From Gammaproteobacteria bacterium (lineage in GTDB: Bacteria; Pseudomonadota; Gammaproteobacteria; Ga0077536): 64,000 nucleotides of DNA. The number at the start of each line of letters is the position of its first letter. Position 1 is the first letter of the stretch. The translations under genes and the position numbers were made by a program. Positions 1 through 64,000 of this stretch are shown here, one piece after another. The DNA is taken from the NCBI GenBank assembly GCA_009692265.1, contig SHZM01000003.1:30231-94230 (forward strand), read 5' to 3'. The notes beneath the pieces were generated by a model. It was not told the origin of the DNA and did no database searches. It saw only the letters and a list, made by a program, of their open reading frames with translations.

Positions 1-1524
1 AACAACATCTCCAACATTTGGCGACGAGTGGCGGAAGATTTCGCGCCCTTCAACGTCGATGTCACCACGCAATTGCCATCGAGCTTCGGGCCAACTGTCG
101 GTCGTATCCTCGTCGCCCGTGATAGCGATAGCACCGGTTTGGCAATGCCCTTCCAAGGTGCCGGCGGCGTCGCGTACATCGGGGTCTTTGGCCTTAGTAG
201 CTATCCCGCCTATCAACCCGCGTTGGTCTACTTCAATCGACTAGGGGGCGGGCGCGAAGACTATGTCGCGGAAGCGTCGTCGCACGAAATGGGACATAAC
301 ATGGGACTCGGTCATGATGGAACGGCAAGCGCCACGTATTACGGCGGGCATGGTGTCGGCGCGACCTCGTGGGGACCGATCATGGGCAGCAGCTACAATC
401 GATCGGTCAGCGAATGGAGCCGTGGCGAATACCCTGGCGCTAATAATCAACAAGACGACCTTGCGATCATCACCAGCAAACTTGCGCTACGCGGTGACGA
501 TCACGGCAATACTGGTGTGGGCGCAACGCCTTTGATCGCGAATGCGACCGGTCGCGTGACCGCGACTACCGTGGAGGCGGATTGGACTAACTCACAACCG
601 CAAAATAAGGGCGTGCTCGCCAGCCAGAGCGATGTCGATGTGTTTTTCTTCGACGCCGCGCCTGGCACGGTGAACCTGACGATCACGCCGCACACGATGC
701 CGGTTAATTCGGGCGGTGGGAATCTCGACGTGCAGGTCGAACTTTATAGTCAGGGCGGCGCGTTACTCGGCTCCGCGAGCCCCACAGGCGCGACCGCGGA
801 AAATCTGGTTGCCTCGGTGCCGGCGGGTCGTTGTTTCCTTCACGTAACGGGTACCGGCGATCCGACGGTGCCCTATTCGGATTACGGCAGCCTCGGTCAG
901 TTCACGATCAACGGACAGATCCCGGTTGGGGTTACCAACACAGTGCCGCCGAATCCAAATCCGATGACATGGGAGGTTGTACCAACGTCCACGAGCGCCA
1001 CGTCAGCGACGATGCGATCGGCGTTGGCGATTGACGATGCGGGAAGCGCCGTTCAGTATTTCTTTGAATGTGCCAGTGGCTCCCTACGGTGCGCCAGTAG
1101 TGGTTGGCAGGGGGCGCAGACCTATACCCCGATCGGCTTAAGTCCGGGCACAACGTATCGATATAGGGTGAAAGCGCGCGATGCTTCGAGTAACGAAACG
1201 GTTTGGTCAAGCGAGGCTGCGGTAACTACCGCTGCGCTGCCAACCACCAACGCCGCGCCCACCGCCGGTCCCGACAGTTTCCGTATACGCGTCGGGACTA
1301 CTCAGAACTTAAACGTGCTCGCGAACGATTCTGATGCCGATCGCGATCCATTGTCGATCACCGGGGTGACCCAGGGACAGCTAGGGCAGGTGAGCTTCAC
1401 GCCTACCGGAATCACCTATCAGAGCTTAGGCATCACCGGCAACGACGCGTTTCGTTACACGATTAGCGACGGCCTCGGCCATACCGCGAGCGCGACCGTG
1501 AGCGTGGCTGTGCGTCGACGTTAA
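1..1524 (+). CDS. secreted metzincin metalloprotease with FN3 and cadherin-like C-terminal domains (5' truncated by window)
   Basis: The reading frame is open from base 1, so the gene starts outside the window; the GTG at 28 is internal. Seen: a zinc-binding HEMGHNMGLGHD motif (HExxHxxGxxHD) near residue 95 and a downstream IMGSSY segment that fits the Met-turn of metzincins of the reprolysin/M12 type. After the catalytic part comes a prepeptidase-C-like beta region (about residues 190-300), a fibronectin type III-like domain (about 310-400) ending in TTYRYRVKARD, and a final cadherin/VCBS-like domain with LNVLANDSDAD and FRYTISDG. This architecture is typical of secreted bacterial proteases that act on extracellular protein. 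The signal peptide and most of the prodomain are missing because of the window edge. A strong hairpin follows the stop codon. Confidence 0.85.
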   Translation, partial: NNISNIWRRVAEDFAPFNVDVTTQLPSSFGPTVGRILVARDSDSTGLAMPFQGAGGVAYIGVFGLSSYPAYQPALVYFNRLGGGREDYVAEASSHEMGHNMGLGHDGTASATYYGGHGVGATSWGPIMGSSYNRSVSEWSRGEYPGANNQQDDLAIITSKLALRGDDHGNTGVGATPLIANATGRVTATTVEADWTNSQPQNKGVLASQSDVDVFFFDAAPGTVNLTITPHTMPVNSGGGNLDVQVELYSQGGALLGSASPTGATAENLVASVPAGRCFLHVTGTGDPTVPYSDYGSLGQFTINGQIPVGVTNTVPPNPNPMTWEVVPTSTSATSATMRSALAIDDAGSAVQYFFECASGSLRCASSGWQGAQTYTPIGLSPGTTYRYRVKARDASSNETVWSSEAAVTTAALPTTNAAPTAGPDSFRIRVGTTQNLNVLANDSDADRDPLSITGVTQGQLGQVSFTPTGITYQSLGITGNDAFRYTISDGLGHTASATVSVAVRRR

Positions 1525-1528
1525 ATCG

Positions 1529-1558
1529 AACTGGCGAGCGTTCACGCGCTCGCCAGTT
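1529..1558. terminator. bidirectional hairpin terminator between convergent genes
   Basis: A perfect 12-bp inverted repeat (1529-1540 with 1547-1558, loop of 6) fills the 33-base gap between the protease stop codon and the stop codon of the convergent gene. Position and strength suit a shared terminator; the T-tract is short on either side. Confidence 0.7.
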
Positions 1559-2484
1559 TAATCGTCGACTAGCCAGTGATCTCGGAGTTGGCGCAAAGTG
1601 ACAATGGATTCACGCCGTTCAACGATTACGAGATAGGCAAGGGATCGATACAACACCGCCTGGCGAATTTGCGCACGGCGGATGCCTGTGGCGGGTAGCC
1701 GCTCGGTAAACTGGGAGACGAATGCCGGATCTTTTGCCCGCGCTTCGAGATCCACAATCTGTGGCAGCATCTCGGAGGTTACCGAGGCGCGTGCCGACAA
1801 AAAATCTTCAGCTTTCAATCGCCGCTCCATTTCCAGGTAGGCCAGCGCGGGGGCGCTGGTGCGCGCGGTTTCCTCTTTCAGTATCGCCGCGGGCGCGATC
1901 TCGTGGAAGAGCGGCGCGCTAAACTTCGCGGTAACAGTTAATGCGTTGTCAGGCGCGTGAAACTCAATTTTCCCAGAGACGCGATTGCCACTGATGGTCA
2001 CTTTAAAGCCTGGGAGTGAGTAGATCGTATAGAAGGGTATCCCCTGCTGTGGCAGTAGCGCGGTCACCGTGCCCTCGCGCTTTGCATCGCGCGGCAGCGC
2101 GATCAGCACACCCTTCAGAGTACCGGCTTGGGCTTGTCGTTGTACCTGTTTCGTCTCCAACTCTTGTAACAGCTGCGAGTCGATCGCCTGTTCGGTTAAA
2201 AGGATCCGTAACTCGGGCTCGAAATCGACGTACTGACCTAGTTCAGCGAGATCATCAAAGCGAAAGGTGTTGGCGTGGCTAAGTGATATCGCGACCGCGT
2301 CCACCACTAGTTGCCCCGAGGCAGTACCCGGATCAATCGCAAGTACCGAGCCGCTGAATGTGCCCACGACGCTCACGCCTATTAGTAGGTCACGGATTAG
2401 TCGAGGCGCCGGCACGGCTGCGCCGACGTGCCGCAGCGCCTTAGAAACGAAAGACGCCATACCCTGCGGGATCGAGTGGTGCAT
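1558..2484 (-). CDS. uncharacterised exported protein
   Basis: The product is 308 residues and I do not recognise a family. Residues about 28-50 form one hydrophobic segment followed by VLA, which reads as a signal peptide or single N-terminal anchor; the rest is soluble, with a beta-rich middle (about 150-200) and a helical, charged C-terminal third. Start choice is uncertain: ATG at 2484 overlaps the end of the upstream carboxylase gene by 44 bases, ATG at 2460 (residue 9) overlaps by 20, and neither has a well-spaced Shine-Dalgarno. The overlap and shared strand place it as the last gene of the acyl-CoA carboxylase operon, but nothing in the protein suggests a carboxylase role. Confidence 0.7.
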   Translation of the reverse strand: MHHSIPQGMASFVSKALRHVGAAVPAPRLIRDLLIGVSVVGTFSGSVLAIDPGTASGQLVVDAVAISLSHANTFRFDDLAELGQYVDFEPELRILLTEQAIDSQLLQELETKQVQRQAQAGTLKGVLIALPRDAKREGTVTALLPQQGIPFYTIYSLPGFKVTISGNRVSGKIEFHAPDNALTVTAKFSAPLFHEIAPAAILKEETARTSAPALAYLEMERRLKAEDFLSARASVTSEMLPQIVDLEARAKDPAFVSQFTERLPATGIRRAQIRQAVLYRSLAYLVIVERRESIVTLRQLRDHWLVDD

Positions 2485-4048
2485 TTAACGAAGCGCTGAT
2501 GGAGACACCTAATGCATTGCGCGTGTCCACCGGATCGATGATTCCATCGTCCCACAACTTCGACGTCGAGTAATACGCAGACAGTTGTTCCTGATACGCC
2601 ATGAGCGTGGACGAATAGACCTCGTCGATCACGGCTTGGTCGGGTACCTGCCCGTTGCGTTCTAATTGTTTGGTTTTCACTTCAGCCAAAGTGCGCGCGG
2701 CCTGCTCACCCCCCATGACGCCGATCTGATGATTCGGCCAAGCAAACAGGAACCGTGCATCGTAGGCTCGGCCGCACATCCCATAGTTACCTGCACCGAA
2801 CGAGCCGTGACACATCACCGTGAACTTCGGCACGCGGCTACAGCTCTGCGCCATGATCATCTTCGCGCCATCCTTGGTGATCCCGCGTGCCTCGTATTCC
2901 TTGCCCACCATGTAGCCCGTGATGTTTTGCAGAAACACCAGCGGCGTTTGATTCTGGTTGCACAGCTCAATGAAATGCGCGCCCTTCAGTGCGCTATCGT
3001 TAAACAGCACCCCGTTGTTGGCGAGGATTCCGACCCGGTAGCCCCAGAGATTCGCGTACCCACATACGAGGGTCGTGCCATACGCGGGTTGGTATTCGTG
3101 AAAACGGCTGCCATCGACGATCCGAGCGATGACTTCGCGCATCTCAAAACCGTGTTTGATATCGCCGGGAATAATTCCGTAGAGTTCGTCGGGATCGTAG
3201 TAAGGCGCTTCCACGGCATCGCATTGCGTGGCCCACTTCTTGGGTGACTCCCATTGCGCGACAATTTCCCGGCCGAGTGCAATCGCATGCGCTTCGGTAT
3301 CGGCTGGGTAATCACAGGTGCCACTCACCTGGGTGTGGAGATCGCAGCCGCCGAGTTCATCGACAGTGACGATCTCGCCAGTCGCCGCTTTCACCAGCGG
3401 GGGCCCGCCAAGGAAAACAGCGCCCGTGCCGCGAACAATCACTGCATAATCCGACAAGGCGGGAATGTACGCTCCGCCGGCCGTACAATGCCCGAACACC
3501 AAGGCCAGCTGCTTCACGCCTAATTTGCTCAGCATCGACTGATTACGAAAAATTCGCCCGGCCATGTGCTTGTCCGGGAAGAGTTCAGACTGCAATGGCA
3601 GGAAACCTCCCGCACTGTCGCAGAGGTGAACCACGGGCAACCGGTTCTCCAAGGCGATATCGAGGCAGCGAACGATCTTCTTCACTGTTAACGGATACCA
3701 AGCACCGCCTTTAATGCTCGAATCATCGGCGTGCAGGATCACTTCGCGCCCGCTGACCATCCCGATTCCGGTAATACAACTCGCGGTCGGCGCCTCCCCG
3801 TCGTACTCCATATTAGCCGCGAGTGACGACAGTTCTAAGAACGGCGTGCCGGGATCGAGCAGGCGCTCGATGCGTTCGCGCGGCAGTAGCTTGCCTTGCT
3901 TGAGCAGCCGTTCGAGATCGCGGGCAGGGCGTTGGTGTCGCGCGGCGTCTTGCTTAGCACGAAATTCGGCGATGCGCGCCTGATTCACGGCATAGTTGTG
4001 CTGGAATTCGGCGGCGGCCGTATTAAGGTTCGATCGGATCCGGCTCAT
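2441..4048 (-). CDS. acyl-CoA carboxylase, carboxyltransferase (beta) subunit, methylcrotonyl/geranyl-CoA type
   Basis: This 535-residue protein has the crotonase-fold carboxyltransferase architecture of biotin-dependent acyl-CoA carboxylases. Seen: an N-terminal half with DPGTPFLELSSLAANMEYDG and the acyl-CoA pocket segment FGHCTAGGAYIPALSD followed by FLGGPPLVKAATGE, and a C-terminal half with ITGYMVGKEYEARGITKDGAK and FGAGNYGMCGRAYD. Its length and the GGPPLVKAATGE segment fit 3-methylcrotonyl-CoA or geranyl-CoA carboxylase (leucine or acyclic-terpene breakdown) better than propionyl-CoA carboxylase; the substrate cannot be fixed from sequence alone. The start codon overlaps the stop of the biotin carrier gene (ATGA at 4045-4048), indicating translational coupling within a three-gene carboxylase operon. 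Confidence 0.9.
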   Translation of the reverse strand: MSRIRSNLNTAAAEFQHNYAVNQARIAEFRAKQDAARHQRPARDLERLLKQGKLLPRERIERLLDPGTPFLELSSLAANMEYDGEAPTASCITGIGMVSGREVILHADDSSIKGGAWYPLTVKKIVRCLDIALENRLPVVHLCDSAGGFLPLQSELFPDKHMAGRIFRNQSMLSKLGVKQLALVFGHCTAGGAYIPALSDYAVIVRGTGAVFLGGPPLVKAATGEIVTVDELGGCDLHTQVSGTCDYPADTEAHAIALGREIVAQWESPKKWATQCDAVEAPYYDPDELYGIIPGDIKHGFEMREVIARIVDGSRFHEYQPAYGTTLVCGYANLWGYRVGILANNGVLFNDSALKGAHFIELCNQNQTPLVFLQNITGYMVGKEYEARGITKDGAKMIMAQSCSRVPKFTVMCHGSFGAGNYGMCGRAYDARFLFAWPNHQIGVMGGEQAARTLAEVKTKQLERNGQVPDQAVIDEVYSSTLMAYQEQLSAYYSTSKLWDDGIIDPVDTRNALGVSISASLNAPLDPAGYGVFRF

Positions 4049-4542
4049 GTCGCTTCACTCGCTTCCGGCTGCAGCGCGACCAGCACAGCGCCTTTTTGAA
4101 AGGCTTGATTTAAGTCGTAATGCACTGCCGCGATGATCCCTGCGCGCGGGGCCAACAACGTGATCTGCATTTTCATCGATTCAATTGTCAGCAGCGGATC
4201 AGCGGCGGCAACCGCCTCGCCCACTTGACGTCGAATCGCCACCACCACACCTGGCATATCGGCGCGAATTTCGCGATCACTGAAGCCAGCGCGTGCCGCG
4301 CTCAACGGGTCTTCCACTTCTACCGAAAAGCTACGTTCGCCGATCTTCAAATGAATGCGCTCGCCTTCCGCTGAACGCCACACCGCGTAATGTCGATCGT
4401 CGACAGTCAGAAAGACGACCTCGTCCGCCAGGCCGATGGCTTCGCTGACCAGGTGTACCGCGCCATCAACTCGGCACTGTAAGCTGGGGTGGCGGGCGAG
4501 GAGTTCTACCTCATGCACGCTCGAACCGAGTTTAAGTTTCAT
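4045..4542 (-). CDS. biotin carboxyl carrier protein of the acyl-CoA carboxylase (detached C-terminal part of the alpha subunit)
   Basis: A 165-residue protein starting at ATG 4542, four bases after the stop of the biotin carboxylase gene. The last 75 residues form a biotinyl domain with ESMKMQ, the attachment lysine being residue 124; residues 1-80 look like the BT linker domain that joins the carrier to the carboxylase in methylcrotonyl-CoA carboxylase alpha subunits. In related enzymes both parts belong to one chain of roughly 650-670 residues; here 491 plus 165 residues add up to that length. An ORF start at 4593 exists but lies inside the upstream gene. Role: carries carboxybiotin between the carboxylase and the carboxyltransferase. 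Confidence 0.85.
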   Translation of the reverse strand: MKLKLGSSVHEVELLARHPSLQCRVDGAVHLVSEAIGLADEVVFLTVDDRHYAVWRSAEGERIHLKIGERSFSVEVEDPLSAARAGFSDREIRADMPGVVVAIRRQVGEAVAAADPLLTIESMKMQITLLAPRAGIIAAVHYDLNQAFQKGAVLVALQPEASEAT

Positions 4543-4546
4543 TGCG

Positions 4547-6022
4547 CTAATTCCGCCATCTACCCATGGACGCCTGTGGTTCTGGAATTGCAAAGGCCAT
4601 GCGTCGAAATTCTTCAGTAGTGAGGGCAGCGGCGAGAAGCACGGCGGCTAGATCGGTCGCATCCAGATCCGGCGGCAGGAGCGTTTGTGCATGGTCGACG
4701 ACAAAGCCGGTGTGGAGCCGGCCGGCGGCAAATTCCGGGTGCGCGATGATCCGGCCGAGATAATCGATATTAGTGTCGACCCCTAGCACTACCAGCGCAG
4801 TCAGCGCCTCACTCATCCGGTTAATCACCTGTGGGCGATCGTCGGCGTAGCACACCAGCTTGGCGAGCATGGAATCGAACGCCGCTGTGACCTGCGTGCC
4901 TCGCACGATGCCGCTGTCGAAGCGAACGCCAGTACCTGCCGGTAGTTGCAGCTGCTTAACAACCCCGGTTGCGGGGCGAAAATCGTGCTCGGGGAGCTCG
5001 GCGCAAATTCTGCACTCGAGAGCGTGTCCGCGAGGTTGTATGTCTGCTTGCGTGAGCCATAGGGACGCGCCGTTCGCGAGTCGAATCTGTGCTTCAACGA
5101 GATCGATGCCAGTGACGAACTCAGTCACCGGGTGTTCGACCTGCAAACGCGTATTCATTTCTAGAAAATAAAACGCACCGTCTGGAGCCAGAATGAACTC
5201 GACCGTGCCGGCGTTGCGATATTTCGCCGCGCGAGTCAGGGTCACAGCCGCAGTGCAGATCTGGTCGCGCAAGGCCCGTGACAGGTTAGGAGCAGGTGAT
5301 TCTTCGATGATCTTCTGAAAACGCCGTTGCACGGAACATTCACGTTCGAACAGATGGATCGCCTCGCCCGTTCCATCACCGAGGACTTGAACTTCGATAT
5401 GCCGCGGTCGCTCGATGTAACGCTCCGCATAAATTCGGCCGTCGGCGAAGTAGCGAGCGGCCTCGCTAGCGGCAACGATCGCGCGTTCCATCAGCTCGCT
5501 CGCCGTGCGCACAATACTCATGCCTTTGCCACCACCACCGGCCGCTGCCTTGATCAAAAGTGGAAACCCAATCTTGGCGGCATCCGCGGCGAACTCCTCC
5601 AAGCTTCCCGATTGCGTGCAACTCGGTGCGACCGGGACCCCGTGCTCCACCGCGAACTCGCGCGCGCGGATTTTATCGCCCATTAAGTCGATCACCGAGG
5701 CCTGCGGCCCAATGAAGATGAGTCCGGCAGCTTCTACCGCCGCGGCAAAGCGGGCATTTTCAGCGAGAAAACCATACCCGGGGTGGATCGCGTCCGCGCC
5801 CGTGAGCCGGGCCGCCGCGAGCAATTGTTCGATATCGAGGTACGCGGCGGTTGGTACTTCCGCGAAGAGTTCAATTCGCGAATCAGCTGCCGCGACCTGC
5901 GGTGCCTGGCGATCAACGAAGTGGTAGACGGCGGTCGTCGCGAGGCCAAGGGCGTGCGCCGAGCGCTGAATACGGCACGCGATTTCAGCGCGGTTGGCGA
6001 TCAGTATTTTTTTTATCGCCAT
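4547..6022 (-). CDS. biotin carboxylase subunit of the acyl-CoA carboxylase
   Basis: A 491-residue ATP-grasp biotin carboxylase. Seen: the N-terminal IKKILIANRAEIACRIQRS, the glycine-rich ATP loop KAAAGGGGKGM (about residue 160), and the catalytic EMNTRLQVEHPVTE segment (about residue 290). It carboxylates the biotin of the neighbouring carrier protein at the expense of ATP and bicarbonate. The chain ends in GRWRN, exactly where methylcrotonyl-CoA carboxylase alpha subunits pass into the linker and biotinyl domains, which are encoded here by the next gene. It is the first gene of the operon (carboxylase, carrier, carboxyltransferase, exported protein). The 170 bases upstream hold no gene. Confidence 0.9.
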   Translation of the reverse strand: MAIKKILIANRAEIACRIQRSAHALGLATTAVYHFVDRQAPQVAAADSRIELFAEVPTAAYLDIEQLLAAARLTGADAIHPGYGFLAENARFAAAVEAAGLIFIGPQASVIDLMGDKIRAREFAVEHGVPVAPSCTQSGSLEEFAADAAKIGFPLLIKAAAGGGGKGMSIVRTASELMERAIVAASEAARYFADGRIYAERYIERPRHIEVQVLGDGTGEAIHLFERECSVQRRFQKIIEESPAPNLSRALRDQICTAAVTLTRAAKYRNAGTVEFILAPDGAFYFLEMNTRLQVEHPVTEFVTGIDLVEAQIRLANGASLWLTQADIQPRGHALECRICAELPEHDFRPATGVVKQLQLPAGTGVRFDSGIVRGTQVTAAFDSMLAKLVCYADDRPQVINRMSEALTALVVLGVDTNIDYLGRIIAHPEFAAGRLHTGFVVDHAQTLLPPDLDATDLAAVLLAAALTTEEFRRMAFAIPEPQASMGRWRN

Positions 6023-6193
6023 TGGACCTCTGCTGGCTCGGTAACCGGGCTCAAGACAAGCGCCGGCTGGATGGCAATCGCCGCCTGGGTCATCGCGAAC
6101 TCCGGTGGATTTGGCAAGCGCGGACTCTAGAGGATGAGCTCAGGACAGGTCAATTCGTGTACCGCCATGTGGCCTGTATTCGCGCCTTTGCGC

Positions 6194-6973
6194 TCAGCGG
6201 GATCGCTTCAACGTATTTTGATCGAAATCGCGTTCACTCAGGCCAGTGCGGAAGCGATAGTTCGACCAGCGCAGCTCCGTGCTCTTACCGGTTTGATGAT
6301 TTTGCATGTTCATCAGCGCAGGGCGTCAATACTTATCCAGATACTGGGTGTGTTGCGACAGCAACAAGGTTTTAAGCAACGCGTTTTTACGATCGTAGAA
6401 TTCGATCTTTAGCGGGTGAAGCATCGCTTTGTCGAGCCAGACGATTCTGCGGGTATAACCCGAATTCGCGTAGGCCGGCGTATTTTCCACGACGTGGGTT
6501 TCCCTCCCGACCAAACCTTCGTCACGCAACCATTTGTAGTGGTACTTTTTGACCTCCGCAGACGTTAAATCCTCATACGCGAATTCGCTACCCACGAAAG
6601 GGCCGGATTTATTGGCCGAGGCAATTCGCTTCACGCGCTTTAGCGCCGGTAGGTAAAGCCACTGGTCGTCGGGAATGAGCGCGTGGGTATAGCTCAACAG
6701 ACCAGTGCCGGCGATATCGCGCGGCGAGTCAAATATCGTGAGGCTTCTATCTCCATCGTCCGGCATTTCCAGCGAGCTAATCCGCAGCTTCCGCTGACTC
6801 TCCCGACCCTGCTTATTGCGCAGAAGCATCTCAAGATCCGCGCGCAGATCGCCCCAGCCGAGATCTCGCTGCTCGGCTTCCAACGCTAACGCAAGGCCCT
6901 TCTCTTGCGGGGTTTCCGCTTGCACTAGCCCAGCGCACGCCACGCACAGCAACAAGGTTAGAAGCTTATGCAT
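6194..6973 (-). pseudogene. LolA-like outer-membrane lipoprotein-sorting protein with an in-frame TGA stop
   Basis: Reading from ATG 6973 gives a signal peptide (MHKLLTLLLCVACAGLVQA) and a beta-rich COG2834-type protein with the family-typical SPRDIAGTGLL, DDQWLYLPALKRVKRI and GSEFAYEDLT segments. Translation meets TGA at 6326-6328 just after QYLDKY, where relatives have tryptophan (YW). Past the stop the same frame continues for 43 more codons, including NHQTGKSTELRWSNYRF and GLSERDF, to a second TGA at 6194-6196; these are recognisable family sequence and restore the usual length (about 260 residues). A single TGG-to-TGA change is the simplest explanation. The gene overlaps the preceding MMPL transporter gene by 8 bases, its normal partner in such operons. 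The truncated product would lack the last C-terminal strands. Confidence 0.85.
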
Positions 6974-9188
6974 GTTGGCGCGTCTCAAACATCAATAGGC
7001 ATGGCGCAAGAAACACCAGGTCGATCACCATGGCGAGTAAGATCACGATGGCTGTGAGCAGGCCCATGCCCGCATTGAGTTCGAAATGAGACATCGAGAG
7101 GATTAGGAATCCACACACTAACACCGCGGTCGTCACCATCATCGCGTAAGCGACTTCGTTAAACGCGTAACGAATAGCCACCGGTGCCAGGTCACCAGCG
7201 TTACGCGCGCGTTGATATTTGACTAAAAAATGGACGGTGTCATCCACAATAATTCCTAGCAACATGCTAGCCACCACCGAAAGGGATAGCCCAACCTGTC
7301 CGACGAACAGGCCCCATAAGCCGAAACCCGCTGCCAGGGGTAATAGGTTCGGTATGAGACTTAGCACCCCAAGCTTTACCGAGCGCAGCATTACCAGCAG
7401 CACGGCTGAGATCAATACCAGCGCGACAGCGGTGCCGATGAGCATCGATTCGGTATTCCGTCGACCAAGATGAGCAAACATCAACGCGGTTCCGAAGCCA
7501 GTCGCGGATTTGACATGCGGAGCGTTGTCGCGGAGCCAACCTTCGGCCGCGGCATTGAACCTAAGCGACTCCAAGCTCGACAAGGTATTCACGCCGACCG
7601 AGATTTTCACCGCGGATTTGTCGACGTTGATCTGATTATTCAAATCCAGTCCGTAGGGCAATGACATTTCATAGAGCAGCAAATACTGCGCGGCGAGTTC
7701 GCGCGCTTCTGGTAAGCGGTAGTACTCCGAATCGTCGCCATGCATGTTCTTATTCAAACGCCGCAGGATGTCGGTATAGCTCGTAACGTGTCGAACTTCC
7801 GGGCGGGCGCGTAACCATTCGACGAAGGCCGCTGTCTCTTGCATGAAAGCAGGTTCGCTGATTCCTTCAGATTCCCCGGCGTCCACGGTGTAATAGAAAT
7901 GCACGACTCCAGTGAGGTGTTCAACGGTGAAGTCGGTGGCGTGACGAAATTCGATCGTTTCGTCGAAATACTTAGCGAAGACATCGTTTAGCTCATTGCG
8001 CGGCAGGCAGGCGATTAGCGCAAGCGCCGCACATCCAATGCCGTAGAACAACGCGCGATAGTGACGGATCGCGAAGTCGGCAATCTTCGGTACAAAGTAG
8101 GCGTTAAGACTCGGCAGGCGGCGCGACCCAACCGGAAGCACGACCAACAACGCAGGTAATAAGGTAACCGCGAGGAGATAGGAAAAGATGTCGCCAAAGG
8201 CGACGAGATTGCCGAGCTGGCGAAACGGCGGTACGTCCGAGAAGTTAAAGCTGAGGAAGCCTATGACCGTCGTCAGACTTGCGAGGAAAATCGGCTTTAG
8301 GTTGCTGCGCAGCGCGGTTTCTATCGCCGCCAGCTGTTCCGCTCCAAGGCCAAGTTCCTGCCTATAGGTTTGCAGGATATGCACACAGTTAGCCATGGCC
8401 ACGGTCAGAATAATAACTGGCGCGGCCGAAGTGGCAGCGGAAACGGGATAACCAATAGTGCCTCCAATCCCCATGGCCGCCAAGATCGCGCACGCGATCA
8501 CCAGTAAGGTGCTCAACGCACCGATAAAACCGCCGACCAAAAACCCCACGAGCATCAGCATCAGCCCGAAGCTGATAGGCACCAGCGTTTTGCTGTCTTT
8601 CATCGCGGCTTCCGCAAAGGCGTGATCCATCATCACGACGCCGGTAAGGTAAATTTTCAAACCCGGGTTGCGATGCTCAAAATCAGCAGCGATCTCACGT
8701 GCTGCTTTGACCACGGCGGGTACTTCGTGGCTTTCGTCTTCGCGCGGTAACTGGACGAGGACGTTGATCGCGGTTACCGCGGCATCGTCTCGGATTAAGC
8801 CGTTCTTTAAATAGGGTTCGGCGAGCACAATCGATTTTAGCTTCGCGATTTCCGCATCACTCAGATCGGCCGCGTTAGTGACGAGATCGCGCACCATCAA
8901 ATCGTCGCCAACAGCACTGGAATATTGGAAATTGGTGATCGAATCAACGCGATTAGAGTAAGGGATTTGCCAGGCGCGGGCGGTGATGGCTTCGACTATG
9001 GCAAGTAACTTTTTGGTGAAGACGTTGCCGTCGCCGGGTGCGATTACGAACGTTAGCGTGTCATTCTTGACGAACGTATTTTCCAGTTCGTTGTAAGCGA
9101 CAAGCTGAGGGTTATTCGGGCTGAAGTACAGCCGGTGATTGTTGTTGATCTCGAGAACGCGCAGACCAGACGCGGCGAACGCACTCAA
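6966..9188 (-). CDS. RND/MMPL-family exporter, N-terminally shortened
   Basis: A 740-residue inner-membrane transporter of the MMPL/HAE3 type: two repeats, each of a periplasmic loop plus a bundle of membrane helices (first bundle about residues 205-375, second about 575-735). Such proteins work with a LolA-like partner, as here, and move lipids or hydrophobic metabolites. Only a TTG start is available at 9188, and in that frame a TGA lies 5 codons upstream. The first transmembrane helix that precedes the AASGLRVLE segment in relatives is missing: roughly 20-30 residues. A palindromic repeat (9282-9382) lies about 90 bases upstream. With its partner gene also broken, this operon looks inactivated. 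Confidence 0.8.
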   Translation of the reverse strand: MSAFAASGLRVLEINNNHRLYFSPNNPQLVAYNELENTFVKNDTLTFVIAPGDGNVFTKKLLAIVEAITARAWQIPYSNRVDSITNFQYSSAVGDDLMVRDLVTNAADLSDAEIAKLKSIVLAEPYLKNGLIRDDAAVTAINVLVQLPREDESHEVPAVVKAAREIAADFEHRNPGLKIYLTGVVMMDHAFAEAAMKDSKTLVPISFGLMLMLVGFLVGGFIGALSTLLVIACAILAAMGIGGTIGYPVSAATSAAPVIILTVAMANCVHILQTYRQELGLGAEQLAAIETALRSNLKPIFLASLTTVIGFLSFNFSDVPPFRQLGNLVAFGDIFSYLLAVTLLPALLVVLPVGSRRLPSLNAYFVPKIADFAIRHYRALFYGIGCAALALIACLPRNELNDVFAKYFDETIEFRHATDFTVEHLTGVVHFYYTVDAGESEGISEPAFMQETAAFVEWLRARPEVRHVTSYTDILRRLNKNMHGDDSEYYRLPEARELAAQYLLLYEMSLPYGLDLNNQINVDKSAVKISVGVNTLSSLESLRFNAAAEGWLRDNAPHVKSATGFGTALMFAHLGRRNTESMLIGTAVALVLISAVLLVMLRSVKLGVLSLIPNLLPLAAGFGLWGLFVGQVGLSLSVVASMLLGIIVDDTVHFLVKYQRARNAGDLAPVAIRYAFNEVAYAMMVTTAVLVCGFLILSMSHFELNAGMGLLTAIVILLAMVIDLVFLAPCLLMFETRQHA

Positions 9189-9281
9189 CCCCCAGGTTCA
9201 CACTTTAGAGCGCGGGAGTGTGCAGGGATTGGTTGGAGTTTGGCAAGGCGAAATGCTCTCGCTGGTAATTGCCCTGCCGTC

Positions 9282-9382
9282 TAAATCTCCCCGCCGATTC
9301 GCGGCGACCCCCTTTTTCAAAGAGGGTGAATAGGTTCGGTTTTCGCTTCCCCCTTTGCAAAAGGGGGAGTGAGGCGGATTTA
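9282..9382. repeat. palindromic MITE/REP-like intergenic repeat
   Basis: About 100 bases with related ends (TAAATC near 9282 and its complement GATTTA at 9377-9382) enclose two imperfect palindromes of the CCCCCTTTTTCAAAGAGGG and CCCCCTTTGCAAAAGGGGG kind. It ends four bases before the stop codon of the dehydrogenase gene and could also terminate transcription. The form resembles the short palindromic repeats scattered in many proteobacterial genomes. Confidence 0.55.
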
Positions 9383-9385
9383 CTC

Positions 9386-10150
9386 CTACTGCGCGGCGTA
9401 GCCCCCGTCCACCGGCATCGCGACTCCGGTGACGAAGGACGCTTCGTCCGACAGCAGCCAGGCCACCGCGTCGGCGATTTCGCGCGGCTCGCCCAAACGA
9501 TCCATCGGCTCCTGGGCAACAAGCGCGGATTGCTCCATCTTCGATTCATTCAAAAGACGTTCGACCATGCCTGTTTTGATTACACCTGGACACACGGCGT
9601 TGACCCTAATTCGCTTGCGAGCGAACTCAAGGGCGGCGCTTTTGGTGATCCCAACCACGCCGTGCTTGGACGCACAGTAGGCTGTTGCGCCGCGCGCCCC
9701 GACTAGGCCCGCGACCGAAGCTGTATTCACGATCGAGCCGCCGCTACCCTGGCTCAACAACTGTTCGATCTGGGCTTTCACGCATAACCAAACGCCCTTC
9801 AGATTGATCGCGATCGTGCGATCGAAGCTCTCTTCGCTCATTTTCGTGATATTGCAGAAATCGCCTTCTATGCCGGCGTTATTGAAGGCGCCGTCCAAAC
9901 GCCCATAGGCTGACACGGTTTCGGTAATGAGGGCTTGAACTTCACTTGCGATAGCGACGTTTGTTTTGACGAATTTACCGATCCCACCAGCCTTCACAAG
10001 CACCTCGACAGTGGCCGACGCGTCGACCGTGTTTACGTCGGCGACGACTACTTTCGCCCCGTCTGCCGCGCAGCGCAGCGCCGTTGCTCGACCAATCCCG
10101 GTGCTACCGCCGGTGACGATGATGACCTTGTCTTGAAGTTTTCCGGCCAC
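9386..10150 (-). CDS. short-chain dehydrogenase/reductase (SDR)
   Basis: A 254-residue classical SDR: TGGSTGIG cofactor loop (residues 14-21), NNAGIEG, catalytic serine in the NTASVAG segment and YCASK for the Tyr/Lys pair, and a C-terminal VTGVAMPVDGGY typical of this group. Acidic residues after the second strand (VVADVNT) suggest NAD rather than NADP. GTG 10150 is chosen because AAGGAG precedes it at good distance. Divergent from the acyl-CoA synthetase gene with 186 bases between them, and near other acyl-CoA genes; a hydroxyacyl or alcohol oxidation role is inferred only from context. Confidence 0.85.
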   Translation of the reverse strand: MAGKLQDKVIIVTGGSTGIGRATALRCAADGAKVVVADVNTVDASATVEVLVKAGGIGKFVKTNVAIASEVQALITETVSAYGRLDGAFNNAGIEGDFCNITKMSEESFDRTIAINLKGVWLCVKAQIEQLLSQGSGGSIVNTASVAGLVGARGATAYCASKHGVVGITKSAALEFARKRIRVNAVCPGVIKTGMVERLLNESKMEQSALVAQEPMDRLGEPREIADAVAWLLSDEASFVTGVAMPVDGGYAAQ

Positions 10151-10336
10151 GTGAGACTCCTTAAGATTTCTAGAGATTTAAAGGGCCCGTAATGCTAACA
10201 GAAGGCAGGCCGCGATCGTGGAAGTGCCCAGCACGGCTTGCAGCCTGGGGCGCGAATCAGGTATGTATGGAGCCTGCGGGATCCAGCGAGCAACCCCGCC
10301 TCACTATAAATTGCGAGTACAGCCTGAGGAACGCCG

Positions 10337-11980
10337 ATGACAAACCTACTCCAGCGCGGAAAAACCTACGAGGAGATTTATCACGGGTTCAAATGGAATA
10401 TCCCCGCTCAGTACAACATCGCGGATGATGTGTGTGATCGCTGGGCAGAAGATTCGTCGCGTATTGCGCTGGTGTATGAGGACAAAGCGAAGCAGGTTCA
10501 CCGCTATACCTTCGCGCAAATTCAAACTGCCGCGAATCAATGGGCGAACACGCTGTGCGGGTTGGGACTCGAGCGCGGCGATCGGGTCACAGTACTACTT
10601 GCACAGGACCCGGAATGCGCCATCACCCACGTGGCCTGTTGGAAAGCTGGGCTGGTGTCGTGTCCGACATCAGTCCTGTTTGGTGCCGACGCCTTGATCT
10701 ACCGCTTAAACGACAGTGGCGCGCGGGTTCTGATTACCGACAGCGCGAATTACAACAAGGCGCTTGAAGCTCGCGCCCACGCACCCAAGCTCGAACATAT
10801 TTTCATCACGGATGGCGAACCAACCGGCAGCCGGAATTTCTGGACCACCATCAAAGCCGCGAGCGACAAATTTACGAACGTGCGCACCGAGGCCGAGGAA
10901 ACGGCCTGGATCAGCTACACCTCGGGTACGACAGGGAACCCCAAAGGTTCGGTTCAACCCCACCGCATGATGCTCGGACACATGCCGAGCCTCGAGTTCG
11001 CGTACGATTTTTTTCCGCAACCGAAAGACACGCTGTGGTCGCCGGCCGACTGGGCGTGGATGGCGGGCTTGATGGACGTGATATTCCCCGGCTGGTTTCA
11101 TGGCTGCACGGTAATCGCCACCGCCATGAAGGGCTTTGAGCCGGAAGAAGCGTATCGCATCCTGGATCAGCACGCCGTGACCTTGTCGTTGTTGACCCCA
11201 ACGATGCTGAAACTCATGCGCGGTGTGCCGAACCCATTGTCGCGCTACACACTCAAATTGCGTGCCGTGGTCTCCGGCGGCGAAGCTGTCGGCAAGGAAC
11301 TAATCGAGTGGGGTCGTCGCGAATTGAATATCAGCATCAACGAAGCTTTCGGTCAGACGGAATGCAACGTGGTGCTCGCCAACAACGGCAACGTCATGAC
11401 GATTAAGCCGGGATCCTTAGGTCGACCAACGCCCGGCACGATTGCCGCGATCATCGACGATCAGGGTAATGAAGTTCCGGCAGGTCAAACCGGAAACATC
11501 GCGATCAAGCGACCTCACCCGGTGATGTTGAAGGAATATCTGAATAAACCCGACGCCACGCGCGACAAGTTCGTTCAGGACTGGTTGATCACCGGCGACA
11601 CCGGCGTAATGGATGAAGACGGTTACTTCTGGTTTCACGGCCGCGCGGACGATGTCATCACTAGTTCCGGCTATCGCATTGGCCCCAGCGAAATCGAAGA
11701 CGCGTTGCTGAAGCACCCCGCGGTCAGAATGGCCGCGGTGATCGGTGTACCGGATCCAGTGCGCACTGAAATTATTAAGGCCTTCATCATCCCCGTCGCT
11801 GGCGTGACACCTTCGGACGCACTCGTTGAGGAATTAAAGGATTCGGTGCGCAGCCGTCTTGCAAAACACGAAGTTCCGCGCTTGATCGATTTCGTCGAAG
11901 CGCTGCCGATGACGACCACCGGCAAGATCATTCGGCGTGAATTGCGCGACCGCGAGAAAGCAAAACAAGCGACGACCTAA
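10337..11980 (+). CDS. AMP-forming acyl-CoA synthetase
   Basis: A 547-residue member of the ANL superfamily. Seen: the P-loop-like YTSGTTGNPKGS near residue 200, the FGQTE motif near 340, the TGD/G(R)ADD hinge segment (FHGRADDVITSSGYRIGPSEIED, here in two halves about residues 430-455), and the catalytic lysine region TTTGKIIRREL at the C-terminus. It activates a carboxylic acid to its CoA thioester through an acyl-adenylate; chain length cannot be read from sequence, although the WSPADWAWMAG segment is usual for medium-chain/acetyl-CoA-synthetase-like enzymes. GAGGAA precedes ATG 10337. It heads a run of genes (acyl-CoA dehydrogenase, CoA-transferase, SDR) on the same strand. Confidence 0.88.
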   Translation: MTNLLQRGKTYEEIYHGFKWNIPAQYNIADDVCDRWAEDSSRIALVYEDKAKQVHRYTFAQIQTAANQWANTLCGLGLERGDRVTVLLAQDPECAITHVACWKAGLVSCPTSVLFGADALIYRLNDSGARVLITDSANYNKALEARAHAPKLEHIFITDGEPTGSRNFWTTIKAASDKFTNVRTEAEETAWISYTSGTTGNPKGSVQPHRMMLGHMPSLEFAYDFFPQPKDTLWSPADWAWMAGLMDVIFPGWFHGCTVIATAMKGFEPEEAYRILDQHAVTLSLLTPTMLKLMRGVPNPLSRYTLKLRAVVSGGEAVGKELIEWGRRELNISINEAFGQTECNVVLANNGNVMTIKPGSLGRPTPGTIAAIIDDQGNEVPAGQTGNIAIKRPHPVMLKEYLNKPDATRDKFVQDWLITGDTGVMDEDGYFWFHGRADDVITSSGYRIGPSEIEDALLKHPAVRMAAVIGVPDPVRTEIIKAFIIPVAGVTPSDALVEELKDSVRSRLAKHEVPRLIDFVEALPMTTTGKIIRRELRDREKAKQATT

Positions 11981-12062
11981 GACGTAGCGTTACCGCAGCG
12001 CCGTTCGTGGTAGACCTGTGTACCTCGACTAAAGGCGAATAAGCAGATTGCCTAGGCCTTGT

Positions 12063-13232
12063 ATGATCCCAAGAACCCTCTTTGCTCCGGAGCACGAGCT
12101 TTTTCGCGACACTGTTCGCCGCTTTATCGCACGCGAGGTCACGCCGTTTCACAGCGAATGGGAAAAGGACGGGGTCGTGCCGCGTGCGCTGTGGCACAAG
12201 GCGGGTGCCGCGGGTTTGCTTTGTTGCGATGTGCCCGAGCGCTATGGCGGTATGGATGCTAACTTTCTGTACAGCACCATTCTAATTGAGGAGATGGCAC
12301 GGGTCGGCGCCACCGGTCCGACCTTCTACTTGCAGTCGGACATTATCGCGCCCTATCTCGTCGACTTTGGAACTGAAGAGCAAAAGCACCGGTGGCTGCC
12401 AAAAATGGCCAGTGGTGAGGTCGTTGCCGCGATCGGAATGTCCGAACCTTCCGGAGGCAGTGATTTACAAGCCATACAAACCACCGCGCGACGAGAAGGT
12501 GATGAATACGTCATCAACGGCCAGAAAGTGTTCATCACCAATGGCCATACCGCCGATCTGCTGATTCTCGCGTGTAAGACAGACCCCAAGGCGGCCGGTA
12601 AAGGCGTGAGCCTCGTGTTAGTCGAGACCGATCGACCCGGTTTCGAACGCGGCCGGCGGCTGGAGAAAATTGGCTGCAAGGCCCAGGATACCGCTGAGTT
12701 GTTCTTCAGCGATCTGCGCGTGCCAGTCAACAACCTGTTAGGCGTCGAGGGGCGCGGCTTTTATCACCTGATGTCACAGCTGGCTCAAGAGCGTCTGGTC
12801 CAGGCAATCCGTGCGGTAGCTTCCACCGAAGCGGCACTCCAGTGGACCCTCGATTACGTGGTCGATCGCAGGATGTTCGGCCACACCTTGGCCGACTTTC
12901 AGAATACGCAATTCAAGCTTGCCGAAATGCGCGCTGAAATTCTTGCCCAACGCGTGTTTGTCGATCGCTGCGTGGAACTTCATTTGCACAAGAAGCTGGA
13001 CACGGTGGATGCCGCAATCGCGAAGCTGCTTACCACCGAACTCCAGGGCAAGGTGATGGACCAATGCCTGCAACTCTTCGGTGGTTGGGGCTACATGGTG
13101 GAGTTTCCGATTGCGCGAGCCTTTGTCGATGCACGAATGACGCGCATCGGCGGCGGCAGTATCGAAGTCATGAAACAAATCATTGGCAAGGACATGCTGC
13201 CGCGACCACCGCGCTCGAAGAGTAGCGAATGA
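12063..13232 (+). CDS. acyl-CoA dehydrogenase
   Basis: A 389-residue FAD enzyme of the acyl-CoA dehydrogenase family. Seen: AIGMSEPSGGSDLQAIQT (FAD-binding signature), TNGHTADLLI, and the C-terminal segment QLFGGWGYMVEFPIARAFVDAR with the FAD-binding QxxGGxGY pattern. The catalytic base of many family members is a glutamate placed after that motif; here the equivalent stretch reads ARMTRIGGGSIEVMKQIIG. ATG 12063 is preferred over a TTG 15 bases upstream because the family N-terminus (FAPEHELFRDTVRRF) begins right after it. The stop codon overlaps the CoA-transferase start (ATGA at 13229), so the two are co-translated. Confidence 0.88.
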   Translation: MIPRTLFAPEHELFRDTVRRFIAREVTPFHSEWEKDGVVPRALWHKAGAAGLLCCDVPERYGGMDANFLYSTILIEEMARVGATGPTFYLQSDIIAPYLVDFGTEEQKHRWLPKMASGEVVAAIGMSEPSGGSDLQAIQTTARREGDEYVINGQKVFITNGHTADLLILACKTDPKAAGKGVSLVLVETDRPGFERGRRLEKIGCKAQDTAELFFSDLRVPVNNLLGVEGRGFYHLMSQLAQERLVQAIRAVASTEAALQWTLDYVVDRRMFGHTLADFQNTQFKLAEMRAEILAQRVFVDRCVELHLHKKLDTVDAAIAKLLTTELQGKVMDQCLQLFGGWGYMVEFPIARAFVDARMTRIGGGSIEVMKQIIGKDMLPRPPRSKSSE

Positions 13233-14386
13233 GCCAGCCGAACCCTGGTCCGCTGGCGGGGGTTCGGGTGCTTGATCTGACTTCCGTAATCCTCGGCCCG
13301 ATGGCTGCGCAGTATCTCGGCGACATGGGTGCCGATGTAATTAAGATCGAAGCACCCGAGGGTGATGTTACCCGTGGTGTTGGCGCGCGGCGCTCAGAGG
13401 GCATGGGCGCAATGTTCCTAGCGAACAACCGCAACAAACGCAGTGTGGTGCTCGATCTAAAACTCCCACGAGGGCAGGCAATCCTCGGCGGCATGGCGCG
13501 CGGGTGCGATGTGTTGCTGCACTCGATTCGGACCACCTCGGCGACGAAGATCGGCCTCGCCTACGATGTTCTCGCCGTACACAATCCTCGGCTCGTGTAC
13601 TGCCACGTCACAGGGTTTTCTGATCGCGGAGCGTACGCCGGTCGGCCGTCCTACGACGACATTGTGCAAGCACTCTCGGGCTTGGCGATGCTCCAGACGG
13701 TCGTCGCCGGCGAGCCGCGTTATGTGCCTTCAATCATCGCTGACAAAATCACCGCGGTGCATGCGGCCTATGCGATCGTATTAGCGCTGTTCGCGCGCGA
13801 GTGCACCGGACTGGGCCAAGAGGTGAACGTGCCGATGCTCGAAACGATGGTCGCGTTTAATGCGGTCGAGCACCTCGCGGGTTACGTCTTCGAGCCGCCA
13901 CTAGGCGAGATGGGCCACGAGCCGGTGCGGCTCGGCCTGCGCCGTCCGTTCAGAACCTTAGATGGCTGGTTGTGCGTGTTGCCGTATACCGATACCAACT
14001 GGCGGCGCTTCTTCGAATTGGCCGCGCGTCCCGACTTAGCGGCGGATCCCCGCTTTGTGACGCAAAGGGGACGGCAACAAAATGTCGCGCTCGGATTAAG
14101 CGAACTCGCCCAACAGCTCGCCACCCGCACCAGCGCCGAGTGGAGCGCACTGTTGCTGGAAGCCGATATTCCGTTTGCGCCGGTGAATAACCTTGAAGCA
14201 TTGCTCGACGATCCGCATCTCGCCAGTGTCGATTTCTGGAAATTGCTTGAGCACCCAAGCGAAGGCCTGCTGCGCCTGCCGATGAATCCAATCGAAATGT
14301 CGGGAACGCCACCCTCTATCCGACGCCTGCCACCGCGGCTCGGGGAGCACACTGAAGAGGTTCTGCGTGAATTCGGCTATGGGTAG
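13229..14386 (+). CDS. class III CoA-transferase (CaiB/BaiF family)
   Basis: A 385-residue family III CoA-transferase: N-terminal GVRVLDLTSVILGPMAAQYL and ADVIKIEAPEGD, the NRNKRSVVLDL segment, and GRPSYDDIVQALSGLA, where the conserved catalytic aspartate is expected (about residue 148). These enzymes move CoA from a donor such as succinyl-CoA to a free acid. The gene overlaps the dehydrogenase gene by four bases, so it probably activates or recycles the substrate of that enzyme. Length is normal and no lesion is visible. Confidence 0.88.
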   Translation: MSQPNPGPLAGVRVLDLTSVILGPMAAQYLGDMGADVIKIEAPEGDVTRGVGARRSEGMGAMFLANNRNKRSVVLDLKLPRGQAILGGMARGCDVLLHSIRTTSATKIGLAYDVLAVHNPRLVYCHVTGFSDRGAYAGRPSYDDIVQALSGLAMLQTVVAGEPRYVPSIIADKITAVHAAYAIVLALFARECTGLGQEVNVPMLETMVAFNAVEHLAGYVFEPPLGEMGHEPVRLGLRRPFRTLDGWLCVLPYTDTNWRRFFELAARPDLAADPRFVTQRGRQQNVALGLSELAQQLATRTSAEWSALLLEADIPFAPVNNLEALLDDPHLASVDFWKLLEHPSEGLLRLPMNPIEMSGTPPSIRRLPPRLGEHTEEVLREFGYG

Positions 14387-14557
14387 CCAATCAATACTGG
14401 CTGCGGCCCTGCCGCCACGAAGGTAGCTTTAGAATCAAAGTGGCGTGTTAGATGAGGATCGGGTTTCATATCATGACGAGAAAGAGCCCCGAGCAGCCGA
14501 AGAAAACATCAATTGGCTCACTGCCGAAAAATCGGCGAAATGAACAAGGAGATCTAC

Positions 14558-15337
14558 ATGCCTCGCCTGTCTCAACTAAGCCGTAGCATCAAAGATAAAG
14601 TTGCGCTCGTCACCGGCGCCGCGAGCGGCATGGGACGCGCTACGGCCCATCTCTTCGCCGACGAGGGCGCACGGGTCGCGGTCACTGATCTCGACATGGG
14701 AAAGGTGCAATCAGTAGTCGACGAAATCACCCACGCAGGCGGCACGGCGCATGGCTGGGTATTGGATGTCGCGAATGCCGAACATCGCCAGAGCGTTGTG
14801 CGCGAGATCACCACCCGGTGGGGTGGACTCGACATTCTGGTCAATAACGCGGGGGTCGTCTTCGAGTCCGCCCTCGAAGATCCGGAATTCGAATCTCGAT
14901 GGGCAAAGACTTTTGCAGTGGTGGTGACTGCACAAGCGCAATTAGTGCGCGAATGCTTACCACATTTGACGAAATGTGGTGCTGGTCGCGTGGTCAATAT
15001 CGCCTCGACCGAAGCGCTAGGAGCGACTAAGGGAATAAGCGCTTATACCGCGAGCAAAACCGGCGTCATCGGCTTGACGCGCTCACTTGCCGTGGAACTC
15101 GCGAGCCGCGGGATAACTGTGAATTGTATTTGTCCGGGGGCGGTTCGTACGGGAATGACCGCGAATATTTCCGACGAGCACAAGCAAGAATTTGCGCGCC
15201 GAAGAGTGGCGTTGAAGCGCTATGCAGATCCGGAGGAAATCGCCCACATGACCTTGAGCTTGGTCTTGCCGGCGGCCTCATATCTCACTGGCGTGGCCAT
15301 TCCGGTAGATGGCGGCCTCACAATTAAGAATGCCTGA
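14558..15337 (+). CDS. short-chain dehydrogenase/reductase (SDR)
   Basis: A 259-residue SDR with TGAASGMG cofactor loop, NNAGVV, catalytic serine in NIASTEALG and YTASK for Tyr/Lys, and PVDGG near the end. Asp after strand 2 (VTDLDMG) favours NAD. ATG 14558 is chosen because AAGGAGA stands 8 bases upstream; the frame can be extended to ATG 14540 or TTG 14513 but those add sequence unlike SDR N-termini. The stop codon touches a large inverted repeat. Its neighbours suggest oxidation of a hydroxyacyl or alcohol intermediate, which is inference. Confidence 0.85.
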   Translation: MPRLSQLSRSIKDKVALVTGAASGMGRATAHLFADEGARVAVTDLDMGKVQSVVDEITHAGGTAHGWVLDVANAEHRQSVVREITTRWGGLDILVNNAGVVFESALEDPEFESRWAKTFAVVVTAQAQLVRECLPHLTKCGAGRVVNIASTEALGATKGISAYTASKTGVIGLTRSLAVELASRGITVNCICPGAVRTGMTANISDEHKQEFARRRVALKRYADPEEIAHMTLSLVLPAASYLTGVAIPVDGGLTIKNA

Positions 15338-15449
15338 ACCTAAATAGCTGAGCGCAAATGTCGGTCAGTTTAGGGGTGCCTCGTTCCGCACCGGTGCTGC
15401 GCTTTGCCGAGCATCAAGTGGCGCATATTTGCGCTCAGCTATTTAGGTT
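15337..15449. repeat. 23-bp perfect inverted repeat around a 67-base spacer
   Basis: Bases 15337-15359 are the exact reverse complement of 15427-15449, with three further matching pairs outside one mismatch. The spacer contains a GCACCGGTGC palindrome. One arm starts at the last base of the SDR stop codon. It may act as a transcription terminator/processing hairpin or be a miniature mobile element; no coding sequence fits inside. Confidence 0.75.
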
Positions 15450-15603
15450 GAGGGCTACCGTCTCGGTTATCGTGAATCATTCCCAAAGAGGACGTACTTA
15501 TCGCTGGCGAGGGCTCAAGGATTTCGCGCGCAAGCCGCTCTACTGACGAACGCTGATTGCGCTGACGCCGCGCCGTAGCCTTTCACGGAGTGAAGAGATT
15601 CGT

Positions 15604-16281
15604 ATGCCAACACAAAAACACCCGCTTCAATTCGATCCTCTGTTCGGGCGCGGCTTCGCCCGCTTGGAGGCGCGCGAACCGCTAACTGTAGAGTCCACTG
15701 AGCGCCGCAATGACGGCGGTGAATTTCTGGCGATGCTCGGCCGCCAGATGCACGAGTTGACTGAAAAAGCAGAATCCTCCGCGGACGTGCTCTCCCGTAT
15801 CGATCTCTGGAGCCGCTATTCCGAAGCTGGCCTGTGGGCTATAGCAATCCCGGCGTCCGGCCAGATCACGGACGATACGCCCTGCTACTGGTCGCCGCGT
15901 TGCGGTCAGCTGGCGGGTTACACACGCGCAACTGATTTTCTACCAGTTTGGAGCAGTTGGTCGTCATTGATCCACCCAGCGGACCAAGCAGCGACCCACG
16001 AGGCTTTCATGCTGCACCTACACGATCGTAGTGGCCGTACCCCATTCAATGCCGAATACCGGCTGAGGCTCAGCGTGGGCGGATATCGGTGGTTCCCTAG
16101 TACCGGCGATAGCAAACGCGATGAGACTGGCAAAGCAATCTGTTGCGGCGGTTCAATTACTTACATTCACCACGAGAGAACGCAGGCTGAGCCGACCGAG
16201 CATCTCGACACGCCGCATCGCAACGAGGTTCGCTCGCTCAACGCATCGCTCGCGGAATTGACTGCAGCGGTACGCGGATAA
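15604..16281 (+). CDS. PAS-domain protein, probably a truncated receptor
   Basis: A 225-residue protein. Residues about 65-195 form a PAS_3-like fold with WSPRCGQLAGY, SSWSSLIHPADQ, TPFNAEYRL and GGYRWFPSTGDSKRDETG, matching the PAS modules that precede the signalling domain of some methyl-accepting chemotaxis proteins. No output domain (MCP, kinase, GGDEF) follows: the chain ends at AELTAAVRG and the DNA beyond holds only short open stretches. It may be a stand-alone sensor or, more likely in this decaying area, a receptor that lost its output part. ATG 15604 follows a GGAGTGAAGAG stretch. Confidence 0.6.
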   Translation: MPTQKHPLQFDPLFGRGFARLEAREPLTVESTERRNDGGEFLAMLGRQMHELTEKAESSADVLSRIDLWSRYSEAGLWAIAIPASGQITDDTPCYWSPRCGQLAGYTRATDFLPVWSSWSSLIHPADQAATHEAFMLHLHDRSGRTPFNAEYRLRLSVGGYRWFPSTGDSKRDETGKAICCGGSITYIHHERTQAEPTEHLDTPHRNEVRSLNASLAELTAAVRG

Positions 16282-16485
16282 GCGGGCGCGATCGAGGGGC
16301 CTTCCTCTTTGTTGCCTGTGACGGCCGAGATCGTTGACGACGAGTAAGCAGCGCACCTGTTAACGTTATTGCCGCACTTCCTGCGCACTAACGTGGAACG
16401 CCCTGCGCTTTTCTACCTAATGACGCCGCTGGAATAAGCCCCTGCACTCCCGTTCGTTACCGACGGTAGTAATTGGGGAAAACCA

Positions 16486-16902
16486 ATGCGGCCGCCCCAA
16501 ACTGAACCTTTGAACGTCAAGAAGCAACACGCTATTTCGCGTCAGTACGGCGCGGCGGCGGCGTTTCGGCAGCATACAGCGCTATATGCAGAGGCGTCGG
16601 CTCGCCTGCAAGTCGACAGTAGTCGAATTCGTCAACAACTCCGCGCGCGCTCACCCTTTGGAATAGAACATAACGGGCAATGGCGCTTGCCCCTGTTTCA
16701 GTTTGAACGTGATGATACGCTTCCCGGTCTAGGAGACGTGTTGCACGCGCTGCCCACTGATCTCACGGCGCTTGATGTCGCCAAATGGTTCATCACGCCG
16801 AGTCTTGATCTCGAGCACCGCGACAAAACCTTAAGTCCTCGCCAGTGGTTGCTCCGCGGCCTCGACGTTGAACGGGTGTGTGATCTCGACCGCGATCTTT
16901 AA
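16486..16902 (+). CDS. RES-toxin-associated antitoxin-like protein
   Basis: A 138-residue protein whose C-terminal 75 residues (FGIEHNGQWRLPLFQFE, LPGLGDVLHALP, VAKWFITPSLDLE, SPRQWLLRGLDVERV) follow the pattern of antitoxins paired with RES-domain toxins in type II toxin-antitoxin systems: a sugar-like wing, a helical toxin-binding part and an SPR.WLL ending. The region immediately downstream is a broken RES gene, which supports the pairing. The N-terminal 50 residues could be the DNA-binding part. The antitoxin frame itself is intact. Confidence 0.6.
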   Translation: MRPPQTEPLNVKKQHAISRQYGAAAAFRQHTALYAEASARLQVDSSRIRQQLRARSPFGIEHNGQWRLPLFQFERDDTLPGLGDVLHALPTDLTALDVAKWFITPSLDLEHRDKTLSPRQWLLRGLDVERVCDLDRDL

Positions 16903-16927
16903 ACCTAGAAACGGTGGTTGATCGTTC

Positions 16928-17346
16928 GTGGCGAAACTTCCGATTCGGCCCGCGGCAACTTCGCTCGCGGGAATCCCACCGATTTTGCATCGTATTCGCG
17001 CAGGTACACCACTCGCTCGCCATTTTTGATCTCGCAAAGGATTGCGATCTGCTTGACCTATCGGGAGTCTTTCCAACTCAGATTGGCGCTTCGATAGCTC
17101 TCAACAGCGGATCACGTCAGCGCGGGCCTCTGGGCTCGTACGCTCTACGCAGCGTACCCTACAGCGCTGGGCTTTTATTACGGCGCTTCGATACATGGCA
17201 ACCGCCCATGTGTCGTATTCAACGACCGCGCGATTCCCCAGCGGATCTTGCCGACACATCCAAGATTTAACCGGCCACTTACGGATCCGGCACTACTTCC
17301 ATTATTGAATAATGGCGCACGGCGTTTGAACTACACGTTGCGATGA
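16928..17346 (+). pseudogene. RES-domain toxin remnant with two frameshifts
   Basis: Three successive frames give pieces of one RES protein. From GTG 16928 the frame reads PPILHRIRAGTPLARHF and stops; the next frame reads FDLAKDCDLLDLSGVFPTQIGAS; the third reads AGLWARTLYAAYPTALGFYY, then GASIHGNRPCVVFNDRA and RILPTHPRFNRPLTDPALLP to a stop at 17344-17346. The last part has the tryptophan-tyrosine and FNDRA features of the RES fold (NAD-consuming toxins). At least two frameshifts make it non-functional. It lies directly after the antitoxin-like gene. Confidence 0.55.
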
Positions 17347-17350
17347 TTAT

Positions 17351-18169
17351 TTAGACCGAATATTTCGGCTCCATCGTGCGCAACGAGATGACTCCCAGCA
17401 TGTAGTACGCCTCGGCGACGGCAGGCCCCTCCAGTTGGGATTATCCGTCGTGGAAGCGGCGCAATATCGACGTGATGACGAGATCATCGATCGGCGCAGC
17501 GCGGTCGCGCGTGCGGCGAAACAAAGGCGTTGCAGCATTAAACAGTTTGCGCGCGGCGGCGTCGATAATTCCGGCCTCAACAAGCTTAGTCGTTCACGCC
17601 AGTAGGCGACACGTTTTTTTAGGTAAAACGGTGCGTCGATGGGTTGTTCGAACTGATGCAGCAAGTGATCCACACGTTCCGGCGCCGCGGCCACGCCCAG
17701 CGCGATCGAGATCGATAGCATCCTCCGATGGCGCCAACAGCTTGTGCTCGAACGCGCTAAGCGCCGCATCGAACTGGCGCGTCGCCACATAGAGCTGCGC
17801 GAGTTCAGTGCAGTCGAAGATATCGGTGTTGACCCGCCTTAGAAGACGCTGACTGAACTCGTTACGCGGACTTGATTGAAGCTGAGAATAACAGGCCACG
17901 CAATGCTGCGTCATTTTCATCAGCGAGAAGAAAGCGGACAAGGGCTACTCTTCTTTGAAAGATTCGTCAATATCGTGCACCGTCTCGTCGAAAGAGCGCG
18001 CCAGGTAGCGGAACTCCGGTGAGCGTTTAGCGGTGTGTACGACCAACGCGGCGGACGATCTACGCAGTACTGCAAGTTTGCCGTCGATTAGTTCGCGATC
18101 CCATTCTGACGAAACTCCCACCTCGCCTACGCTGAGCGGCAATAGATAGGCAATCGCTTCAAACACCAC
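17351..18169 (-). pseudogene. degraded gene for a repeat-type protein with a c-type-heme-like CxxC motif
   Basis: On the minus strand one frame runs from about 18169, passes an in-frame TAG at 17945-17947, and continues with KMTQHCVACYSQLQ and ELAQLYVATRQFDAALSAFE. It then shifts frame near 17700-17730 into LLHQFEQPIDAPFYLKKRV and returns to the first frame for LFRRTRDRAAPIDDLVITS, a second stop, and AEAYYMLGVISLRTMEPKYS before TAA at 17351-17353. CVACY looks like a CxxCH heme site with histidine changed to tyrosine. The whole resembles soluble TPR-like proteins with one CxxCH seen in gammaproteobacteria, which is an impression only. Two stops and two frameshifts make it dead. Confidence 0.55.
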
Positions 18170-18823
18170 GCATGATCTGGCGTGTTTCTTCAGAGGCCGT
18201 GGTGCGGCACGAGAAGCCGATGGTGAAAGTGCTTACGCAAACTGCAATGGCACCCATCAGTGCGCGGTCGTGTAGCTTGACCAAAGGAGGCCTTTTTTTT
18301 GCAAATGATCTGGGGCACCATCATTGGGCTTTAGCCGCGACGCGCTTTGATCACGATCAGATCAGGCTACATTATTCGCCAACCGCACTAGCCGGCGCCG
18401 CGCGCCCCACGTGCCGGGATTCGGTTCGAACACGTCGGCGCACGGCGTGCCCTACGCCATCGGCGTATCGACGAGATAGTGAAATGCCGATATCCCGTAC
18501 GTTGCCCGTATTCCATTTTCACGCATGTGCCTGTGGAGTCTATGGCACGTCAATAGTCGACTATGTATGAAGAATCAGCGGTAATGGTCAGGCGAGTTGG
18601 ACTGAATTTTAGCGAGGCGATTAAAGTGACTCGCTTGAGCGAAATGAGATCGCATAAGCGGCAACAACTTGCGAAATTTTTAGAAGCGACTGATCAATCG
18701 ACGAACGCAAATGATCGTGGCGGACTGGCAACTAGGTATGTATTTTCGCGAATGCGAATTACCTGAAATTTGCCTAAATCCAGAAAATCGGGTTTCGGTT
18801 AATCGGTAACAAATTGATTTTAA
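18170..18823. other. gene-free stretch upstream of the tRNA pair
   Basis: I see no credible gene here; the short ORFs have no family features. A small hairpin with AAAGG/CCTTT arms followed by a run of T lies at 18283-18300 and could be a weak terminator on the + strand. The rest is probably remnant sequence next to the dead gene. Confidence 0.4.
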
Positions 18824-18899
18824 TGGCGTCCCCAGGGGGACTCGAACCCCCGTTACCGCCGTGAAAGGGCGATGTCCTAGGCCACTAGACGATGGGGAC
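18824..18899 (-). tRNA. tRNA-Glu (anticodon TTC)
   Basis: 76 bases including the encoded CCA at 18824-18826. The acceptor stem GTCCCC/GGGGAC, D-arm, anticodon loop CTTTCAC (TTC) and T-arm with GGTTCGAGTCC all fold. It lies just downstream of gltX and a tRNA-Ala on the same strand, an arrangement known in gammaproteobacteria. Confidence 0.96.
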
Positions 18900-18932
18900 A
18901 GAATACAGTTTGCGAATCGAGTTAGACGGAAC

Positions 18933-19008
<76 letters not shown>

Positions 19009-19112
19009 AGATTTCCGTGTTTCACGACGGTCCGCACAGGGAGGCGCGAAATTACGCGAGCACCCTGGGAGTGTCAAGCCAAATTCCCTAATTAACCCTC
19101 TCGCGGCACCGA

Positions 19113-20531
19113 CTAGCCGGGCTTCGCTGAACTCGACTCGCAATAAGCTACTGCGCGGCCAATTCGAGCCAGGCACCGATCGCGTCCTAGCAGCGCGAGG
19201 CTGACATCAATCGCAGGCGACGCGGTGCCGCCAGTCACGGCGACTCTTAGCGGTTGCGCTACTTGCCCGAGCTTTAGTCCGAGCGAAGTTGCAACAGCTT
19301 CCACCGCGGCATGCAATATGGGCTTGTCCCAGGGCTCGACGGCAGTTAACGTCGCCGCAAGGGCTCTCAATACGGGAAGCGCCTCCGCAGTCAGAATCTT
19401 TTGCGCCGCGGCCGGCTCGAACTCAATGGACTCACCAAAGAACGACCGACTCTTGTCGACAATTTCAAGCAACGTTTTTGCGCGCGTGCGTTGGGCCTCG
19501 ATGGCGTCTTCCAAACTTGGGCCCACCGCGGAATCAAGTTCGGCCGCGACGAAATAAGGTCGACTCGCGGCGATCAGCCGCTCCAATGGCGCGCTCTGCA
19601 AATACTGTTGATTGACCCACAGGAGCTTGTCGCGGTTGAAACTCGCCGCCGACTTATTGATCGCATCGATGTCGAATTTCTCGATCAACTCATCGAGTGA
19701 GAAAATCTCGTCGTCTCCGTGCGACCAACCAAGGCGGACCAGGTAGTTCAGCAACGCTTCTGGAAGAAAACCTTCGTCGCGATATTGCGTCACGCTGACC
19801 GCGCCGTGGCGCTTGGAAAGCTTCTTGCCATCGGGCCCATTGATCATCGGCACATGCGCGTACACCGGACGGACTCCACCAAGCCCTTCCAGAATGTGGA
19901 CTTGACGTGGGGTGTTATTGAGATGGTCATCGCCGCGAATCACATGCGTGATCCCCATGTCGATATCATCGACCACCACGGCCAAGTGATAAGTCGGCGT
20001 GCCATCGGAGCGTGCGATGATCAAATCGTCCAATTCATCGTTAGCGAACACGACATCGCCGTGGACGCGATCGGCAACGATTAAATTACCGTCCTGCGGG
20101 GTTCGGAAGCGAACGACGGTGCCGGCGCCGGCCGGCCCTGGGCCGCTACGCTCGCGGCAATGCCCGTCGTAACGCGGTTTCTCCTTGCGCGCCATTTGCT
20201 CATTGCGCATCGTTTCCAGTCGATCCTTGCTGCAATAACAGTGATAGGCCTTCCCCTCGCGGATGAGTTGATCGATCGCGCCGTGGTAACGATCGAAACG
20301 CTGAGTTTGAAAATAGGGGCCGTCATCGTAATCGAGGCCTAACCACTGCATGCCCTCGAAAATCGCGTCAACCGCAGCCTGAGTGGAGCGTTCACGATCC
20401 GTGTCCTCTATTCGAAAGACCATGCGCCCGCCGTGCCGGCGTGCGTAGAGCCAATTGAACAATGCAGTGCGTGCACCACCGATGTGTAAGTAGCCCGTCG
20501 GACTAGGCGGAAAGCGGGTAACGACAGCCAT
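19113..20531 (-). CDS. gltX: glutamyl-tRNA synthetase
   Basis: A 472-residue class I aminoacyl-tRNA synthetase of normal length. Seen: the HIGH-type motif in FPPSPTGYLHIGGART (residues 7-22), EDTDRERS, a CYC...C cysteine set around residues 98-125 (zinc-type segment), and the KMSKS equivalent KKLSKRHGAVS near residue 238. It charges tRNA-Glu, whose gene lies just downstream after tRNA-Ala. ATG 20531 begins directly with the family N-terminus. The divergent tRNA-Val gene lies 95 bases upstream. Confidence 0.95.
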   Translation of the reverse strand: MAVVTRFPPSPTGYLHIGGARTALFNWLYARRHGGRMVFRIEDTDRERSTQAAVDAIFEGMQWLGLDYDDGPYFQTQRFDRYHGAIDQLIREGKAYHCYCSKDRLETMRNEQMARKEKPRYDGHCRERSGPGPAGAGTVVRFRTPQDGNLIVADRVHGDVVFANDELDDLIIARSDGTPTYHLAVVVDDIDMGITHVIRGDDHLNNTPRQVHILEGLGGVRPVYAHVPMINGPDGKKLSKRHGAVSVTQYRDEGFLPEALLNYLVRLGWSHGDDEIFSLDELIEKFDIDAINKSAASFNRDKLLWVNQQYLQSAPLERLIAASRPYFVAAELDSAVGPSLEDAIEAQRTRAKTLLEIVDKSRSFFGESIEFEPAAAQKILTAEALPVLRALAATLTAVEPWDKPILHAAVEAVATSLGLKLGQVAQPLRVAVTGGTASPAIDVSLALLGRDRCLARIGRAVAYCESSSAKPG

Positions 20532-20579
20532 TGCAAAAGCCTGATAAAAGAGTGCCGGCGATTATAGGGACTCTCTAAA

Positions 20580-20608
20580 TTGACCGCCCTACCCACGCCG
20601 CCTAGAAT
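20580..20608 (+). promoter_or_regulatory. sigma-70-type promoter of tRNA-Val
   Basis: TTGACC (20580-20585) and TAGAAT (20603-20608) are separated by exactly 17 bases, with a GC-rich discriminator after the -10, as usual for stable RNA genes. The tRNA begins 19 bases after the -10 box. Confidence 0.75.
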
Positions 20609-20626
20609 GCGGCGACCCACCAATCA

Positions 20627-20701
20627 GGGCGATTAGCTCAGCGGGAGAGCACTGCCTTCACACGGCAGGGGTCAGTGGTTCGATCCCACTATCGCCCACC
20701 A
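20627..20701 (+). tRNA. tRNA-Val (anticodon CAC), probable integration target
   Basis: 75 bases with encoded CCA at 20699-20701. Acceptor GGGCGAT/ATCGCCC, anticodon stem CTGCC with loop TTCACAC (CAC), T-loop GGTTCGATCC. Degenerate copies of its 3' half recur at 26983-27020 and 34273-34302, the pattern left by integrases that insert elements at tRNA 3' ends. Confidence 0.96.
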
Positions 20702-20748
20702 ACCAGATCAACTCGTTACGATCCAAGCATTAAGCCTATTCGAATTCG

Positions 20749-20874
20749 TTGCCACAAATTTGCCACATCGCGCGTTATGCCGGCGGCAATTTGAGGCTAG
20801 CCCCGCTCGATGTCCATTCGATGCCAATTGATGATGCGCGATTGATGCGGGTGGATGTCCCAAATTTTTGCCAC
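20749..20874. other. TTGCCAC repeats next to tRNA-Val, integrase arm-site-like
   Basis: TTGCCAC occurs at 20749-20755, 20760-20766 and 20868-20874 within the 175 bases after the tRNA. A diverged copy of the first two lies at 27050-27067, at nearly the same distance from the second tRNA-like copy. Such short direct repeats resemble arm-type binding sites of tyrosine integrases. No integrase gene is present. No gene is visible between 20702 and 21123. Confidence 0.4.
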
Positions 20875-21123
20875 GCAAACTCCGGCCCTCAAAATGCCGG
20901 ACGTAATTCACCCGGCGAGGGCACTTGAGAGCAATATTCGGCACTTCGTCAGCAATGACGTGCGATTTGGTGCTGGGCCTCTGCACTAGCCCTAATGAAG
21001 CATAACAGATAGGCTAAAGGTTCAACGCTGCCGGGTAAAAACAGCGCAGCTACACGTCAACACGATGACCCCGACTAATTTCAACAATTCGACGGGGTCC
21101 CCGATTGATGCTCCGGGGGAACC

Positions 21124-21679
21124 ATGCTGAACGCGACTAAGAACAAGCCCCTCGCGACCACGATTACCAGGTCGCTGCCGCGACCAATCTGGTTCACCGA
21201 AAACCTCCAGGGGTGCGCAATGTCGAGCGCCTACCTTGACGATTTCCGTTTTCTTGAGGAGTATCACGACGCCGTCGCGAGGCCCAGGTGTTGCGTGAGA
21301 CAACGAAAATGTGGTGCCACACCTGTTGGGGCAACCCCTATGCCCAGAACCTGGGTTATGGTTCGAAGTACAAACCGGTGCTGCGTTATCTCGAACAGCT
21401 CGACGTGGACGTGCTGACTTTCGAGATGAAGTACGCAGACTTCCTCGAACTCAACGAAGTCGCCGCGGCCATCGGCAGGGACAAGGAAATTGCGCTCGGC
21501 ATGATTTCGCAGCGCTCCTTGCAGATCGAAACGCCAGACGAGGTTGCGCACGATATCCGAGGCGCGCATGCCTTCAACAAGATGGTATCGCTAGTGCGCG
21601 GTGCGAATATCGTACGGCAGAGCTGGGTCTGCCCGAGGGGGACATCTTGGCGACACGGCAGAACCTCGCGTTTCTCTGA
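21124..21679 (+). pseudogene. remnant of a MetE-like (cobalamin-independent methionine synthase family) gene
   Basis: The start, ATG 21124, gives TTITRSLPRPIWFTENLQG and YHDAVA, the N-terminus of short MetE-family proteins. A large deletion follows, then the frame beginning near 21288 gives MWCHTCWGNPYAQNLG, YLEQLDVDVLTFEMK, GRDKEIALGMISQRSLQIET and PDEVAHDIR. A further internal deletion of about 25 residues precedes AFNKMVSLVRGANIV, and a frameshift near 21613 moves the ending ELGLPEGDILATRQNLAFL to another frame, stopping at 21677-21679. Deletions and frameshift make it dead. In other bacteria such genes lie beside dimethylglycine-dehydrogenase-like genes, exactly the neighbour found here 12 bases downstream. 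Confidence 0.7.
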
Positions 21680-21691
21680 ACAAGGTCCGCA

Positions 21692-24151
21692 GTGAACCTA
21701 CCGCGCCACGCGAATGTCGTCATCGTCGGCGGCGGCATCGTCGGCTGCAGTGTCGCCTATCACCTGACGCAGCGCGGCTGCCGGGATGTGGTTCTGCTGG
21801 AGCGCCGCCAGCTGACGTGTGGCACGACCTGGCACGCGGCAGGCCTCGTGGGCCAGCTGCGCGCCACTTACAACATGACCCAGCTGGCGCAATACACCAC
21901 CGGCCTGTACGCCTCGCTGGAAGCCATCACCGGCCAGGCGACGGGATTCCGGCAGACCGGGTCGATCGCGATCGCGAGTACGGCCGGGCGCCTCGAGGAG
22001 CTGCAACGCGGGGCCTCGATGGCGAAGTGCTTCGGCCTGGAAGTCGAGCTGCTGACGCCGGGTGAGATCGCCGGAAAATGGCCCGGTGTGCGGACCGATG
22101 ATCTGATTGGCGGCGTGTTCCTGCCGAAGGATGGCCGCACCAATCCAATCGACACCACGCAGGCGCTGGCGAAGGGCGCACGTGCGGGCGGCGCCCGGAT
22201 TTTCGAGCACGTCGTGATCGATGAAATCATCGTGACCGATGGTCGAGCGCGCGGCGTGCGCACGGCATCCGGCGACATTGAAGCCGATGTGGTGGTCAAC
22301 TGCGCCGGTATGTGGGCGCATGGTCTCGGTGCGCGTGCCGGTGTCACCATTCCGTTGCATGCGGCCGAGCACTTCTACATCGTCACCGAGCAGATGGCGG
22401 GCCTGTCGTCGGATCTGCCGGTGCTGCGCGATCCGGACAGCTGCGCTTACTTCAAGGAGGATGCAGGAAAGCTGCTGGTCGGCTGGTTCGAACCGGTGGC
22501 GAAACCCTGGGGTATGCAGGGGATCCCCGCGACGTTCTGCTTCGAACAGCTGCCCGATGACTTGAAGCACATCGAGCCCTTGCTGATCAAAGCGGCGCAG
22601 CGTTACCCGGCATTGGCGGACGCCGGAATCAAGCTCTTCTTCAATGGGCCGGAGAGTTTCACCCCCGATGATCGTTACCTGCTGGGGGAAGTCCCCGAAG
22701 TGCGCAATCTGTACGTGGCGGCCGGGTTCAACTCCATCGGCATCCAATCTGCCGGCGGTGTGGGTCGGGTGCTCGCGGACTGGGTACTGGACGGCCACCC
22801 GCCAATGGACCTCTGGGATGTCGACATCCGGCGCTGCATGCCGTTCCAGCGTAACCGTCGCTACCTGCACGACCGCACGGTTGAATCGCTCGGCCTCCTC
22901 TATGCGATGCACTGGCCTTATCGCCAGCCCGAGACCGCCCGTGGCGTTCGGCGCTCGATCCTGCACGAACGACTCGCGGCGCGCGGCGCTTGCTTCGGCG
23001 AAGTCGCTGGCTGGGAACGCGCGAACTGGTTCGCACCTGTCGGTGCGCGGTCCGAATATGAATACAGCTACGGCCGGCAGAACTGGTTCGACGCATCCGC
23101 ACAGGAGCATCGGGCCGTGCGGGAAACGGCCGGCCTGTTCGACCAGTCATCGTTCGCGAAATTCCTGGTGCAGGGTTCGGACAGCGAAACCGCGCTGAAC
23201 TGGATCTGCGCAAACAGCGTGTCAGTTCCGGTCGGCAAGGTGGTCTACACCCAATGGCTGAACGAACGCGGCGGTATCGAGGCCGATCTCACCATCACTC
23301 GCGAGGCCGCGGATCGCTACATGGTAGTGACCGCCGCAGCGAGTGCCACGCGCGATCTCGCCTGGTTGCAGCGGCAGATCCCAGCGAATTCACGCGCGGT
23401 CGTCACCGACGTGAGTTCCGGTTTCGCCGTGCTCGGCCTGATGGGGCCGCGCTCGCGCGAAATCCTCGCACGCGTGACCGACGCCGACCTGTCGAACGCC
23501 GGGTTTCCGTTCGGGACCTCCCGGATTATCGACCTCGCCTACGCACGCGTACGCGCCAGTCGCATCACTTACGTGGGCGAGCTCGGCTGGGAGCTCTACA
23601 TCCCAACTGAGTTTGCACCCGGGGTATTCGATGCGCTGCTTGAAGCTGGCGCGCCGAGCGAGCTGCAGCTTGCCGGTTACCATGCACTTAACTCGCTGCG
23701 CATGGAGAAGGGCTATCGTCACTGGGGCCACGACATCGCGGACGAAGACTCACCGCTCCAAGCGGGTCTGGAGTTCGTCGTGGCCTGGAACAAACCTGGC
23801 GGGTTCATCGGTCGCGACGCGCTGCTCGCGCAGCAGGCACGGGGGCTCAATCGACGCTTGGTGCAATTCGCGCTCCGCGATCCCCTGCCGCTGCTCTATC
23901 ACAACGAGCCGATCTGGCGCGACGACCGCATCGTCGGCCGCGTTACGTCGGGCATGTTCGGCCACACCCTGGGTCGATCACTTGCAATGGGCTATGTCAC
24001 CAATACGGATGGTCCAGCGGATCGTGCATTTATTGAAGGCGGACGGTATGAGATCGAAATCGCCTGCCGTCGTTACGGGGCTGACGTGTCGATCGGTGGC
24101 TGGTACGACGCGCGCAATCTTCGCGTGCGAGATGTCGAAGGAAACGCCTAA
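21692..24151 (+). CDS. FAD-dependent oxidoreductase of the sarcosine/dimethylglycine dehydrogenase family (DAO plus GcvT domains)
   Basis: An 819-residue two-part enzyme. The N-terminal half is a DAO-type flavoprotein with VVIVGGGIVGCSVAYHL (residues 9-25) and GTTWHAAGL, where His48 matches the residue that carries covalent FAD in dimethylglycine dehydrogenases. The C-terminal half (from about residue 430) is a GcvT/aminomethyltransferase-type folate-binding domain with EADLTITR, GLMGPRSREIL and GELGWELYIPTEF. Such enzymes demethylate N-methyl amines or amino acids and hand the carbon to tetrahydrofolate. GTG 21692 is preceded by AAGG. The dead MetE-like gene upstream may once have used the methyl group. 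Confidence 0.88.
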   Translation: MNLPRHANVVIVGGGIVGCSVAYHLTQRGCRDVVLLERRQLTCGTTWHAAGLVGQLRATYNMTQLAQYTTGLYASLEAITGQATGFRQTGSIAIASTAGRLEELQRGASMAKCFGLEVELLTPGEIAGKWPGVRTDDLIGGVFLPKDGRTNPIDTTQALAKGARAGGARIFEHVVIDEIIVTDGRARGVRTASGDIEADVVVNCAGMWAHGLGARAGVTIPLHAAEHFYIVTEQMAGLSSDLPVLRDPDSCAYFKEDAGKLLVGWFEPVAKPWGMQGIPATFCFEQLPDDLKHIEPLLIKAAQRYPALADAGIKLFFNGPESFTPDDRYLLGEVPEVRNLYVAAGFNSIGIQSAGGVGRVLADWVLDGHPPMDLWDVDIRRCMPFQRNRRYLHDRTVESLGLLYAMHWPYRQPETARGVRRSILHERLAARGACFGEVAGWERANWFAPVGARSEYEYSYGRQNWFDASAQEHRAVRETAGLFDQSSFAKFLVQGSDSETALNWICANSVSVPVGKVVYTQWLNERGGIEADLTITREAADRYMVVTAAASATRDLAWLQRQIPANSRAVVTDVSSGFAVLGLMGPRSREILARVTDADLSNAGFPFGTSRIIDLAYARVRASRITYVGELGWELYIPTEFAPGVFDALLEAGAPSELQLAGYHALNSLRMEKGYRHWGHDIADEDSPLQAGLEFVVAWNKPGGFIGRDALLAQQARGLNRRLVQFALRDPLPLLYHNEPIWRDDRIVGRVTSGMFGHTLGRSLAMGYVTNTDGPADRAFIEGGRYEIEIACRRYGADVSIGGWYDARNLRVRDVEGNA

Positions 24152-24809
24152 CGCCGGCGGAGAAGTTTGCGCAAGCCGCGTTCACGAGGGAGCGTAGGTC
24201 GATGACAGCATTTTGCGTGGCGAAAAGCACAAAATGGACATCCCGAGCCAGGATGAGGTCGGTCGTCAATAGTGGACGCCATCTATCTTAAGCCGCTACG
24301 CGTAGTACGCATCTGCCACCAAGGATTGCGATCGATTCCCGACCAACGATCGCGGGCTGGAACGCTTTCCCGGCATCGCGATAGACGTAATTCCAGCTAA
24401 CTCCTAAATGGCTATCTGGGCACCATGCTGCCGCCGAGCCGGAGAGATTGCGCACGCAACGAATAGAAGATTCCGCATCCAGAAATCCGATGGCGAACAG
24501 TTCAGGGAAGCGAACGGAGACGATTCGGCCTCCCCTATTTCGATAGGCAGAAACTGTATACCCACCGTCGTGACCCAGCCCTGCTACGACCGCGACATCG
24601 AATATGCGATTCAGGTGTGAAGCAGCCCCGTTTGATCGATAGTCGGCGGTGTTTCACAAGCATGGCAGCTAACTATTAACGCCCGCCTCATCTACGGGCT
24701 TGGTCGTTTGGGACTTGTGCTGGACCATCGTTCGCCCTCCATGCGTCTCAGCTGGAGGGCGATTGTCCGAAATTACCGACACTACGAAAGTACGCCGCTC
24801 AGTTAGCAG
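24152..24809. other. gap with one coding-like fragment
   Basis: No gene with a start codon is supported. On the minus strand the stretch 24621 to 24288 is open for about 110 codons and reads like protein (for example VAVVAGLGHDGGYTVSAYR and RIVSVRFPELFAIGFLDAE) before TAA at 24288-24290, but it has no start codon near its beginning and I recognise no family. It may be a 5'-truncated remnant or chance. A hairpin lies at 24733-24761. Confidence 0.25.
24733..24761. terminator. hairpin between the oxidoreductase region and the SnoaL-like gene
   Basis: CGCCCTCCA (24733-24741) pairs perfectly with TGGAGGGCG (24753-24761). It lies downstream of the convergent SnoaL-like gene on the minus strand. 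There is no clear T-run, so terminator function is likely but unproven. Confidence 0.45.
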
Positions 24810-25226
24810 TTATTCCGGCGCGAGACCTAACTTCCCCACGCCGAGCTGCTTGAAAATCGCCGCCGCGTCCCACAGATCGTGCTGGGCGACGATCTTGCCG
24901 TCGCTGAAACTCAGCACCGAGGCGCCGCGGGTCTCGGTCTTGCGGCCCTTGGCCGGTATGCCGAAGAAGTCGCCGCCGTGCTCGGCGAACCACGTCCATT
25001 CCACCGCGCCACCCGTGCCGCCGCCGCTGTAGCCGTCGGCACGGAAGCGATGCGTGCCGACTTTCGGATCGGAGAAGGCATCGGAGAAACGCCGCAACTC
25101 CGTCCGGTTGTTTGCCTTTTCGCCGAAAATGATGTCCTCGAATTTCACGTTCTCGGCGTACATCTCCATCATCCGATCGAGATCGCCGAAACTCGCCAGC
25201 CATTGCTTTGCCCAATCGATATTCAT
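24810..25226 (-). CDS. SnoaL/NTF2-like protein
   Basis: A 138-residue protein with the small cone-shaped NTF2-like pattern: an N-terminal helix region (WLASFGDLDRMMEMYAENVKFED), FSDAFSDPKVGTHRFR, VEWTWFAEHGGDFFGIPAKG and a closing GASVLSFSDGKIVAQHDLWD. Proteins of this type are isomerases, hydrolases or cyclases on small hydrophobic substrates. ATG 25226 is chosen over an upstream start at 25337 because the family N-terminus begins there and GGAAG precedes it. It stands alone between two gene-poor stretches. Confidence 0.75.
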   Translation of the reverse strand: MNIDWAKQWLASFGDLDRMMEMYAENVKFEDIIFGEKANNRTELRRFSDAFSDPKVGTHRFRADGYSGGGTGGAVEWTWFAEHGGDFFGIPAKGRKTETRGASVLSFSDGKIVAQHDLWDAAAIFKQLGVGKLGLAPE

Positions 25227-25601
25227 GCCGTGGTCTTCCCGTGTTGTCGCAACCGTCCGAGTATAGCTATTCAGGGCAGTATTCGTTATCGACGACGCTG
25301 TGTCGGGATTGCATGTCGGACGTGGTGCCGACGCCACGCGTTTATATCACGCGTAATCACAAGGCTGGGGAGCATAACAGGCTCGGCTAGCGTAAGCCCT
25401 GTGCGGCCAGCGGCCCGCGCACGCTCATCGACAGCGCACGGACTTGCACGCTGAGCCGAATCTGATCTTTGGGAAGTATTTCGAGCAGCGGTATCATCAG
25501 CACCGCATCGAATGAGATTGTTGTAATCTTTAACGTCGCGTCGCCCGAGCGCAGGAGCGAGGAACCGACCCGCCACTCGATTTTGCCAAAGGAGAGACTC
25601 C
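25227..25601. other. gap with a minus-strand coding-like fragment
   Basis: On the minus strand 25590 to 25387 is open and reads GKIEWRVGSSLLRSGDATLK, then DAVLMIPLLEILPKDQIRLS and SMSVRGPLAAQGLR, ending in TAG at 25387-25389. It has no start codon and could be the tail of a gene cut by the insertion of the ketosynthase gene. I do not recognise the family. AAAGGAGA just before 25602 is the ribosome-binding site of the ketosynthase. Confidence 0.25.
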
Positions 25602-26837
25602 GTGGAAAACGTCGCTATCACTGGACTGGGCGTAATCTCGTCCATAGGACAGAACTTGAAGCGCTTCAACGACAGCCTTTTGGCGGGCAAGGTCGTAGCA
25701 AACGCCGCCCCCTGGGAGAAGGGCCACGAAAATATCTGGATGTCCCTCATCGAGAATTTCGATCCATCCGAATGGATGGAAGACCGGGTTATCCGTAACT
25801 CCACGTCCTTCTCCCACTATGCCATTGCCGCGGCCGCGCAAGCGGTGGTCGACGCTGGCCTAGAAGAGTTCGATCCTATGCGCACTGCCGTGGTGATCGG
25901 GAGCGCACTTGGTGGGGTGGATTCCTACGCGGATGATCAGGCACGGTTCGACAACGATGGGCCGGATGCCATATCACAGAAGTTCATGGTCAATTCGCTT
26001 CTTAACATGCCGGCCGCGCACATCGCGCTGCGCTATGGGCTCCACGGGCCGCAGCTTGCCATCGCCACCGCCTGCGCATCGTCCCACGATGCCATGGGGA
26101 TCGCTGCGCGAATGATCGAATCAGGTGAGATCGACGTCGCAATTACCGGCGGAACCGATTGCGCGATCAGCCCGCTGGTGTTCTTCGGAGCGCGGAACAA
26201 CAAGATGTTTACGCCGCAACCCGATCCCTACAAAACCTGCCGTCCTTTCAACGTCGAGCGCCTTGGGGTCATGCTCGGAGAAGGCGCTGGCATGTTCGTC
26301 CTCGAGCGCGCGGACCGGGCGCGGCAACGTGGGGCCACGATCTACGGACGACTGCGAGGCTACGCCACTCTGGCCGACGGTTACCACCCTTCTTCGCCAG
26401 AACCAACGGGCCGGTGGGAACAGCGTGTCATGGAGTTGGCGGTGCAGAATGCCAACCTGCCCGGAGGTGTCGATGATGTGGAGGCAATCGTCGCCCATGG
26501 GACCGGCACCCCGGTCGGGGATATCGCCGAACTCGCCGCGCTGAACCGCATCTATGGCGCACGCTCGAAGCCGATTCGAGTGATGTCGCCGAAGGGAAAT
26601 TTTGGCCACCCTCACGGCCCGGCTGGGGCCCTCGGCCTCCTTGCGGGATTATTCAGCATGCATCAAAACGCCCTCATGCCGACGGCCGGCACCTACGACA
26701 AACGCGACCTCATGCCGGAAGTCGACAAGTTGCACGTGGTCATCAAAGACCCCGCAGAAGGCCGTATCGATACGCTGCAAGTCAACGCGTTCGGCTTTGG
26801 CGGTCAGAACGCCTCGTTGGTAGTAACGCGGGAATAG
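25602..26837 (+). CDS. beta-ketoacyl-ACP synthase (KAS II-like)
   Basis: A 411-residue thiolase-fold condensing enzyme of FabF type. Seen: catalytic Cys158 in IATACASSHDA, His299 in VAHGTGTPVGD, Lys331 and His336 in PKGNFGHPHGPAG, and the C-terminal NAFGFGGQNASLV. All four catalytic positions are present, so it should elongate an acyl chain from malonyl-ACP. It is solitary: no acyl carrier protein, reductase or malonyltransferase lies near, so it is either a housekeeping duplicate or part of a broken pathway. AAAGGAGA precedes GTG 25602. It ends about 145 bases before the tRNA-Val-like repeat that marks an island edge. Confidence 0.88.
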   Translation: MENVAITGLGVISSIGQNLKRFNDSLLAGKVVANAAPWEKGHENIWMSLIENFDPSEWMEDRVIRNSTSFSHYAIAAAAQAVVDAGLEEFDPMRTAVVIGSALGGVDSYADDQARFDNDGPDAISQKFMVNSLLNMPAAHIALRYGLHGPQLAIATACASSHDAMGIAARMIESGEIDVAITGGTDCAISPLVFFGARNNKMFTPQPDPYKTCRPFNVERLGVMLGEGAGMFVLERADRARQRGATIYGRLRGYATLADGYHPSSPEPTGRWEQRVMELAVQNANLPGGVDDVEAIVAHGTGTPVGDIAELAALNRIYGARSKPIRVMSPKGNFGHPHGPAGALGLLAGLFSMHQNALMPTAGTYDKRDLMPEVDKLHVVIKDPAEGRIDTLQVNAFGFGGQNASLVVTRE

Positions 26838-26982
26838 GTGGCGACAGGCACATTATGGCGCGAGTGGCGGGTCTCAACTGCTCCGCTGGCGATCGCGATA
26901 ACACCAACGAATGGCGAATTTTCACTCGGCGCAGTCAGCATCCGACAGAGAACCTTGCGCATATGTTGTCGGCTGTCCACCC

Positions 26983-27020
26983 TCAAACGGCAGGAGTCGG
27001 TGGCTCGATCCAACTATCGC
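26983..27020 (+). repeat. degenerate copy of the tRNA-Val(CAC) 3' half (att-like)
   Basis: 33 of 38 bases match tRNA-Val bases 20658-20695, covering the 3' anticodon arm, variable loop, T-arm and acceptor 3' strand. The following sequence at 27050-27078 also matches the tRNA flank at 20749-20778 imperfectly. Same orientation as the tRNA. Best read as an old attachment-site copy bounding a 6.3-kb insert. The rest of 26838-27212 holds no gene. Confidence 0.7.
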
Positions 27021-27212
27021 AATCAGACAAGTAAGCGAAACCCAGCTCCCTGCCGCAAACTTGTCACATTTCGCGTTTTGTAATCGGTAGTATTCGACAG
27101 TTATTTCGAGCGCTTGCCTTCGCGGCAGTTGAGCGACGGCGCGCGCTGCTGCTAGCCTAGTCATAGATATCATGAGTCATAGGCATCGGACCTCGGGACA
27201 CCAGAACACACT

Positions 27213-28058
27213 ATGCTGATCGCGCAAATCTCGGACACGCACGTGCAATTGCCTGGCGGCTTGCTCGACCGGAACTACGATACCGCCGGCAATCTGGAGC
27301 GTGCGGTGCGGCACCTCAACGCGTTCACTCCGCAGCCCGACGCAGTCTTATTGACCGGTGACGCGGTGGACGCCGGATTGCCGGCCGAATACGGTCGTCT
27401 GCGCGAGATCCTGTCGGTGCTGAAAGCACCGTTGTTCGTCATTCCTGGCAATCACGATGAACGAGAAGCGATGCGTCGTGCGTTCAGTGATGGTCGCTAT
27501 CTGCCGGGCGAGGGCTTTCTGCAGTACACGATCGAAGACTGGCCGGTGCGGCTAATCGGGCTCGACACCCTTATCCCGGGCGAGCACGGCGGTCGCCTAT
27601 GCGACGCGCGACGCCAGTGGCTCGCCGCGCAGTTGGATCAAGCGCGCGATCGTCCCACGGTGATCTTCATGCATCACCCGCCGTTCCGTACCGGACTCAC
27701 CGTGATGGACGCTATGGGCTTCGAGGGCGCGGAAGCGCTCGCGTCGCTGGTGAGATCCCAACCGCAAGTGCACCAGGTAGTGTCCGGCCACATTCACCGC
27801 CCGATCGTCACGCGCTTCGGTGGCACCGTAGCGTCGGTCTGCCCGTCAACTGCGCAGCAGGCGGCGCTCGATCTCAGGCCCGATCCGCACCTTGCCGTCG
27901 TGATGGAACCTCCCGCGGCGACTCTGCTGTGGTGGGATTCCACGACCGGTTCCCTGGTGCATCACCTCAGCGTAATCGGCGAGCGGCCGGCACACGTGCT
28001 GTACGACGGCTCGCAATGGGTGATGGACAACCCGCTGCCACCAGGATTCCACGCCTGA
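27213..28058 (+). CDS. cpdA: CpdA-like metallophosphoesterase (cyclic nucleotide phosphodiesterase type)
   Basis: A 281-residue calcineurin-like phosphoesterase with all metal-binding signatures: ISDTHV (residues 6-11), GDAVDAG, PGNHDER, FMHHPPF and SGHIHRP. This order and length match the class III 3',5'-cyclic-nucleotide phosphodiesterases (CpdA) and close glycerophosphodiester phosphodiesterases. ATG 27213 begins with the family N-terminus. Cyclic AMP hydrolysis is the most likely activity, but related enzymes of equal length act on other phosphodiesters. It is the first gene after the tRNA-like repeat. Confidence 0.82.
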   Translation: MLIAQISDTHVQLPGGLLDRNYDTAGNLERAVRHLNAFTPQPDAVLLTGDAVDAGLPAEYGRLREILSVLKAPLFVIPGNHDEREAMRRAFSDGRYLPGEGFLQYTIEDWPVRLIGLDTLIPGEHGGRLCDARRQWLAAQLDQARDRPTVIFMHHPPFRTGLTVMDAMGFEGAEALASLVRSQPQVHQVVSGHIHRPIVTRFGGTVASVCPSTAQQAALDLRPDPHLAVVMEPPAATLLWWDSTTGSLVHHLSVIGERPAHVLYDGSQWVMDNPLPPGFHA

Positions 28059-28086
28059 GCACTGCGAGTAACGCGTTGAGCGGCGT

Positions 28087-28662
28087 CTAGTGCGCTACCG
28101 CCGAGTCGATCTTTAAGTCATCGACACCCCTCCACGGGGCGATCGGACCGCGCATAATCCAGGCATGCGGCTTGCCCCGGCCGGTGGTTGGATCAACGGG
28201 ACCCCAGTAGGCGTGGTCGGTGCGTGTGCTGATAATGCCGACGAAGAGACCGTCCTTCAGTTTTCGGACCTCGTTGGTCATTCCATTGTCTTTGTTGTGA
28301 CTCAGGAACTCACTGTAGTAGCCCATCAGCGCCGGCTTTCCATCGATCAGTGACTTGTTGATTTCGCCCGCGAACCGCATGGTGCGGACAAATCCCCCTG
28401 GCTGGAACCACAGGTTGTAACCCTGGCCGGGAAAGCGGCCATGCGGAAGCGGCGCAAAGGCCTTTCCAAACCATTCACCAGGTCCCTCCACCTTGCGGAT
28501 CTTGGCGTGGACGAGGGACAGCGGATAAATCATGTGTCCCTGGTACTCGCCATGCATTTCTTCCAAGGTTGGCGCTTCAAGCGTGCGCCAGAGTTCGACG
28601 AGTTCATCGGAGGTGTGGTGTCGCAACCATTCGAGTGTGTAAATATCGGTAGAAATTGCCAT
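28087..28662 (-). CDS. uncharacterised protein co-transcribed with a dikinase
   Basis: A 191-residue soluble protein with no signal peptide or membrane segment. The N-terminal pattern LVELWRTLEAPTLEEMHGEY, the segment GPGEWFGKAFAPLPHG and a later FAGEINKSLIDGKPALMGYY are faintly like DUF4334/GXWXG proteins, but the signature is not clear and I make no functional claim. AAGGAGA stands before ATG 28662. It lies 93 bases after the dikinase gene on the same strand, so it probably belongs to the same transcript, and its function may be tied to the dikinase substrate. Confidence 0.7.
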   Translation of the reverse strand: MAISTDIYTLEWLRHHTSDELVELWRTLEAPTLEEMHGEYQGHMIYPLSLVHAKIRKVEGPGEWFGKAFAPLPHGRFPGQGYNLWFQPGGFVRTMRFAGEINKSLIDGKPALMGYYSEFLSHNKDNGMTNEVRKLKDGLFVGIISTRTDHAYWGPVDPTTGRGKPHAWIMRGPIAPWRGVDDLKIDSAVAH

Positions 28663-28755
28663 TACGCTCTCCTTCTCAATTGAGGTTTATAAAGGCTTTA
28701 AACAAGCAGCCGTAATTTACTGTGGCACCACCGCAGGGTTAAATGGGCGCGACTG

Positions 28756-31509
28756 CTACTCGGATACGACCTCGCCGATGTCGAGCCCGGTCGTCGCCTC
28801 GGTGTGAGCGTCGGATACCACTGTGCCATCCCCGATCTGGATGGCGCCCGAAGTGCCATTGATCGTGATGACGGTGCCATCCGGGACGCGTTGCATCGCG
28901 CCCGGCAGCTGAACTGCCGGAATACCGTACTCGCGGGAAATTGAGGCCCCGTGCGACAGCAATCCACCGGTCTCTATCACAAGGCCACTGATGACGAGAA
29001 AAACCGGAGTCCACCCCGGGTCGGTCGCAAACACCACCATGATGTCGCCGTGCTGTACGCGCCCGATGTCCTTCAACTCCTTCACGATACGCGCTGGTCC
29101 GGTGACGATCCCCTTGCTGATACCGACGCCGCGCAGGCCATCGCCGGTCTCCTCATCGAACGAGATCGGCCGATTGTTCTGCATGTACATCGGCGGAGTT
29201 GCTTCCCGCCGATCCGCGACATCGAAGGTTGCAATGCGTGCCTTGATCTTGGCTTTCAGGAGTGGGATCAACGGTGCGCCCTCCAGGAGCCGGTAGACGT
29301 CCCGGTCGGTCAGGAACCAGAAGTCCCGGTCGCTTTCGAACACCCCGCGTGCCATCAGGCGCCGGTTGATCTCGAGGAAGCAGCGTTTGTAGGTAAACGT
29401 TGCGATATCCACGTAGTCCCGGTGGTCATCGCGCAGCCACAGCATGGTCTGGACGTAACGGTAAACGTGCCTGAATGCCCAGGCCTTCAGGAAGCCGCAC
29501 GGCTTGCGTCGGATGTTGGCGAGCACATCCGTGTAGGCCGCTTCGCGGCGCCGGTTGCTCTGTGCTTCGAGGTGCTCGGGATCGTGTGACTCGTCGACCG
29601 TGAGGAACGACTGGAAGGCGCGATAGTCCAGCGAAGGATCTTCAATCCGTCGCTTGAAGTAGAAGTCCCGGTCGGCATGCCCGCGGTGGCCGCTCTTGTC
29701 CAGAAGCCACTGGTACTTCCTGAGCCACGCCCTTCCCTCCTCATGCTTTTCGAGCGCGCGAAGGAACTCGCCTTCCTTGTTTTCGCTGAAATCCTTCAGC
29801 AGGATCTTCGAACCGCGGATCTCCTTCGAGAGTTCCCACAACGTGCCGTTCTCGATGACAGTGGCGCTTCGCCTCTCGGTCCCGGTGATCAGATCCGTAC
29901 CCGCCATGTCATTGTCGCCGTCATACCATTTCTGAACCATGTAGGCGAGCGTTAGCATCGTTAGCCGTGTATTGAAAAAGAACCCGTTCCATACATCGAT
30001 GATGTACTGATGCTCGAATCCGACGCGATCGATCGTGTAACGGGTGAGATCGGCATCGGAGAGCTTGCGCAACGCGTCGTTGGACAGGCCGCGCGCCTCG
30101 TCGATGCGCTCGTAGACATAGGTCTTGAGCATCTTGATCCAGCCGTACATCCCATACTGAGGGAACAGCCTTCCGTTGCGATAGATTCGCCAAGCCAGTG
30201 CCAGGTAACTGAAAGGGGCTTCGAGAACGCTCTGCCGATCGGGCGTCGCGATATGCTGCAGCACCATGTGCCGCATGGGCGGCGGACACATGTGGGTCAC
30301 ATCGGAGATCTCGACTTTGGTGTTGTAGTAGGCACCAGCCTTCCACGCCTTGTAGTAGCGATAATTCTGCGATTCGAGCCCCCACATCTTGTGGGTGGCG
30401 GCATGCGCGTCGTGCAGCATCTTCCCGCGGGTAGTATAGAAAAGCGGCGTGATTGCGCCGTGCCACACCTCGTCGGACATGCTGCGGCTCAAGGTCACAT
30501 CCTCGTCCTCGGGGAGGATGTGCCAGTAGTCGAGGTCCTCGTCCCAGGTAAACTCGACACCCGTGATCGGTCGTGACTGCAGTAGATGGATCGTTCCACC
30601 GGCGATGGCGAACTCAAGGTCCTGCGGAAAACCGCCATAGAACTCCATGACCTGGCGGCCGAGCTCGGCCAGATCCGCAGCCTGACGATCGCTCAGGCAG
30701 AAGCGCCCTTGATCCGACTCCGGGACCTCGACTTCGACAGTTCCTACGCCGGTTGTCGGATTGCGCACGATCTTTACCGTCTTTGAACCGAGCGTCTTTT
30801 CCTTAACGCGCAGAGTCGGCAGCTTGACGGTGTAGGAGTCCGGCGTCACGAGGGCCGCGACGATCGCTTCGCCAAGGCCCCAGCTCGCGTCGATCATCGC
30901 TTCGTCGGTCGCCGTGGTGATGGGGTTCGCGGTGAACAGGACACCCGCCACGTCGGCGTCGACCATCTGCTGAATGACGACCGCAACGCCCACGTCCAGA
31001 TGATCAATGCGCTGGGTGTGGCGGTACAACGTCGCCCGTGCCGTCCATAGCGAAGCCCAGCACCGTTTAGTCGCGTCCGCGATCCCGTCCAGGGTTTTCA
31101 CGTCGAGGTAAGTATCGTGCTGACCCGCGAAGGACGCGTCCGGAAGATCTTCGGCGGTCGCCGAAGACCGCACCGCTACGCGGACATCGTCGCCGAGCGC
31201 GCGGTAATGGTGCTCGATGGCCGCGCGCAGTTCCGACGGCAAGGTTCCGCTTTCCACGAGTGTCCGCAGCTGCTGCGTTCGCCGATCGAGGTCTTCGAGA
31301 TCGTCGTATTTCAAGCCCTCCACGATCGACGCAATCTGACCGCCCAGCGCGTTCTCGCCGATGAACGTGGCGTAGGCCGCGGTCGTAATCGTGAAGCCCG
31401 GTGGAACCGGAAAGCTGGCCTGCGCCAGGCGCGCAAGGCCCGCGCCCTTGCCCCCGACGACGTCAAGGTCGGTGGCACGCGCTTCGTCAAACTGCATTAT
31501 CCAGGACAT
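28756..31509 (-). CDS. PEP-synthase/rifampicin-phosphotransferase-like dikinase
   Basis: A 917-residue protein with the two-ended dikinase layout. Residues 1-330 are the ATP-grasp pyruvate-phosphate-dikinase N-domain (VVGGKGAGLARL, RSSATAEDLPDASFAGQ, GLGEAIVAALVTPD, LEFAIAGGTIHLLQSRP). The last 90 residues are the swivelling phosphohistidine domain with GGLLSHGASISREYGIPAV, the histidine being the phosphate carrier. The middle 480 residues do not show the PEP/pyruvate TIM-barrel; instead this size and arrangement resemble rifampicin phosphotransferases, which use ATP to phosphorylate a small molecule. The true acceptor is unknown. GAAGGA precedes ATG 31509, and a sigma-54-type promoter lies about 110 bases upstream. 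Confidence 0.82.
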   Translation of the reverse strand: MSWIMQFDEARATDLDVVGGKGAGLARLAQASFPVPPGFTITTAAYATFIGENALGGQIASIVEGLKYDDLEDLDRRTQQLRTLVESGTLPSELRAAIEHHYRALGDDVRVAVRSSATAEDLPDASFAGQHDTYLDVKTLDGIADATKRCWASLWTARATLYRHTQRIDHLDVGVAVVIQQMVDADVAGVLFTANPITTATDEAMIDASWGLGEAIVAALVTPDSYTVKLPTLRVKEKTLGSKTVKIVRNPTTGVGTVEVEVPESDQGRFCLSDRQAADLAELGRQVMEFYGGFPQDLEFAIAGGTIHLLQSRPITGVEFTWDEDLDYWHILPEDEDVTLSRSMSDEVWHGAITPLFYTTRGKMLHDAHAATHKMWGLESQNYRYYKAWKAGAYYNTKVEISDVTHMCPPPMRHMVLQHIATPDRQSVLEAPFSYLALAWRIYRNGRLFPQYGMYGWIKMLKTYVYERIDEARGLSNDALRKLSDADLTRYTIDRVGFEHQYIIDVWNGFFFNTRLTMLTLAYMVQKWYDGDNDMAGTDLITGTERRSATVIENGTLWELSKEIRGSKILLKDFSENKEGEFLRALEKHEEGRAWLRKYQWLLDKSGHRGHADRDFYFKRRIEDPSLDYRAFQSFLTVDESHDPEHLEAQSNRRREAAYTDVLANIRRKPCGFLKAWAFRHVYRYVQTMLWLRDDHRDYVDIATFTYKRCFLEINRRLMARGVFESDRDFWFLTDRDVYRLLEGAPLIPLLKAKIKARIATFDVADRREATPPMYMQNNRPISFDEETGDGLRGVGISKGIVTGPARIVKELKDIGRVQHGDIMVVFATDPGWTPVFLVISGLVIETGGLLSHGASISREYGIPAVQLPGAMQRVPDGTVITINGTSGAIQIGDGTVVSDAHTEATTGLDIGEVVSE

Positions 31510-31616
31510 CAGTCCAATCCTTCTATTGGGTCATTCGCAAAATGCCGAAGGGCAGGACGTGCTGCGAGGACTGGCTTGATTCTTACAGCCTGCCAATCGG
31601 CGAACGAGAAGCTCTT

Positions 31617-31632
31617 CGCAAGGTGCATGCCA
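31617..31632 (-). promoter_or_regulatory. sigma-54-type promoter upstream of the dikinase operon
   Basis: On the minus strand the sequence TGGCATGCACCTTGCG has GG and GC dinucleotides with the obligatory 12-base spacing and matches TGGCAY-N5-TTGC. The predicted start near 31606 gives a leader of about 97 bases before ATG 31509. A remnant of a sigma-54 activator lies immediately upstream. Confidence 0.6.
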
Positions 31633-31653
31633 GCCGCTCGCACGCATCGCCGT

Positions 31654-32233
31654 CTACGACAACGTGCGCAGGATGATCAGGTCGATCCTGAACACCCGCG
31701 CCGGCTGGATTGAATGCGCGAGGAGGAACCGACACCACGTGGTGCTCGGTGCATCCCGCAGTTTCGCGAGCCTCCGGTAGAGCGAGCTGCGACTGAGGCC
31801 GAGCAAGGTGGCGGCGCGGCGCACATTCCCGCCGCTCTCGCGGAGCGCGCGCTCGATGGTCGCGATCTCGGCGGACGCGAGGTCGAGCGGCGCGGCCGCG
31901 CGCCTTGTCGCCCACATGACAGAGCAACACGCGGCCCGCTAGATCTGTTGGCAACACGACTTGGTGGGGTTCGGAAAGAGCTGCGCGGAGCAGCTCGAAG
32001 GCCGGCTCCGCGCAAGCCAGCCACGGAGCAACAGGGCGCGTTTCCTCACCGAGCGGCGATCGAGGACCGGGCGCGCGCGCCAGTTCGGGGCTCGCGCCGT
32101 GGGCCCGGGAGCGTAGCCATGATGCCCTGATCGCGGGCGCCAGGACGCCGAGATCGGGGGTGCCGACGCCGACGAAGGATTCCCACAAGCGGCGGGTCGC
32201 CGATCGTTCCAAGGTTGAGGATGCGTTTGGCAC
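31654..32233 (-). pseudogene. AcoR-type sigma-54 activator remnant lacking its AAA+ domain
   Basis: From GTG 32233, preceded by GGGGAGG, the frame encodes the N-terminal sensor region of AcoR/PrpR-like activators (LAPAIRASWLRSRAHGASPE, PAFELLRAALSE, VVLPTDLAGRVLLCHVGDK). Near 31900 it jumps to another frame with a Fis-type helix-turn-helix: LDLASAEIATIERALRESGG and NVRRAATLLGLSRSSLYRRL. The central AAA+ ATPase domain (about 240 residues, with the GAFTGA and Walker motifs) is absent. Without it such a protein cannot activate sigma-54 polymerase. It lies just upstream of the dikinase operon and its promoter. Confidence 0.7.
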
Positions 32234-32559
32234 GATGACCTCCCCGGACAGCAGTTGAATGTCTAGTGCTGGTGCGACTTTAAAGGACTCCGGAACACTG
32301 CCGCAAGGCGCAGACCACGCGGAATCGGCACGTTGTGCATGCCGAGGTCCTGGCGTTCGCGCGGTGGCCGGTCGGAGAGCGTCCGTAAGGGGGGTAACAA
32401 CGCCGGATCCATCGGTCTTCCGGCATCGCGTTCTCGGCACTGGGCGTGGGCCTGGGACGAATCGGGAGCGCTTAATAGCGGCCGTTGCAGGCGCGAGTTG
32501 CTCATCATACTTCATCAGCGCTAGGCTGAGCCGGAGTTTGATTTTCTTAGGAGAGTGTT

Positions 32560-33607
32560 ATGGATTTTGGTTTGTTGCTGGCCTTCCGTAACCCGAAGCA
32601 ATGGTTGCGTCCATTCCATGAGATCTACCAGGAGCACATCGAACAGGCCGTCTACGCCGAGAACCTCGGTTAGGACACAATCTGGACGACGGAGCATCAT
32701 TTCGCAGAGGACGGCTGGTCACCCAGTCTGTTGCCGATCCTTTCCGCGATTGCGGCGCGGACCGCGCGGATTCGGCTTGGCACGTTCATCATCGTGTTGC
32801 CTTTTTTTATCACCCGGTGCGAGTGGCGGAAGATGCCGCCACCATCGACATTATCTCGAACGGTCGGCTCGATCTCGGTGTCGGTCAAGGCTACTGGTTA
32901 AGCGAGTTTGTGAGCTTCGGAATTTCACGCAAACAACGGGCATCTCGCTTGACGGAAGGTGTCGATATTATTCACAAGTGTTTTACGCAAGAGAGCTTCT
33001 CCTATCAAGGCAAGTACTGGCAGCTTGAACAAATCGAATTGAGTCCGCGTCCGATCCAGAAACCCTGTCCTCCAATCTGGGTCGCGGCGATGGCCGAAAA
33101 TTCGGTACGGCGGGCCGCCCCCGCCTTGGGTATCATCTCGCCGGCAGTGGTGGTGCGGATCTCCAGCAGTACTACGACGATGAACTCGTCAAGCTCGGCA
33201 AACGGGTTGAGGATCATCACATCGCTCAGCTGCGCGCGGTATATGTCGCGGAAACGCGTGAACAAGCGTGGGACGACTGTGAGCAACACCTGCATTACAT
33301 AATGTCGTTGTATGACCTTCGTTTCAAAGAAGCGGACGACATGCGATGGGGCTCCGAAGTCATGTCGGCGCCGGAGGTTCCTCCGATCGAGAAGCTGCGG
33401 CATGCCAAGGACATTTCTTTTTTCCAAGCCCCATTGATCGTCGGGACACCCGATGACGCTATCGCGGAGATTGAACGCTACACCGCGCAGACACGCTGCA
33501 CCCACCTTAGTATGTGGATGCAGATGGCGGGGATGCCGGCGGAGAAGGCACGAAAATCGATGGCCCTATTCGCCAAGGAAGTGATGCCACATTTTCGCAA
33601 GCACTGA
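32560..33607 (+). pseudogene. LLM-class (bacterial luciferase-like) flavin oxidoreductase, broken
   Basis: ATG 32560 follows AGGAGAG and starts MDFGLLLAFRNP, but codon 38 is TAG (32671-32673) within ENLG-TIWTTEHHF. The frame shifts at a run of seven T (32802-32808) into HPVRVAEDAATIDIISNGRL and LDLGVGQGYW. It shifts again around 33112-33130 into GYHLAGSGGADLQQYYDDEL and LIVGTPDDAIAEIE to a stop at 33605-33607. Together the pieces form a complete luciferase-like monooxygenase of about 345 residues, using F420 or FMN. One stop plus two frameshifts inactivate it. Confidence 0.8.
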
Positions 33608-33699
33608 TGGCGAGCACCCGTGTGAACGTGATGAGCTTCATTCTGAACAGCTTCGGTCAACGGCAACAGAGAGCTTTCGGGTTCGCTTTGTGCAACTTC

Positions 33700-34030
33700 T
33701 AATGAGCCTCGATAGTGGCTAAACCGGCGTGGATTCCTGAGCGAGGAATCCCGCTGTTTTCCCGGGTAGCGGCGAACCCACAATACGACTCAACGACGAC
33801 TTCGGCTTGGTGGCGGGCCGTTTTCTGTCGCGCAGCGTCCATTGAAGGTGATCTTACAAGGCTCTGCTCGAGTGCCGACAGCGACGGTAGTTGCGGTAGT
33901 TCGTCCAGCGCGCCATCCGCCACGATGCTTCGTGCAGGATCCCCGGTAATTCCAGCGAGACGCTTACGAGCCCGGTGCCGTTCGGAGACGGCTAACCCGG
34001 GATTCGCGCGCTCAACCTCTCTCTAGAGTG
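33700..34030 (-). pseudogene. CzcC/TolC-family efflux protein fragment
   Basis: The minus-strand frame contains ANPGLAVSERHRARKRLAGI, TGDPARSIVADGALDELPQL and PSLSALEQSLVRSPSMDAAR followed by QKTARHQAEVVVES, the periodic helical pattern of the inner repeat of CzcC-type outer-membrane channels. Neither the start nor the rest of the about 420-residue protein is present. A short ORF upstream (34197 to 34033, minus) starts with a signal peptide (MLKKFVLLLSLLSASFQTCW), but is only 54 codons long and may be the remains of the small gene that often precedes czcC. The remainder of 33608-34385 shows nothing else. Confidence 0.45.
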
Positions 34031-34272
34031 ATTCAAGCGTGTAGCGAGTGTTTGGCTCTTGTGCATCGATCGCGTGGACGGTCGCGAAAATCGTCGAGCA
34101 TGATTGAGTCGTGTGCGTGGAAAAGCTCACCAAAACCCCAGCATGTCTGGAACGACGCGCTTAACAGGCTAAGGAGCAAGACGAACTTCTTGAGCATCCC
34201 GTGACTATCGACTTTGAGTCCGAAACCTTCAATCACTCCCCGTCGCCGCCCATTTCAGTCACGATTGCAAGA

Positions 34273-34302
34273 GGCGGGGGACAATAATTCGATCCCACTA
34301 TC
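34273..34302 (+). repeat. second degenerate copy of the tRNA-Val 3' end (att-like)
   Basis: 24 of 30 bases match tRNA-Val bases 20664-20693, including an uninterrupted 15-base core TTCGATCCCACTATC. It lies in the same orientation, 13.6 kb from the tRNA, about 80 bases before the RiPP locus. Read together with the copy at 26983 it suggests successive insertions at the tRNA. Confidence 0.55.
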
Positions 34303-34327
34303 ACCACGATTTTTTGCGCTGACGGGC

Positions 34328-34345
34328 AAGCGAGAGCGCTTTTTT
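34328..34345 (+). terminator. small intrinsic-terminator-like hairpin
   Basis: AAGCG and CGCTT pair around an AGAG loop and are followed by a T-run. It stands about 40 bases before the radical SAM start codon and would isolate the locus from transcription coming from the left. Confidence 0.35.
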
Positions 34346-34385
34346 GCTTGCGCGCCTGCCCCAATGGAATCATGCTGGCAAGACC

Positions 34386-36479
34386 ATGAGCGTTGCGCTG
34401 ATATTTCCACCGGTGGTTGATCCGCGGGCCCCGCACCTTGCGTTGCCATCGCTCGCGGGATTCTTACGTGCGCAGGGCGTTGACGTGCACCTCTTCGACG
34501 CCAACGCACGCGGTCTGCGGTATTTATTGCAACCGGAACCGTTGAGTCGCGCCGCAAAATCTCTGCGCGAGTCGATGCGAAGCCGCTGGGATCTGGCGAC
34601 GCCGCAAGGTGTATTGGCGTTATATGCCAACAAAGTAACGGCCGGGATGCCCGAGGCACTGGCAACACTGTCGGACCCAATCCGATTTTTCGACGCCAAC
34701 GCTTACAACAGCGCACGTGAACTAGTGGTCGCGGGTCTTGCGGTCCACGCCGCCGCGCGCCATCCCGGCCTCACCTACAGCATTACGCCTCCTCGCTACG
34801 ATGTCGCCGGCATCGACCCGCAGCGACTGGATCATCTCATCGAAGTCACCAGCCAACCTGAATTCAATTTATTCTCGGAACATTGGGAAACTTCGCTGCT
34901 CCCTGCCTTGGCCAAGATTGAACCTGAATTGGTCGGTGTCACCATTACTAATCGCCAACAGCTAATCCCAGGGTTAACCTTGTGCAGACGCCTGCGGCAG
35001 GCCGGTTATTTCACCGTCATCGGCGGAACCGTATTCACCAAGTTCACAACCGAATTGGCGACACGTCCGGCCTTCTTCGAGCACTTCGCCGATGCCGTCA
35101 TTGCTTACGAAGGGGAAACCGCGATGCTCGCGCTGCTCGAAGCGCTGCGCAATGGCCGCGATTTCTCACGAGTCCCGAATCTCCTGTACGTGCACGACGG
35201 TCGAGTCCGCGTGACTCGCACCCACGTCGAAGAGGTGAATTCGTTACCCACCCCTGACTTCGCCGGGCTCGACTTTAAAGACTATCTAGCGCCCTACCCC
35301 GTTCTCCCAATCCTGACCGGGAAAGGCTGCTACTTTAACCGCTGCAAGTTTTGCGACATTCCGTATATCAATCACATCAGCCGTAAGGCCTATCGGCTGC
35401 GTGACGTGGAGAAAATCGCGGCCGACATCAACACGCTGGCCGAGCGCTTCGCGTGTCGTCATTTCCTAATCACCGACGAGGCGCTATCGCCCAAGCTCTT
35501 GGTCAAGTTGGCCGACGCGTTGGCACCCGTAAAATCGCACGGATATTCGTTCACGGGGTACGCCCGACTCGAAGCTGGCTTCACCCCCGAAGTGTGTGTG
35601 CGTTTGCACGAGATGGGCTTGCGCAAACTTTACTTTGGTCTCGAATCGGCGGATCAGGCAACCTTGGACCACATGGATAAGGGGACGGAGGCGGACGTCG
35701 CGCCGGAGGTCTTGCAGAACTGCGCGAGCGCGGGAATCAATTTTCACCTATTTTCGATCATAGGGTTCCCACAGGAAACCACCGCGGCTGCCCACACTAC
35801 CTGCGATTTCCTGCTGGCTCAACGCCCAGCGATCGACCGGCCCGGAAATAGTTTGGACATGCATCCGTTCGGACTCGAATTGCGCACCGATTATTTTCGT
35901 GACCGTGAGGCCTTCCAAATTGAGATCGCACCGGAAGCACTTGCCAAGGATTTCATCATCGGTGTCGAGCGGAACCAGTGGCGCAACCCCAACGGACTGG
36001 ATAGCGCTGAAGTCGATCGCCTGTTGTCCGAAGAGTTCTATCCACGACTTCGGCGGACTTATCGGCGCTACCAGGCAACCCCAGACGGGATCTGGCCAGG
36101 TTTTGAAGAATATGCGGGGTTGTATGGCGCTTATTACCAGGACCGAGAATTTCCGTACTACACCGCCATTGCAGACCTCGACTTTAGTCGTCCGCTAGTC
36201 CTAAGTTGGAATTCCGCGTTGGCGATGATTACTCACGACGAACAAACTCTCTTGGTACAGCACCGGCGATTTCTGCGGATCCCGCGCACGACGTATTCGG
36301 CCTTAAAAGGATTGCGCCTGGAGAGCCCAATCGAGCGAACTCTCGCCACACTCCCGATCCCAGAGGCGGCTACCCCGACCACGTTTCTCGGCTTTATCGA
36401 TTCATTGATCGCGGGCCGCTATCTTGAAGTCCGTCGAAGCGTCGATGTTGCACCGCAAGGAGCCGCTCAAGCCGCGTGA
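34386..36479 (+). CDS. B12-binding-type radical SAM enzyme of the RiPP locus
   Basis: A 697-residue enzyme. Residues 1-250 have the layout of cobalamin-binding radical SAM proteins (VALIFPPVVDPRAPHLALPS, LAGFLRAQGVDVHLFDA, GVTITNRQQLIPGL, GYFTVIGGTVFTK). The radical SAM core follows with the cluster cysteines C315, C320 and C323 in GCYFNRCKFCD, a CX4CX2C spacing instead of the commoner CX3CX2C, as in a subset of B12-type enzymes. YFGLESADQ and FSIIGFPQET are later core strands. About 180 residues extend beyond the core. ATG 34386 is chosen over an upstream TTG at 34344. It is the first gene of a five-gene run with the precursor immediately after it. Likely reactions are methylation or carbon-carbon/sulfur bond formation on the peptide; the exact one cannot be read. 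Confidence 0.85.
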   Translation: MSVALIFPPVVDPRAPHLALPSLAGFLRAQGVDVHLFDANARGLRYLLQPEPLSRAAKSLRESMRSRWDLATPQGVLALYANKVTAGMPEALATLSDPIRFFDANAYNSARELVVAGLAVHAAARHPGLTYSITPPRYDVAGIDPQRLDHLIEVTSQPEFNLFSEHWETSLLPALAKIEPELVGVTITNRQQLIPGLTLCRRLRQAGYFTVIGGTVFTKFTTELATRPAFFEHFADAVIAYEGETAMLALLEALRNGRDFSRVPNLLYVHDGRVRVTRTHVEEVNSLPTPDFAGLDFKDYLAPYPVLPILTGKGCYFNRCKFCDIPYINHISRKAYRLRDVEKIAADINTLAERFACRHFLITDEALSPKLLVKLADALAPVKSHGYSFTGYARLEAGFTPEVCVRLHEMGLRKLYFGLESADQATLDHMDKGTEADVAPEVLQNCASAGINFHLFSIIGFPQETTAAAHTTCDFLLAQRPAIDRPGNSLDMHPFGLELRTDYFRDREAFQIEIAPEALAKDFIIGVERNQWRNPNGLDSAEVDRLLSEEFYPRLRRTYRRYQATPDGIWPGFEEYAGLYGAYYQDREFPYYTAIADLDFSRPLVLSWNSALAMITHDEQTLLVQHRRFLRIPRTTYSALKGLRLESPIERTLATLPIPEAATPTTFLGFIDSLIAGRYLEVRRSVDVAPQGAAQAA

Positions 36480-36651
36480 CTACCGGCGAGCCCCGCTGTT
36501 CCGTATCGCCGGCTCTACGAGATTAGGAATTTTTACCGAACTTTACCCTTGCGGCTGTCCCACTGATGAACCATAGTCGAGCTTGGCATCACCGCTTTAT
36601 CTAAGTCGCAGCTGCGACTGGCGGTACCCAATTCAACACAAGGAGACACGC

Positions 36652-37020
36652 ATGTCACACCAAGCATTTGTAGATTTTTATACCAAGTACCTGGACAGTG
36701 CGGCGGGTGAGCAATCGCGAGCCAAACTCGAAGGGATCAAGGATCACACGTTGTTCTGCGCCAAAATGGTCGAGTTAGGGAACGCGGCAGGCTTCAAATT
36801 CATCGCGGACGAAGTTAAGAGCGTGATGGAAGCGAGCGAAGCGAAAGCAGCTAAAGCCCTCGCGAAAGCCAGTGGAGAACTGTCTGAAGATCAACTCGAA
36901 GGCGTAGTCGGCGGCGCGGGCCGCGCCACCTCGATTCCGTTGGTTAACATCAGACCTGTTGTCGGAGGACTCAAAGTTGACCCAGGTAAGGTGGGGTCGA
37001 CCGTGATGTGCCCCTGGTAG
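36652..37020 (+). CDS. RiPP precursor peptide with Nif11/NHLP-type leader
   Basis: A 122-residue peptide; AAGGAGA precedes ATG 36652. The leader (residues 1-88) follows the Nif11-like pattern: QAFVDFYTKYLDS, LEGIKDHTLFCAKMVELGNA, GFKFIADEV and a final GELSEDQLEGVVGG. Cleavage after this double glycine would release a 34-residue core containing Thr5, Ser6, Ser28, Thr29 and Cys32 and ending MCPW. A second VVGG occurs at core positions 15-18; cleavage there would leave a 16-residue peptide with one Ser, one Thr and one Cys. The leader cysteine lies in LFCAKM. Modification enzymes surround the gene and a C39 peptidase transporter is encoded downstream, so this is very probably the substrate. Confidence 0.85.
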   Translation: MSHQAFVDFYTKYLDSAAGEQSRAKLEGIKDHTLFCAKMVELGNAAGFKFIADEVKSVMEASEAKAAKALAKASGELSEDQLEGVVGGAGRATSIPLVNIRPVVGGLKVDPGKVGSTVMCPW

Positions 37021-37039
37021 AGAAAACCTACCCTGTGTA

Positions 37040-37074
37040 CGCCGCTGCGGTGGGCCTGAAATCCTACTGCGGCG
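37040..37074 (+). terminator. hairpin after the precursor gene, possible attenuator
   Basis: CGCCGC (37040-37045) pairs with GCGGCG (37069-37074) around a 23-base loop, 20 bases after the precursor stop. There is no T-run. Partial terminators here are common in RiPP operons and keep the precursor more abundant than its enzymes. Confidence 0.35.
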
Positions 37075-37093
37075 GAATTCACTTCTCGCGCCG

Positions 37094-37468
37094 ATGATGA
37101 CAGACGCTCCTAACGCCATTGATATCCTGGCGCGGCCTGGCGGCAACGATCAGGTCATTACAAAAAAAGTACTGCTAGCAGCGCTGGCGTGCGACGAAGC
37201 AGCGCGTCTAGCGCTTACGCCCAACGCCGAAACCGTCGCCGCCGTCGAAGCCAACTTCCTCGGTGCGCTTGCTATCCACAATCGCGTCGAGTTAGACGAA
37301 TGGCTTAACGCTTCGGCCTTAAGCTATGACGAATTCAAACTGGTGATGCGAGATTTCGCGGCTGTCGTGGTGGTCGAACATCACCATGCAAGCTTGCTTG
37401 GGCCGCGCATCGAACTTCACCGTCGCGTTGTTACCGCGCGTGAGCGCCGAATTTCGGCCCTAACCTAG
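37094..37468 (+). CDS. small helical protein of the RiPP locus, like the C-terminal region of TfuA
   Basis: 124 residues, no signal peptide or membrane segment. The stretch FLGALAIHNRVELDEWLNAS, LSYDEFKLVMRDFA has the same helix-turn pattern (F....GL...E...WL.AN.LS...F..L..D) as the TfuA C-terminal extension in this locus (DFRRDRGLLEAEAFGAWLNA, NEVDEASLNRLAQDD). Similar segments occur in peptide-maturation prolyl isomerases. It may therefore be a leader-peptide-binding or scaffold domain. This is inference from pattern only. It sits between the precursor and the LanB-type gene on the same strand. ATG 37094 and 37097 are both possible. Confidence 0.7.
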   Translation: MMTDAPNAIDILARPGGNDQVITKKVLLAALACDEAARLALTPNAETVAAVEANFLGALAIHNRVELDEWLNASALSYDEFKLVMRDFAAVVVVEHHHASLLGPRIELHRRVVTARERRISALT

Positions 37469-37523
37469 AGCAATTCGATCTCAAGCAATTTACCGCGTTC
37501 GTACCGGTTCGAGTTGATTTCCA

Positions 37524-39809
37524 ATGCCTAGGTGTGACAAGCCCTTTCGACTGGCGCCCCTCGGGGTCGCCCGTGCCGCGGCTTGGCCGCTCGAAGCGTT
37601 GGCCGAGTTCGGTGATCCGACACTTCGCGCGCGTGCACTAGAGGGTCTTGCCCAGCTGGATCCACCGTCTTCGTTCGTGCGCGAGTATCAACTCACCTTG
37701 GAACGCGAGCGCGGGTATTTATGGCAGCAAACCTTTGACGATTCGCTCTTTTTGAAAGGGCTGATGTTGTCGAGCCCGTCGGCGTATCTTCGGGCCACGG
37801 CTGCGGCACAAAACCGGCGCGGTCTGCGCAATCGCGCGATGCGCCTTGTTGAACACACGCTGTATCGGTATCTCGCGCGCGCCGCTGGCAGGTCTACTCC
37901 GCAGGGAGTATGGGCCGGGATTACCGACGTTCACGTTGGCGCAGTAACGAAGTTTGAGCAGGTACCGGCGAGGTGTTTATTCACGCCGGATCTACGGCCG
38001 TTTCAATCACTGCTCCGCGGGCTCGGGCAACGTGAGGCATACCGCGCACGAGTGCCCTGGTGCCTGAATCCCAGCTTGAGCATCGGGCCCGAAAATGGTT
38101 GGCGCTTTTTCCATCGCACGGCTGGGGGCCACCTCGAAGAACGTCAGCTTACGTTCGATCCAACACTCGCCCACCTTTTGATGCAACTGGAAGCCTGCGA
38201 CCCTTTGCCTCTGGCTGATCTCGTCGGCGTGCTCACTGCTCAGGATCAGCCAGCGCTCGCAGATCCGAAATCTTGTATGACAACGCTACAGCAATTGGCA
38301 GCGGGCGGGGTGATGGTGGGCGCCCTGGATCTTCCGACACAATTCGAGAGTGCCTGGGATGCCTTGACTACAGTCAGCGACCAGTTGTTGCCAGACCATC
38401 GCCGGGAATGGGATTCGTGTCTCGCGTTACTCCGCGAGCACTGTGCCACCCTCGCTGATGGTCTATGGTCAATGTCGTGCGAGGACTTTGCGACCACCCT
38501 CGCACAACCGGCGGCGGCGATCGCGACTTTGGCGCAACGACTCGGACTCAACCTATTGCCGCTCGCGGAGGGCGTCGTGCGTTGTGATCTCCGATTACCG
38601 TGGCGACTCACCATCGATCGCGCGCTTTACGCTGCCATCGAGACCGCATTGGTAGAGTATGACGTTCATTGGCAGCATGGGCACAGCGCCGCAGCGGCGC
38701 AACGTGAACTCCGTCGCCGCTGGTTTACCGATCAACTCGGCGACGGACGCTCCCTCGCCGAAGCAAGCACGCTAATCGCCGGCAACAACACACCCGCGCC
38801 CGAATGGCCCCTTTCATCGACAGTGCATGAACCAGAAGTTAAACGACGCCTAGCCGCCTGGGAAGCCTGTCTGGATTCTCCGGCGCAGGCCCTAACCTTG
38901 CGCACCACACTGACCGCTCGAACTGCCACCGCCGCACCTTTCGGATGTTGGATGGTTGGGTTAGGCGCTGCCGATACGCTACGCGCACACAGCGTAAGCG
39001 ATCTGCCGACCATTGCCAGTGCGCGCTACGGTGAAGTCCTAGATTTGACGCGATTTAATCACTGGCTGCGGGCTGCGTTCGCGAAGAGTTCCCGCGATTC
39101 TGGCATCGCGCTGATGGGGTTTCGCGCTCCGTTCGAAACCAATCCAAACGCCCTCGCAAGTCCAGCGTTGTTTAACTCCACGGTCGCGCCGTGGGCAGCG
39201 GATTTTTCGCGCTCGTTACGCGGCGCACGCCTCATTGCGCATGAACCCAGCGGCCAACCCGTAGTGCGATTCCCGAATGACGGACATGCGTGGTCGGTGC
39301 TTGCGCTTGGCACGGCTAATTTGCAAGAGAACGATGTGCTCGCCGAAGTGTTGCTATGGACCGGCTTCCGCGATTCACCCCGGCGCGCGCAACGCGCGAT
39401 CGATGTGCTGACCGCGGGAGAATTGACGACCCCACGCTTCACGCCTCGGGTGGATCTGCCGGGTGGTGTGGTGCTGTGTCCGCGCCGATCTGTGATCGCC
39501 GCCGATCTCGCCGGACTGCGCGCGCGCCGCGGCGTTGCCCGTTTTTGGTACTGGCAACAACTCGCCGCGAAATTCGACTGGCCGCCGCAGCTAGAGGTCG
39601 CCACCGACCGTGGGGGCACCTTGCTGGTGTGCCGCGATAGCCCGCTCGCGGTCGAAGCTTTGTGCAAAGGGCTGAATACGGAGATTCGTTATCTGACTGT
39701 CCAAGAAGCGCCTTCGAACGCAGGTCTACCGCTTCCCGGAAGCGGCTCACATCGAGTAGAACTCGCCTTCCCGTTCCTCCGACAATCGCGCTCAGAGAAT
39801 AAGGACTAG
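37524..39809 (+). CDS. LanB-type dehydratase, N-terminal (glutamylation) component
   Basis: A 761-residue protein like the first domain of class I lantibiotic dehydratases. Seen: SPSAYLRATAAA, YRYLARAAGRSTPQGVWAGI (residues 115-132, the R.S.TP.G..AG motif), a second similar motif TARTATAAPFGCWMVGLG near 470, RFTPRVDLPGGVVLCPRR and a closing segment with FDWPPQLEV and LLVCRDSPLAVEAL, as at the end of glutamylation domains. Such domains transfer glutamate from glutamyl-tRNA to Ser or Thr. The elimination domain normally attached at the C-terminus is absent and is encoded by the convergent gene at 41295-42122. Without it the protein could also act as a tRNA-dependent peptide ligase. The stop codon touches the start of the next gene. 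Confidence 0.82.
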   Translation: MPRCDKPFRLAPLGVARAAAWPLEALAEFGDPTLRARALEGLAQLDPPSSFVREYQLTLERERGYLWQQTFDDSLFLKGLMLSSPSAYLRATAAAQNRRGLRNRAMRLVEHTLYRYLARAAGRSTPQGVWAGITDVHVGAVTKFEQVPARCLFTPDLRPFQSLLRGLGQREAYRARVPWCLNPSLSIGPENGWRFFHRTAGGHLEERQLTFDPTLAHLLMQLEACDPLPLADLVGVLTAQDQPALADPKSCMTTLQQLAAGGVMVGALDLPTQFESAWDALTTVSDQLLPDHRREWDSCLALLREHCATLADGLWSMSCEDFATTLAQPAAAIATLAQRLGLNLLPLAEGVVRCDLRLPWRLTIDRALYAAIETALVEYDVHWQHGHSAAAAQRELRRRWFTDQLGDGRSLAEASTLIAGNNTPAPEWPLSSTVHEPEVKRRLAAWEACLDSPAQALTLRTTLTARTATAAPFGCWMVGLGAADTLRAHSVSDLPTIASARYGEVLDLTRFNHWLRAAFAKSSRDSGIALMGFRAPFETNPNALASPALFNSTVAPWAADFSRSLRGARLIAHEPSGQPVVRFPNDGHAWSVLALGTANLQENDVLAEVLLWTGFRDSPRRAQRAIDVLTAGELTTPRFTPRVDLPGGVVLCPRRSVIAADLAGLRARRGVARFWYWQQLAAKFDWPPQLEVATDRGGTLLVCRDSPLAVEALCKGLNTEIRYLTVQEAPSNAGLPLPGSGSHRVELAFPFLRQSRSENKD

Positions 39810-41261
39810 ATGCCCATGGCTAATCCCTCGTCTACTTCAAGTGCGCGCCGATGGCTAAGTGCCGACGTGGCGCTGCGACTTCAGTACCACGACGAGACGG
39901 CTTATGGAAGTACGGTTTCCGGTCGTAGCGAACTTGAAATGCATCGGCGGTTTGCGGTGCTCCATGCCTATCGCCAGAAATTCGGCCTCCAACGCTTGGT
40001 GCATGAAGCACGCGCGGTGCTTGGAAGAGTTTTCCCGGAGGCGCTCGCCGGCATCGTGGACGGCACCGGTTTATCTGAAAACTGGCTGTACCCGGCACCC
40101 ACGAAAGTGATTCCGGCCTATCTGCGTGTGGAACGCGATCTTGGCGAAGTAGTCGTACAGATCCCCTTATCGCGGTCACTCACGCGGGATCTCGCGGCGT
40201 ACCTCGGTGACTGGCAGCGCGGCGCGACTCCACCGCAATCAGGCGCGGCAATGTCGCTGTGGGAGGCGTTGGTCGCGAGCGACGCGTTAGCTAAAGCGCG
40301 CCCGCGCGCGCCTTCATCCCGGCGGACGGGAGTGACCTATGTCGGACATGCCAGCTTGGCCGTAAGCGATGGCCAGCATCAAGTGCTGATCGATCCGTTT
40401 TTATTGCCTCGTTCCGCGCGCTATTCAAACCGCTGGCAGCCACTCTCGCATGCCGCGCTCGGACGCCCGGACGCGATTTTAATTACCCATTCGCACCCGG
40501 ATCACTTCGATCTAGGCACCCTGCTCCGTATGGGTGCGGACGTCCCGATCTATGTGCCGACGGTCGCACGTGAATCGATACTCGCCATCGATATGTCGGC
40601 GCGCCTGCGCGAACTGGGGTTCAGCGCGGTGCACTGCCTCGCGCCTTGGCAGCAAATTCGGGTCGGGGCGATCGAGATACTCGCGCTACCGTTTTACGGT
40701 GAGCAGCCAACGACTCACGAGGTTCTCCATCCGGAGGTGCGTAACTGTGGCTTGACCTATGCGATCAGCGTAGGAGAACAACGTATCAGCGTGCTCGCCG
40801 ACGCGGGCTGCGACCACAGCGGCGACGTCAAAGCTCTGGCCGGTCGGTCGCGCAGCCGCGAAGGGGCCATCAATACTGTCTTCGGTGGCTATCGCGGCTT
40901 CGCTGTCTACCCCGTGCAGTACCTGTTCTCGTCGGTAAGTCGCTATCTGCCTTTTGTCCCACCGTCTCTGTGGGGCGAACGGCAGCAGATCATGTGCGAC
41001 GCCGACGCTCTACTCGATGTCGGCGAACGTTGGGGCGCGACTCGCGTGGTGCCGTACGCCGACGGTGGCGCACCCTGGTTCTGGCTGCGTGGCCTGGGTC
41101 CGCGGCTGGATTCCAAATCACCGGCCGCGTTTGCCACTGACCCGCCGCCGCGGTATGTGCAAGAAGTCGCCGCTAAGCGCGGTCACACACGCTCGGACGG
41201 ACCACTCGCGTCACCGCTCGAAGTCACGGTATTAAAGGTTGGTGAGCATTTGCCCTGCTAG
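39810..41261 (+). CDS. metallo-beta-lactamase-fold protein with a novel N-terminal domain (RiPP locus)
   Basis: 483 residues. The first 160 residues match nothing I recognise (AVLHAYRQKFGLQRLVHEAR, then LSENWLYPAPTKVIPAYLR). From about 170 an MBL fold follows: GVTYVGHASLAVSDGQHQVL, then ITHSHPDHFD with the HxHxDH metal ligands and LADAGCDHSGDV as the later aspartate region. Catalytic residues look complete, so it should bind two metal ions and hydrolyse or oxidise something. MBL proteins in peptide clusters are poorly understood. TAG of the LanB-type gene is followed directly by ATG 39810. It ends 33 bases before the convergent SpaB_C gene. Confidence 0.8.
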   Translation: MPMANPSSTSSARRWLSADVALRLQYHDETAYGSTVSGRSELEMHRRFAVLHAYRQKFGLQRLVHEARAVLGRVFPEALAGIVDGTGLSENWLYPAPTKVIPAYLRVERDLGEVVVQIPLSRSLTRDLAAYLGDWQRGATPPQSGAAMSLWEALVASDALAKARPRAPSSRRTGVTYVGHASLAVSDGQHQVLIDPFLLPRSARYSNRWQPLSHAALGRPDAILITHSHPDHFDLGTLLRMGADVPIYVPTVARESILAIDMSARLRELGFSAVHCLAPWQQIRVGAIEILALPFYGEQPTTHEVLHPEVRNCGLTYAISVGEQRISVLADAGCDHSGDVKALAGRSRSREGAINTVFGGYRGFAVYPVQYLFSSVSRYLPFVPPSLWGERQQIMCDADALLDVGERWGATRVVPYADGGAPWFWLRGLGPRLDSKSPAAFATDPPPRYVQEVAAKRGHTRSDGPLASPLEVTVLKVGEHLPC

Positions 41262-41294
41262 CGCGATCGCGTGCGAGTTGGTTTCATCTCGCTG

Positions 41295-42122
41295 CTAGCG
41301 GTGTAGTCCAGCGACCACCCCCGCGACAATCGGTGCCGAGCGCTGAGCCGGGAAGCCATGCCGATTGAAGGTGAAAAATGCGGTGGTCGCCGCGATGTCG
41401 GCCGTTGAGCAGATCGGTGACACCTCGCGTAAGGCGCGAGCGAAAAATCGGTTGCCGGCCCGATAGGCCGCAAGGATAGCGCGTTCCTCAGCACCCAATT
41501 CGGCCGCTCGACACAGGTCATCAAGCGAGGCCGGCGCACCGGCGTCGACGTGATCCTCCGCATCAAGCAGTACGTGCCGGGCGAGACTGTGCCAGGGCGC
41601 AACAACATCTCCGGCGACTTCGCGAAACAGGTCGTGAAATACCGCGGCTAGTGCCGCACCAGCCGATAAGGCGCGCTGCGCCTGCCGGTCGATTTGTTCG
41701 AAGCGATACCACAGAACGCTGTCGAGCATGAACCATGCGTGCACTAAGTTCAGTGCAGCGGCTCCGCCAAAACGCGCTACTTCCGGGTGATAGGTTCCAG
41801 CCGTACTACTCGCGATTACACCGTCGGCGACTGCCTGCTGCAACGACTGCGCGAGTGATGACAGTGCGGGCTGCGCGACCGCTGTCGCTAAGATGCGCAA
41901 GCGCACATCCGGCGGTTTGCGCATAAAAAACCAGCCGTGAACTTGGTCCGCGCCGGCGCGTGGCTCCCACCAGTCAACGACCCGCTTAAACATCTCTTGG
42001 GCACTGAGCCGTGCGTCGCCAGCGCGTCGAACAAGACCAATGTCGAACTGCACCCAACGTGCCGTTTCCAGCGGTGGGGTAAAACAGAGTTCCGGCAGTT
42101 CGTGTACCGCATGCGACGTCAT
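41295..42122 (-). CDS. SpaB_C-type (LanB elimination domain/thiopeptide-type) protein
   Basis: A 275-residue protein of the thiopeptide-type bacteriocin biosynthesis family, equivalent to the glutamate-elimination domain of LanB. Seen: ARWVQFDIGLVRRAGD, VHGWFFMRKPPDVRLRI and GTYHPEVARFGG, followed by helical sequence with LDSVLWYRFEQI. In class I lanthipeptide and thiopeptide pathways this domain removes glutamate from glutamylated Ser/Thr to give dehydroamino acids. Together with the LanB N-terminal protein it makes a split dehydratase. The gene is on the opposite strand and divergent from the flavoprotein gene, with 93 bases between the two starts, so it is transcribed apart from its partner. 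Confidence 0.8.
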   Translation of the reverse strand: MTSHAVHELPELCFTPPLETARWVQFDIGLVRRAGDARLSAQEMFKRVVDWWEPRAGADQVHGWFFMRKPPDVRLRILATAVAQPALSSLAQSLQQAVADGVIASSTAGTYHPEVARFGGAAALNLVHAWFMLDSVLWYRFEQIDRQAQRALSAGAALAAVFHDLFREVAGDVVAPWHSLARHVLLDAEDHVDAGAPASLDDLCRAAELGAEERAILAAYRAGNRFFARALREVSPICSTADIAATTAFFTFNRHGFPAQRSAPIVAGVVAGLHR

Positions 42123-42215
42123 GTGTTTCGCCTTGGCATGGAGCCCGTAGTCTAGAATGCCTATGCTCGCTGCGTACGATGGAATTGATCAACACTTTTA
42201 GGAGAGAACCGCGTC

Positions 42216-43193
42216 GTGGAGTATGACATTATCGTCGTCGGAGGAGGTCCGGCAGGCCTGAGCGCGGCAGTGCGTGCTGCCTGGGTCGCGGCACCCGCGG
42301 TGACTTACCGTGCGCGCGTCCTGGTCCTGGATGCCGGTGATGCGCCGGGCGGCTTATCGCGCTGGCAACCCCTGGTGATGAATTCTCCAGGCGTGGTGTT
42401 TACCAAACGCGAACTCAAGTCAATGCTGCGTAGTTGTGATCTATTCGGCGTCGAGATTAAACAAGGACGGGTCGAAGCATTGCGGACACTCGAATCCGGC
42501 GGGTTTGAAGTGACGACCGCGGACGCTACTTACCAGTGCCTGGCCACCGTCATCGCGACCGGTTGCCGCCTCGGCCACCGCAACGAGCATCGACTGTTTC
42601 ATCATAATCGAGTGCTGTGGTTTCACGACAACGCAACACTCGACCAGGTGATGGAACAACTGGACGCCAACGACCGCATTAAGAGCATTTGTTTGTGTGG
42701 CTCGGAAGCGGTCGCCGCGACCCACCAGTACTTGATGAAACCACGGCGTGTAGAACTGCGCACCATCGCCGAGCCACCGTATGCCGAAGATCCCGTGCCA
42801 GGTGTTGAGCGCGGACGTTTAACCCTGATTGAAGTGGATACCGCGGCCGATCGACTGCGACTTCAGGTTGAATCGATGTACGGAGCCATCGATAACATTG
42901 AATGCGACGTGTTGATCGTGGATTTCAATGCGTATCAGAAAACCGCCAGTTCTCTCGGTTTCCTTCAGTGCGCGCCGCGCCGATTCGCGAACGGTTTTAT
43001 TTCTACCGGTCGTGACATGGGCTGCGACGTCCCGGGACTCTTTGCCGCGGGTGACGCCACCAGCACACCGTTCAGCGTCGTCAAAGCCATGAGCGAAGGA
43101 ACCGTCGCCGGCTTCGCGGCGTACGCGCACGTTTGTGCACTGCGCACCGGGACTGCGCCCAATCTCTTTCCTTTTTTTCCCTATGAGATCTAG
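42216..43193 (+). CDS. FAD/NAD(P)-dependent oxidoreductase, thioredoxin-reductase-like, of the RiPP locus
   Basis: 325 residues with two Rossmann-type parts: IIVVGGGPAGLSAAVRAAW (residues 5-23) and GLFAAGDATSTPFSVVKAMS near the C-terminus that binds FAD. It lacks the CxxC redox pair of thioredoxin reductase, so it is closer to TrxB-like flavoproteins that oxidise or reduce peptides or small molecules. AGGAGAG precedes GTG 42216. The stop is followed after three bases by the second MBL gene, so both are co-transcribed. Possible role: oxidation or reduction of residues in the modified peptide. Confidence 0.82.
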   Translation: MEYDIIVVGGGPAGLSAAVRAAWVAAPAVTYRARVLVLDAGDAPGGLSRWQPLVMNSPGVVFTKRELKSMLRSCDLFGVEIKQGRVEALRTLESGGFEVTTADATYQCLATVIATGCRLGHRNEHRLFHHNRVLWFHDNATLDQVMEQLDANDRIKSICLCGSEAVAATHQYLMKPRRVELRTIAEPPYAEDPVPGVERGRLTLIEVDTAADRLRLQVESMYGAIDNIECDVLIVDFNAYQKTASSLGFLQCAPRRFANGFISTGRDMGCDVPGLFAAGDATSTPFSVVKAMSEGTVAGFAAYAHVCALRTGTAPNLFPFFPYEI

Positions 43194-43196
43194 ACC

Positions 43197-44555
43197 ATGC
43201 GAGTGACGACCCTCGGTCATGCCAGTGTGTTGATCGAAATGGGCCAAGATAAAATCCTAATTGACCCGATCTTCGATGATGTGTTCGCGAGCGGCACCTT
43301 GTGCCTGCATCCGCCGCGCAATATCGAAGCGGATGCGCTGATCGCCGCCACCACCGTGCTCGTCATCACCCATATCCATCTTGATCATTTTCATCCGCCA
43401 ACCTTGACGCGGTTCCCGCGCAACGTGCAGATGATCATCCCGATGCACGACGCGTTGCAGGCCGCCGTCAGCGCGCTGGGCTTCACCGCCGTAACCGTGC
43501 TTGCGCCGTGGTCACGCTACGTGCTCGATGCGGGCTCCTTAGTCGCGACACCTTCCGATTTCGAGCTGGAGGAATTCGGGCTGCTGGCGATCGCGGGCGA
43601 GGAGCGTTACTGGCACATGTCCGACGCGATCGTCACGCCAGAGATTGGTCAGCGGGTGCGCGCAGAGTACGGCGCCATGTCTCTCGCCGCGGTCAAATTT
43701 CAGCCGCTGCGGACATTGATCGCCTATCAACGGGGGTTAGCCTCGACGATGCTTGACCGTGATGATTTAACCTCAACGTTCGAAGCAGCATGCGCCGCCG
43801 AACCGGCGTGTTTGTTTCCTTACTATTCGGGTTTCGCATTTCACGGCGAACATGCCTGGGCTAACCGTCATATCGCGCCCTACCAGGCCGAAGAAATCGC
43901 GGCGCTGCTGCGTCAACGGCTGGGGGACGCGAGTCGCGTGGAAACCGTAGCGCCAGGCGACGTGTTCGAGATCGCGGCGCGCGCAATCGATAAACACCCC
44001 GGTTCGAGTCCGTATGTCCGGGTGCGCGAGGCACCGCCAGTACAACCCTGGGAACCAATCGACCCGACCACGCTCGCGGGGGTGGCAGGCCCAAGTGAGT
44101 TAGTGTGGTTGACCCTGGAAGTCCGTCGTCTACTCACGAACGAAATCCATCCGTGGGTGCAAGCACATCTGGACGCCGCGACCGGCTTGTTCGACAGTTA
44201 CCGGGCGCTGCAGGCAGTTTGGCAGTGCGTGATACATCTGGGCGACGACCGCCGCCTGCATCACGGGATAGATTTTCGATCCGCGCCGCCGAGGTTGTAC
44301 CTGGACCAAGTCCTCCCAACCGCCAACGTCTTCAGCCATCTCGGCGGACGTTCGCTGCTGCAAGTGCTGCGGAGACATTCAGGGCCGGAGGTATTCTGGA
44401 TGGCCGGAGGCTATCGGATCTACGAAAAACTTCTGTATCTCGACAACGGCAAAATTCGTGCACCCGCGATGCCTGAATGGGAGTTGTACGAACGCCTGCC
44501 GGATCCACTGACCCATTACTTACGCAAGGTTCCACGGCCGGCGATCTCCGGATGA
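43197..44555 (+). CDS. second metallo-beta-lactamase-fold protein with a C-terminal extension (RiPP locus)
   Basis: 452 residues. The MBL domain is N-terminal: RVTTLGHASVLIEM, then VITHIHLDHFHPPTL with HxHxDH ligands, and later YWHMSDAIVTPE and PYYSGFAFHGEHAWANRH. The last 180 residues (GPSELVWLTLEVRRLL, YLDQVLPTANVFSHLGGRSL) form an extension I cannot assign. It differs from the other MBL protein both in domain order and in sequence, so the two are not a simple duplication. Arrangements reminiscent of CMP-N-acetylneuraminate-hydroxylase-like MBL proteins come to mind, without strong support. The gene follows the flavoprotein gene by three bases. Confidence 0.78.
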   Translation: MRVTTLGHASVLIEMGQDKILIDPIFDDVFASGTLCLHPPRNIEADALIAATTVLVITHIHLDHFHPPTLTRFPRNVQMIIPMHDALQAAVSALGFTAVTVLAPWSRYVLDAGSLVATPSDFELEEFGLLAIAGEERYWHMSDAIVTPEIGQRVRAEYGAMSLAAVKFQPLRTLIAYQRGLASTMLDRDDLTSTFEAACAAEPACLFPYYSGFAFHGEHAWANRHIAPYQAEEIAALLRQRLGDASRVETVAPGDVFEIAARAIDKHPGSSPYVRVREAPPVQPWEPIDPTTLAGVAGPSELVWLTLEVRRLLTNEIHPWVQAHLDAATGLFDSYRALQAVWQCVIHLGDDRRLHHGIDFRSAPPRLYLDQVLPTANVFSHLGGRSLLQVLRRHSGPEVFWMAGGYRIYEKLLYLDNGKIRAPAMPEWELYERLPDPLTHYLRKVPRPAISG

Positions 44556-44623
44556 GACCGCGAGGGCATCGTGCATAACAGCCTGCTCAAGGTACCCGCG
44601 CAATCGCGCCACAGGCTTGGCAA

Positions 44624-44887
44624 TTGCTGAACGCCACCGCGCGTGCCGCGCTCGTGGCGGCGCGCGAACCTTTCCGTGAAGACCAGATTCCTGCTGCGCT
44701 CCTCGGACCAGTGCGTGACTTGGTGACTTCACGCATAGTCGTCCGCTACGAGGATCGCTTCATGTCGCTGGTGACTGAACCCGCACTGGGCGCGCAATTA
44801 GTGGAACAACGTCAGCGGCAGAGGCAAAGTCAACGCGCCGAGCGTGCACGCCACTTAGCTGAAATACCGACTCTCAAATTGAGTTGA
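44624..44887 (+). CDS. possible small ORF at the end of the flavoprotein/MBL operon
   Basis: 87 codons from a TTG start. The product has a hydrophobic-charged N-terminal 55 residues (AALVAAREPFREDQIPAALL, RIVVRYEDRF) and a very basic tail (QRQRQRQSQRAERARH). No ribosome-binding site or family is recognisable, and the open frame extends upstream without a start codon. It may be real but degraded. Its end overlaps a strong hairpin. Confidence 0.35.
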   Translation: MLNATARAALVAAREPFREDQIPAALLGPVRDLVTSRIVVRYEDRFMSLVTEPALGAQLVEQRQRQRQSQRAERARHLAEIPTLKLS

Positions 44888-44895
44888 GGGTCGGT
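44866..44895. terminator. hairpin between convergent transcripts
   Basis: ACCGACTCTCAA pairs with TTGAGGGTCGGT (12 pairs, one of them G-T) around a 6-base loop. It lies between the + strand small ORF and the end of tfuA and is well placed to stop both transcripts. Confidence 0.65.
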
Positions 44896-44927
44896 CTTCC
44901 TGCCACGTTGGCGCCGGTTGCGACTCG

Positions 44928-46232
44928 TCATCTCGCTAGATGCGCCCGTGTCAGCGCAACTAAAAAATCTGTTGAATCCGCGAATCCGAGTGCCCTTGCG
45001 TGGCGCACGAGGTCACCCGCGAACGGCCCGAACTGTTGCACGTACCACGCGATCAGATCGGATTCTTGCAGACCAGCTTCCTGCGGCAACGGTGCCTCGG
45101 TCCCCAGTTCGGATGTCGCGGCGTTTTGCGCGGTCGCGGTGGTTACTAATTTTTTCCAGGCGGCATTGCTCTTGAGTTCATCGATCAATGCCTGTTCCAC
45201 CCCCCGCGCATCCGCCGCAACGAGTTCCGTCAACAACAGATCGTCCTGTGCGAGACGATTTAAGGAAGCTTCATCGACCTCGTTTGCATTTAGCCAGGCA
45301 CCGAATGCTTCGGCTTCCAACAAACCTCGATCGCGCCGAAAATCTTCGACGGCACCAATCAACGTCGCCGGCTCAACCTGCCAGTCACGCCGACGTGCCT
45401 CCGCCCGCAGGAGGTAGCGCAAAATCGCCATGCGCCAGTGGCCCGGCCCCTGCAGCTTTGCCAAGGCTGTGACGGTGCTGCTGGCGGCCTTCGTCGGCGC
45501 GCGACCGTCCACGTGATCGACGAGTCGTTCCCAAAATAGCGTACGTTCAAACACAAAATTCACCGGCGGTTGTGCACCAGCGAGCTTCAGATCGGCGTTA
45601 ACCCGAGTTAGAACAGCTATCGCATCATCACGCTTACTATTAGGTTCGTGCGCGCGCACCCATTCGGTCAGGCGCTCCATACGGGAGGGCTCGAGGCCCG
45701 CGGTGACACCGGCGTCGGTGAGTTGGGGCCAGGTCCGAGCGGAATAGAACAGCGTCTTGCCACAGGTCACGAGTACCGCCTGCTCGGCGGATTCGATAAC
45801 GCCTGCGCTAACTGCCTGGGCGAGGCCATCGCGCAAATTCACCATCGCCTCCGACAGCGCACGATAGCCGAAGGCTTCAGGCGCATGCAGCACTGCAACT
45901 TCATCATCATCGACTAATTCGCCATCGCGAAAGCGCTCGAAAATTGTGCCGACGCCGATCATGCCGAAGCTTTGAAGCTCGGCGGCACGCAGCGCCCCCA
46001 TACTCGAAGCCCCATACACGGGAAGTCCTTCGGCCAGCGCGAACAGGAGCTCCTTGTGCCACACGGCCGGAACGCGTGCGAAATAGCCGTCAATCAGCAC
46101 CACCGCAGTGGGCCGGCGACGAGCCGCTACTAACACATCCCCGGCGGCAGCAGGCGGCAGGTATTCGGCGTTCAAAATCGCCGCGGCGGTGGCGCGCGGG
46201 AGACTTGGACCGAGAAAGACGATCGGCTTCAT
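44928..46232 (-). CDS. tfuA: TfuA-family YcaO partner protein
   Basis: 434 residues from ATG 46232. The TfuA core is at the N-terminus: KPIVFLGPSLPRATA, VVLIDGYFARVPAVWHKELL, VYGASSMGALRAAEL, GMIGVGTIFERFRDGELVDD and DEVAVLHAPEAFGYRALSEA. About 250 residues of C-terminal extension follow, unlike the usual shorter TfuA proteins. In known systems TfuA delivers sulfide to YcaO so that a backbone thioamide is formed. The start codon overlaps the ycaO stop (ATGA at 46229-46232), so the two are translationally coupled. A TTG at 46238 is possible but gives no better N-terminus. The extension contains a helical segment also found in the small protein at 37094. Confidence 0.88.
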   Translation of the reverse strand: MKPIVFLGPSLPRATAAAILNAEYLPPAAAGDVLVAARRRPTAVVLIDGYFARVPAVWHKELLFALAEGLPVYGASSMGALRAAELQSFGMIGVGTIFERFRDGELVDDDEVAVLHAPEAFGYRALSEAMVNLRDGLAQAVSAGVIESAEQAVLVTCGKTLFYSARTWPQLTDAGVTAGLEPSRMERLTEWVRAHEPNSKRDDAIAVLTRVNADLKLAGAQPPVNFVFERTLFWERLVDHVDGRAPTKAASSTVTALAKLQGPGHWRMAILRYLLRAEARRRDWQVEPATLIGAVEDFRRDRGLLEAEAFGAWLNANEVDEASLNRLAQDDLLLTELVAADARGVEQALIDELKSNAAWKKLVTTATAQNAATSELGTEAPLPQEAGLQESDLIAWYVQQFGPFAGDLVRHARALGFADSTDFLVALTRAHLAR

Positions 46233-47449
46233 GCGCAATACCTATGGGCGCGCGCGCCTGGTCGATAACCCGGCGCAAAGACGTAGGACTCAAGGCTGGG
46301 CGCGAAAACCTTGACTACCGGCACCCCCACGGCGAGTTGACTCAAAGGCACCCCAACGACTTGTTCAATGCCAACTGCCCGTAGCCGGATCAGCAGGGCC
46401 GACAGATCGTCGTTGAAGCTCGATGTCGCTAGGCTAACTGCGGCGAATTCGGTCGTAGCCGGTGGCGAAAAATAGTATTGGTATTGATTCGCCCGCTGCT
46501 GCAGCTCGCGCGAGGCGATATACACGCCGGGTAAATTATCGTCGCGGCTCCCGGCGATGATGGTCAGGCGCGATTGAGCAGCCTCGGTAATCGCTCGCGC
46601 CATCGCCACCGTGGCCGTCAGGTGTGCGCCGTACCCACGGAATATCCCGGTGGTGCGATCGTCTGGGTCCGCAATCGCGGCAAAATACACTGGCACGTCA
46701 ATATCTGAGGTGACATCCCACAGCGCAATTTCAAAGCGCGCGCGCGCAAGTTTAGCCAGGAGACCGGCGCACGCCGAGTCTGTAACCGACTCCAGAATAA
46801 TTCGGCGCCGGCGGAGCACGGGGTCTAATTGCTGGTGGAACAACGACACCGCATCGCGTTCGATCAGTTCAAGCAGCCCATGGACGGTTGCTTCAAGCAG
46901 TTCATTGCCCGAGGCAAGGCCGTTGGTGGTGCCCGAGAACGTACGGACGCGATCGCTCGCGATAACCGTATTCATCGACACCGCTTCGAACGGAACCCAA
47001 GTCGTGACGCCAGATCCGAGATCCTCTCCGGCGATCCACTCGTAACCAACATCCCGGCGAAGCTGCGCCCGAGGTCGTAGTGGTATTTGTTCAAGATCGA
47101 GCATCGCGCTGTCTTGGGATAGCGCCAGATACGACTCATGGCGCAACGGGGCCACGATATGCTCGGCATGCCAAAGCTCAATCGATTCCATCATCGCCGA
47201 GGCACGAGCCGCGTCAAGATCGATCCCCTTACCCTGCGAGACAGCTAGCGAACGCGCATTCGGCCGTACGGCCATCACTACGGGGATCCCAATACGATCG
47301 AGGCCGGTGACATTCGCCAGGCGGGTTATGCCGACGTGTTGCTTCGCGGCACTGAATCTAGTCAAGGTTTCAGCCGGCGACCGGGTTCGCTCCGTACCGT
47401 CGTAAAAGCGCTTCGGTTCGAGCGCCTCACCGCCAAAGATCTGCCTCAT
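46229..47449 (-). CDS. ycaO: YcaO-domain protein (thioamide-forming type)
   Basis: Starting at ATG 47449 the protein has 406 residues; an ORF start at 47521 adds 24 residues without family support. YcaO features: GIDLDAARASAMMESIELWH, LLEATVHGLLELIERDAVSL, DRTTGIFRGYGAHL and ARAITEAAQSRLTIIAGSRD, together the ATP-binding glutamate/glutamine set. The C-terminus ends GARAHRYCA and lacks the PxPxP ending of azoline-forming cyclodehydratases, and no E1-like partner is present; with TfuA next to it, peptide thioamidation is the likely activity. The pair is divergent from the export operon starting at 47625. Confidence 0.88.
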   Translation of the reverse strand: MRQIFGGEALEPKRFYDGTERTRSPAETLTRFSAAKQHVGITRLANVTGLDRIGIPVVMAVRPNARSLAVSQGKGIDLDAARASAMMESIELWHAEHIVAPLRHESYLALSQDSAMLDLEQIPLRPRAQLRRDVGYEWIAGEDLGSGVTTWVPFEAVSMNTVIASDRVRTFSGTTNGLASGNELLEATVHGLLELIERDAVSLFHQQLDPVLRRRRIILESVTDSACAGLLAKLARARFEIALWDVTSDIDVPVYFAAIADPDDRTTGIFRGYGAHLTATVAMARAITEAAQSRLTIIAGSRDDNLPGVYIASRELQQRANQYQYYFSPPATTEFAAVSLATSSFNDDLSALLIRLRAVGIEQVVGVPLSQLAVGVPVVKVFAPSLESYVFAPGYRPGARAHRYCA

Positions 47450-47624
47450 CGAAAAGACTCCGTGTCGGCCGCGCGGCCGGGTCCATTTTAAGTTACCAAG
47501 GGGAGCAGCACCTTGACACATTTAAGCGCACTGGGACCGAATTTCAAATCTACTCCCTCCTGCGGATATTTCAGTCCATGCTTGAGTTAGAATCATCTGC
47601 ACCATCGATTAGACGTGGACCCCG

Positions 47625-47966
47625 ATGCAGGACCTTGACCCCGACAAAACCCGAGTCGTCCGCCAGGCACCACACCCCAGTAGCGAGCCGGCCGTGGCCG
47701 ACACAGGTGAACTCAATCCGAATCAAACGGTGATGATGCAACCCTCGCAGCGTGCACGCGCCGCGGCGGCTGATTTACAAGTCAGCCAGCGCGAACGAGA
47801 ATCGAACCAGACCCGCGGGGATTTTCAATGGTCCGGTCAAGTGGATTTTGATGTCACGACCGAATTTGAGTCGATGACTAAGCCCCCTAAGCGCTGGCCG
47901 CGGATCACTGCGTGGTGCGCCGGAACAACTGTGGTCGGCGGGCTGCTGTGGTGGATTTTCTCGTAA
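47625..47966 (+). CDS. tail-anchored small protein opening the export operon
   Basis: 113 residues. Residues 1-88 are hydrophilic and low in predicted structure, with many Gln, Arg and Asp; residues about 93-112 (ITAWCAGTTVVGGLLWWIFS) form a single C-terminal membrane segment. It has no signal peptide and would be inserted tail-first in the inner membrane. The stop overlaps the next start by one base (TAATG at 47964-47968), so the two are coupled. No family recognised. It may assist the transporter or recruit the modified precursor. Confidence 0.7.
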   Translation: MQDLDPDKTRVVRQAPHPSSEPAVADTGELNPNQTVMMQPSQRARAAAADLQVSQRERESNQTRGDFQWSGQVDFDVTTEFESMTKPPKRWPRITAWCAGTTVVGGLLWWIFS

Positions 47967-48505
47967 TGCGACGCGTACTCTTTCTATTCGGGGAACTCAG
48001 CGACAGCGATGTGGACTGGCTCGGTGACGCCGGCCGCGTAACGACCCTCGCACAGGGCGAAACATTGATCAGCGCGGGCACCTTGCCAAGCCAACTGGCG
48101 ATCCTCCTTGATGGCGAATTAGCAGTCGTAATGCCGGGGTCTGGCCTCGATCTCGCTCGTCTGCAGGAGGGCGAGCTTGTCGGTGAACTAACTTTCCTCG
48201 ATCCCCGCCCGCCGCTGGTTAGCGTGAAGGCGGTGACCTCCAGCCTGGTGTTACAGATCCCGCATCGCTCGATTGCGACCCGACTCGCACGGGATAATTC
48301 GTTCGCGGCGCGTTTCTATCGCGGACTCGGCGTGTTTCTGGCAAGTCGGCTGCGCGAAACCACCGGGCGTTTCGGCGTGGCGGCCACGGTCAATGTAGGC
48401 GACCAGTACCTCGAAGCCGACGAGCTCGATGATGAGGGGATGGAGCGCACGGCGCTCGCCGCGCGCCGCTTCGAATTCCTGCGCAACAAGCTCGGCGTTC
48501 TGTAA
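47966..48505 (+). CDS. cyclic-nucleotide-binding-domain protein of the export operon
   Basis: 179 residues from ATG 47966. The first 120 residues form a cNMP-binding beta-roll: GRVTTLAQGETLISAGTLPS, LAILLDGELAVVMPG, LARLQEGELVGELTFLDPRP, SVKAVTSSLVLQIPHRSI. The phosphate-binding cassette (GELTFLDPRPPLVSV) is degenerate, lacking the usual RxA pattern, so nucleotide binding is doubtful. There is no helix-turn-helix. Similar domains are fused to NHLP-type transporters; a regulatory or structural role in export is inferred. Confidence 0.78.
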   Translation: MRRVLFLFGELSDSDVDWLGDAGRVTTLAQGETLISAGTLPSQLAILLDGELAVVMPGSGLDLARLQEGELVGELTFLDPRPPLVSVKAVTSSLVLQIPHRSIATRLARDNSFAARFYRGLGVFLASRLRETTGRFGVAATVNVGDQYLEADELDDEGMERTALAARRFEFLRNKLGVL

Positions 48506-48555
48506 GTGCGCGATATCAAGCCACCTGCAACGCGCGCTCAATCAGTCTTAATCGC

Positions 48556-50001
48556 ATGAGTGAAACAGACGCCAAGCGTGACATCTTCCGGCGCGAAGCG
48601 CTCGAGCACCTCAGTTCGCCCGAGCAACTCGATGCGTTGCTCGAAGTAACCACCAGCCGCGCGTGGCTCGCACTCGCCACCATCGGCGCAGGCCTCGGAC
48701 TCGCGCTGCTATGGAGCGTCGTCGGTCAAATTCCGATTACGGTTGAAGCGGTTGGGATCCTCGTGTACCCCCGCCGAATTGTCTCTGTCCAAGTGCCTGC
48801 GGTGGGGCAATTAACTAACCTTACTGTCGCGGTCGGGGATTTCGTCACGAAGGGCCAAGTGTTGGGCACCTTGAATCAGCCGGAACTCGCGCAGACCTTG
48901 GAGCAGGAGCGCGTACGCTTGGCCGAAGCGCTGAACGAAGGCTCGCAAAAGATGGGCATGCTTAAACGACGCCTTGAACTTGAACGCGAAGCGCTTCTGC
49001 GCAAACGCGAGCTACTGTCTGCGAGGATTCCGTCGCTTAGCGCCATTGCCGAAGGGCAGAAGACCCGCAACGATCGCTATCTGCAACAGCAACAGGCCAA
49101 TCTTGGCGCGGCCCGCGAGACGCAAGGGCGACTCGGTGAGGCGTTGCAAAAGCGCTTCGAAAGTTACGAGCGCTTGCAGCGTGAAGGATTATCCTCCGAT
49201 GATAGCGTGCTGTCGGCGCGTCAGGCGTTAATGGATAACCAAGTGCAACGGGCCGAACTCGAACTTAAAGCCCAGGAAATCGAAGTCCGTCGGTTGGATA
49301 ACGAACAGGCCTATCAAGGAGCACTCGATCGGGTTGACGGCTACAAAAGCGACTTGCAGGAACTTGAAATTCGCGAGAAGGAATTTCAACAACAAGAACT
49401 CGAGGCGAGTACGGGCAAGGAGCAGCAGGTACTCGAAATTCAGCGCAATATCGCGCGCCTCGAGCAGCAGCTCACCAGCCGCGGGCAGATCGTCAGTGAG
49501 TATGCCGGGAAGGTGCTTGAACTTACCGCCGCACCCGGCGCGATTTTGGCCGCCGGCCAACGCTTAGGGGCAATCGAAACCGAGGATGAAGACGCAGAGC
49601 TGATGGGGCTTGCCTATTTCGCGGTCGAGGGGGGTAAGCAATTGACGCCGGGTATGAGTATCCGCATTACGCCGAGTACCGTTCAGCGCGAGCGCTACGG
49701 CAGCATCGAAGGCGAAGTGACTGAGGTCTCCGCCTTTCCCGTCACTACGGACGCGGTCACGAGCATGGTCGGAAACGCGGAAGTCGCGCAACAAATGACG
49801 CAAGGGCAGAGCGTCATTCAAGTATTGGCCAAGCTGTTTCGCGATAAGGACGCCGCGACTGGATTTAAATGGACCTCGGGACACGGGCCACGCGAAGCGG
49901 TCACCGCCGGCACTACCGCAGCCGTGCGCGCGACGATCGAATACCGTCGCCCGATTACTTTTTTACTGCCGATACTGAGACAGTGGACCGGCGTTGGCTG
50001 A
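48556..50001 (+). CDS. HlyD/NHLM-type membrane fusion protein
   Basis: 481 residues. One membrane helix near residues 38-58 (AWLALATIGAGLGLALLWSV) is followed by a biotinyl-lipoyl-like segment (GILVYPRRIVSVQVPAVGQL, VGDFVTKGQVLGTL), a long coiled coil rich in Glu, Gln and Arg (about 110-330), a second half-lipoyl strand (GKVLELTAAPGAILAAGQRL) and a C-terminal beta-barrel. This is the periplasmic adaptor of type I secretion, in the form found in NHLP-peptide export (TIGR03794-like). The stop overlaps the TTG start of the peptidase transporter by eight bases. Confidence 0.87.
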   Translation: MSETDAKRDIFRREALEHLSSPEQLDALLEVTTSRAWLALATIGAGLGLALLWSVVGQIPITVEAVGILVYPRRIVSVQVPAVGQLTNLTVAVGDFVTKGQVLGTLNQPELAQTLEQERVRLAEALNEGSQKMGMLKRRLELEREALLRKRELLSARIPSLSAIAEGQKTRNDRYLQQQQANLGAARETQGRLGEALQKRFESYERLQREGLSSDDSVLSARQALMDNQVQRAELELKAQEIEVRRLDNEQAYQGALDRVDGYKSDLQELEIREKEFQQQELEASTGKEQQVLEIQRNIARLEQQLTSRGQIVSEYAGKVLELTAAPGAILAAGQRLGAIETEDEDAELMGLAYFAVEGGKQLTPGMSIRITPSTVQRERYGSIEGEVTEVSAFPVTTDAVTSMVGNAEVAQQMTQGQSVIQVLAKLFRDKDAATGFKWTSGHGPREAVTAGTTAAVRATIEYRRPITFLLPILRQWTGVG

Positions 50002-52243
50002 CGGCGCGAACAGTTCGGAGACCGCTTCCAAGCCGCCAGCCTCCGCGGCCCGCGTTAATACACCGCCGGTCTTGCAGCTCGAGGCAGTCGAATGCGGTGC
50101 GGCGGCCCTCGCGATGGTACTGCGCTTCCATGGCCGCCTCGTGCCCTTAGCGGCATTGCGCCGGCAGTGCGGTGTTTCGCGTGACGGCAGCAAAGCGTCG
50201 AATATCGTCAAGGCCGCCCGCCACTATGGCCTGGCGGCTAAGGGCTACAGCAAAGAACTGGACCAGGTTTTCTCGCTCAAACCTCCCTTCATCGTGTATT
50301 GGAACTTCAATCATTTCCTGACCTGCGAAGGAATTGATCGGGCACGTAACCGAGTCTACTTAAACGATCCCTCGGTCGGCCACCGCACCGTTACCTTGAA
50401 TGAGTTCAACAAGGCCTACACTGGCGTGGTATTAACCTTTGAGCCCGGTCCCGAGTTTGTCGCCGGCGGTCAACTCCCAAATCCCTTTACTGGAATTCGT
50501 CAACGCCTGGCCGGCTCCACGCGGGCAGTTGTGTTCTGTGTACTGACTGGCTTCCTGCTCGTGGTTCCCGGACTCGCTGTTCCTGCGTTCAACCAGATCT
50601 TCATCGACGCAATTGTGCTCGAATCGCGCACCGAGTGGTTACGTCCGCTGGTGCTTGCGATGCTGTGCGCGGTCGTCGCGCAAGGCCTACTCGAGTACCT
50701 CCAATTGCGGTATTTGCGACGGCTAAAAATCAAACTCTCGATAAAACTATCGAGTGACTATTTGTGGCATCTACTCCATCTACCGGCAAGTTTTTACGCC
50801 CAACGGTATAGCGGCGAAATCGCCAACCGCAGTGAGCTCAACGACAAGCTTGCGGGCCTCCTGTCTGGCCGCCTGGCACAGACTGCCATTGATGTAGTCA
50901 TGATGGTTTTTTACGGCGCACTGATGTTTTGGTACGACGTGACATTGACCTTAATCGCGATTGGTTTTGCCGCCGTCAATGGCTTCGTCCTGGCGTTCAT
51001 TTCGAAACAACGGACCGAGACGAACATGCGTGTGCTGCAGGAGTACGGTAAGGCTGGTGGGGTCGCCATGGCCGGCCTGCAGAGCATTGAAACCCTCAAG
51101 GCCTCGGGGCTGGAATCAGGTTTATTTGCCCAATGGGGTGGCTACTACGCCAAGGCGACGGTCGCTCGCCAACAACTTGAACTCTCTAATCGATGGTTAA
51201 CCGTAACACCGGCCTTGTTAACCGGGCTCACGACTTTATCGCTAATAACCCTAGGCGGCATGCGCGTGGTTAATGGCGAGCTGACGATCGGCATGCTCGT
51301 CGCAATGCAAAGTCTGATCGGAAGCTTCTTAGCGCCAATCAATACCATGGTCAGCCTTGGCGGCGTGTTCCAGGAACTGCGCGGAGATCTCGATCGCATC
51401 GACGATGTGTTGATGAACGAAGTAGTCCCGAAAGCCGACAGCGACGAAATCCTGGATCAGGACGGTGACCGCATCACTCGCCTTGACGGTTACATCGAAC
51501 TGCGCGACGTTGTTTATGGCTACAGCCCGCTCGATCCGCCGCTGTTCGATCACTTCAGTCTCTCGATCACGCCCGGTCAACGCATCGCGCTGGTCGGCGG
51601 CAGCGGTTCGGGCAAATCGACCTTGGGGAAAATAATCAGCGGCGAGTACCAGCCATGGTCGGGGGAGGTCCTATTCGACGGCCGACCGCGGGTTTCGATT
51701 CCTCCAGAAGTCATGCGAAATTCCTTTGCGGTCGTCGATCAGGACATCAGCTTGTTCGAAGGAACCCTGCGCGAGAATCTCTCGCTATGGGATCCGACGA
51801 TTCCCGATGCAGTACTGCAAAACGCGTGTCACGATGCCGCGGCGTGGAGCTTCGTCTCGACGATGGTCGGCGGCTTCGACGGACAATTACGCGAAGGAGG
51901 AATTAATTTAAGCGGCGGCCAACGCCAGCGCCTCGAAATTGCCCGCGCCTTGGTTCACAACCCGGCGATCCTGATTTTTGACGAGGCCACCAGCGCGCTC
52001 GATGCCGAGACCGAAGCGATCGTCATGGAAAATCTGCGCACGCGCGGGTGTACCGTCATCATGATCGCACATCGCTTAAGTACCGTGATTGAGTGTGACG
52101 AGATTTTGCTGCTGCAGGATGGCCAAATCCGCGAACGCGGCACCCATGAAGCGTTGTGGCAGGAAAACGGCGCTTACGCGCGCTTAATGCGTGCCGATCA
52201 GGAACCAACCCTCGCGGTGGAGCCCGAGGAAGCGGATGCCTGA
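49994..52243 (+). CDS. C39-peptidase-containing ABC transporter (NHLP type)
   Basis: 749 residues. The N-terminal C39 peptidase has the complete triad: Cys34 in LEAVECGAAALAMVL, His107 in YWNFNHFLTCEG and Asp125 in VYLNDPSVGH. It cleaves leaders after a double glycine, matching the precursor at 36652. Residues 165-450 contain the membrane domain and the rest the ATPase with GGSGSGKSTL, LSGGQRQRLEIARAL and ILIFDEATSALD. This is the canonical processing and export protein of NHLP/Nif11-leader RiPPs (TIGR03796-like). The start is TTG 49994, overlapping the adaptor gene. All catalytic residues are intact. Confidence 0.92.
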   Translation: MADGANSSETASKPPASAARVNTPPVLQLEAVECGAAALAMVLRFHGRLVPLAALRRQCGVSRDGSKASNIVKAARHYGLAAKGYSKELDQVFSLKPPFIVYWNFNHFLTCEGIDRARNRVYLNDPSVGHRTVTLNEFNKAYTGVVLTFEPGPEFVAGGQLPNPFTGIRQRLAGSTRAVVFCVLTGFLLVVPGLAVPAFNQIFIDAIVLESRTEWLRPLVLAMLCAVVAQGLLEYLQLRYLRRLKIKLSIKLSSDYLWHLLHLPASFYAQRYSGEIANRSELNDKLAGLLSGRLAQTAIDVVMMVFYGALMFWYDVTLTLIAIGFAAVNGFVLAFISKQRTETNMRVLQEYGKAGGVAMAGLQSIETLKASGLESGLFAQWGGYYAKATVARQQLELSNRWLTVTPALLTGLTTLSLITLGGMRVVNGELTIGMLVAMQSLIGSFLAPINTMVSLGGVFQELRGDLDRIDDVLMNEVVPKADSDEILDQDGDRITRLDGYIELRDVVYGYSPLDPPLFDHFSLSITPGQRIALVGGSGSGKSTLGKIISGEYQPWSGEVLFDGRPRVSIPPEVMRNSFAVVDQDISLFEGTLRENLSLWDPTIPDAVLQNACHDAAAWSFVSTMVGGFDGQLREGGINLSGGQRQRLEIARALVHNPAILIFDEATSALDAETEAIVMENLRTRGCTVIMIAHRLSTVIECDEILLLQDGQIRERGTHEALWQENGAYARLMRADQEPTLAVEPEEADA

Positions 52244-55145
52244 CGTCATTTTAGAACGAGCCGCGATTCGCGCCCTCGGTGGCCGCCGCATCGTCATGCG
52301 TAGCCATCATCCGTTGGTGCTCGAAAATCCGCGTCGGATGTGGCTGGTGCTAAGCGGCGCTGTCACCGTGATGACCTCGCGCGTCACACACGGCTTGCCG
52401 ATTGGCGTGCGTCGACGCGTGTTCGAAGCAGGGCCTGGGACGCCACTGTTTCCGGTGTCCGACGGCCGCGCGACTGACGCAGAGCGATTAATCGTCGTCT
52501 CATCGGGAGAAACGGTGCTCGCGGAAGCGCCGCTAAAGAATGCTTCGCAGCTATTGAACACTATCGCCATGCCGCTGCCGCGGGCGATCGGGACATGGGC
52601 CGGAAAACTCTCGTTGTTCGCCGCGCGCGGGCAGGATTTCGCCGGGGCGGATCGCTTCCCGCATGACGGAAAATTCGGATTACCGGATGGCATGCTGATC
52701 TGCGCCGATCGCGATAATGTCACGTGGCTACGCCTTGAAGAAGGTGAGCTGCACGCGTTTGGCGACCCGGAGTTGCGCCTCGGTAAACTTCCGTTTGATC
52801 TGCCAGTGGGGGGCGCGATTTGGTTCCAAGCCAAAGGCGACTCGAAAGTCGTGGTGCAAAGCCAAGTCGCGGGCGACGACCTCGACCTCATCCGCGGGCT
52901 GGCCGTGTTCAATTCACTGCTGCAGACCCGGCTAGCGCAGTTTGAGCAACAGGACAGCGCGGCCGAGCGCATTCGCCTGAGCGAGTCGGCAACTCGTGAG
53001 CGCGAGGCGTTGCGCGGCGGTCTCAAACAGCTCTCCAGCGTGTTGAACCCACGCGAATCGCCGGCACCGCGCGCCACCCCCCTCCTCACCGTCGCGGCGC
53101 TCGTTGGCGATATTCTCGGCGTTAAAATTCAAGCCCCCGCGCAGGCCGAAGATATGCGGCTGGTCAAAGAGCCAATTGAAGCGATTGCGCGGTCGTCGCG
53201 AATCCGTTACCGCACGGTGTTGCTTGCGGGGCGTTGGTGGGAACAGGACTGTGGCCCTTTGATTGCCTATCTAGCCGCGGACCACCGCCCGCTCGCGCTG
53301 CGTCGACAAACCTGGCGCGGCTACACACTCTTCGATCCACAGTCCGGGCGTGAAGAATTGATCACCCCGGAGCTCGCGTTGAAGTTGGAACCCAAGGCGA
53401 TCATGCTCTATCCCCGGTTGCCGGAGTCGGTACGCTCGTTATGGGGAGTCATAGGGCACGCGCTGGGCGGACGCTTGAAAGATCTCATTCTCGTCTTCGG
53501 CATTTCAAGTCTCATCACAGTGGTGGGCATGATCGTGCCGCAGGCCACGGGTCTTTTAATGGACCACGCGATCCCGGATGCGAATCGTCGGTTGCTGGGT
53601 GAACTAGGATTGGCAATGCTGATGGCCGCAATCGGCGCTGCCGCGTTATCCCTCGTCCAGGGTGTCGTGAATACGCGGATTAATTTAAGCACCGATGCCC
53701 AGTCGCAAGGCCTGGTCTGGGATCGGGTTCTGAGCCTGCGCCCGCCAACTTTTCGTCAATACTCAAGCGGCGATCTGCTCGACCGGGTACTCGCGATCAG
53801 CCGGATGGTTCAGTCCGTCAACGGGCAGGTGATGCGCTCGCTGTTAATGGGTACCACCTCGCTGTTGAATCTCGGTCTGATGTTCTTGTACAGCGGCACC
53901 TTGGCAGCCGGTGGCTTGGTGTTGGGGCTCATCGTGGCGCTGGCGACATTCGTCGCCGGCTACGTGGCGCGCCGCTACTATCGGCAGTTGATGGAATTTC
54001 AAGGACGGTTCTTTGGCTTTGTCGTCGAACTCGTCAACGCTGTCAGTAAAATTCGGGTCGCGGCAGCTCAGGGGCGTGCCTACGCGCGATGGGCTGAACG
54101 CTACGCCGAACAACAGCACTTAACGCGCAAGGGTCAGCGCATCGAGGACGGAGTATCGGTGTTGAATTCGTTGGTACCGCTGCTCAGCTCAATCATCATC
54201 TTCTGGCTCGGTGCCGGACTGCTCAACGCGGAGGGACAGTCGCGGCTCACCGTTGGCTCATTTCTCGCGTTTAATTCCGCGATGGGGTTATTCCTAATGG
54301 GTATGACCACCCTCAGTAACACGGTGCTCGATTTGCTGGACGTGGCGGTCGTCGCCGAGCGCGTGCGGCCCCTCCTCGAAGCCGCGATCGAAGTTGACGA
54401 AACCTTGCATGATCCCGGGCGCTTACGCGGTGCCGTTGAATTCAAGGACGTGGGTTTCAGTTATGGCGTCGACGGCCCGCAAATTTTGCATGGCGTGAGC
54501 TTTAAGGCCGCACCCGAAGAGTTTGTGGCGTTTGTGGGACCTTCCGGCAGCGGCAAGTCCACGATTTTTCGCTTGCTCCTGGGATTTGAACAACCGAGCG
54601 CAGGCAACGTCGCGTTCGACAACCGAGATCTTTCTGGCCTGGATGTTACCCTCGTTCGCCGCCAACTCGGGGTGGTGTTGCAGACAGCTCGGATTAACGC
54701 CGGATCACTCTTTGAGAACATCGGAGTCGGCGCCAATTTGTCCGTGGACGAGGCCTGGGCCGCTGCCGAAGACGCCGGATTTGCCGACGAAATCAAGGCC
54801 ATGCCGATGGGTATGCACACCGTCATCAGCGAAGGCGGCACCAATCTCTCGGGCGGCCAACGGCAACGCTTGTTGATCGCGCGATCCCTTGTCCGCAATC
54901 CCAAACTGCTGCTGTTTGATGAAGCCACGAGTGCGCTCGACAACCGCACCCAAGCGATCGTCAGCGCGGCGCTAGAACGTCGCAAGGTCACCCGCTTGGT
55001 AATCGCCCATCGTCTGAGCACGATTCGCCACGCCGATCGCATCTATGTGCTCGCGGCGGGGAGAGTGGTCGAAATGGGCAATTTCGATGAACTGGCCCAG
55101 GCAAATGGCGTTTTTGCGTCGATGATGGCTCGGCAGACAACCTAG
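52236..55145 (+). CDS. second ABC transporter with a cNMP-like N-terminal region (NHLP type)
   Basis: 969 residues from ATG 52236, preceded by GAGGAAG. The first 120 residues form a cNMP-like beta-roll (VMRSHHPLVLENPRRMWLVL, SGAVTVMTS) with no protease cysteine. A long middle region (about 120-430) has helical and unassigned parts; the membrane domain spans about 415-700; the ATPase has GPSGSGKSTIFR, LSGGQRQRLLIARSL and LLLFDEATSALD. Proteins of this form accompany the C39 transporter in NHLP loci (TIGR03797-like) and probably form a heterodimer or a second pump. The gene overlaps the C39 transporter by eight bases. Confidence 0.9.
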   Translation: MPDVILERAAIRALGGRRIVMRSHHPLVLENPRRMWLVLSGAVTVMTSRVTHGLPIGVRRRVFEAGPGTPLFPVSDGRATDAERLIVVSSGETVLAEAPLKNASQLLNTIAMPLPRAIGTWAGKLSLFAARGQDFAGADRFPHDGKFGLPDGMLICADRDNVTWLRLEEGELHAFGDPELRLGKLPFDLPVGGAIWFQAKGDSKVVVQSQVAGDDLDLIRGLAVFNSLLQTRLAQFEQQDSAAERIRLSESATREREALRGGLKQLSSVLNPRESPAPRATPLLTVAALVGDILGVKIQAPAQAEDMRLVKEPIEAIARSSRIRYRTVLLAGRWWEQDCGPLIAYLAADHRPLALRRQTWRGYTLFDPQSGREELITPELALKLEPKAIMLYPRLPESVRSLWGVIGHALGGRLKDLILVFGISSLITVVGMIVPQATGLLMDHAIPDANRRLLGELGLAMLMAAIGAAALSLVQGVVNTRINLSTDAQSQGLVWDRVLSLRPPTFRQYSSGDLLDRVLAISRMVQSVNGQVMRSLLMGTTSLLNLGLMFLYSGTLAAGGLVLGLIVALATFVAGYVARRYYRQLMEFQGRFFGFVVELVNAVSKIRVAAAQGRAYARWAERYAEQQHLTRKGQRIEDGVSVLNSLVPLLSSIIIFWLGAGLLNAEGQSRLTVGSFLAFNSAMGLFLMGMTTLSNTVLDLLDVAVVAERVRPLLEAAIEVDETLHDPGRLRGAVEFKDVGFSYGVDGPQILHGVSFKAAPEEFVAFVGPSGSGKSTIFRLLLGFEQPSAGNVAFDNRDLSGLDVTLVRRQLGVVLQTARINAGSLFENIGVGANLSVDEAWAAAEDAGFADEIKAMPMGMHTVISEGGTNLSGGQRQRLLIARSLVRNPKLLLFDEATSALDNRTQAIVSAALERRKVTRLVIAHRLSTIRHADRIYVLAAGRVVEMGNFDELAQANGVFASMMARQTT

Positions 55146-55245
55146 ACACATTCCTCGAATGAATCTAGATATTCTTGGAATTCTTTTTATTCATAGGTGG
55201 TTAGGTGATATATTTAATCTAATTTAGCGTCACTCCCGTTTAATC

Positions 55246-57348
55246 ATGCCGAACGCCGACCGAGACAACCGACTTTCCGGATACGGGCGCGTGCCAGGGC
55301 TGGCGTCATTGGTGTTGATTGCGGGGTGTTGGCAAACCGATCCGCCGATTCTGGGGCCCGAGTCATCGGCGCGGGTCACTGCCATTGAGCTTGAGGCACC
55401 ACCTGCTAAAACGACCGCCACGCCGGCCCCAGCCGCAGACACTCTCGACCTGTCGAAAAAAATTGAACCGATGCGTCCGCCGGTTGAACTGCCGGCGGCG
55501 AAAGTCGAACCTGCGGAGGGACGCCTTGAAGTGACCCTGGCAGATGTAAGGCAAGCGGCGTTACACCACAATCTGGATATTCAGGTCGAGCAAATTAGGC
55601 CAGCGCTCTCGCGCGAAGACACAGCGGAAGCCGAGGCGCGCTTCGAACCCACAGGCTTCGCCCGCTATACCCATTCAAAGCTTGATGTCCCCGGAATTCC
55701 GCACGCACGGGCGGCGGACCGAACCGCGATAGACGACGCTGAATTCGGGATCAGTCTGCCGTTACAGACCGGCGGGTCGGCCACCGTCAGTATGCCGGTG
55801 ACCCGTACTGATTTCGGCATTCCGGGTGCCGCGAATTCGGTCGATACCGCAGCCAGTTTTTCGTTGAGTCAGCCCTTGCTCCGGGATGCTGGTTTCAGCG
55901 TGAATCGCGCGCCGATTACGATCGCGCGTCTGCGCGAGCGACAACAGGATTCCCGCACGAAACTCGCGATCCTCAATGTGCTCGCCAATACCGAGCGCAC
56001 GTATTGGGGACTTTATGCGGCGGCCCGCAGCGTTGAAGTGCGACTCAAGCAGCACGAGCGTGCGCGCACCCAAGAACACCAAGCGATCCGCCTAACCGAA
56101 GAAGGGGTGTTACCGAGAATTGAAATTACGCGGGCGCGCGCCGGTGTCGCACGCCGGATCGAAGACATCATCCGTGCGGAGAATTTACGTCGGCAAACAG
56201 AGCGCGAATTGAAAAGAGTGATGAATCGGCCTGAGTTACCCGTCAGCTCGGCCACGGCATTGATCGCCACCAGCCCACCCGATCCGCGCGAACTCGAGAT
56301 AGAGGCCTCCAAGGCGCTGCAAACAGCCTATAGCAACCGCATGGAGCTGCTCGATCTTGAGCTCCAAATGGCCTCGGACGCCTTATCGGTGGATGTCGAG
56401 CGCAATGCGAAGCTGCCGAATCTCGCGTTCGATTACAGCTTCAAGTACCTCGGCGCGGCGTCGCGTTTCAGTCGCTCGATCGATCAGATTGGCGAGACCG
56501 ATTTCACCGACCAGTTCATGGGCGTGACCTTGGAAGTTCCGCTAGGCAACGCCGCGCGCGAAGCACGGTTCCGCCGCGCCCTGGTGCAAAGCGCGCTGAC
56601 CCAAACGACTACTCATCAACAGCGCCAGTTTATTGAACGTCAGGTGCTCGACGCGATCGATCAGATTCAAGAGGCGTGGCAACGAATACTCGCCGCACGC
56701 GAAGAAACTCTGCTGGCAGCGACCAACTACAAGGCCGAGCAAAGTCAGTTTCTGGCTGGCGCTCGAACCAGCACCGATGTGCTGGAGGCTACAGACTTTC
56801 TAGCCGAAGCCCAGCTGCGCGAGATCAACGCACTCGCTACCTACGAAATCGCGAAGATCGACCTTGCGTTCGTCACCGGCACATTGCTGGGTAGCGGCAA
56901 AGTCGAATTGCAACCTTACACGATACCGGCTACCGCCGCTCGCCTGCCGGTCGCCCCTTCCGTCGCACAAACCTCTCAACGAGTTGAACATAAACTCGAC
57001 GCACTTGGGGTCGATGCGTCGACGCCTACACAGATCGTGCGCGAAGCAGATCCGGTTCCAGCTCCCGCACCGCCACCCACAACGACCCCACCAGAGATTG
57101 ATGCCGCTGTATCGTTCGGCCCAGTCGCCGCGACCGATACGGTATGGGCGATTGCGCAGGCCCACCGACCACGTCCCGACGTCGCCGTGCCAGTGATGAT
57201 CGACGCAATTGTGCGCGCAAATCCGACAGCGTTCGAAGCGCAGGATCCCACGCGCCTCCGGCTAGGAGTTACCCTCCGTATCCCGGAGATGAATGAAGTC
57301 GCGGCAACAACCTCAGCGGCGGTCGCGGCGCGCGGGACGTCTCCGTAG
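55246..57348 (+). CDS. TolC-family outer-membrane lipoprotein with a FimV-like LysM tail
   Basis: 700 residues. The N-terminus has a lipobox (ASLVLIAGC, cysteine about 28), so the mature protein is a lipoprotein. Residues 90-580 have the two helical repeats of TolC channels (TLADVRQAALHHNLDIQVEQ, AATNYKAEQSQFLAGARTST). After a proline-rich linker the last 70 residues (ATDTVWAIAQAHRP, AIVRANPTAF, LRLGVTLRIP) match the LysM-like domain of FimV/HubP proteins, which binds peptidoglycan. That combination is unusual; it would tie the export channel to the cell wall. The 100 bases upstream are AT-rich and may hold its own promoter. Confidence 0.85.
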   Translation: MPNADRDNRLSGYGRVPGLASLVLIAGCWQTDPPILGPESSARVTAIELEAPPAKTTATPAPAADTLDLSKKIEPMRPPVELPAAKVEPAEGRLEVTLADVRQAALHHNLDIQVEQIRPALSREDTAEAEARFEPTGFARYTHSKLDVPGIPHARAADRTAIDDAEFGISLPLQTGGSATVSMPVTRTDFGIPGAANSVDTAASFSLSQPLLRDAGFSVNRAPITIARLRERQQDSRTKLAILNVLANTERTYWGLYAAARSVEVRLKQHERARTQEHQAIRLTEEGVLPRIEITRARAGVARRIEDIIRAENLRRQTERELKRVMNRPELPVSSATALIATSPPDPRELEIEASKALQTAYSNRMELLDLELQMASDALSVDVERNAKLPNLAFDYSFKYLGAASRFSRSIDQIGETDFTDQFMGVTLEVPLGNAAREARFRRALVQSALTQTTTHQQRQFIERQVLDAIDQIQEAWQRILAAREETLLAATNYKAEQSQFLAGARTSTDVLEATDFLAEAQLREINALATYEIAKIDLAFVTGTLLGSGKVELQPYTIPATAARLPVAPSVAQTSQRVEHKLDALGVDASTPTQIVREADPVPAPAPPPTTTPPEIDAAVSFGPVAATDTVWAIAQAHRPRPDVAVPVMIDAIVRANPTAFEAQDPTRLRLGVTLRIPEMNEVAATTSAAVAARGTSP

Positions 57349-57375
57349 CGAAATCATAGACGGCTGCGTTTTAGT

Positions 57376-57785
57376 AGTGGTTGAAGATTGTTAGAAATGC
57401 GCACAGCGCACCCAGCGCGATCAGATAGCTAAAAGGGTTGTCTACGAGGCCATGCTTGAGTTCAAAATTTTCCTTATCTATCTCATCAAACGAACCGAGC
57501 ATGCCCGCCAACTTTGGATGAGTGAACTTGTACAACATATCGTAGGTCTTTCGAAATTCGGGGAATGCTTTCGACGTTTAATCGACGAGCGTTAGAACGC
57601 TAGCCGGAGCCGACATCTCTGAAATTTTTCGCAACCCCATGAGATATTTCATGAGCACACTATCGAACGCCACGACGTCCATTGGCTCGTGTTCCAGGAA
57701 CAATTCTTCTGACAAACAGAATGTAACAAGTGTCTCAACGGCTTCGACATGGCGCGAGGTAAAACGAGCACAGAGATTTACCGTT
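57376..57785 (-). pseudogene. hypothetical protein remnant with a C-terminal membrane segment and an in-frame stop
   Basis: The minus-strand frame reads ARFTSRHVEAVETLVTFCLS, EELFLEHEPMDVVAFDSVLM and MGLRKISEM, passes a TAA at about 57578, and goes on with FPEFRKTYDMLYKFTHPKLA, DNPFSYLIALGALCAFLTIF to TAA near 57376. A start codon is missing on the left. The parts fit a helical protein with one terminal membrane helix, like uncharacterised helical proteins. Not recognised. Stop and missing start make it dead. Confidence 0.45.
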
Positions 57786-57927
57786 TAGTCGAAAAAAAAG
57801 ATCCACGGCTGCACAGGACAGCGACACAGTGCGGTGAAGCAAGAAATCGCGAACGGAAAGTGCCTTGAACGGCAATTTTGCGTTGAAAGATAGTGCAGCT
57901 ATTCGGATGCGGTCAGGGGGCGACGTC

Positions 57928-58260
57928 TTAAACCGGACCAGGGAATCTTGCACCGCATGAGGCATCAACCGTCATCACCGAGGCCGACCGAGTACCGGGC
58001 TGTAGTGACATCTCCCCGAAGTAGTCACCCGCCGCGATGTTTCCGATCACCACCTCACGGCCCTCTTCGTTGGACAGGAAGATCTTGACCCTCCCTGCGA
58101 GTATGAAGTAGATGCTGTCCGCCTTGTCCCCTTCATTCACAATAATGGCGTGCTTGGGAAAGCTGCGCACCACCGCGCGTTTGAAGAGCGCATCGACATC
58201 CTCGGGGCTTAAGTCGGCGAAGGCCGGCCGTGAGGTAGAAACTTTCGGGGCAGCAGACAT
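57928..58260 (-). CDS. cyclic-nucleotide-binding domain protein, C-terminally damaged
   Basis: 110 residues with a good cNMP beta-roll: VVRSFPKHAIIVNEGDKADS, IYFILAGRVKIFLSNEEGRE, GNIAAGDYFGEMSL and TRSASVMTV, the arginine and serine of the phosphate cassette present. After TVDA the sequence (CGARFPGPV) no longer resembles the family, which normally continues with a last strand and helices, and another open frame begins there. Either a frameshift or a deletion has cut the protein. No DNA-binding domain. Divergent from the FMN enzyme gene at 58438. Confidence 0.6.
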   Translation of the reverse strand: MSAAPKVSTSRPAFADLSPEDVDALFKRAVVRSFPKHAIIVNEGDKADSIYFILAGRVKIFLSNEEGREVVIGNIAAGDYFGEMSLQPGTRSASVMTVDASCGARFPGPV

Positions 58261-58437
58261 GGGGCAAGCTCCGATTACAGGGTGGCACCATAACCATTCG
58301 CTATGCTGCCAGCAAACGCAGCGACATACCGACTCTCGTTCATATCGCGTTTTAGGTTAGCGCGCTGGCGACGTGTTCGCGTGGTCGCCGTCCGACGCTG
58401 TTATCATCCATCCCATCCAGCCAATGGGAGGGGTCTT

Positions 58438-60093
58438 ATGGTGATCAACGTTCTGGATTCCGTTCTGCCGCAACGTTACTGGGCGTGGACCCTTTCCATT
58501 CTTGCTTGCGGCGTCTGCCTGGTGCTTGGGATGTTGTCCATCTGGTGGCTCTGGCCTGCCTTCGCTTTAGGGTTACTCGCACTCATTGGGTATTTCGACT
58601 ATAGCCAGGACGCGCAGTCAATTCGACGAAACTATCCACTGCTCGCGCATTTTCGTTTCTTTTTTGAATACATCCGCCCGGAAATCCGCCAGTATTTTAT
58701 CGAGGCAGATACCGAGGAGTTGCCCTACTCGCGCGCCCAGCGCTCGATCGTTTATCAGCGTGCAAAAGGCGCATCAGACAAACGTCCCTTTGGCACTCAA
58801 TTAAACGTTTATCGACCGGGCTATGAGTGGATGAACCACTCCATGTCACCAGTCGACATTCCAAGCCACGATTTTCGCATTGAGATTGGCGGGCCCGCTT
58901 GCACACAACCCTACTCGGCCAGCCTCTTCAACATCTCGGCCATGAGTTTTGGCGCGCTCTCCGCCAATGCGATTCTGGCACTCAACACCGGTGCGCGGCG
59001 CGGCGGCTTTTATCACGACACGGGCGAAGGATCTATTTCGCGCCATCATCTAACGAACGGCGGCGATCTCACCTGGGAGATCGGCTCGGGTTACTTCGGT
59101 TGCCGTGATGCGCACGGACGTTTCGATCCCGTGGCCTTCAAGCAGAACGCAATTCTTGATCAAGTAAAGATGATCGAGATAAAACTCTCCCAAGGTGCTA
59201 AACCCGGACACGGCGGATTGCTTCCCGGTGCCAAAGTCTCCGCGGAAATCGCCGAGGCGCGCGGCGTGCCCGCGGGTATAGATTGCATCTCCCCAGTTCG
59301 ACATTCGGCGTTCGCCACGCCGCTGGAGATGATGGGGTTTGTCGCGACTCTGCGCGAACTCGCAAGCGGTAAGCCGATTGGTCTCAAATTCGCGGTTGGC
59401 CATCCCTGGGAATGGTTCTCGATCGTGAAGGCCATGTTAGAGACGGGGGTGACGCCAGACTTCATCGTCGTTGATGGCAGCGAAGGCGGGACCGGTGCGG
59501 CACCCCTGGAATTTTCGGATCACGTCGGCGCGCCGTTACGCGAAGCCTTGATGCTCGTGCATAACACCCTGGTGGGGGTGAACCTGCGCGATAAAATCAA
59601 GCTCGGTGCATCGGCCAAAATCGTCACCGCCTTCGATATCGCGCGGACCGTGGCGATGGGCGCGGATTGGTGTAACGCCGCACGCGGATTCATGTTCGCG
59701 CTGGGCTGCCTACAAGCGCAGACCTGTCATACCGGGCAATGCCCCACCGGCGTCACAACCCAGGATCCCAAGCGCATGCGTGCGCTCGTAGTGCCGGATA
59801 AATCCGAGCGCGTGTATCAGTTTCACCAAAGCACCTTGCATGCGCTCAAAGAGCTGCTTGGCGCGGCAGGCCTGACCCACCCAAATCAACTCGGACCAGA
59901 ACACGTGATCCGCCGGGTGTCATCCACCGAAGTCCGTTCGCTTGCCGCGCTTCACCACTGGCTGGCGCCCGGCGCCTTACTTTCCGGTGTTCCAGATCTG
60001 CCGGCGTTCAAAGTTTTCTGGGAGACCGCGCGGGCAAATACGTTTGAGGCACCGCCTTATGTGCTGCGTATGCATCCCACCAAAACCCAGTAA
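58438..60093 (+). CDS. FMN-binding glutamate-synthase-family protein
   Basis: 551 residues from ATG 58438, preceded by GGGAGGGG. Two membrane helices at the N-terminus (about 15-55) are followed by a soluble TIM-barrel of the glutamate synthase large-subunit type: ISAMSFGALSANAILALN, LSQGAKPGHGGLLPGAKVSA, VDGSEGGTGAAPLEFSDHVG and CNAARGFMFALGCLQAQTCH. The cysteine-rich CLQAQTCHTGQCPTG segment fits the 3Fe-4S cluster site. There is no glutaminase domain, so its electron donor and substrate are unknown. Confidence 0.87.
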   Translation: MVINVLDSVLPQRYWAWTLSILACGVCLVLGMLSIWWLWPAFALGLLALIGYFDYSQDAQSIRRNYPLLAHFRFFFEYIRPEIRQYFIEADTEELPYSRAQRSIVYQRAKGASDKRPFGTQLNVYRPGYEWMNHSMSPVDIPSHDFRIEIGGPACTQPYSASLFNISAMSFGALSANAILALNTGARRGGFYHDTGEGSISRHHLTNGGDLTWEIGSGYFGCRDAHGRFDPVAFKQNAILDQVKMIEIKLSQGAKPGHGGLLPGAKVSAEIAEARGVPAGIDCISPVRHSAFATPLEMMGFVATLRELASGKPIGLKFAVGHPWEWFSIVKAMLETGVTPDFIVVDGSEGGTGAAPLEFSDHVGAPLREALMLVHNTLVGVNLRDKIKLGASAKIVTAFDIARTVAMGADWCNAARGFMFALGCLQAQTCHTGQCPTGVTTQDPKRMRALVVPDKSERVYQFHQSTLHALKELLGAAGLTHPNQLGPEHVIRRVSSTEVRSLAALHHWLAPGALLSGVPDLPAFKVFWETARANTFEAPPYVLRMHPTKTQ

Positions 60094-60130
60094 TTCTAAG
60101 GTCGCGGCGTACGGCAATCCTTGCGCCCCG

Positions 60131-60439
60131 TTACGGACACGCTGCATCAACATGCTTCATCGCGGTCACTTTCATCGTATGGGCCGTTGGATCGGCACCA
60201 GCCACCGTAGTTCCGGTAATCTCTACTTTATGCCCAACGTGGCCACTCAAGTCTGGCGCTGATTCCGCGATCGCGACGGTGGCTGGCGTGCCCCCCTCGA
60301 CGTTCGTAAGACTGAAAACGCCGTCGCCGGCCTTGGCTAAGCAACCGGTCATGCTGTGCTCTCCCTCGGCCTGTGCGATGGATCCAACAGCAAACAAGCA
60401 CGCTAAGGCACTCGAGGTTAAAAACTTTATGGTTTTCAT
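60131..60439 (-). CDS. small secreted protein of DUF5818 type
   Basis: 102 residues with a signal peptide (MKTIKFLTSSALACLFAVG, cleavage after AQA) and a short beta-rich mature part: MTGCLAKAGDGVFSLTNVEG, DLSGHVGHKVEITG and HTMKVTAMKHVDAAC. This TGCL-LTN-HVG-KV pattern is that of a common uncharacterised periplasmic domain. The two cysteines could form a disulfide. GGAGAG precedes ATG 60439. It is divergent from the EthD gene. Confidence 0.75.
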   Translation of the reverse strand: MKTIKFLTSSALACLFAVGSIAQAEGEHSMTGCLAKAGDGVFSLTNVEGGTPATVAIAESAPDLSGHVGHKVEITGTTVAGADPTAHTMKVTAMKHVDAACP

Positions 60440-60567
60440 TAGAACTCTCCAATTTGCGTGAGTCGAAATTCATTACACGGCTGATTATGCCGTTGCGCTC
60501 TTCGAGATGTAAGCTGCGCGTGACAGAGTCAAACAAACCGCGTCTATACCTTATAAAGGATTACTCA

Positions 60568-61254
60568 ATGATCAAAGGCCTCGCACTCATTGCCAAGAAG
60601 GCAACCGTTACCGAAGCGTTCTTTCATCAGCACTGGCGCGAAACTCATGGCCCGCTCGCCTTGCGGATCAAGGCCCTGCGCCGCTACGTGCAGAGTCACC
60701 GCATCGCGCCGGCACTGCCCGGCTTCGAGTCCGTGCCCTACGACGGCGTCGCCGAAATCTGGTTCGACACTCTCGATATAATCGTTAACTTTCCCAATAA
60801 CCCCGATTACATCAACGGCGCGCTCGCCGACGAGCCGAATTTTATCGACCAATCAAAACTGGCGTTCCTCGCGACCCGTGAGCATGTGCTGATCGAAGGA
60901 CCACCGATCGCCAAGGACACCAAACTGGTCAAAGCGATCTTCTTGCTGCATCGACTAAAGGGCATGTCAGTCGCCGACTTTCAGGCCTATTGGTTAAATG
61001 AACACGGCCCGCAAATTCCGCGCGATGCCGGCATTGTTCGCTACGTGCAATGCCATCAACTACCCGAAACCTACGCGACCGGCACACCCGCGTACGACGG
61101 GATGGCCGAATTATTTTTTGAAGATCTCGCCGCGTTCCAAGCCTACTGGGGAAGCTCACGGATTCAGGCGATCTTCGCCGCCGATGCTCCGCGCTTCCTG
61201 GATGCCGCAACCACCGCTTTTCTGGCGGAGGAAACGCGAGTCTTGTGGCCTTAA
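60568..61254 (+). CDS. two-domain EthD-like protein
   Basis: 228 residues from ATG 60568, preceded by AAAGGA. Two ferredoxin-like EthD domains: the first with FFHQHWRETHGPLALRI and LRRYVQSHRI, the second with DFQAYWLNEHGPQIPRD and IVRYVQCHQLP. EthD-fold proteins act in degradation of ethers and other small molecules; no specific partner is seen here. The tandem repeat of the HGP.. motif is clear. A palindrome, TTAATCTA/TAGATTAA, overlaps the stop. Confidence 0.85.
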   Translation: MIKGLALIAKKATVTEAFFHQHWRETHGPLALRIKALRRYVQSHRIAPALPGFESVPYDGVAEIWFDTLDIIVNFPNNPDYINGALADEPNFIDQSKLAFLATREHVLIEGPPIAKDTKLVKAIFLLHRLKGMSVADFQAYWLNEHGPQIPRDAGIVRYVQCHQLPETYATGTPAYDGMAELFFEDLAAFQAYWGSSRIQAIFAADAPRFLDAATTAFLAEETRVLWP

Positions 61255-61268
61255 TCTACATAGATTAA
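61251..61268. terminator. AT-rich palindrome between convergent genes
   Basis: TTAATCTA (61251-61258) and TAGATTAA (61261-61268) form an 8-bp stem across the end of the EthD gene, just before the end of the convergent RTX gene. It lacks a T-run, so terminator activity is possible, not certain. Confidence 0.4.
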
Positions 61269-61275
61269 ACAGCTG

Positions 61276-63538
61276 CTAAGGCACGCCGCTCTTACCTTCG
61301 CAGGAGATGGCGGTATCAGTGCCGGATCCGCCAGCGCAGAGATCCGATCCCGATCCTCCTTCGAGTCGATCGTTGCCGCTTCCGCCGTTGAGCGTATCCC
61401 GATCGCCATCTCCATGGAGCAGATCGTTTCCAGCGCCTCCAGAAATGGCGTCCCGCCCGTTGCCACCGCAAATCCGATCGTTGCCGCCGCCCCTGCTCAA
61501 GGTATCGTTACCATCGCCACCGACAATCACATCGTTACCCGGAGTTCCCGAGAAGTGATCGGCGTTGGCGCTGCCGGTAAAAGTCGCGAGTACACCGCGG
61601 CAGAACGCGCCTTGACTACTGCCGACTTGTCGAGAGTCCCCAGCATTATTGGTAAATATCGCTTTTGCCGTCGTGACCTCGTAGTCCCCGGCGTTGTTGG
61701 TACTCAAGGCACTCACGCTTCCCTTGTAGCGGAGTCCCGGCCCCGCCGAAGGCAAGGCGGCACTAAAACACGGCCCGAATTCACCATCCAGATCCTTGGC
61801 CGTGTCACCCGTGGTGGGGCCGGTGTACGCACTTCCGCCCCAGCACAGTGACCAATAGACGATGCCGTTCTTTTCGAAAGTGAGGCGACCCGCTGGCAGA
61901 TAACTTGCGGGAATCAAGTTCGTCATGGCGAAGTCTGGCGCTGGCCCCTCGGCTGCTGTGAACGCCGCACTCGACAGTAAAATCCGCGCGCCCGCCGAGG
62001 CCCCCGCAACGTTCTCGGGAAAATTGAGTATGGTCACTGGATTCAACCCAGCGTCATCGCGTGCGATGAGTTCCGATCCCGCCACCAGGTTTTGCCCGTT
62101 CTGTGGCAGGCGTAACTGGATCGTCTGCTGGTTCGTGGCACCCGACACTCCACCCAGGACCTGCTCGATTTTAATGAAGTCAGGATCGTCATCGGTGATC
62201 GTGCCCTGCCCTTCGCCGTCGGTGAGGCTCGCGCCAGTAACGCTGCTCAGATTTACTGAAAAGTGCTCGTTGCGCTCGGGAGTGTTGTCGCCGTTTGCCA
62301 GGACGTCGAAGGTGTAGATTACATTTCCCGCGGGGATGGCCTGGCTCGTAAGGGACTTGCCTACATAGTCGCTATCCTCGGTCACCGGATTGTGGTCCTG
62401 GGTAGTTTCATCCGCGGTCGCAATATCAAAGCTAACGCCACCATCACCGGCCGGCGAGGAGAGGCTAACGGTGAAGGTTAAACCAGCGGTGCCGAGGTTG
62501 CCCTCGTTCAGCGAGACATCGTTAATCGTCAGGCTAGGGGCGCCGTCGTCATCGGTGATCGTCCCCACGCCCTCGCCGTCTCCGAGGGTCGCGCCGCTGG
62601 GCTTGCTGAGATTGACAAAGAAATGTTCGTTACCCTCCGCCGAGGCATCCCCGTTGACTGTGACGTTAAAGCTGTAATCTCTATCGCCCTGCGCGATGCT
62701 CTCGCCGACTAGCGAGCCGAGAACGTAGTCGTTGTCGGCAACCTTAGCTGTGTCATCAGCCGTGGTGATGTCGAAGCTCACCCCACCGGCACGGGCTGGC
62801 GAGGATAGCGTGACGGTAAAGGTGGCCGTGGCTGTCCCGGCAGCGCCCTCGGTGACCGTAACATCGTCGATCGACAGGACCGGCGTGACTGCGCCGACGA
62901 TCTGCTGCGATACCCCGCTGTTGTTTGGTAAGCACCGCGTTCGCTGCCGTGACCGAATAGTCCGCCGCGTTGTTGGTACTGAATGCACTGGCCAGACCGT
63001 TGAAAAGCAGCGCCTTGCCCGACGTGGCGGGTAACGCGGCATCGACACACGGACCGAAATTACCGTCGGCATCGTTAGTAGTATCACCCGTGATGGGCCC
63101 GGTGTAATTGCTGCCGCCCCAACACAACCTCCAGTACACCGTGCTGCCGCCTTGGAAAGTCAGGCTACGAGCCGCGAGGTAACTCTCGGGGATCAGGTTG
63201 GTCATCGTGAAGTCCGGTGTCGGCCCCTCGGCCGTGGTGAAGGCCGAACTCGCGATCAAGATCCGAGCCCCCGCGCCAGCCCCGAGGACATTACTTGGGA
63301 ATGAAATAACGGTCACCGGGTTAAGACCCGCGGCATCCCGCGCAATAACGGTCCTGCCGGAAATAGAACTTTGGCCGCCTGATCGCATACGTAACTGGAT
63401 CGCCTGCTGCGAGGTGTCATCAGATACCCCGCCCAGAGCCAACTCGAGCTGCATGAAATGGAACGTCGCTTAGACATCCTGTGCAGACATCCCTAGCAAT
63501 GCGGTGATGATCAACACACTTGTCCGATGGTGAAGCAT
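61276..63538 (-). pseudogene. secreted Calx-beta/RTX calcium-binding protein, disrupted
   Basis: ATG 63538, preceded by AGGAGGG, encodes a signal peptide (MLHHRTSVLIITALLGMSA), then codon 23 is TAA (63470-63472), where CAA would restore the frame into ATFHFMQLELALGGVSDDTS. Near 62924-62926 an extra A in a run shifts the frame between SVTAANAVLT and NNSGVSQQIVGAVTP. The rest contains two Calx-beta domains (LSIDDVTVTEGAAG; LTINDVSLNEGNLG) and C-terminal RTX repeats (GGDGNDTLSRGGGNDRICGG) that bind calcium. A 190-residue module (EQVLGGVSGATNQQ...TTAKAIFTNNAG) occurs twice, once on each side of the Calx-beta domains. Both lesions together would abolish production. Confidence 0.75.
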
Positions 63539-63644
63539 TGTACCCTCCTAGAAGGACGCTAGCGATCGACACATGAAATCACTTCCCGAGTGATACTAGC
63601 AGCGTTCCTGGCGGAGGTAACCCGACTGCGGTGACCGCGGCGCG

Positions 63645-63899
63645 TTAGAGCTGGGCTTTCAGTAGCTCCATCAACGGCCCGAGTTTCGGCGGTGAGGCTT
63701 CGGCTGTCACCGCGATGCCGGAATCGCGTAAGGCATCCGAACAGGTCGGGCCAACGGACAATACTTTCACGGTGGCTAGCACGCGGAGGCATTCGGCGCG
63801 TTGGCCGCCGCGCTCGGCGAACCTTAACAGATTATAAATCTGACTCGCGCTGGTAGCCTTGTCCAATGGGGTATGAGTCTGAACAAAGGGCGTGAATCC
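63645..63899 (-). pseudogene. hemD: uroporphyrinogen-III synthase-like C-terminal fragment
   Basis: The fragment reads ATSASQIYNLLRFAERGGQR and VLSVGPTCSDALRDSGIAV, then PPKLGPLMELLKAQL at the stop. SAS..YNLLRF and VGPTCSDALR fit the second domain of HemD. The other 150 or so residues are missing, and the sequence to its right is a repeat and another ORF on the opposite strand. An insertion or deletion has therefore removed the 5' part. A functional hemD must exist elsewhere if the organism makes heme. Confidence 0.55.
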
Positions 63900-63918
63900 A
63901 ACGGAGTATGAGTCTGAA
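63862..63918. repeat. 22-base tandem-like direct repeat at the hemD break
   Basis: Bases 63862-63883 and 63897-63918 match at 20 of 22 positions with a 35-base period. The repeat lies exactly where the hemD fragment loses similarity, consistent with an insertion-sequence end or a rearrangement. Confidence 0.5.
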
Positions 63919-63937
63919 GGGGTAGCTGGGTTCGGTC

Positions 63938-64000
63938 ATGATGCGAGGCATGGTGATCGATATGAACGACAAACAATTAGTGACGCCGGCCCAGTTGCAG
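63938..64000 (+). CDS. start of an ORF cut by the window edge, possibly a transposase
   Basis: Only 21 codons are visible, beginning MMRGMVIDMNDKQLVTPAQL; ATG 63938, 63941 and 63950 are all possible. The IDMND.QL opening recalls some insertion-sequence transposases, but I cannot confirm it from so little. Its position next to the broken hemD fits an inserted element. Confidence 0.3.
   Translation, partial: MMRGMVIDMNDKQLVTPAQLQ

What the first reader, a model, noticed from the sequence alone, without database searches (positions are those of the whole stretch)
34386..57348. Unusual combined RiPP locus: LanB-type split dehydratase, YcaO-TfuA, B12 radical SAM, flavoprotein and two MBL-fold enzymes around one Nif11-leader precursor
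Seen in sequence: a precursor with a Nif11-type leader and double-glycine site, and a C39 transporter with intact catalytic triad, plus five different classes of tailoring enzyme within 13 kb. Established knowledge: YcaO with TfuA makes thioamides, LanB with SpaB_C makes dehydroamino acids, B12 radical SAM enzymes methylate or cross-link. I know of no described family combining all these with two MBL proteins and no LanC cyclase. Inference: one peptide carries several modification types. The locus has no visible lesion although many neighbours are dead, which suggests selection to keep it.
Basis: partly seen in the sequence, partly recalled or inferred. Interest (0 to 1): 0.92.

Follow-up and report, generated by a model that had tools for sequence, protein, structure and literature searches.

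The report
Exported-peptide cluster with CmlA-like oxygenase
This stretch holds a gene set, whose core is found again in other bacterial phyla, that is predicted to make and export a small peptide whose nearly invariant tail is likely dehydrated, thioamidated and hydroxylated, and one protein first read as a lactamase-type enzyme has a predicted structure most like iron oxygenases such as that of the chloramphenicol pathway.

Summary
The gene inventory is right and the set is conserved as a unit. A relative in the same family (G322) carries every gene in the same order; two Nostoc genomes carry the core on one contig; the LanB glutamylation gene lies beside an MBL-fold gene, or one small gene away, in 10 of 10 genomes found (four phyla). 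The precursor family ends in a near-invariant T-x-M-C-(P/C)-W (T-x-M-C in 23 of 24), better conserved than leader or mid-core.

Main correction: MBL1 is not an ordinary metallo-hydrolase. Its best solved relatives, by profile and by full-length predicted fold, are CmlA and FrsH, diiron beta-hydroxylases of non-ribosomal pathways, and it keeps their glutamate position in 32 of 32 sequences. In relatives MBL1 is fused to the LanB elimination domain or to the small domain encoded upstream of LanB here. MBL2 stays ambiguous.

Against the finding: a second B12 radical-SAM gene, full length in two relatives, is a fragment here (44588-44806), so the locus has a lesion; relative G717 has no YcaO, so thioamidation is not obligatory; thioamide clusters with Nif11 precursors and B12 radical-SAM enzymes are published. 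No activity is shown. New variant of a known kind.

The parts
34344..36479 (+). B12-dependent radical SAM protein (711 aa), predicted methyltransferase
   Evidence: Pfam Radical_SAM 4.5e-12; B12-binding 2e-6, below cut-off; best NCBIfam TIGR03975 rSAM_ocin_1 6.3e-28, below cut-off; 64% identical counterpart in G322
36652..37020 (+). precursor peptide, 122 aa; leader to GG = 36652-36915, 34-residue core 36916-37017, invariant tail STVMCPW 36997-37017
   Evidence: 20 proteins (the window's own among them) plus 4 Nostocales precursors aligned; tail conservation; coordinates
37094..37468 (+). small helical protein (124 aa), stand-alone form of a domain fused elsewhere to MBL1, MBL2 and TfuA
   Evidence: TIGR04500 matches 7 of 11 domain copies at E <= 1, best 7.9e-10, not the window copy itself
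37524..39809 (+). LanB glutamylation-type protein (761 aa), no elimination domain
   Evidence: Lant_dehydr_N 1.6e-17; MibB 9.5e-5 and NisB 0.008 among PDB profile hits
39810..41261 (+). MBL1, CmlA/FrsH-like diiron oxygenase (483 aa)
41295..42122 (-). SpaB_C elimination-type protein (275 aa)
   Evidence: Lant_dehydr_C 2.8e-17, TIGR03891 79.8 bits over cut-off 48.45
42216..43193 (+). FAD oxidoreductase, thioredoxin-reductase-like (325 aa)
   Evidence: Pyr_redox_2 1.8e-9, TIGR01292 1.5e-16 below cut-off
43197..44555 (+). MBL2, second MBL-fold protein (452 aa), function unresolved
   Evidence: Lactamase_B_3 2e-8; best PDB profile hit FrsH 2.1e-12, then NAPE-PLD 1.3e-10; fold ties among hydrolases and CmlA
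44588..44806 (+). remnant of a second B12 radical-SAM gene that is full length in G322 and G717
   Evidence: tblastn 48% over 73 codons, E 2.7e-11 (G322) and 3.9e-12 (G717); it follows MBL2, as the full-length gene does in G322
44928..46238 (-). TfuA with C-terminal extension related to the 124-aa protein
   Evidence: Pfam TfuA 2.5e-45; TIGR04500 6.1e-6, below cut-off; hhalign probability 97.9
46229..47521 (-). YcaO, closest to the McrA-thioamidating type
   Evidence: Pfam YcaO 1.2e-73; best NCBIfam TIGR03266, below its cut-off
47625..47966 (+). small protein with one membrane segment (by eye), role unknown
   Evidence: 39% identical counterpart at the same place in G322
47912..48505 (+). cyclic-nucleotide-binding domain protein of the export system; start uncertain
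   Evidence: TIGR03896 2.6e-39, below cut-off
48556..50001 (+). NHLP-type HlyD secretion protein
   Evidence: TIGR03794 333.3 bits, over cut-off
49994..52243 (+). C39 peptidase/ABC exporter
   Evidence: TIGR03796 1020.8 bits, over cut-off
52191..55145 (+). second NHLP-type ABC transporter
   Evidence: TIGR03797 838.9 bits, over cut-off
55246..57348 (+). TolC-type outer membrane channel
   Evidence: Pfam OEP 3.7e-26

Best explanation
The locus encodes a co-conserved gene set, likely one pathway, in which a Nif11-type precursor ending in S-T-V-M-C-P-W is likely dehydrated by a split LanB pair, predicted to be thioamidated by YcaO-TfuA and likely hydroxylated by a CmlA/FrsH-type diiron oxygenase (MBL1), and would then be cut after its double glycine and exported by an NHLP-type C39 transporter. 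Shown here: gene content and order, co-conservation, the invariant tail, MBL1's relationship to CmlA and FrsH, and fusions that tie MBL1 to the elimination domain and to the small helical domain. Inferred: the chemistry and its sites. The natural target is the tail, because it is the most conserved part of the precursor: the Thr is the likely dehydration site. The terminal Trp is a likely site for variable decoration, since lineages with the same tail add Trp-halogenase-family, JmjC/cupin or B12 radical-SAM proteins. The helical domain shared by MBL1, MBL2, TfuA and the 124-aa protein is proposed to bind the leader or hold the enzymes together.
Against: No activity or product is known. G717 (98% complete) has no YcaO match, so thioamidation is not obligatory. 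In Trichormus and Nostoc FACHB-152 the LanB-MBL part and the precursor-SpaB_C-YcaO-TfuA part lie on different contigs; in Paraliomyxa and Corallococcus YcaO-TfuA is on contigs other than LanB's. No precursor was recognised in S. paradoxus or Paraliomyxa. A diverged MBL1 relative occurs in 64 of 195 Myxococcota genomes, and the five such regions examined have no LanB, SpaB_C, YcaO or TfuA match. The elimination-domain His of NisB could not be aligned. MBL2's fold does not separate oxygenase from hydrolase. The B12 radical-SAM best matches and the YcaO best match stay below their curated cut-offs.
Confidence: 0.5

Rival explanations
1. The LanB-like protein is a peptide aminoacyl-tRNA ligase (PEARL) that adds an amino acid to the C-terminal Trp, and the MBL proteins remove the tRNA or process the adduct.
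For: It lacks an elimination domain, is about 760 aa, and the precursor's C terminus is nearly invariant.
Against: PMC11212132 (passages) states that PEARLs do not co-occur with PF14028; here a SpaB_C protein is on the same contig in 7 of 10 genomes and in the same genome in 2 more. The invariant C-terminal Glu is not followed by Arg two residues on (A, G or I in 14 of 14), whereas the PEARLs in PMC11962472 have Glu813/Arg815 and Glu801/Arg803 (passages); the correspondence of positions is my assumption.
Confidence: 0.12
2. MBL1 and MBL2 are metal hydrolases (UlaG- or NAPE-PLD-like) that trim the peptide or hydrolyse an intermediate, not oxygenases.
For: Both carry HxHxDH; MBL2's nearest folds include NAPE-PLD and other hydrolases at tied Z; database names say hydrolase or UlaG.
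Against: MBL1 fits CmlA/FrsH over nearly its whole length with a clear gap to the next chains and has their Glu position in 32 of 32 sequences. MBL2 has Glu at the FrsH-aligned position in 7 of 9, Asp in 1, Pro in 1.
Confidence: 0.25
3. MBL1 replaces LanC: a metal-bound Cys thiolate closes a T-x-x-C methyllanthionine ring on the dehydrated Thr.
For: T-x-M-C is kept in 23 of 24 precursors, and Corallococcus has TTYGCCAW; T-x-x-C is a classical lanthionine ring spacing (recalled); no LanC among the 16 genes; MBL1 is fused to the elimination domain in relatives.
Against: MBL1's closest solved relatives are oxygenases; no metallo-lactamase-fold cyclase of this kind is known to me.
Confidence: 0.08
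4. Two pathways side by side: a LanB/MBL pathway and an independent YcaO-TfuA pathway, joined by chance in some genomes.
For: G717 has no YcaO match; YcaO-TfuA is on other contigs in 4 of 10 genomes.
Against: On the separate contigs of Trichormus and FACHB-152 the YcaO-TfuA pair sits with the same precursor family and SpaB_C; S. paradoxus has LanB, SpaB_C, YcaO, TfuA in direct succession; TfuA carries a domain related to the one fused elsewhere to MBL1 and MBL2.
Confidence: 0.15

Closest known systems
TfuA-related (thioamidated) RiPP clusters with Nif11-like precursors, PMC8120280
   Same: adjacent YcaO-TfuA, Nif11-like GG precursor, B12 radical SAM, matching exporters, Nostoc/Anabaena members (parts 1-3 of 6 read)
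   Different: the words lactamase, diiron, CmlA and halogenase do not occur in its main text; the T-x-M-C-x-W precursor family and the LanB-MBL1 module are not described in the parts I read; its supplementary figures were not seen
CmlA and FrsH diiron beta-hydroxylases
   Same: full-length predicted fold, HxHxDH, Glu and Asp positions
   Different: those two act on amino acids tethered to NRPS carrier domains (PMC7794379 passages); here there is no NRPS among the 16 genes and the partners are a ribosomal precursor and LanB
split class I lanthipeptide dehydratases (LanB_B plus elimination protein), as in thiopeptides and goadsporin
   Same: separate glutamylation and elimination proteins with conserved site residues
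   Different: no LanC and no azole-type cyclodehydratase partner among the 16 genes; elimination domain fused to MBL1 in relatives
PEARLs
   Same: LanB glutamylation-type protein without elimination domain
   Different: PF14028 is in the neighbourhood
NHLP/NHLM peptide export systems
   Same: C39 ABC, second ABC and HlyD pass family cut-offs
   Different: none noted

Membership tests
TfuA-YcaO thioamidated RiPP cluster | adjacent ycaO and tfuA genes | tested here: met
   overlap by 10 bases, same strand
TfuA-YcaO thioamidated RiPP cluster | thioamide in the peptide | not testable with these tools
   no product known
Split class I LanB dehydratase | PF04738 protein and separate PF14028 protein in one locus | tested here: met
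   counterparts on one contig in 7 of 10 genomes
Split class I LanB dehydratase | glutamylation-site residues (NisB Arg83, Arg87, Thr89, Asp121, Asp299 by recall) | tested here: met
   R119, R123, D156, D355 in 14 of 14; T125 in 12 of 14; first three aligned to NisB, the two Asp only to MibB
Split class I LanB dehydratase | elimination-site residues (NisB Arg784, Arg786, Glu823, Arg826, His961 by recall) | tested here: inconclusive
   first four aligned and kept in the window; His region not alignable
PEARL | no PF14028 in the neighbourhood | tested here: not met
   PF14028 gene at 41295-42122
PEARL | ATP-binding Glu-x-Arg near the C terminus | tested here: inconclusive
   invariant Glu746 with A/G/I at +2; equivalence of position assumed
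CmlA/FrsH diiron beta-hydroxylase (MBL1) | HxHxDH plus Glu and Asp ligand positions | tested here: met
   invariant in 32 of 32, aligned to CmlA; ligand roles recalled
CmlA/FrsH diiron beta-hydroxylase (MBL1) | N-terminal domain plus MBL domain fold over full length | tested here: met
CmlA/FrsH diiron beta-hydroxylase (MBL1) | iron content and oxygenase activity | not testable with these tools
   needs protein
CmlA/FrsH diiron beta-hydroxylase (MBL1) | substrate on an NRPS carrier domain, the setting of the two characterised members | tested here: not met
   no NRPS domain in the 16 genes; so MBL1 is filed as a relative, not as a member
CmlA/FrsH diiron beta-hydroxylase (MBL2) | fold closer to CmlA/FrsH than to hydrolases | tested here: inconclusive
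   profile prefers FrsH, fold ties
Nif11-leader RiPP precursor | score over the family cut-off | tested here: inconclusive
   window 12.8 against 23.8 bits; 21 of 24 family members match at E <= 1
NHLP/NHLM export system | TIGR03794, TIGR03796, TIGR03797 over cut-off | tested here: met
Lanthipeptide | LanC or another known cyclase | tested here: not met
   none among the 16 genes

The most novel reading that the evidence does not exclude
A CmlA-type diiron oxygenase works hand in hand with a LanB pair: MBL1 puts a beta-hydroxyl on a tail residue other than Ser or Thr (Val, Met or Trp of T-V-M-C-P-W), the LanB protein glutamylates that new hydroxyl and SpaB_C, fused to MBL1 in relatives, eliminates it, so that the ribosomal peptide gains dehydro residues from ordinary amino acids by a hydroxylate-glutamylate-eliminate route.
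Probability: 0.13. Interest if true: 0.87.

Novelty: new variant of a known kind. Interest (0 to 1): 0.62.

Why it matters
If right, an oxygenase type known from non-ribosomal antibiotic assembly has been recruited to ribosomal peptides and, in relatives, physically joined to LanB elimination, and MBL-fold genes in RiPP clusters, easily passed over as hydrolases, become readable as likely oxygenases by one glutamate position. It also defines a compact precursor family (T-x-M-C-(P/C)-W tail) in Pseudomonadota and Cyanobacteria, with lineage-specific tailoring genes, that can be searched and expressed directly.

Tried and rejected
Counting the family by protein search alone: only 14 LanB homologues came back, self included (7998 candidates scored), so the count is a lower bound. 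TfuA on the LanB contig in all cyanobacteria: places on C64 and C12 first looked linked, but those contigs (32171 and 16842 bases) are not the LanB contigs (84191 and 38225 bases), so I call them unlinked. A Nif11 search of the whole own genome found nothing. Treating all MBL1-like hits as the same protein: six further hits in the sample of N. calcicola's order cover only part of the model and were dropped from the MBL1 count; the Myxococcota family (64 of 195 at E <= 1e-60) scores about half of the full-length group and shows no LanB, SpaB_C, YcaO or TfuA match in 5 of 5 regions looked at, of 64. Nucleotide comparison of the window's flanks with 54 kb around the G322 cluster gave no match at E <= 1e-5; across genera this says little. 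TfuA itself was not searched in G717 (only YcaO). The plasmid, phage, E. coli and viral collections and the PADLOC and PHROG libraries were not searched. In the VIA-align list for MBL1 the rows other than CmlA/FrsH cover only the MBL domain; for MBL2 only residues 1-278 were tested, so its C-terminal domain is unplaced. A P-x-V-N-I motif lies after the GG in the window family but before it in Nostocales; I could not explain it.


Full report
What is there. Sixteen genes from 34344 to 57348 have unbroken frames. Pfam and NCBIfam assign a B12 radical SAM protein, a LanB glutamylation-type protein, two MBL-fold proteins, a SpaB_C elimination-type protein on the minus strand, an FAD oxidoreductase, TfuA and YcaO (minus strand), and an NHLP-type export set. 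The precursor starts at the ATG at 36652 and reads 122 residues with the site ELSEDQLEGVVGG and a 34-residue core ending STVMCPW. The own genome (3.4 Mb, 118 contigs, 95% complete) has one TfuA and one YcaO match, both in this locus.

Co-conservation. A search of 5.8 billion proteins gave 14 LanB homologues, self included (only the 7998 candidates sharing most words were scored). A scan of one genome per species with their alignment gave 7 confirmed loci: Trichormus, three Nostoc, Streptomyces paradoxus, Paraliomyxa, Corallococcus. A sample of 299 genomes of the own phylum gave LanB in 1, the own genome itself. MBL1 is in 2 of 36 genomes of the own order and 3 of 369 of the own class, the own genome counted each time, and in 1 of 296 of the phylum of S. 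paradoxus, that species itself. With G322 and G717, found through MBL1, there are 10 LanB-bearing genomes. LanB is next to MBL1 or MBL2, or one small gene away, in 10 of 10; because MBL1 was the bait for two, the fairer figure is 8 of 8. SpaB_C is on the same contig in 7 (window, G322, G717, Nostoc NOS, N. calcicola, S. paradoxus, Paraliomyxa), on another contig in 2 (Trichormus, FACHB-152), not seen in Corallococcus, whose contig ends inside LanB. A YcaO-TfuA pair is on the same contig in 5 (window, G322, NOS, N. calcicola, S. paradoxus), elsewhere in 4, and no YcaO was found in G717. A precursor with the tail motif was recognised in 8 of 10: window, G322, G717, the four Nostocales genomes, and Corallococcus (looser tail); none in S. 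paradoxus or Paraliomyxa. In the two order samples together (36 + 195 genomes, known carriers among them) full-length MBL1 is in 4 and TfuA in 17; the 4 have both. Among the 13 LanB homologues other than the window's, 6 have the same longest-contig length as one of the 120 listed MBL1 homologues, which suggests, but does not show, that they share a contig.

G322, a genome of the same family as the own genome, has the complete cluster in the same order with two precursor copies; identities run from 39% (small membrane protein) to 78% (C39 transporter), with LanB 51%, MBL1 61%, MBL2 67%, YcaO 67%, precursor 59%.

The precursor family. Twenty-two proteins match the precursor, self included; I aligned 20 of them, leaving out the two weakest, plus four Nostocales precursors. 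T-x-M-C lies at or near the end in 23 of 24; the exception has a different C terminus. Among 19 protein-search sequences, the window's own included and the exception dropped, mean pairwise identity is 68% in the leader, 43% in residues 89-115 and 93% in the last seven. Corallococcus has a candidate upstream of MBL2 ending TTYGCCAW. The pattern suggests that the tail is what the enzymes need or change. Leader type: weak but consistent Nif11.

Fusions. Of 120 listed MBL1 homologues (349 found) 16 also carry PF14028, the elimination domain. In my set of 32, six are such fusions and five others carry instead a C-terminal copy of the 124-aa protein's domain, as does S. paradoxus MBL1; in the four Nostocales MBL2 sequences that domain is at the C terminus, and TfuA's extension is related to it (hhalign probability 97.9 against a group of four TfuA, 89.0 against three Nostocales TfuA). 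TIGR04500, a putative peptide-maturation family, matches 7 of 11 copies at E <= 1. A domain that travels among three enzymes of one cluster is a good candidate for binding their common substrate; this is inference.

LanB or PEARL. LanB keeps the two Arg and two Asp positions of the glutamylation site in 14 of 14 and the Thr in 12 of 14; Arg, Arg and Thr are aligned to NisB, the Asp positions to MibB (roles recalled). PMC11212132 (passages) says that PEARLs do not co-occur with PF14028, which here is present. I therefore favour a split dehydratase.

Tailoring differs by lineage. NOS has two Trp-halogenase-family proteins and two JmjC/cupin proteins, S. paradoxus two JmjC/cupin proteins and a luciferase-like monooxygenase, G717 a Trp-halogenase-family protein with a long N-terminal extension and a B12 radical SAM protein, G322 a second B12 radical SAM protein. 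In the window a gene of that second kind is a 73-codon remnant. A leader-guided RiPP brominase acting on a C-terminal Trp is known (PMC10286304, start of abstract in the listing), so the terminal Trp is a plausible halogenation site in those lineages.

What is in print. PMC8120280 (parts 1-3 of 6 read; word search of the main text) describes TfuA-YcaO clusters with Nif11-like precursors, B12 radical SAM, matching transporters and, in other clusters, split dehydratases. PMC6511847 was only searched for words. PMC11962472: passages and one section. In nine searches no title or abstract beginning in the listings describes a CmlA-type oxygenase in a RiPP pathway; several listings were cut to the best 12 or 20 papers. 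Of the papers that hold the telling words together I read passages of three: PMC9248904 (CmlA-like genes in NRPS lipopeptide clusters), PMC10495429 (CmlA only in a reference) and PMC8510958 (TfuA and lactamase in unrelated places). The library lacks most subscription papers, so this is not proof of novelty.

Verdict. A real, conserved and unusual RiPP cluster, best seen as a new variant of thioamide/dehydroamino-acid clusters, with one reassigned enzyme that makes it interesting. The chemistry remains to be shown.

Noticed in passing
window 44588-44806: fragment of a second B12 radical-SAM gene, full length in G322 (directly after MBL2) and in G717 (one gene after MBL2)
   Followed up: yes
window 36916-37017 and L012:9882-10253: a P-x-V-N-I(R) motif lies after the GG site in the window's precursor family but before it in Nostocales precursors; the product boundary or a recognition site may have shifted
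   Followed up: partly
L036 14952-16574: G322 has two neighbouring precursor genes with different mid-cores and the same tail
   Followed up: no
L019 (Paraliomyxa C154): an MBL2-like gene (E about 1e-34) near YcaO and TfuA on a contig without LanB, as if the pathway were split between two loci
   Followed up: no
L039-L068, L073-L077: a diverged CmlA-like MBL family (308 to 366 bits) in 64 of 195 Myxococcota genomes, not LanB-linked in five regions looked at; function unknown
   Followed up: partly
window 55246-57348: the TolC-type protein has a C-terminal stretch matching the FimV core model (TIGR03505, over cut-off), unusual for an outer membrane channel
   Followed up: no
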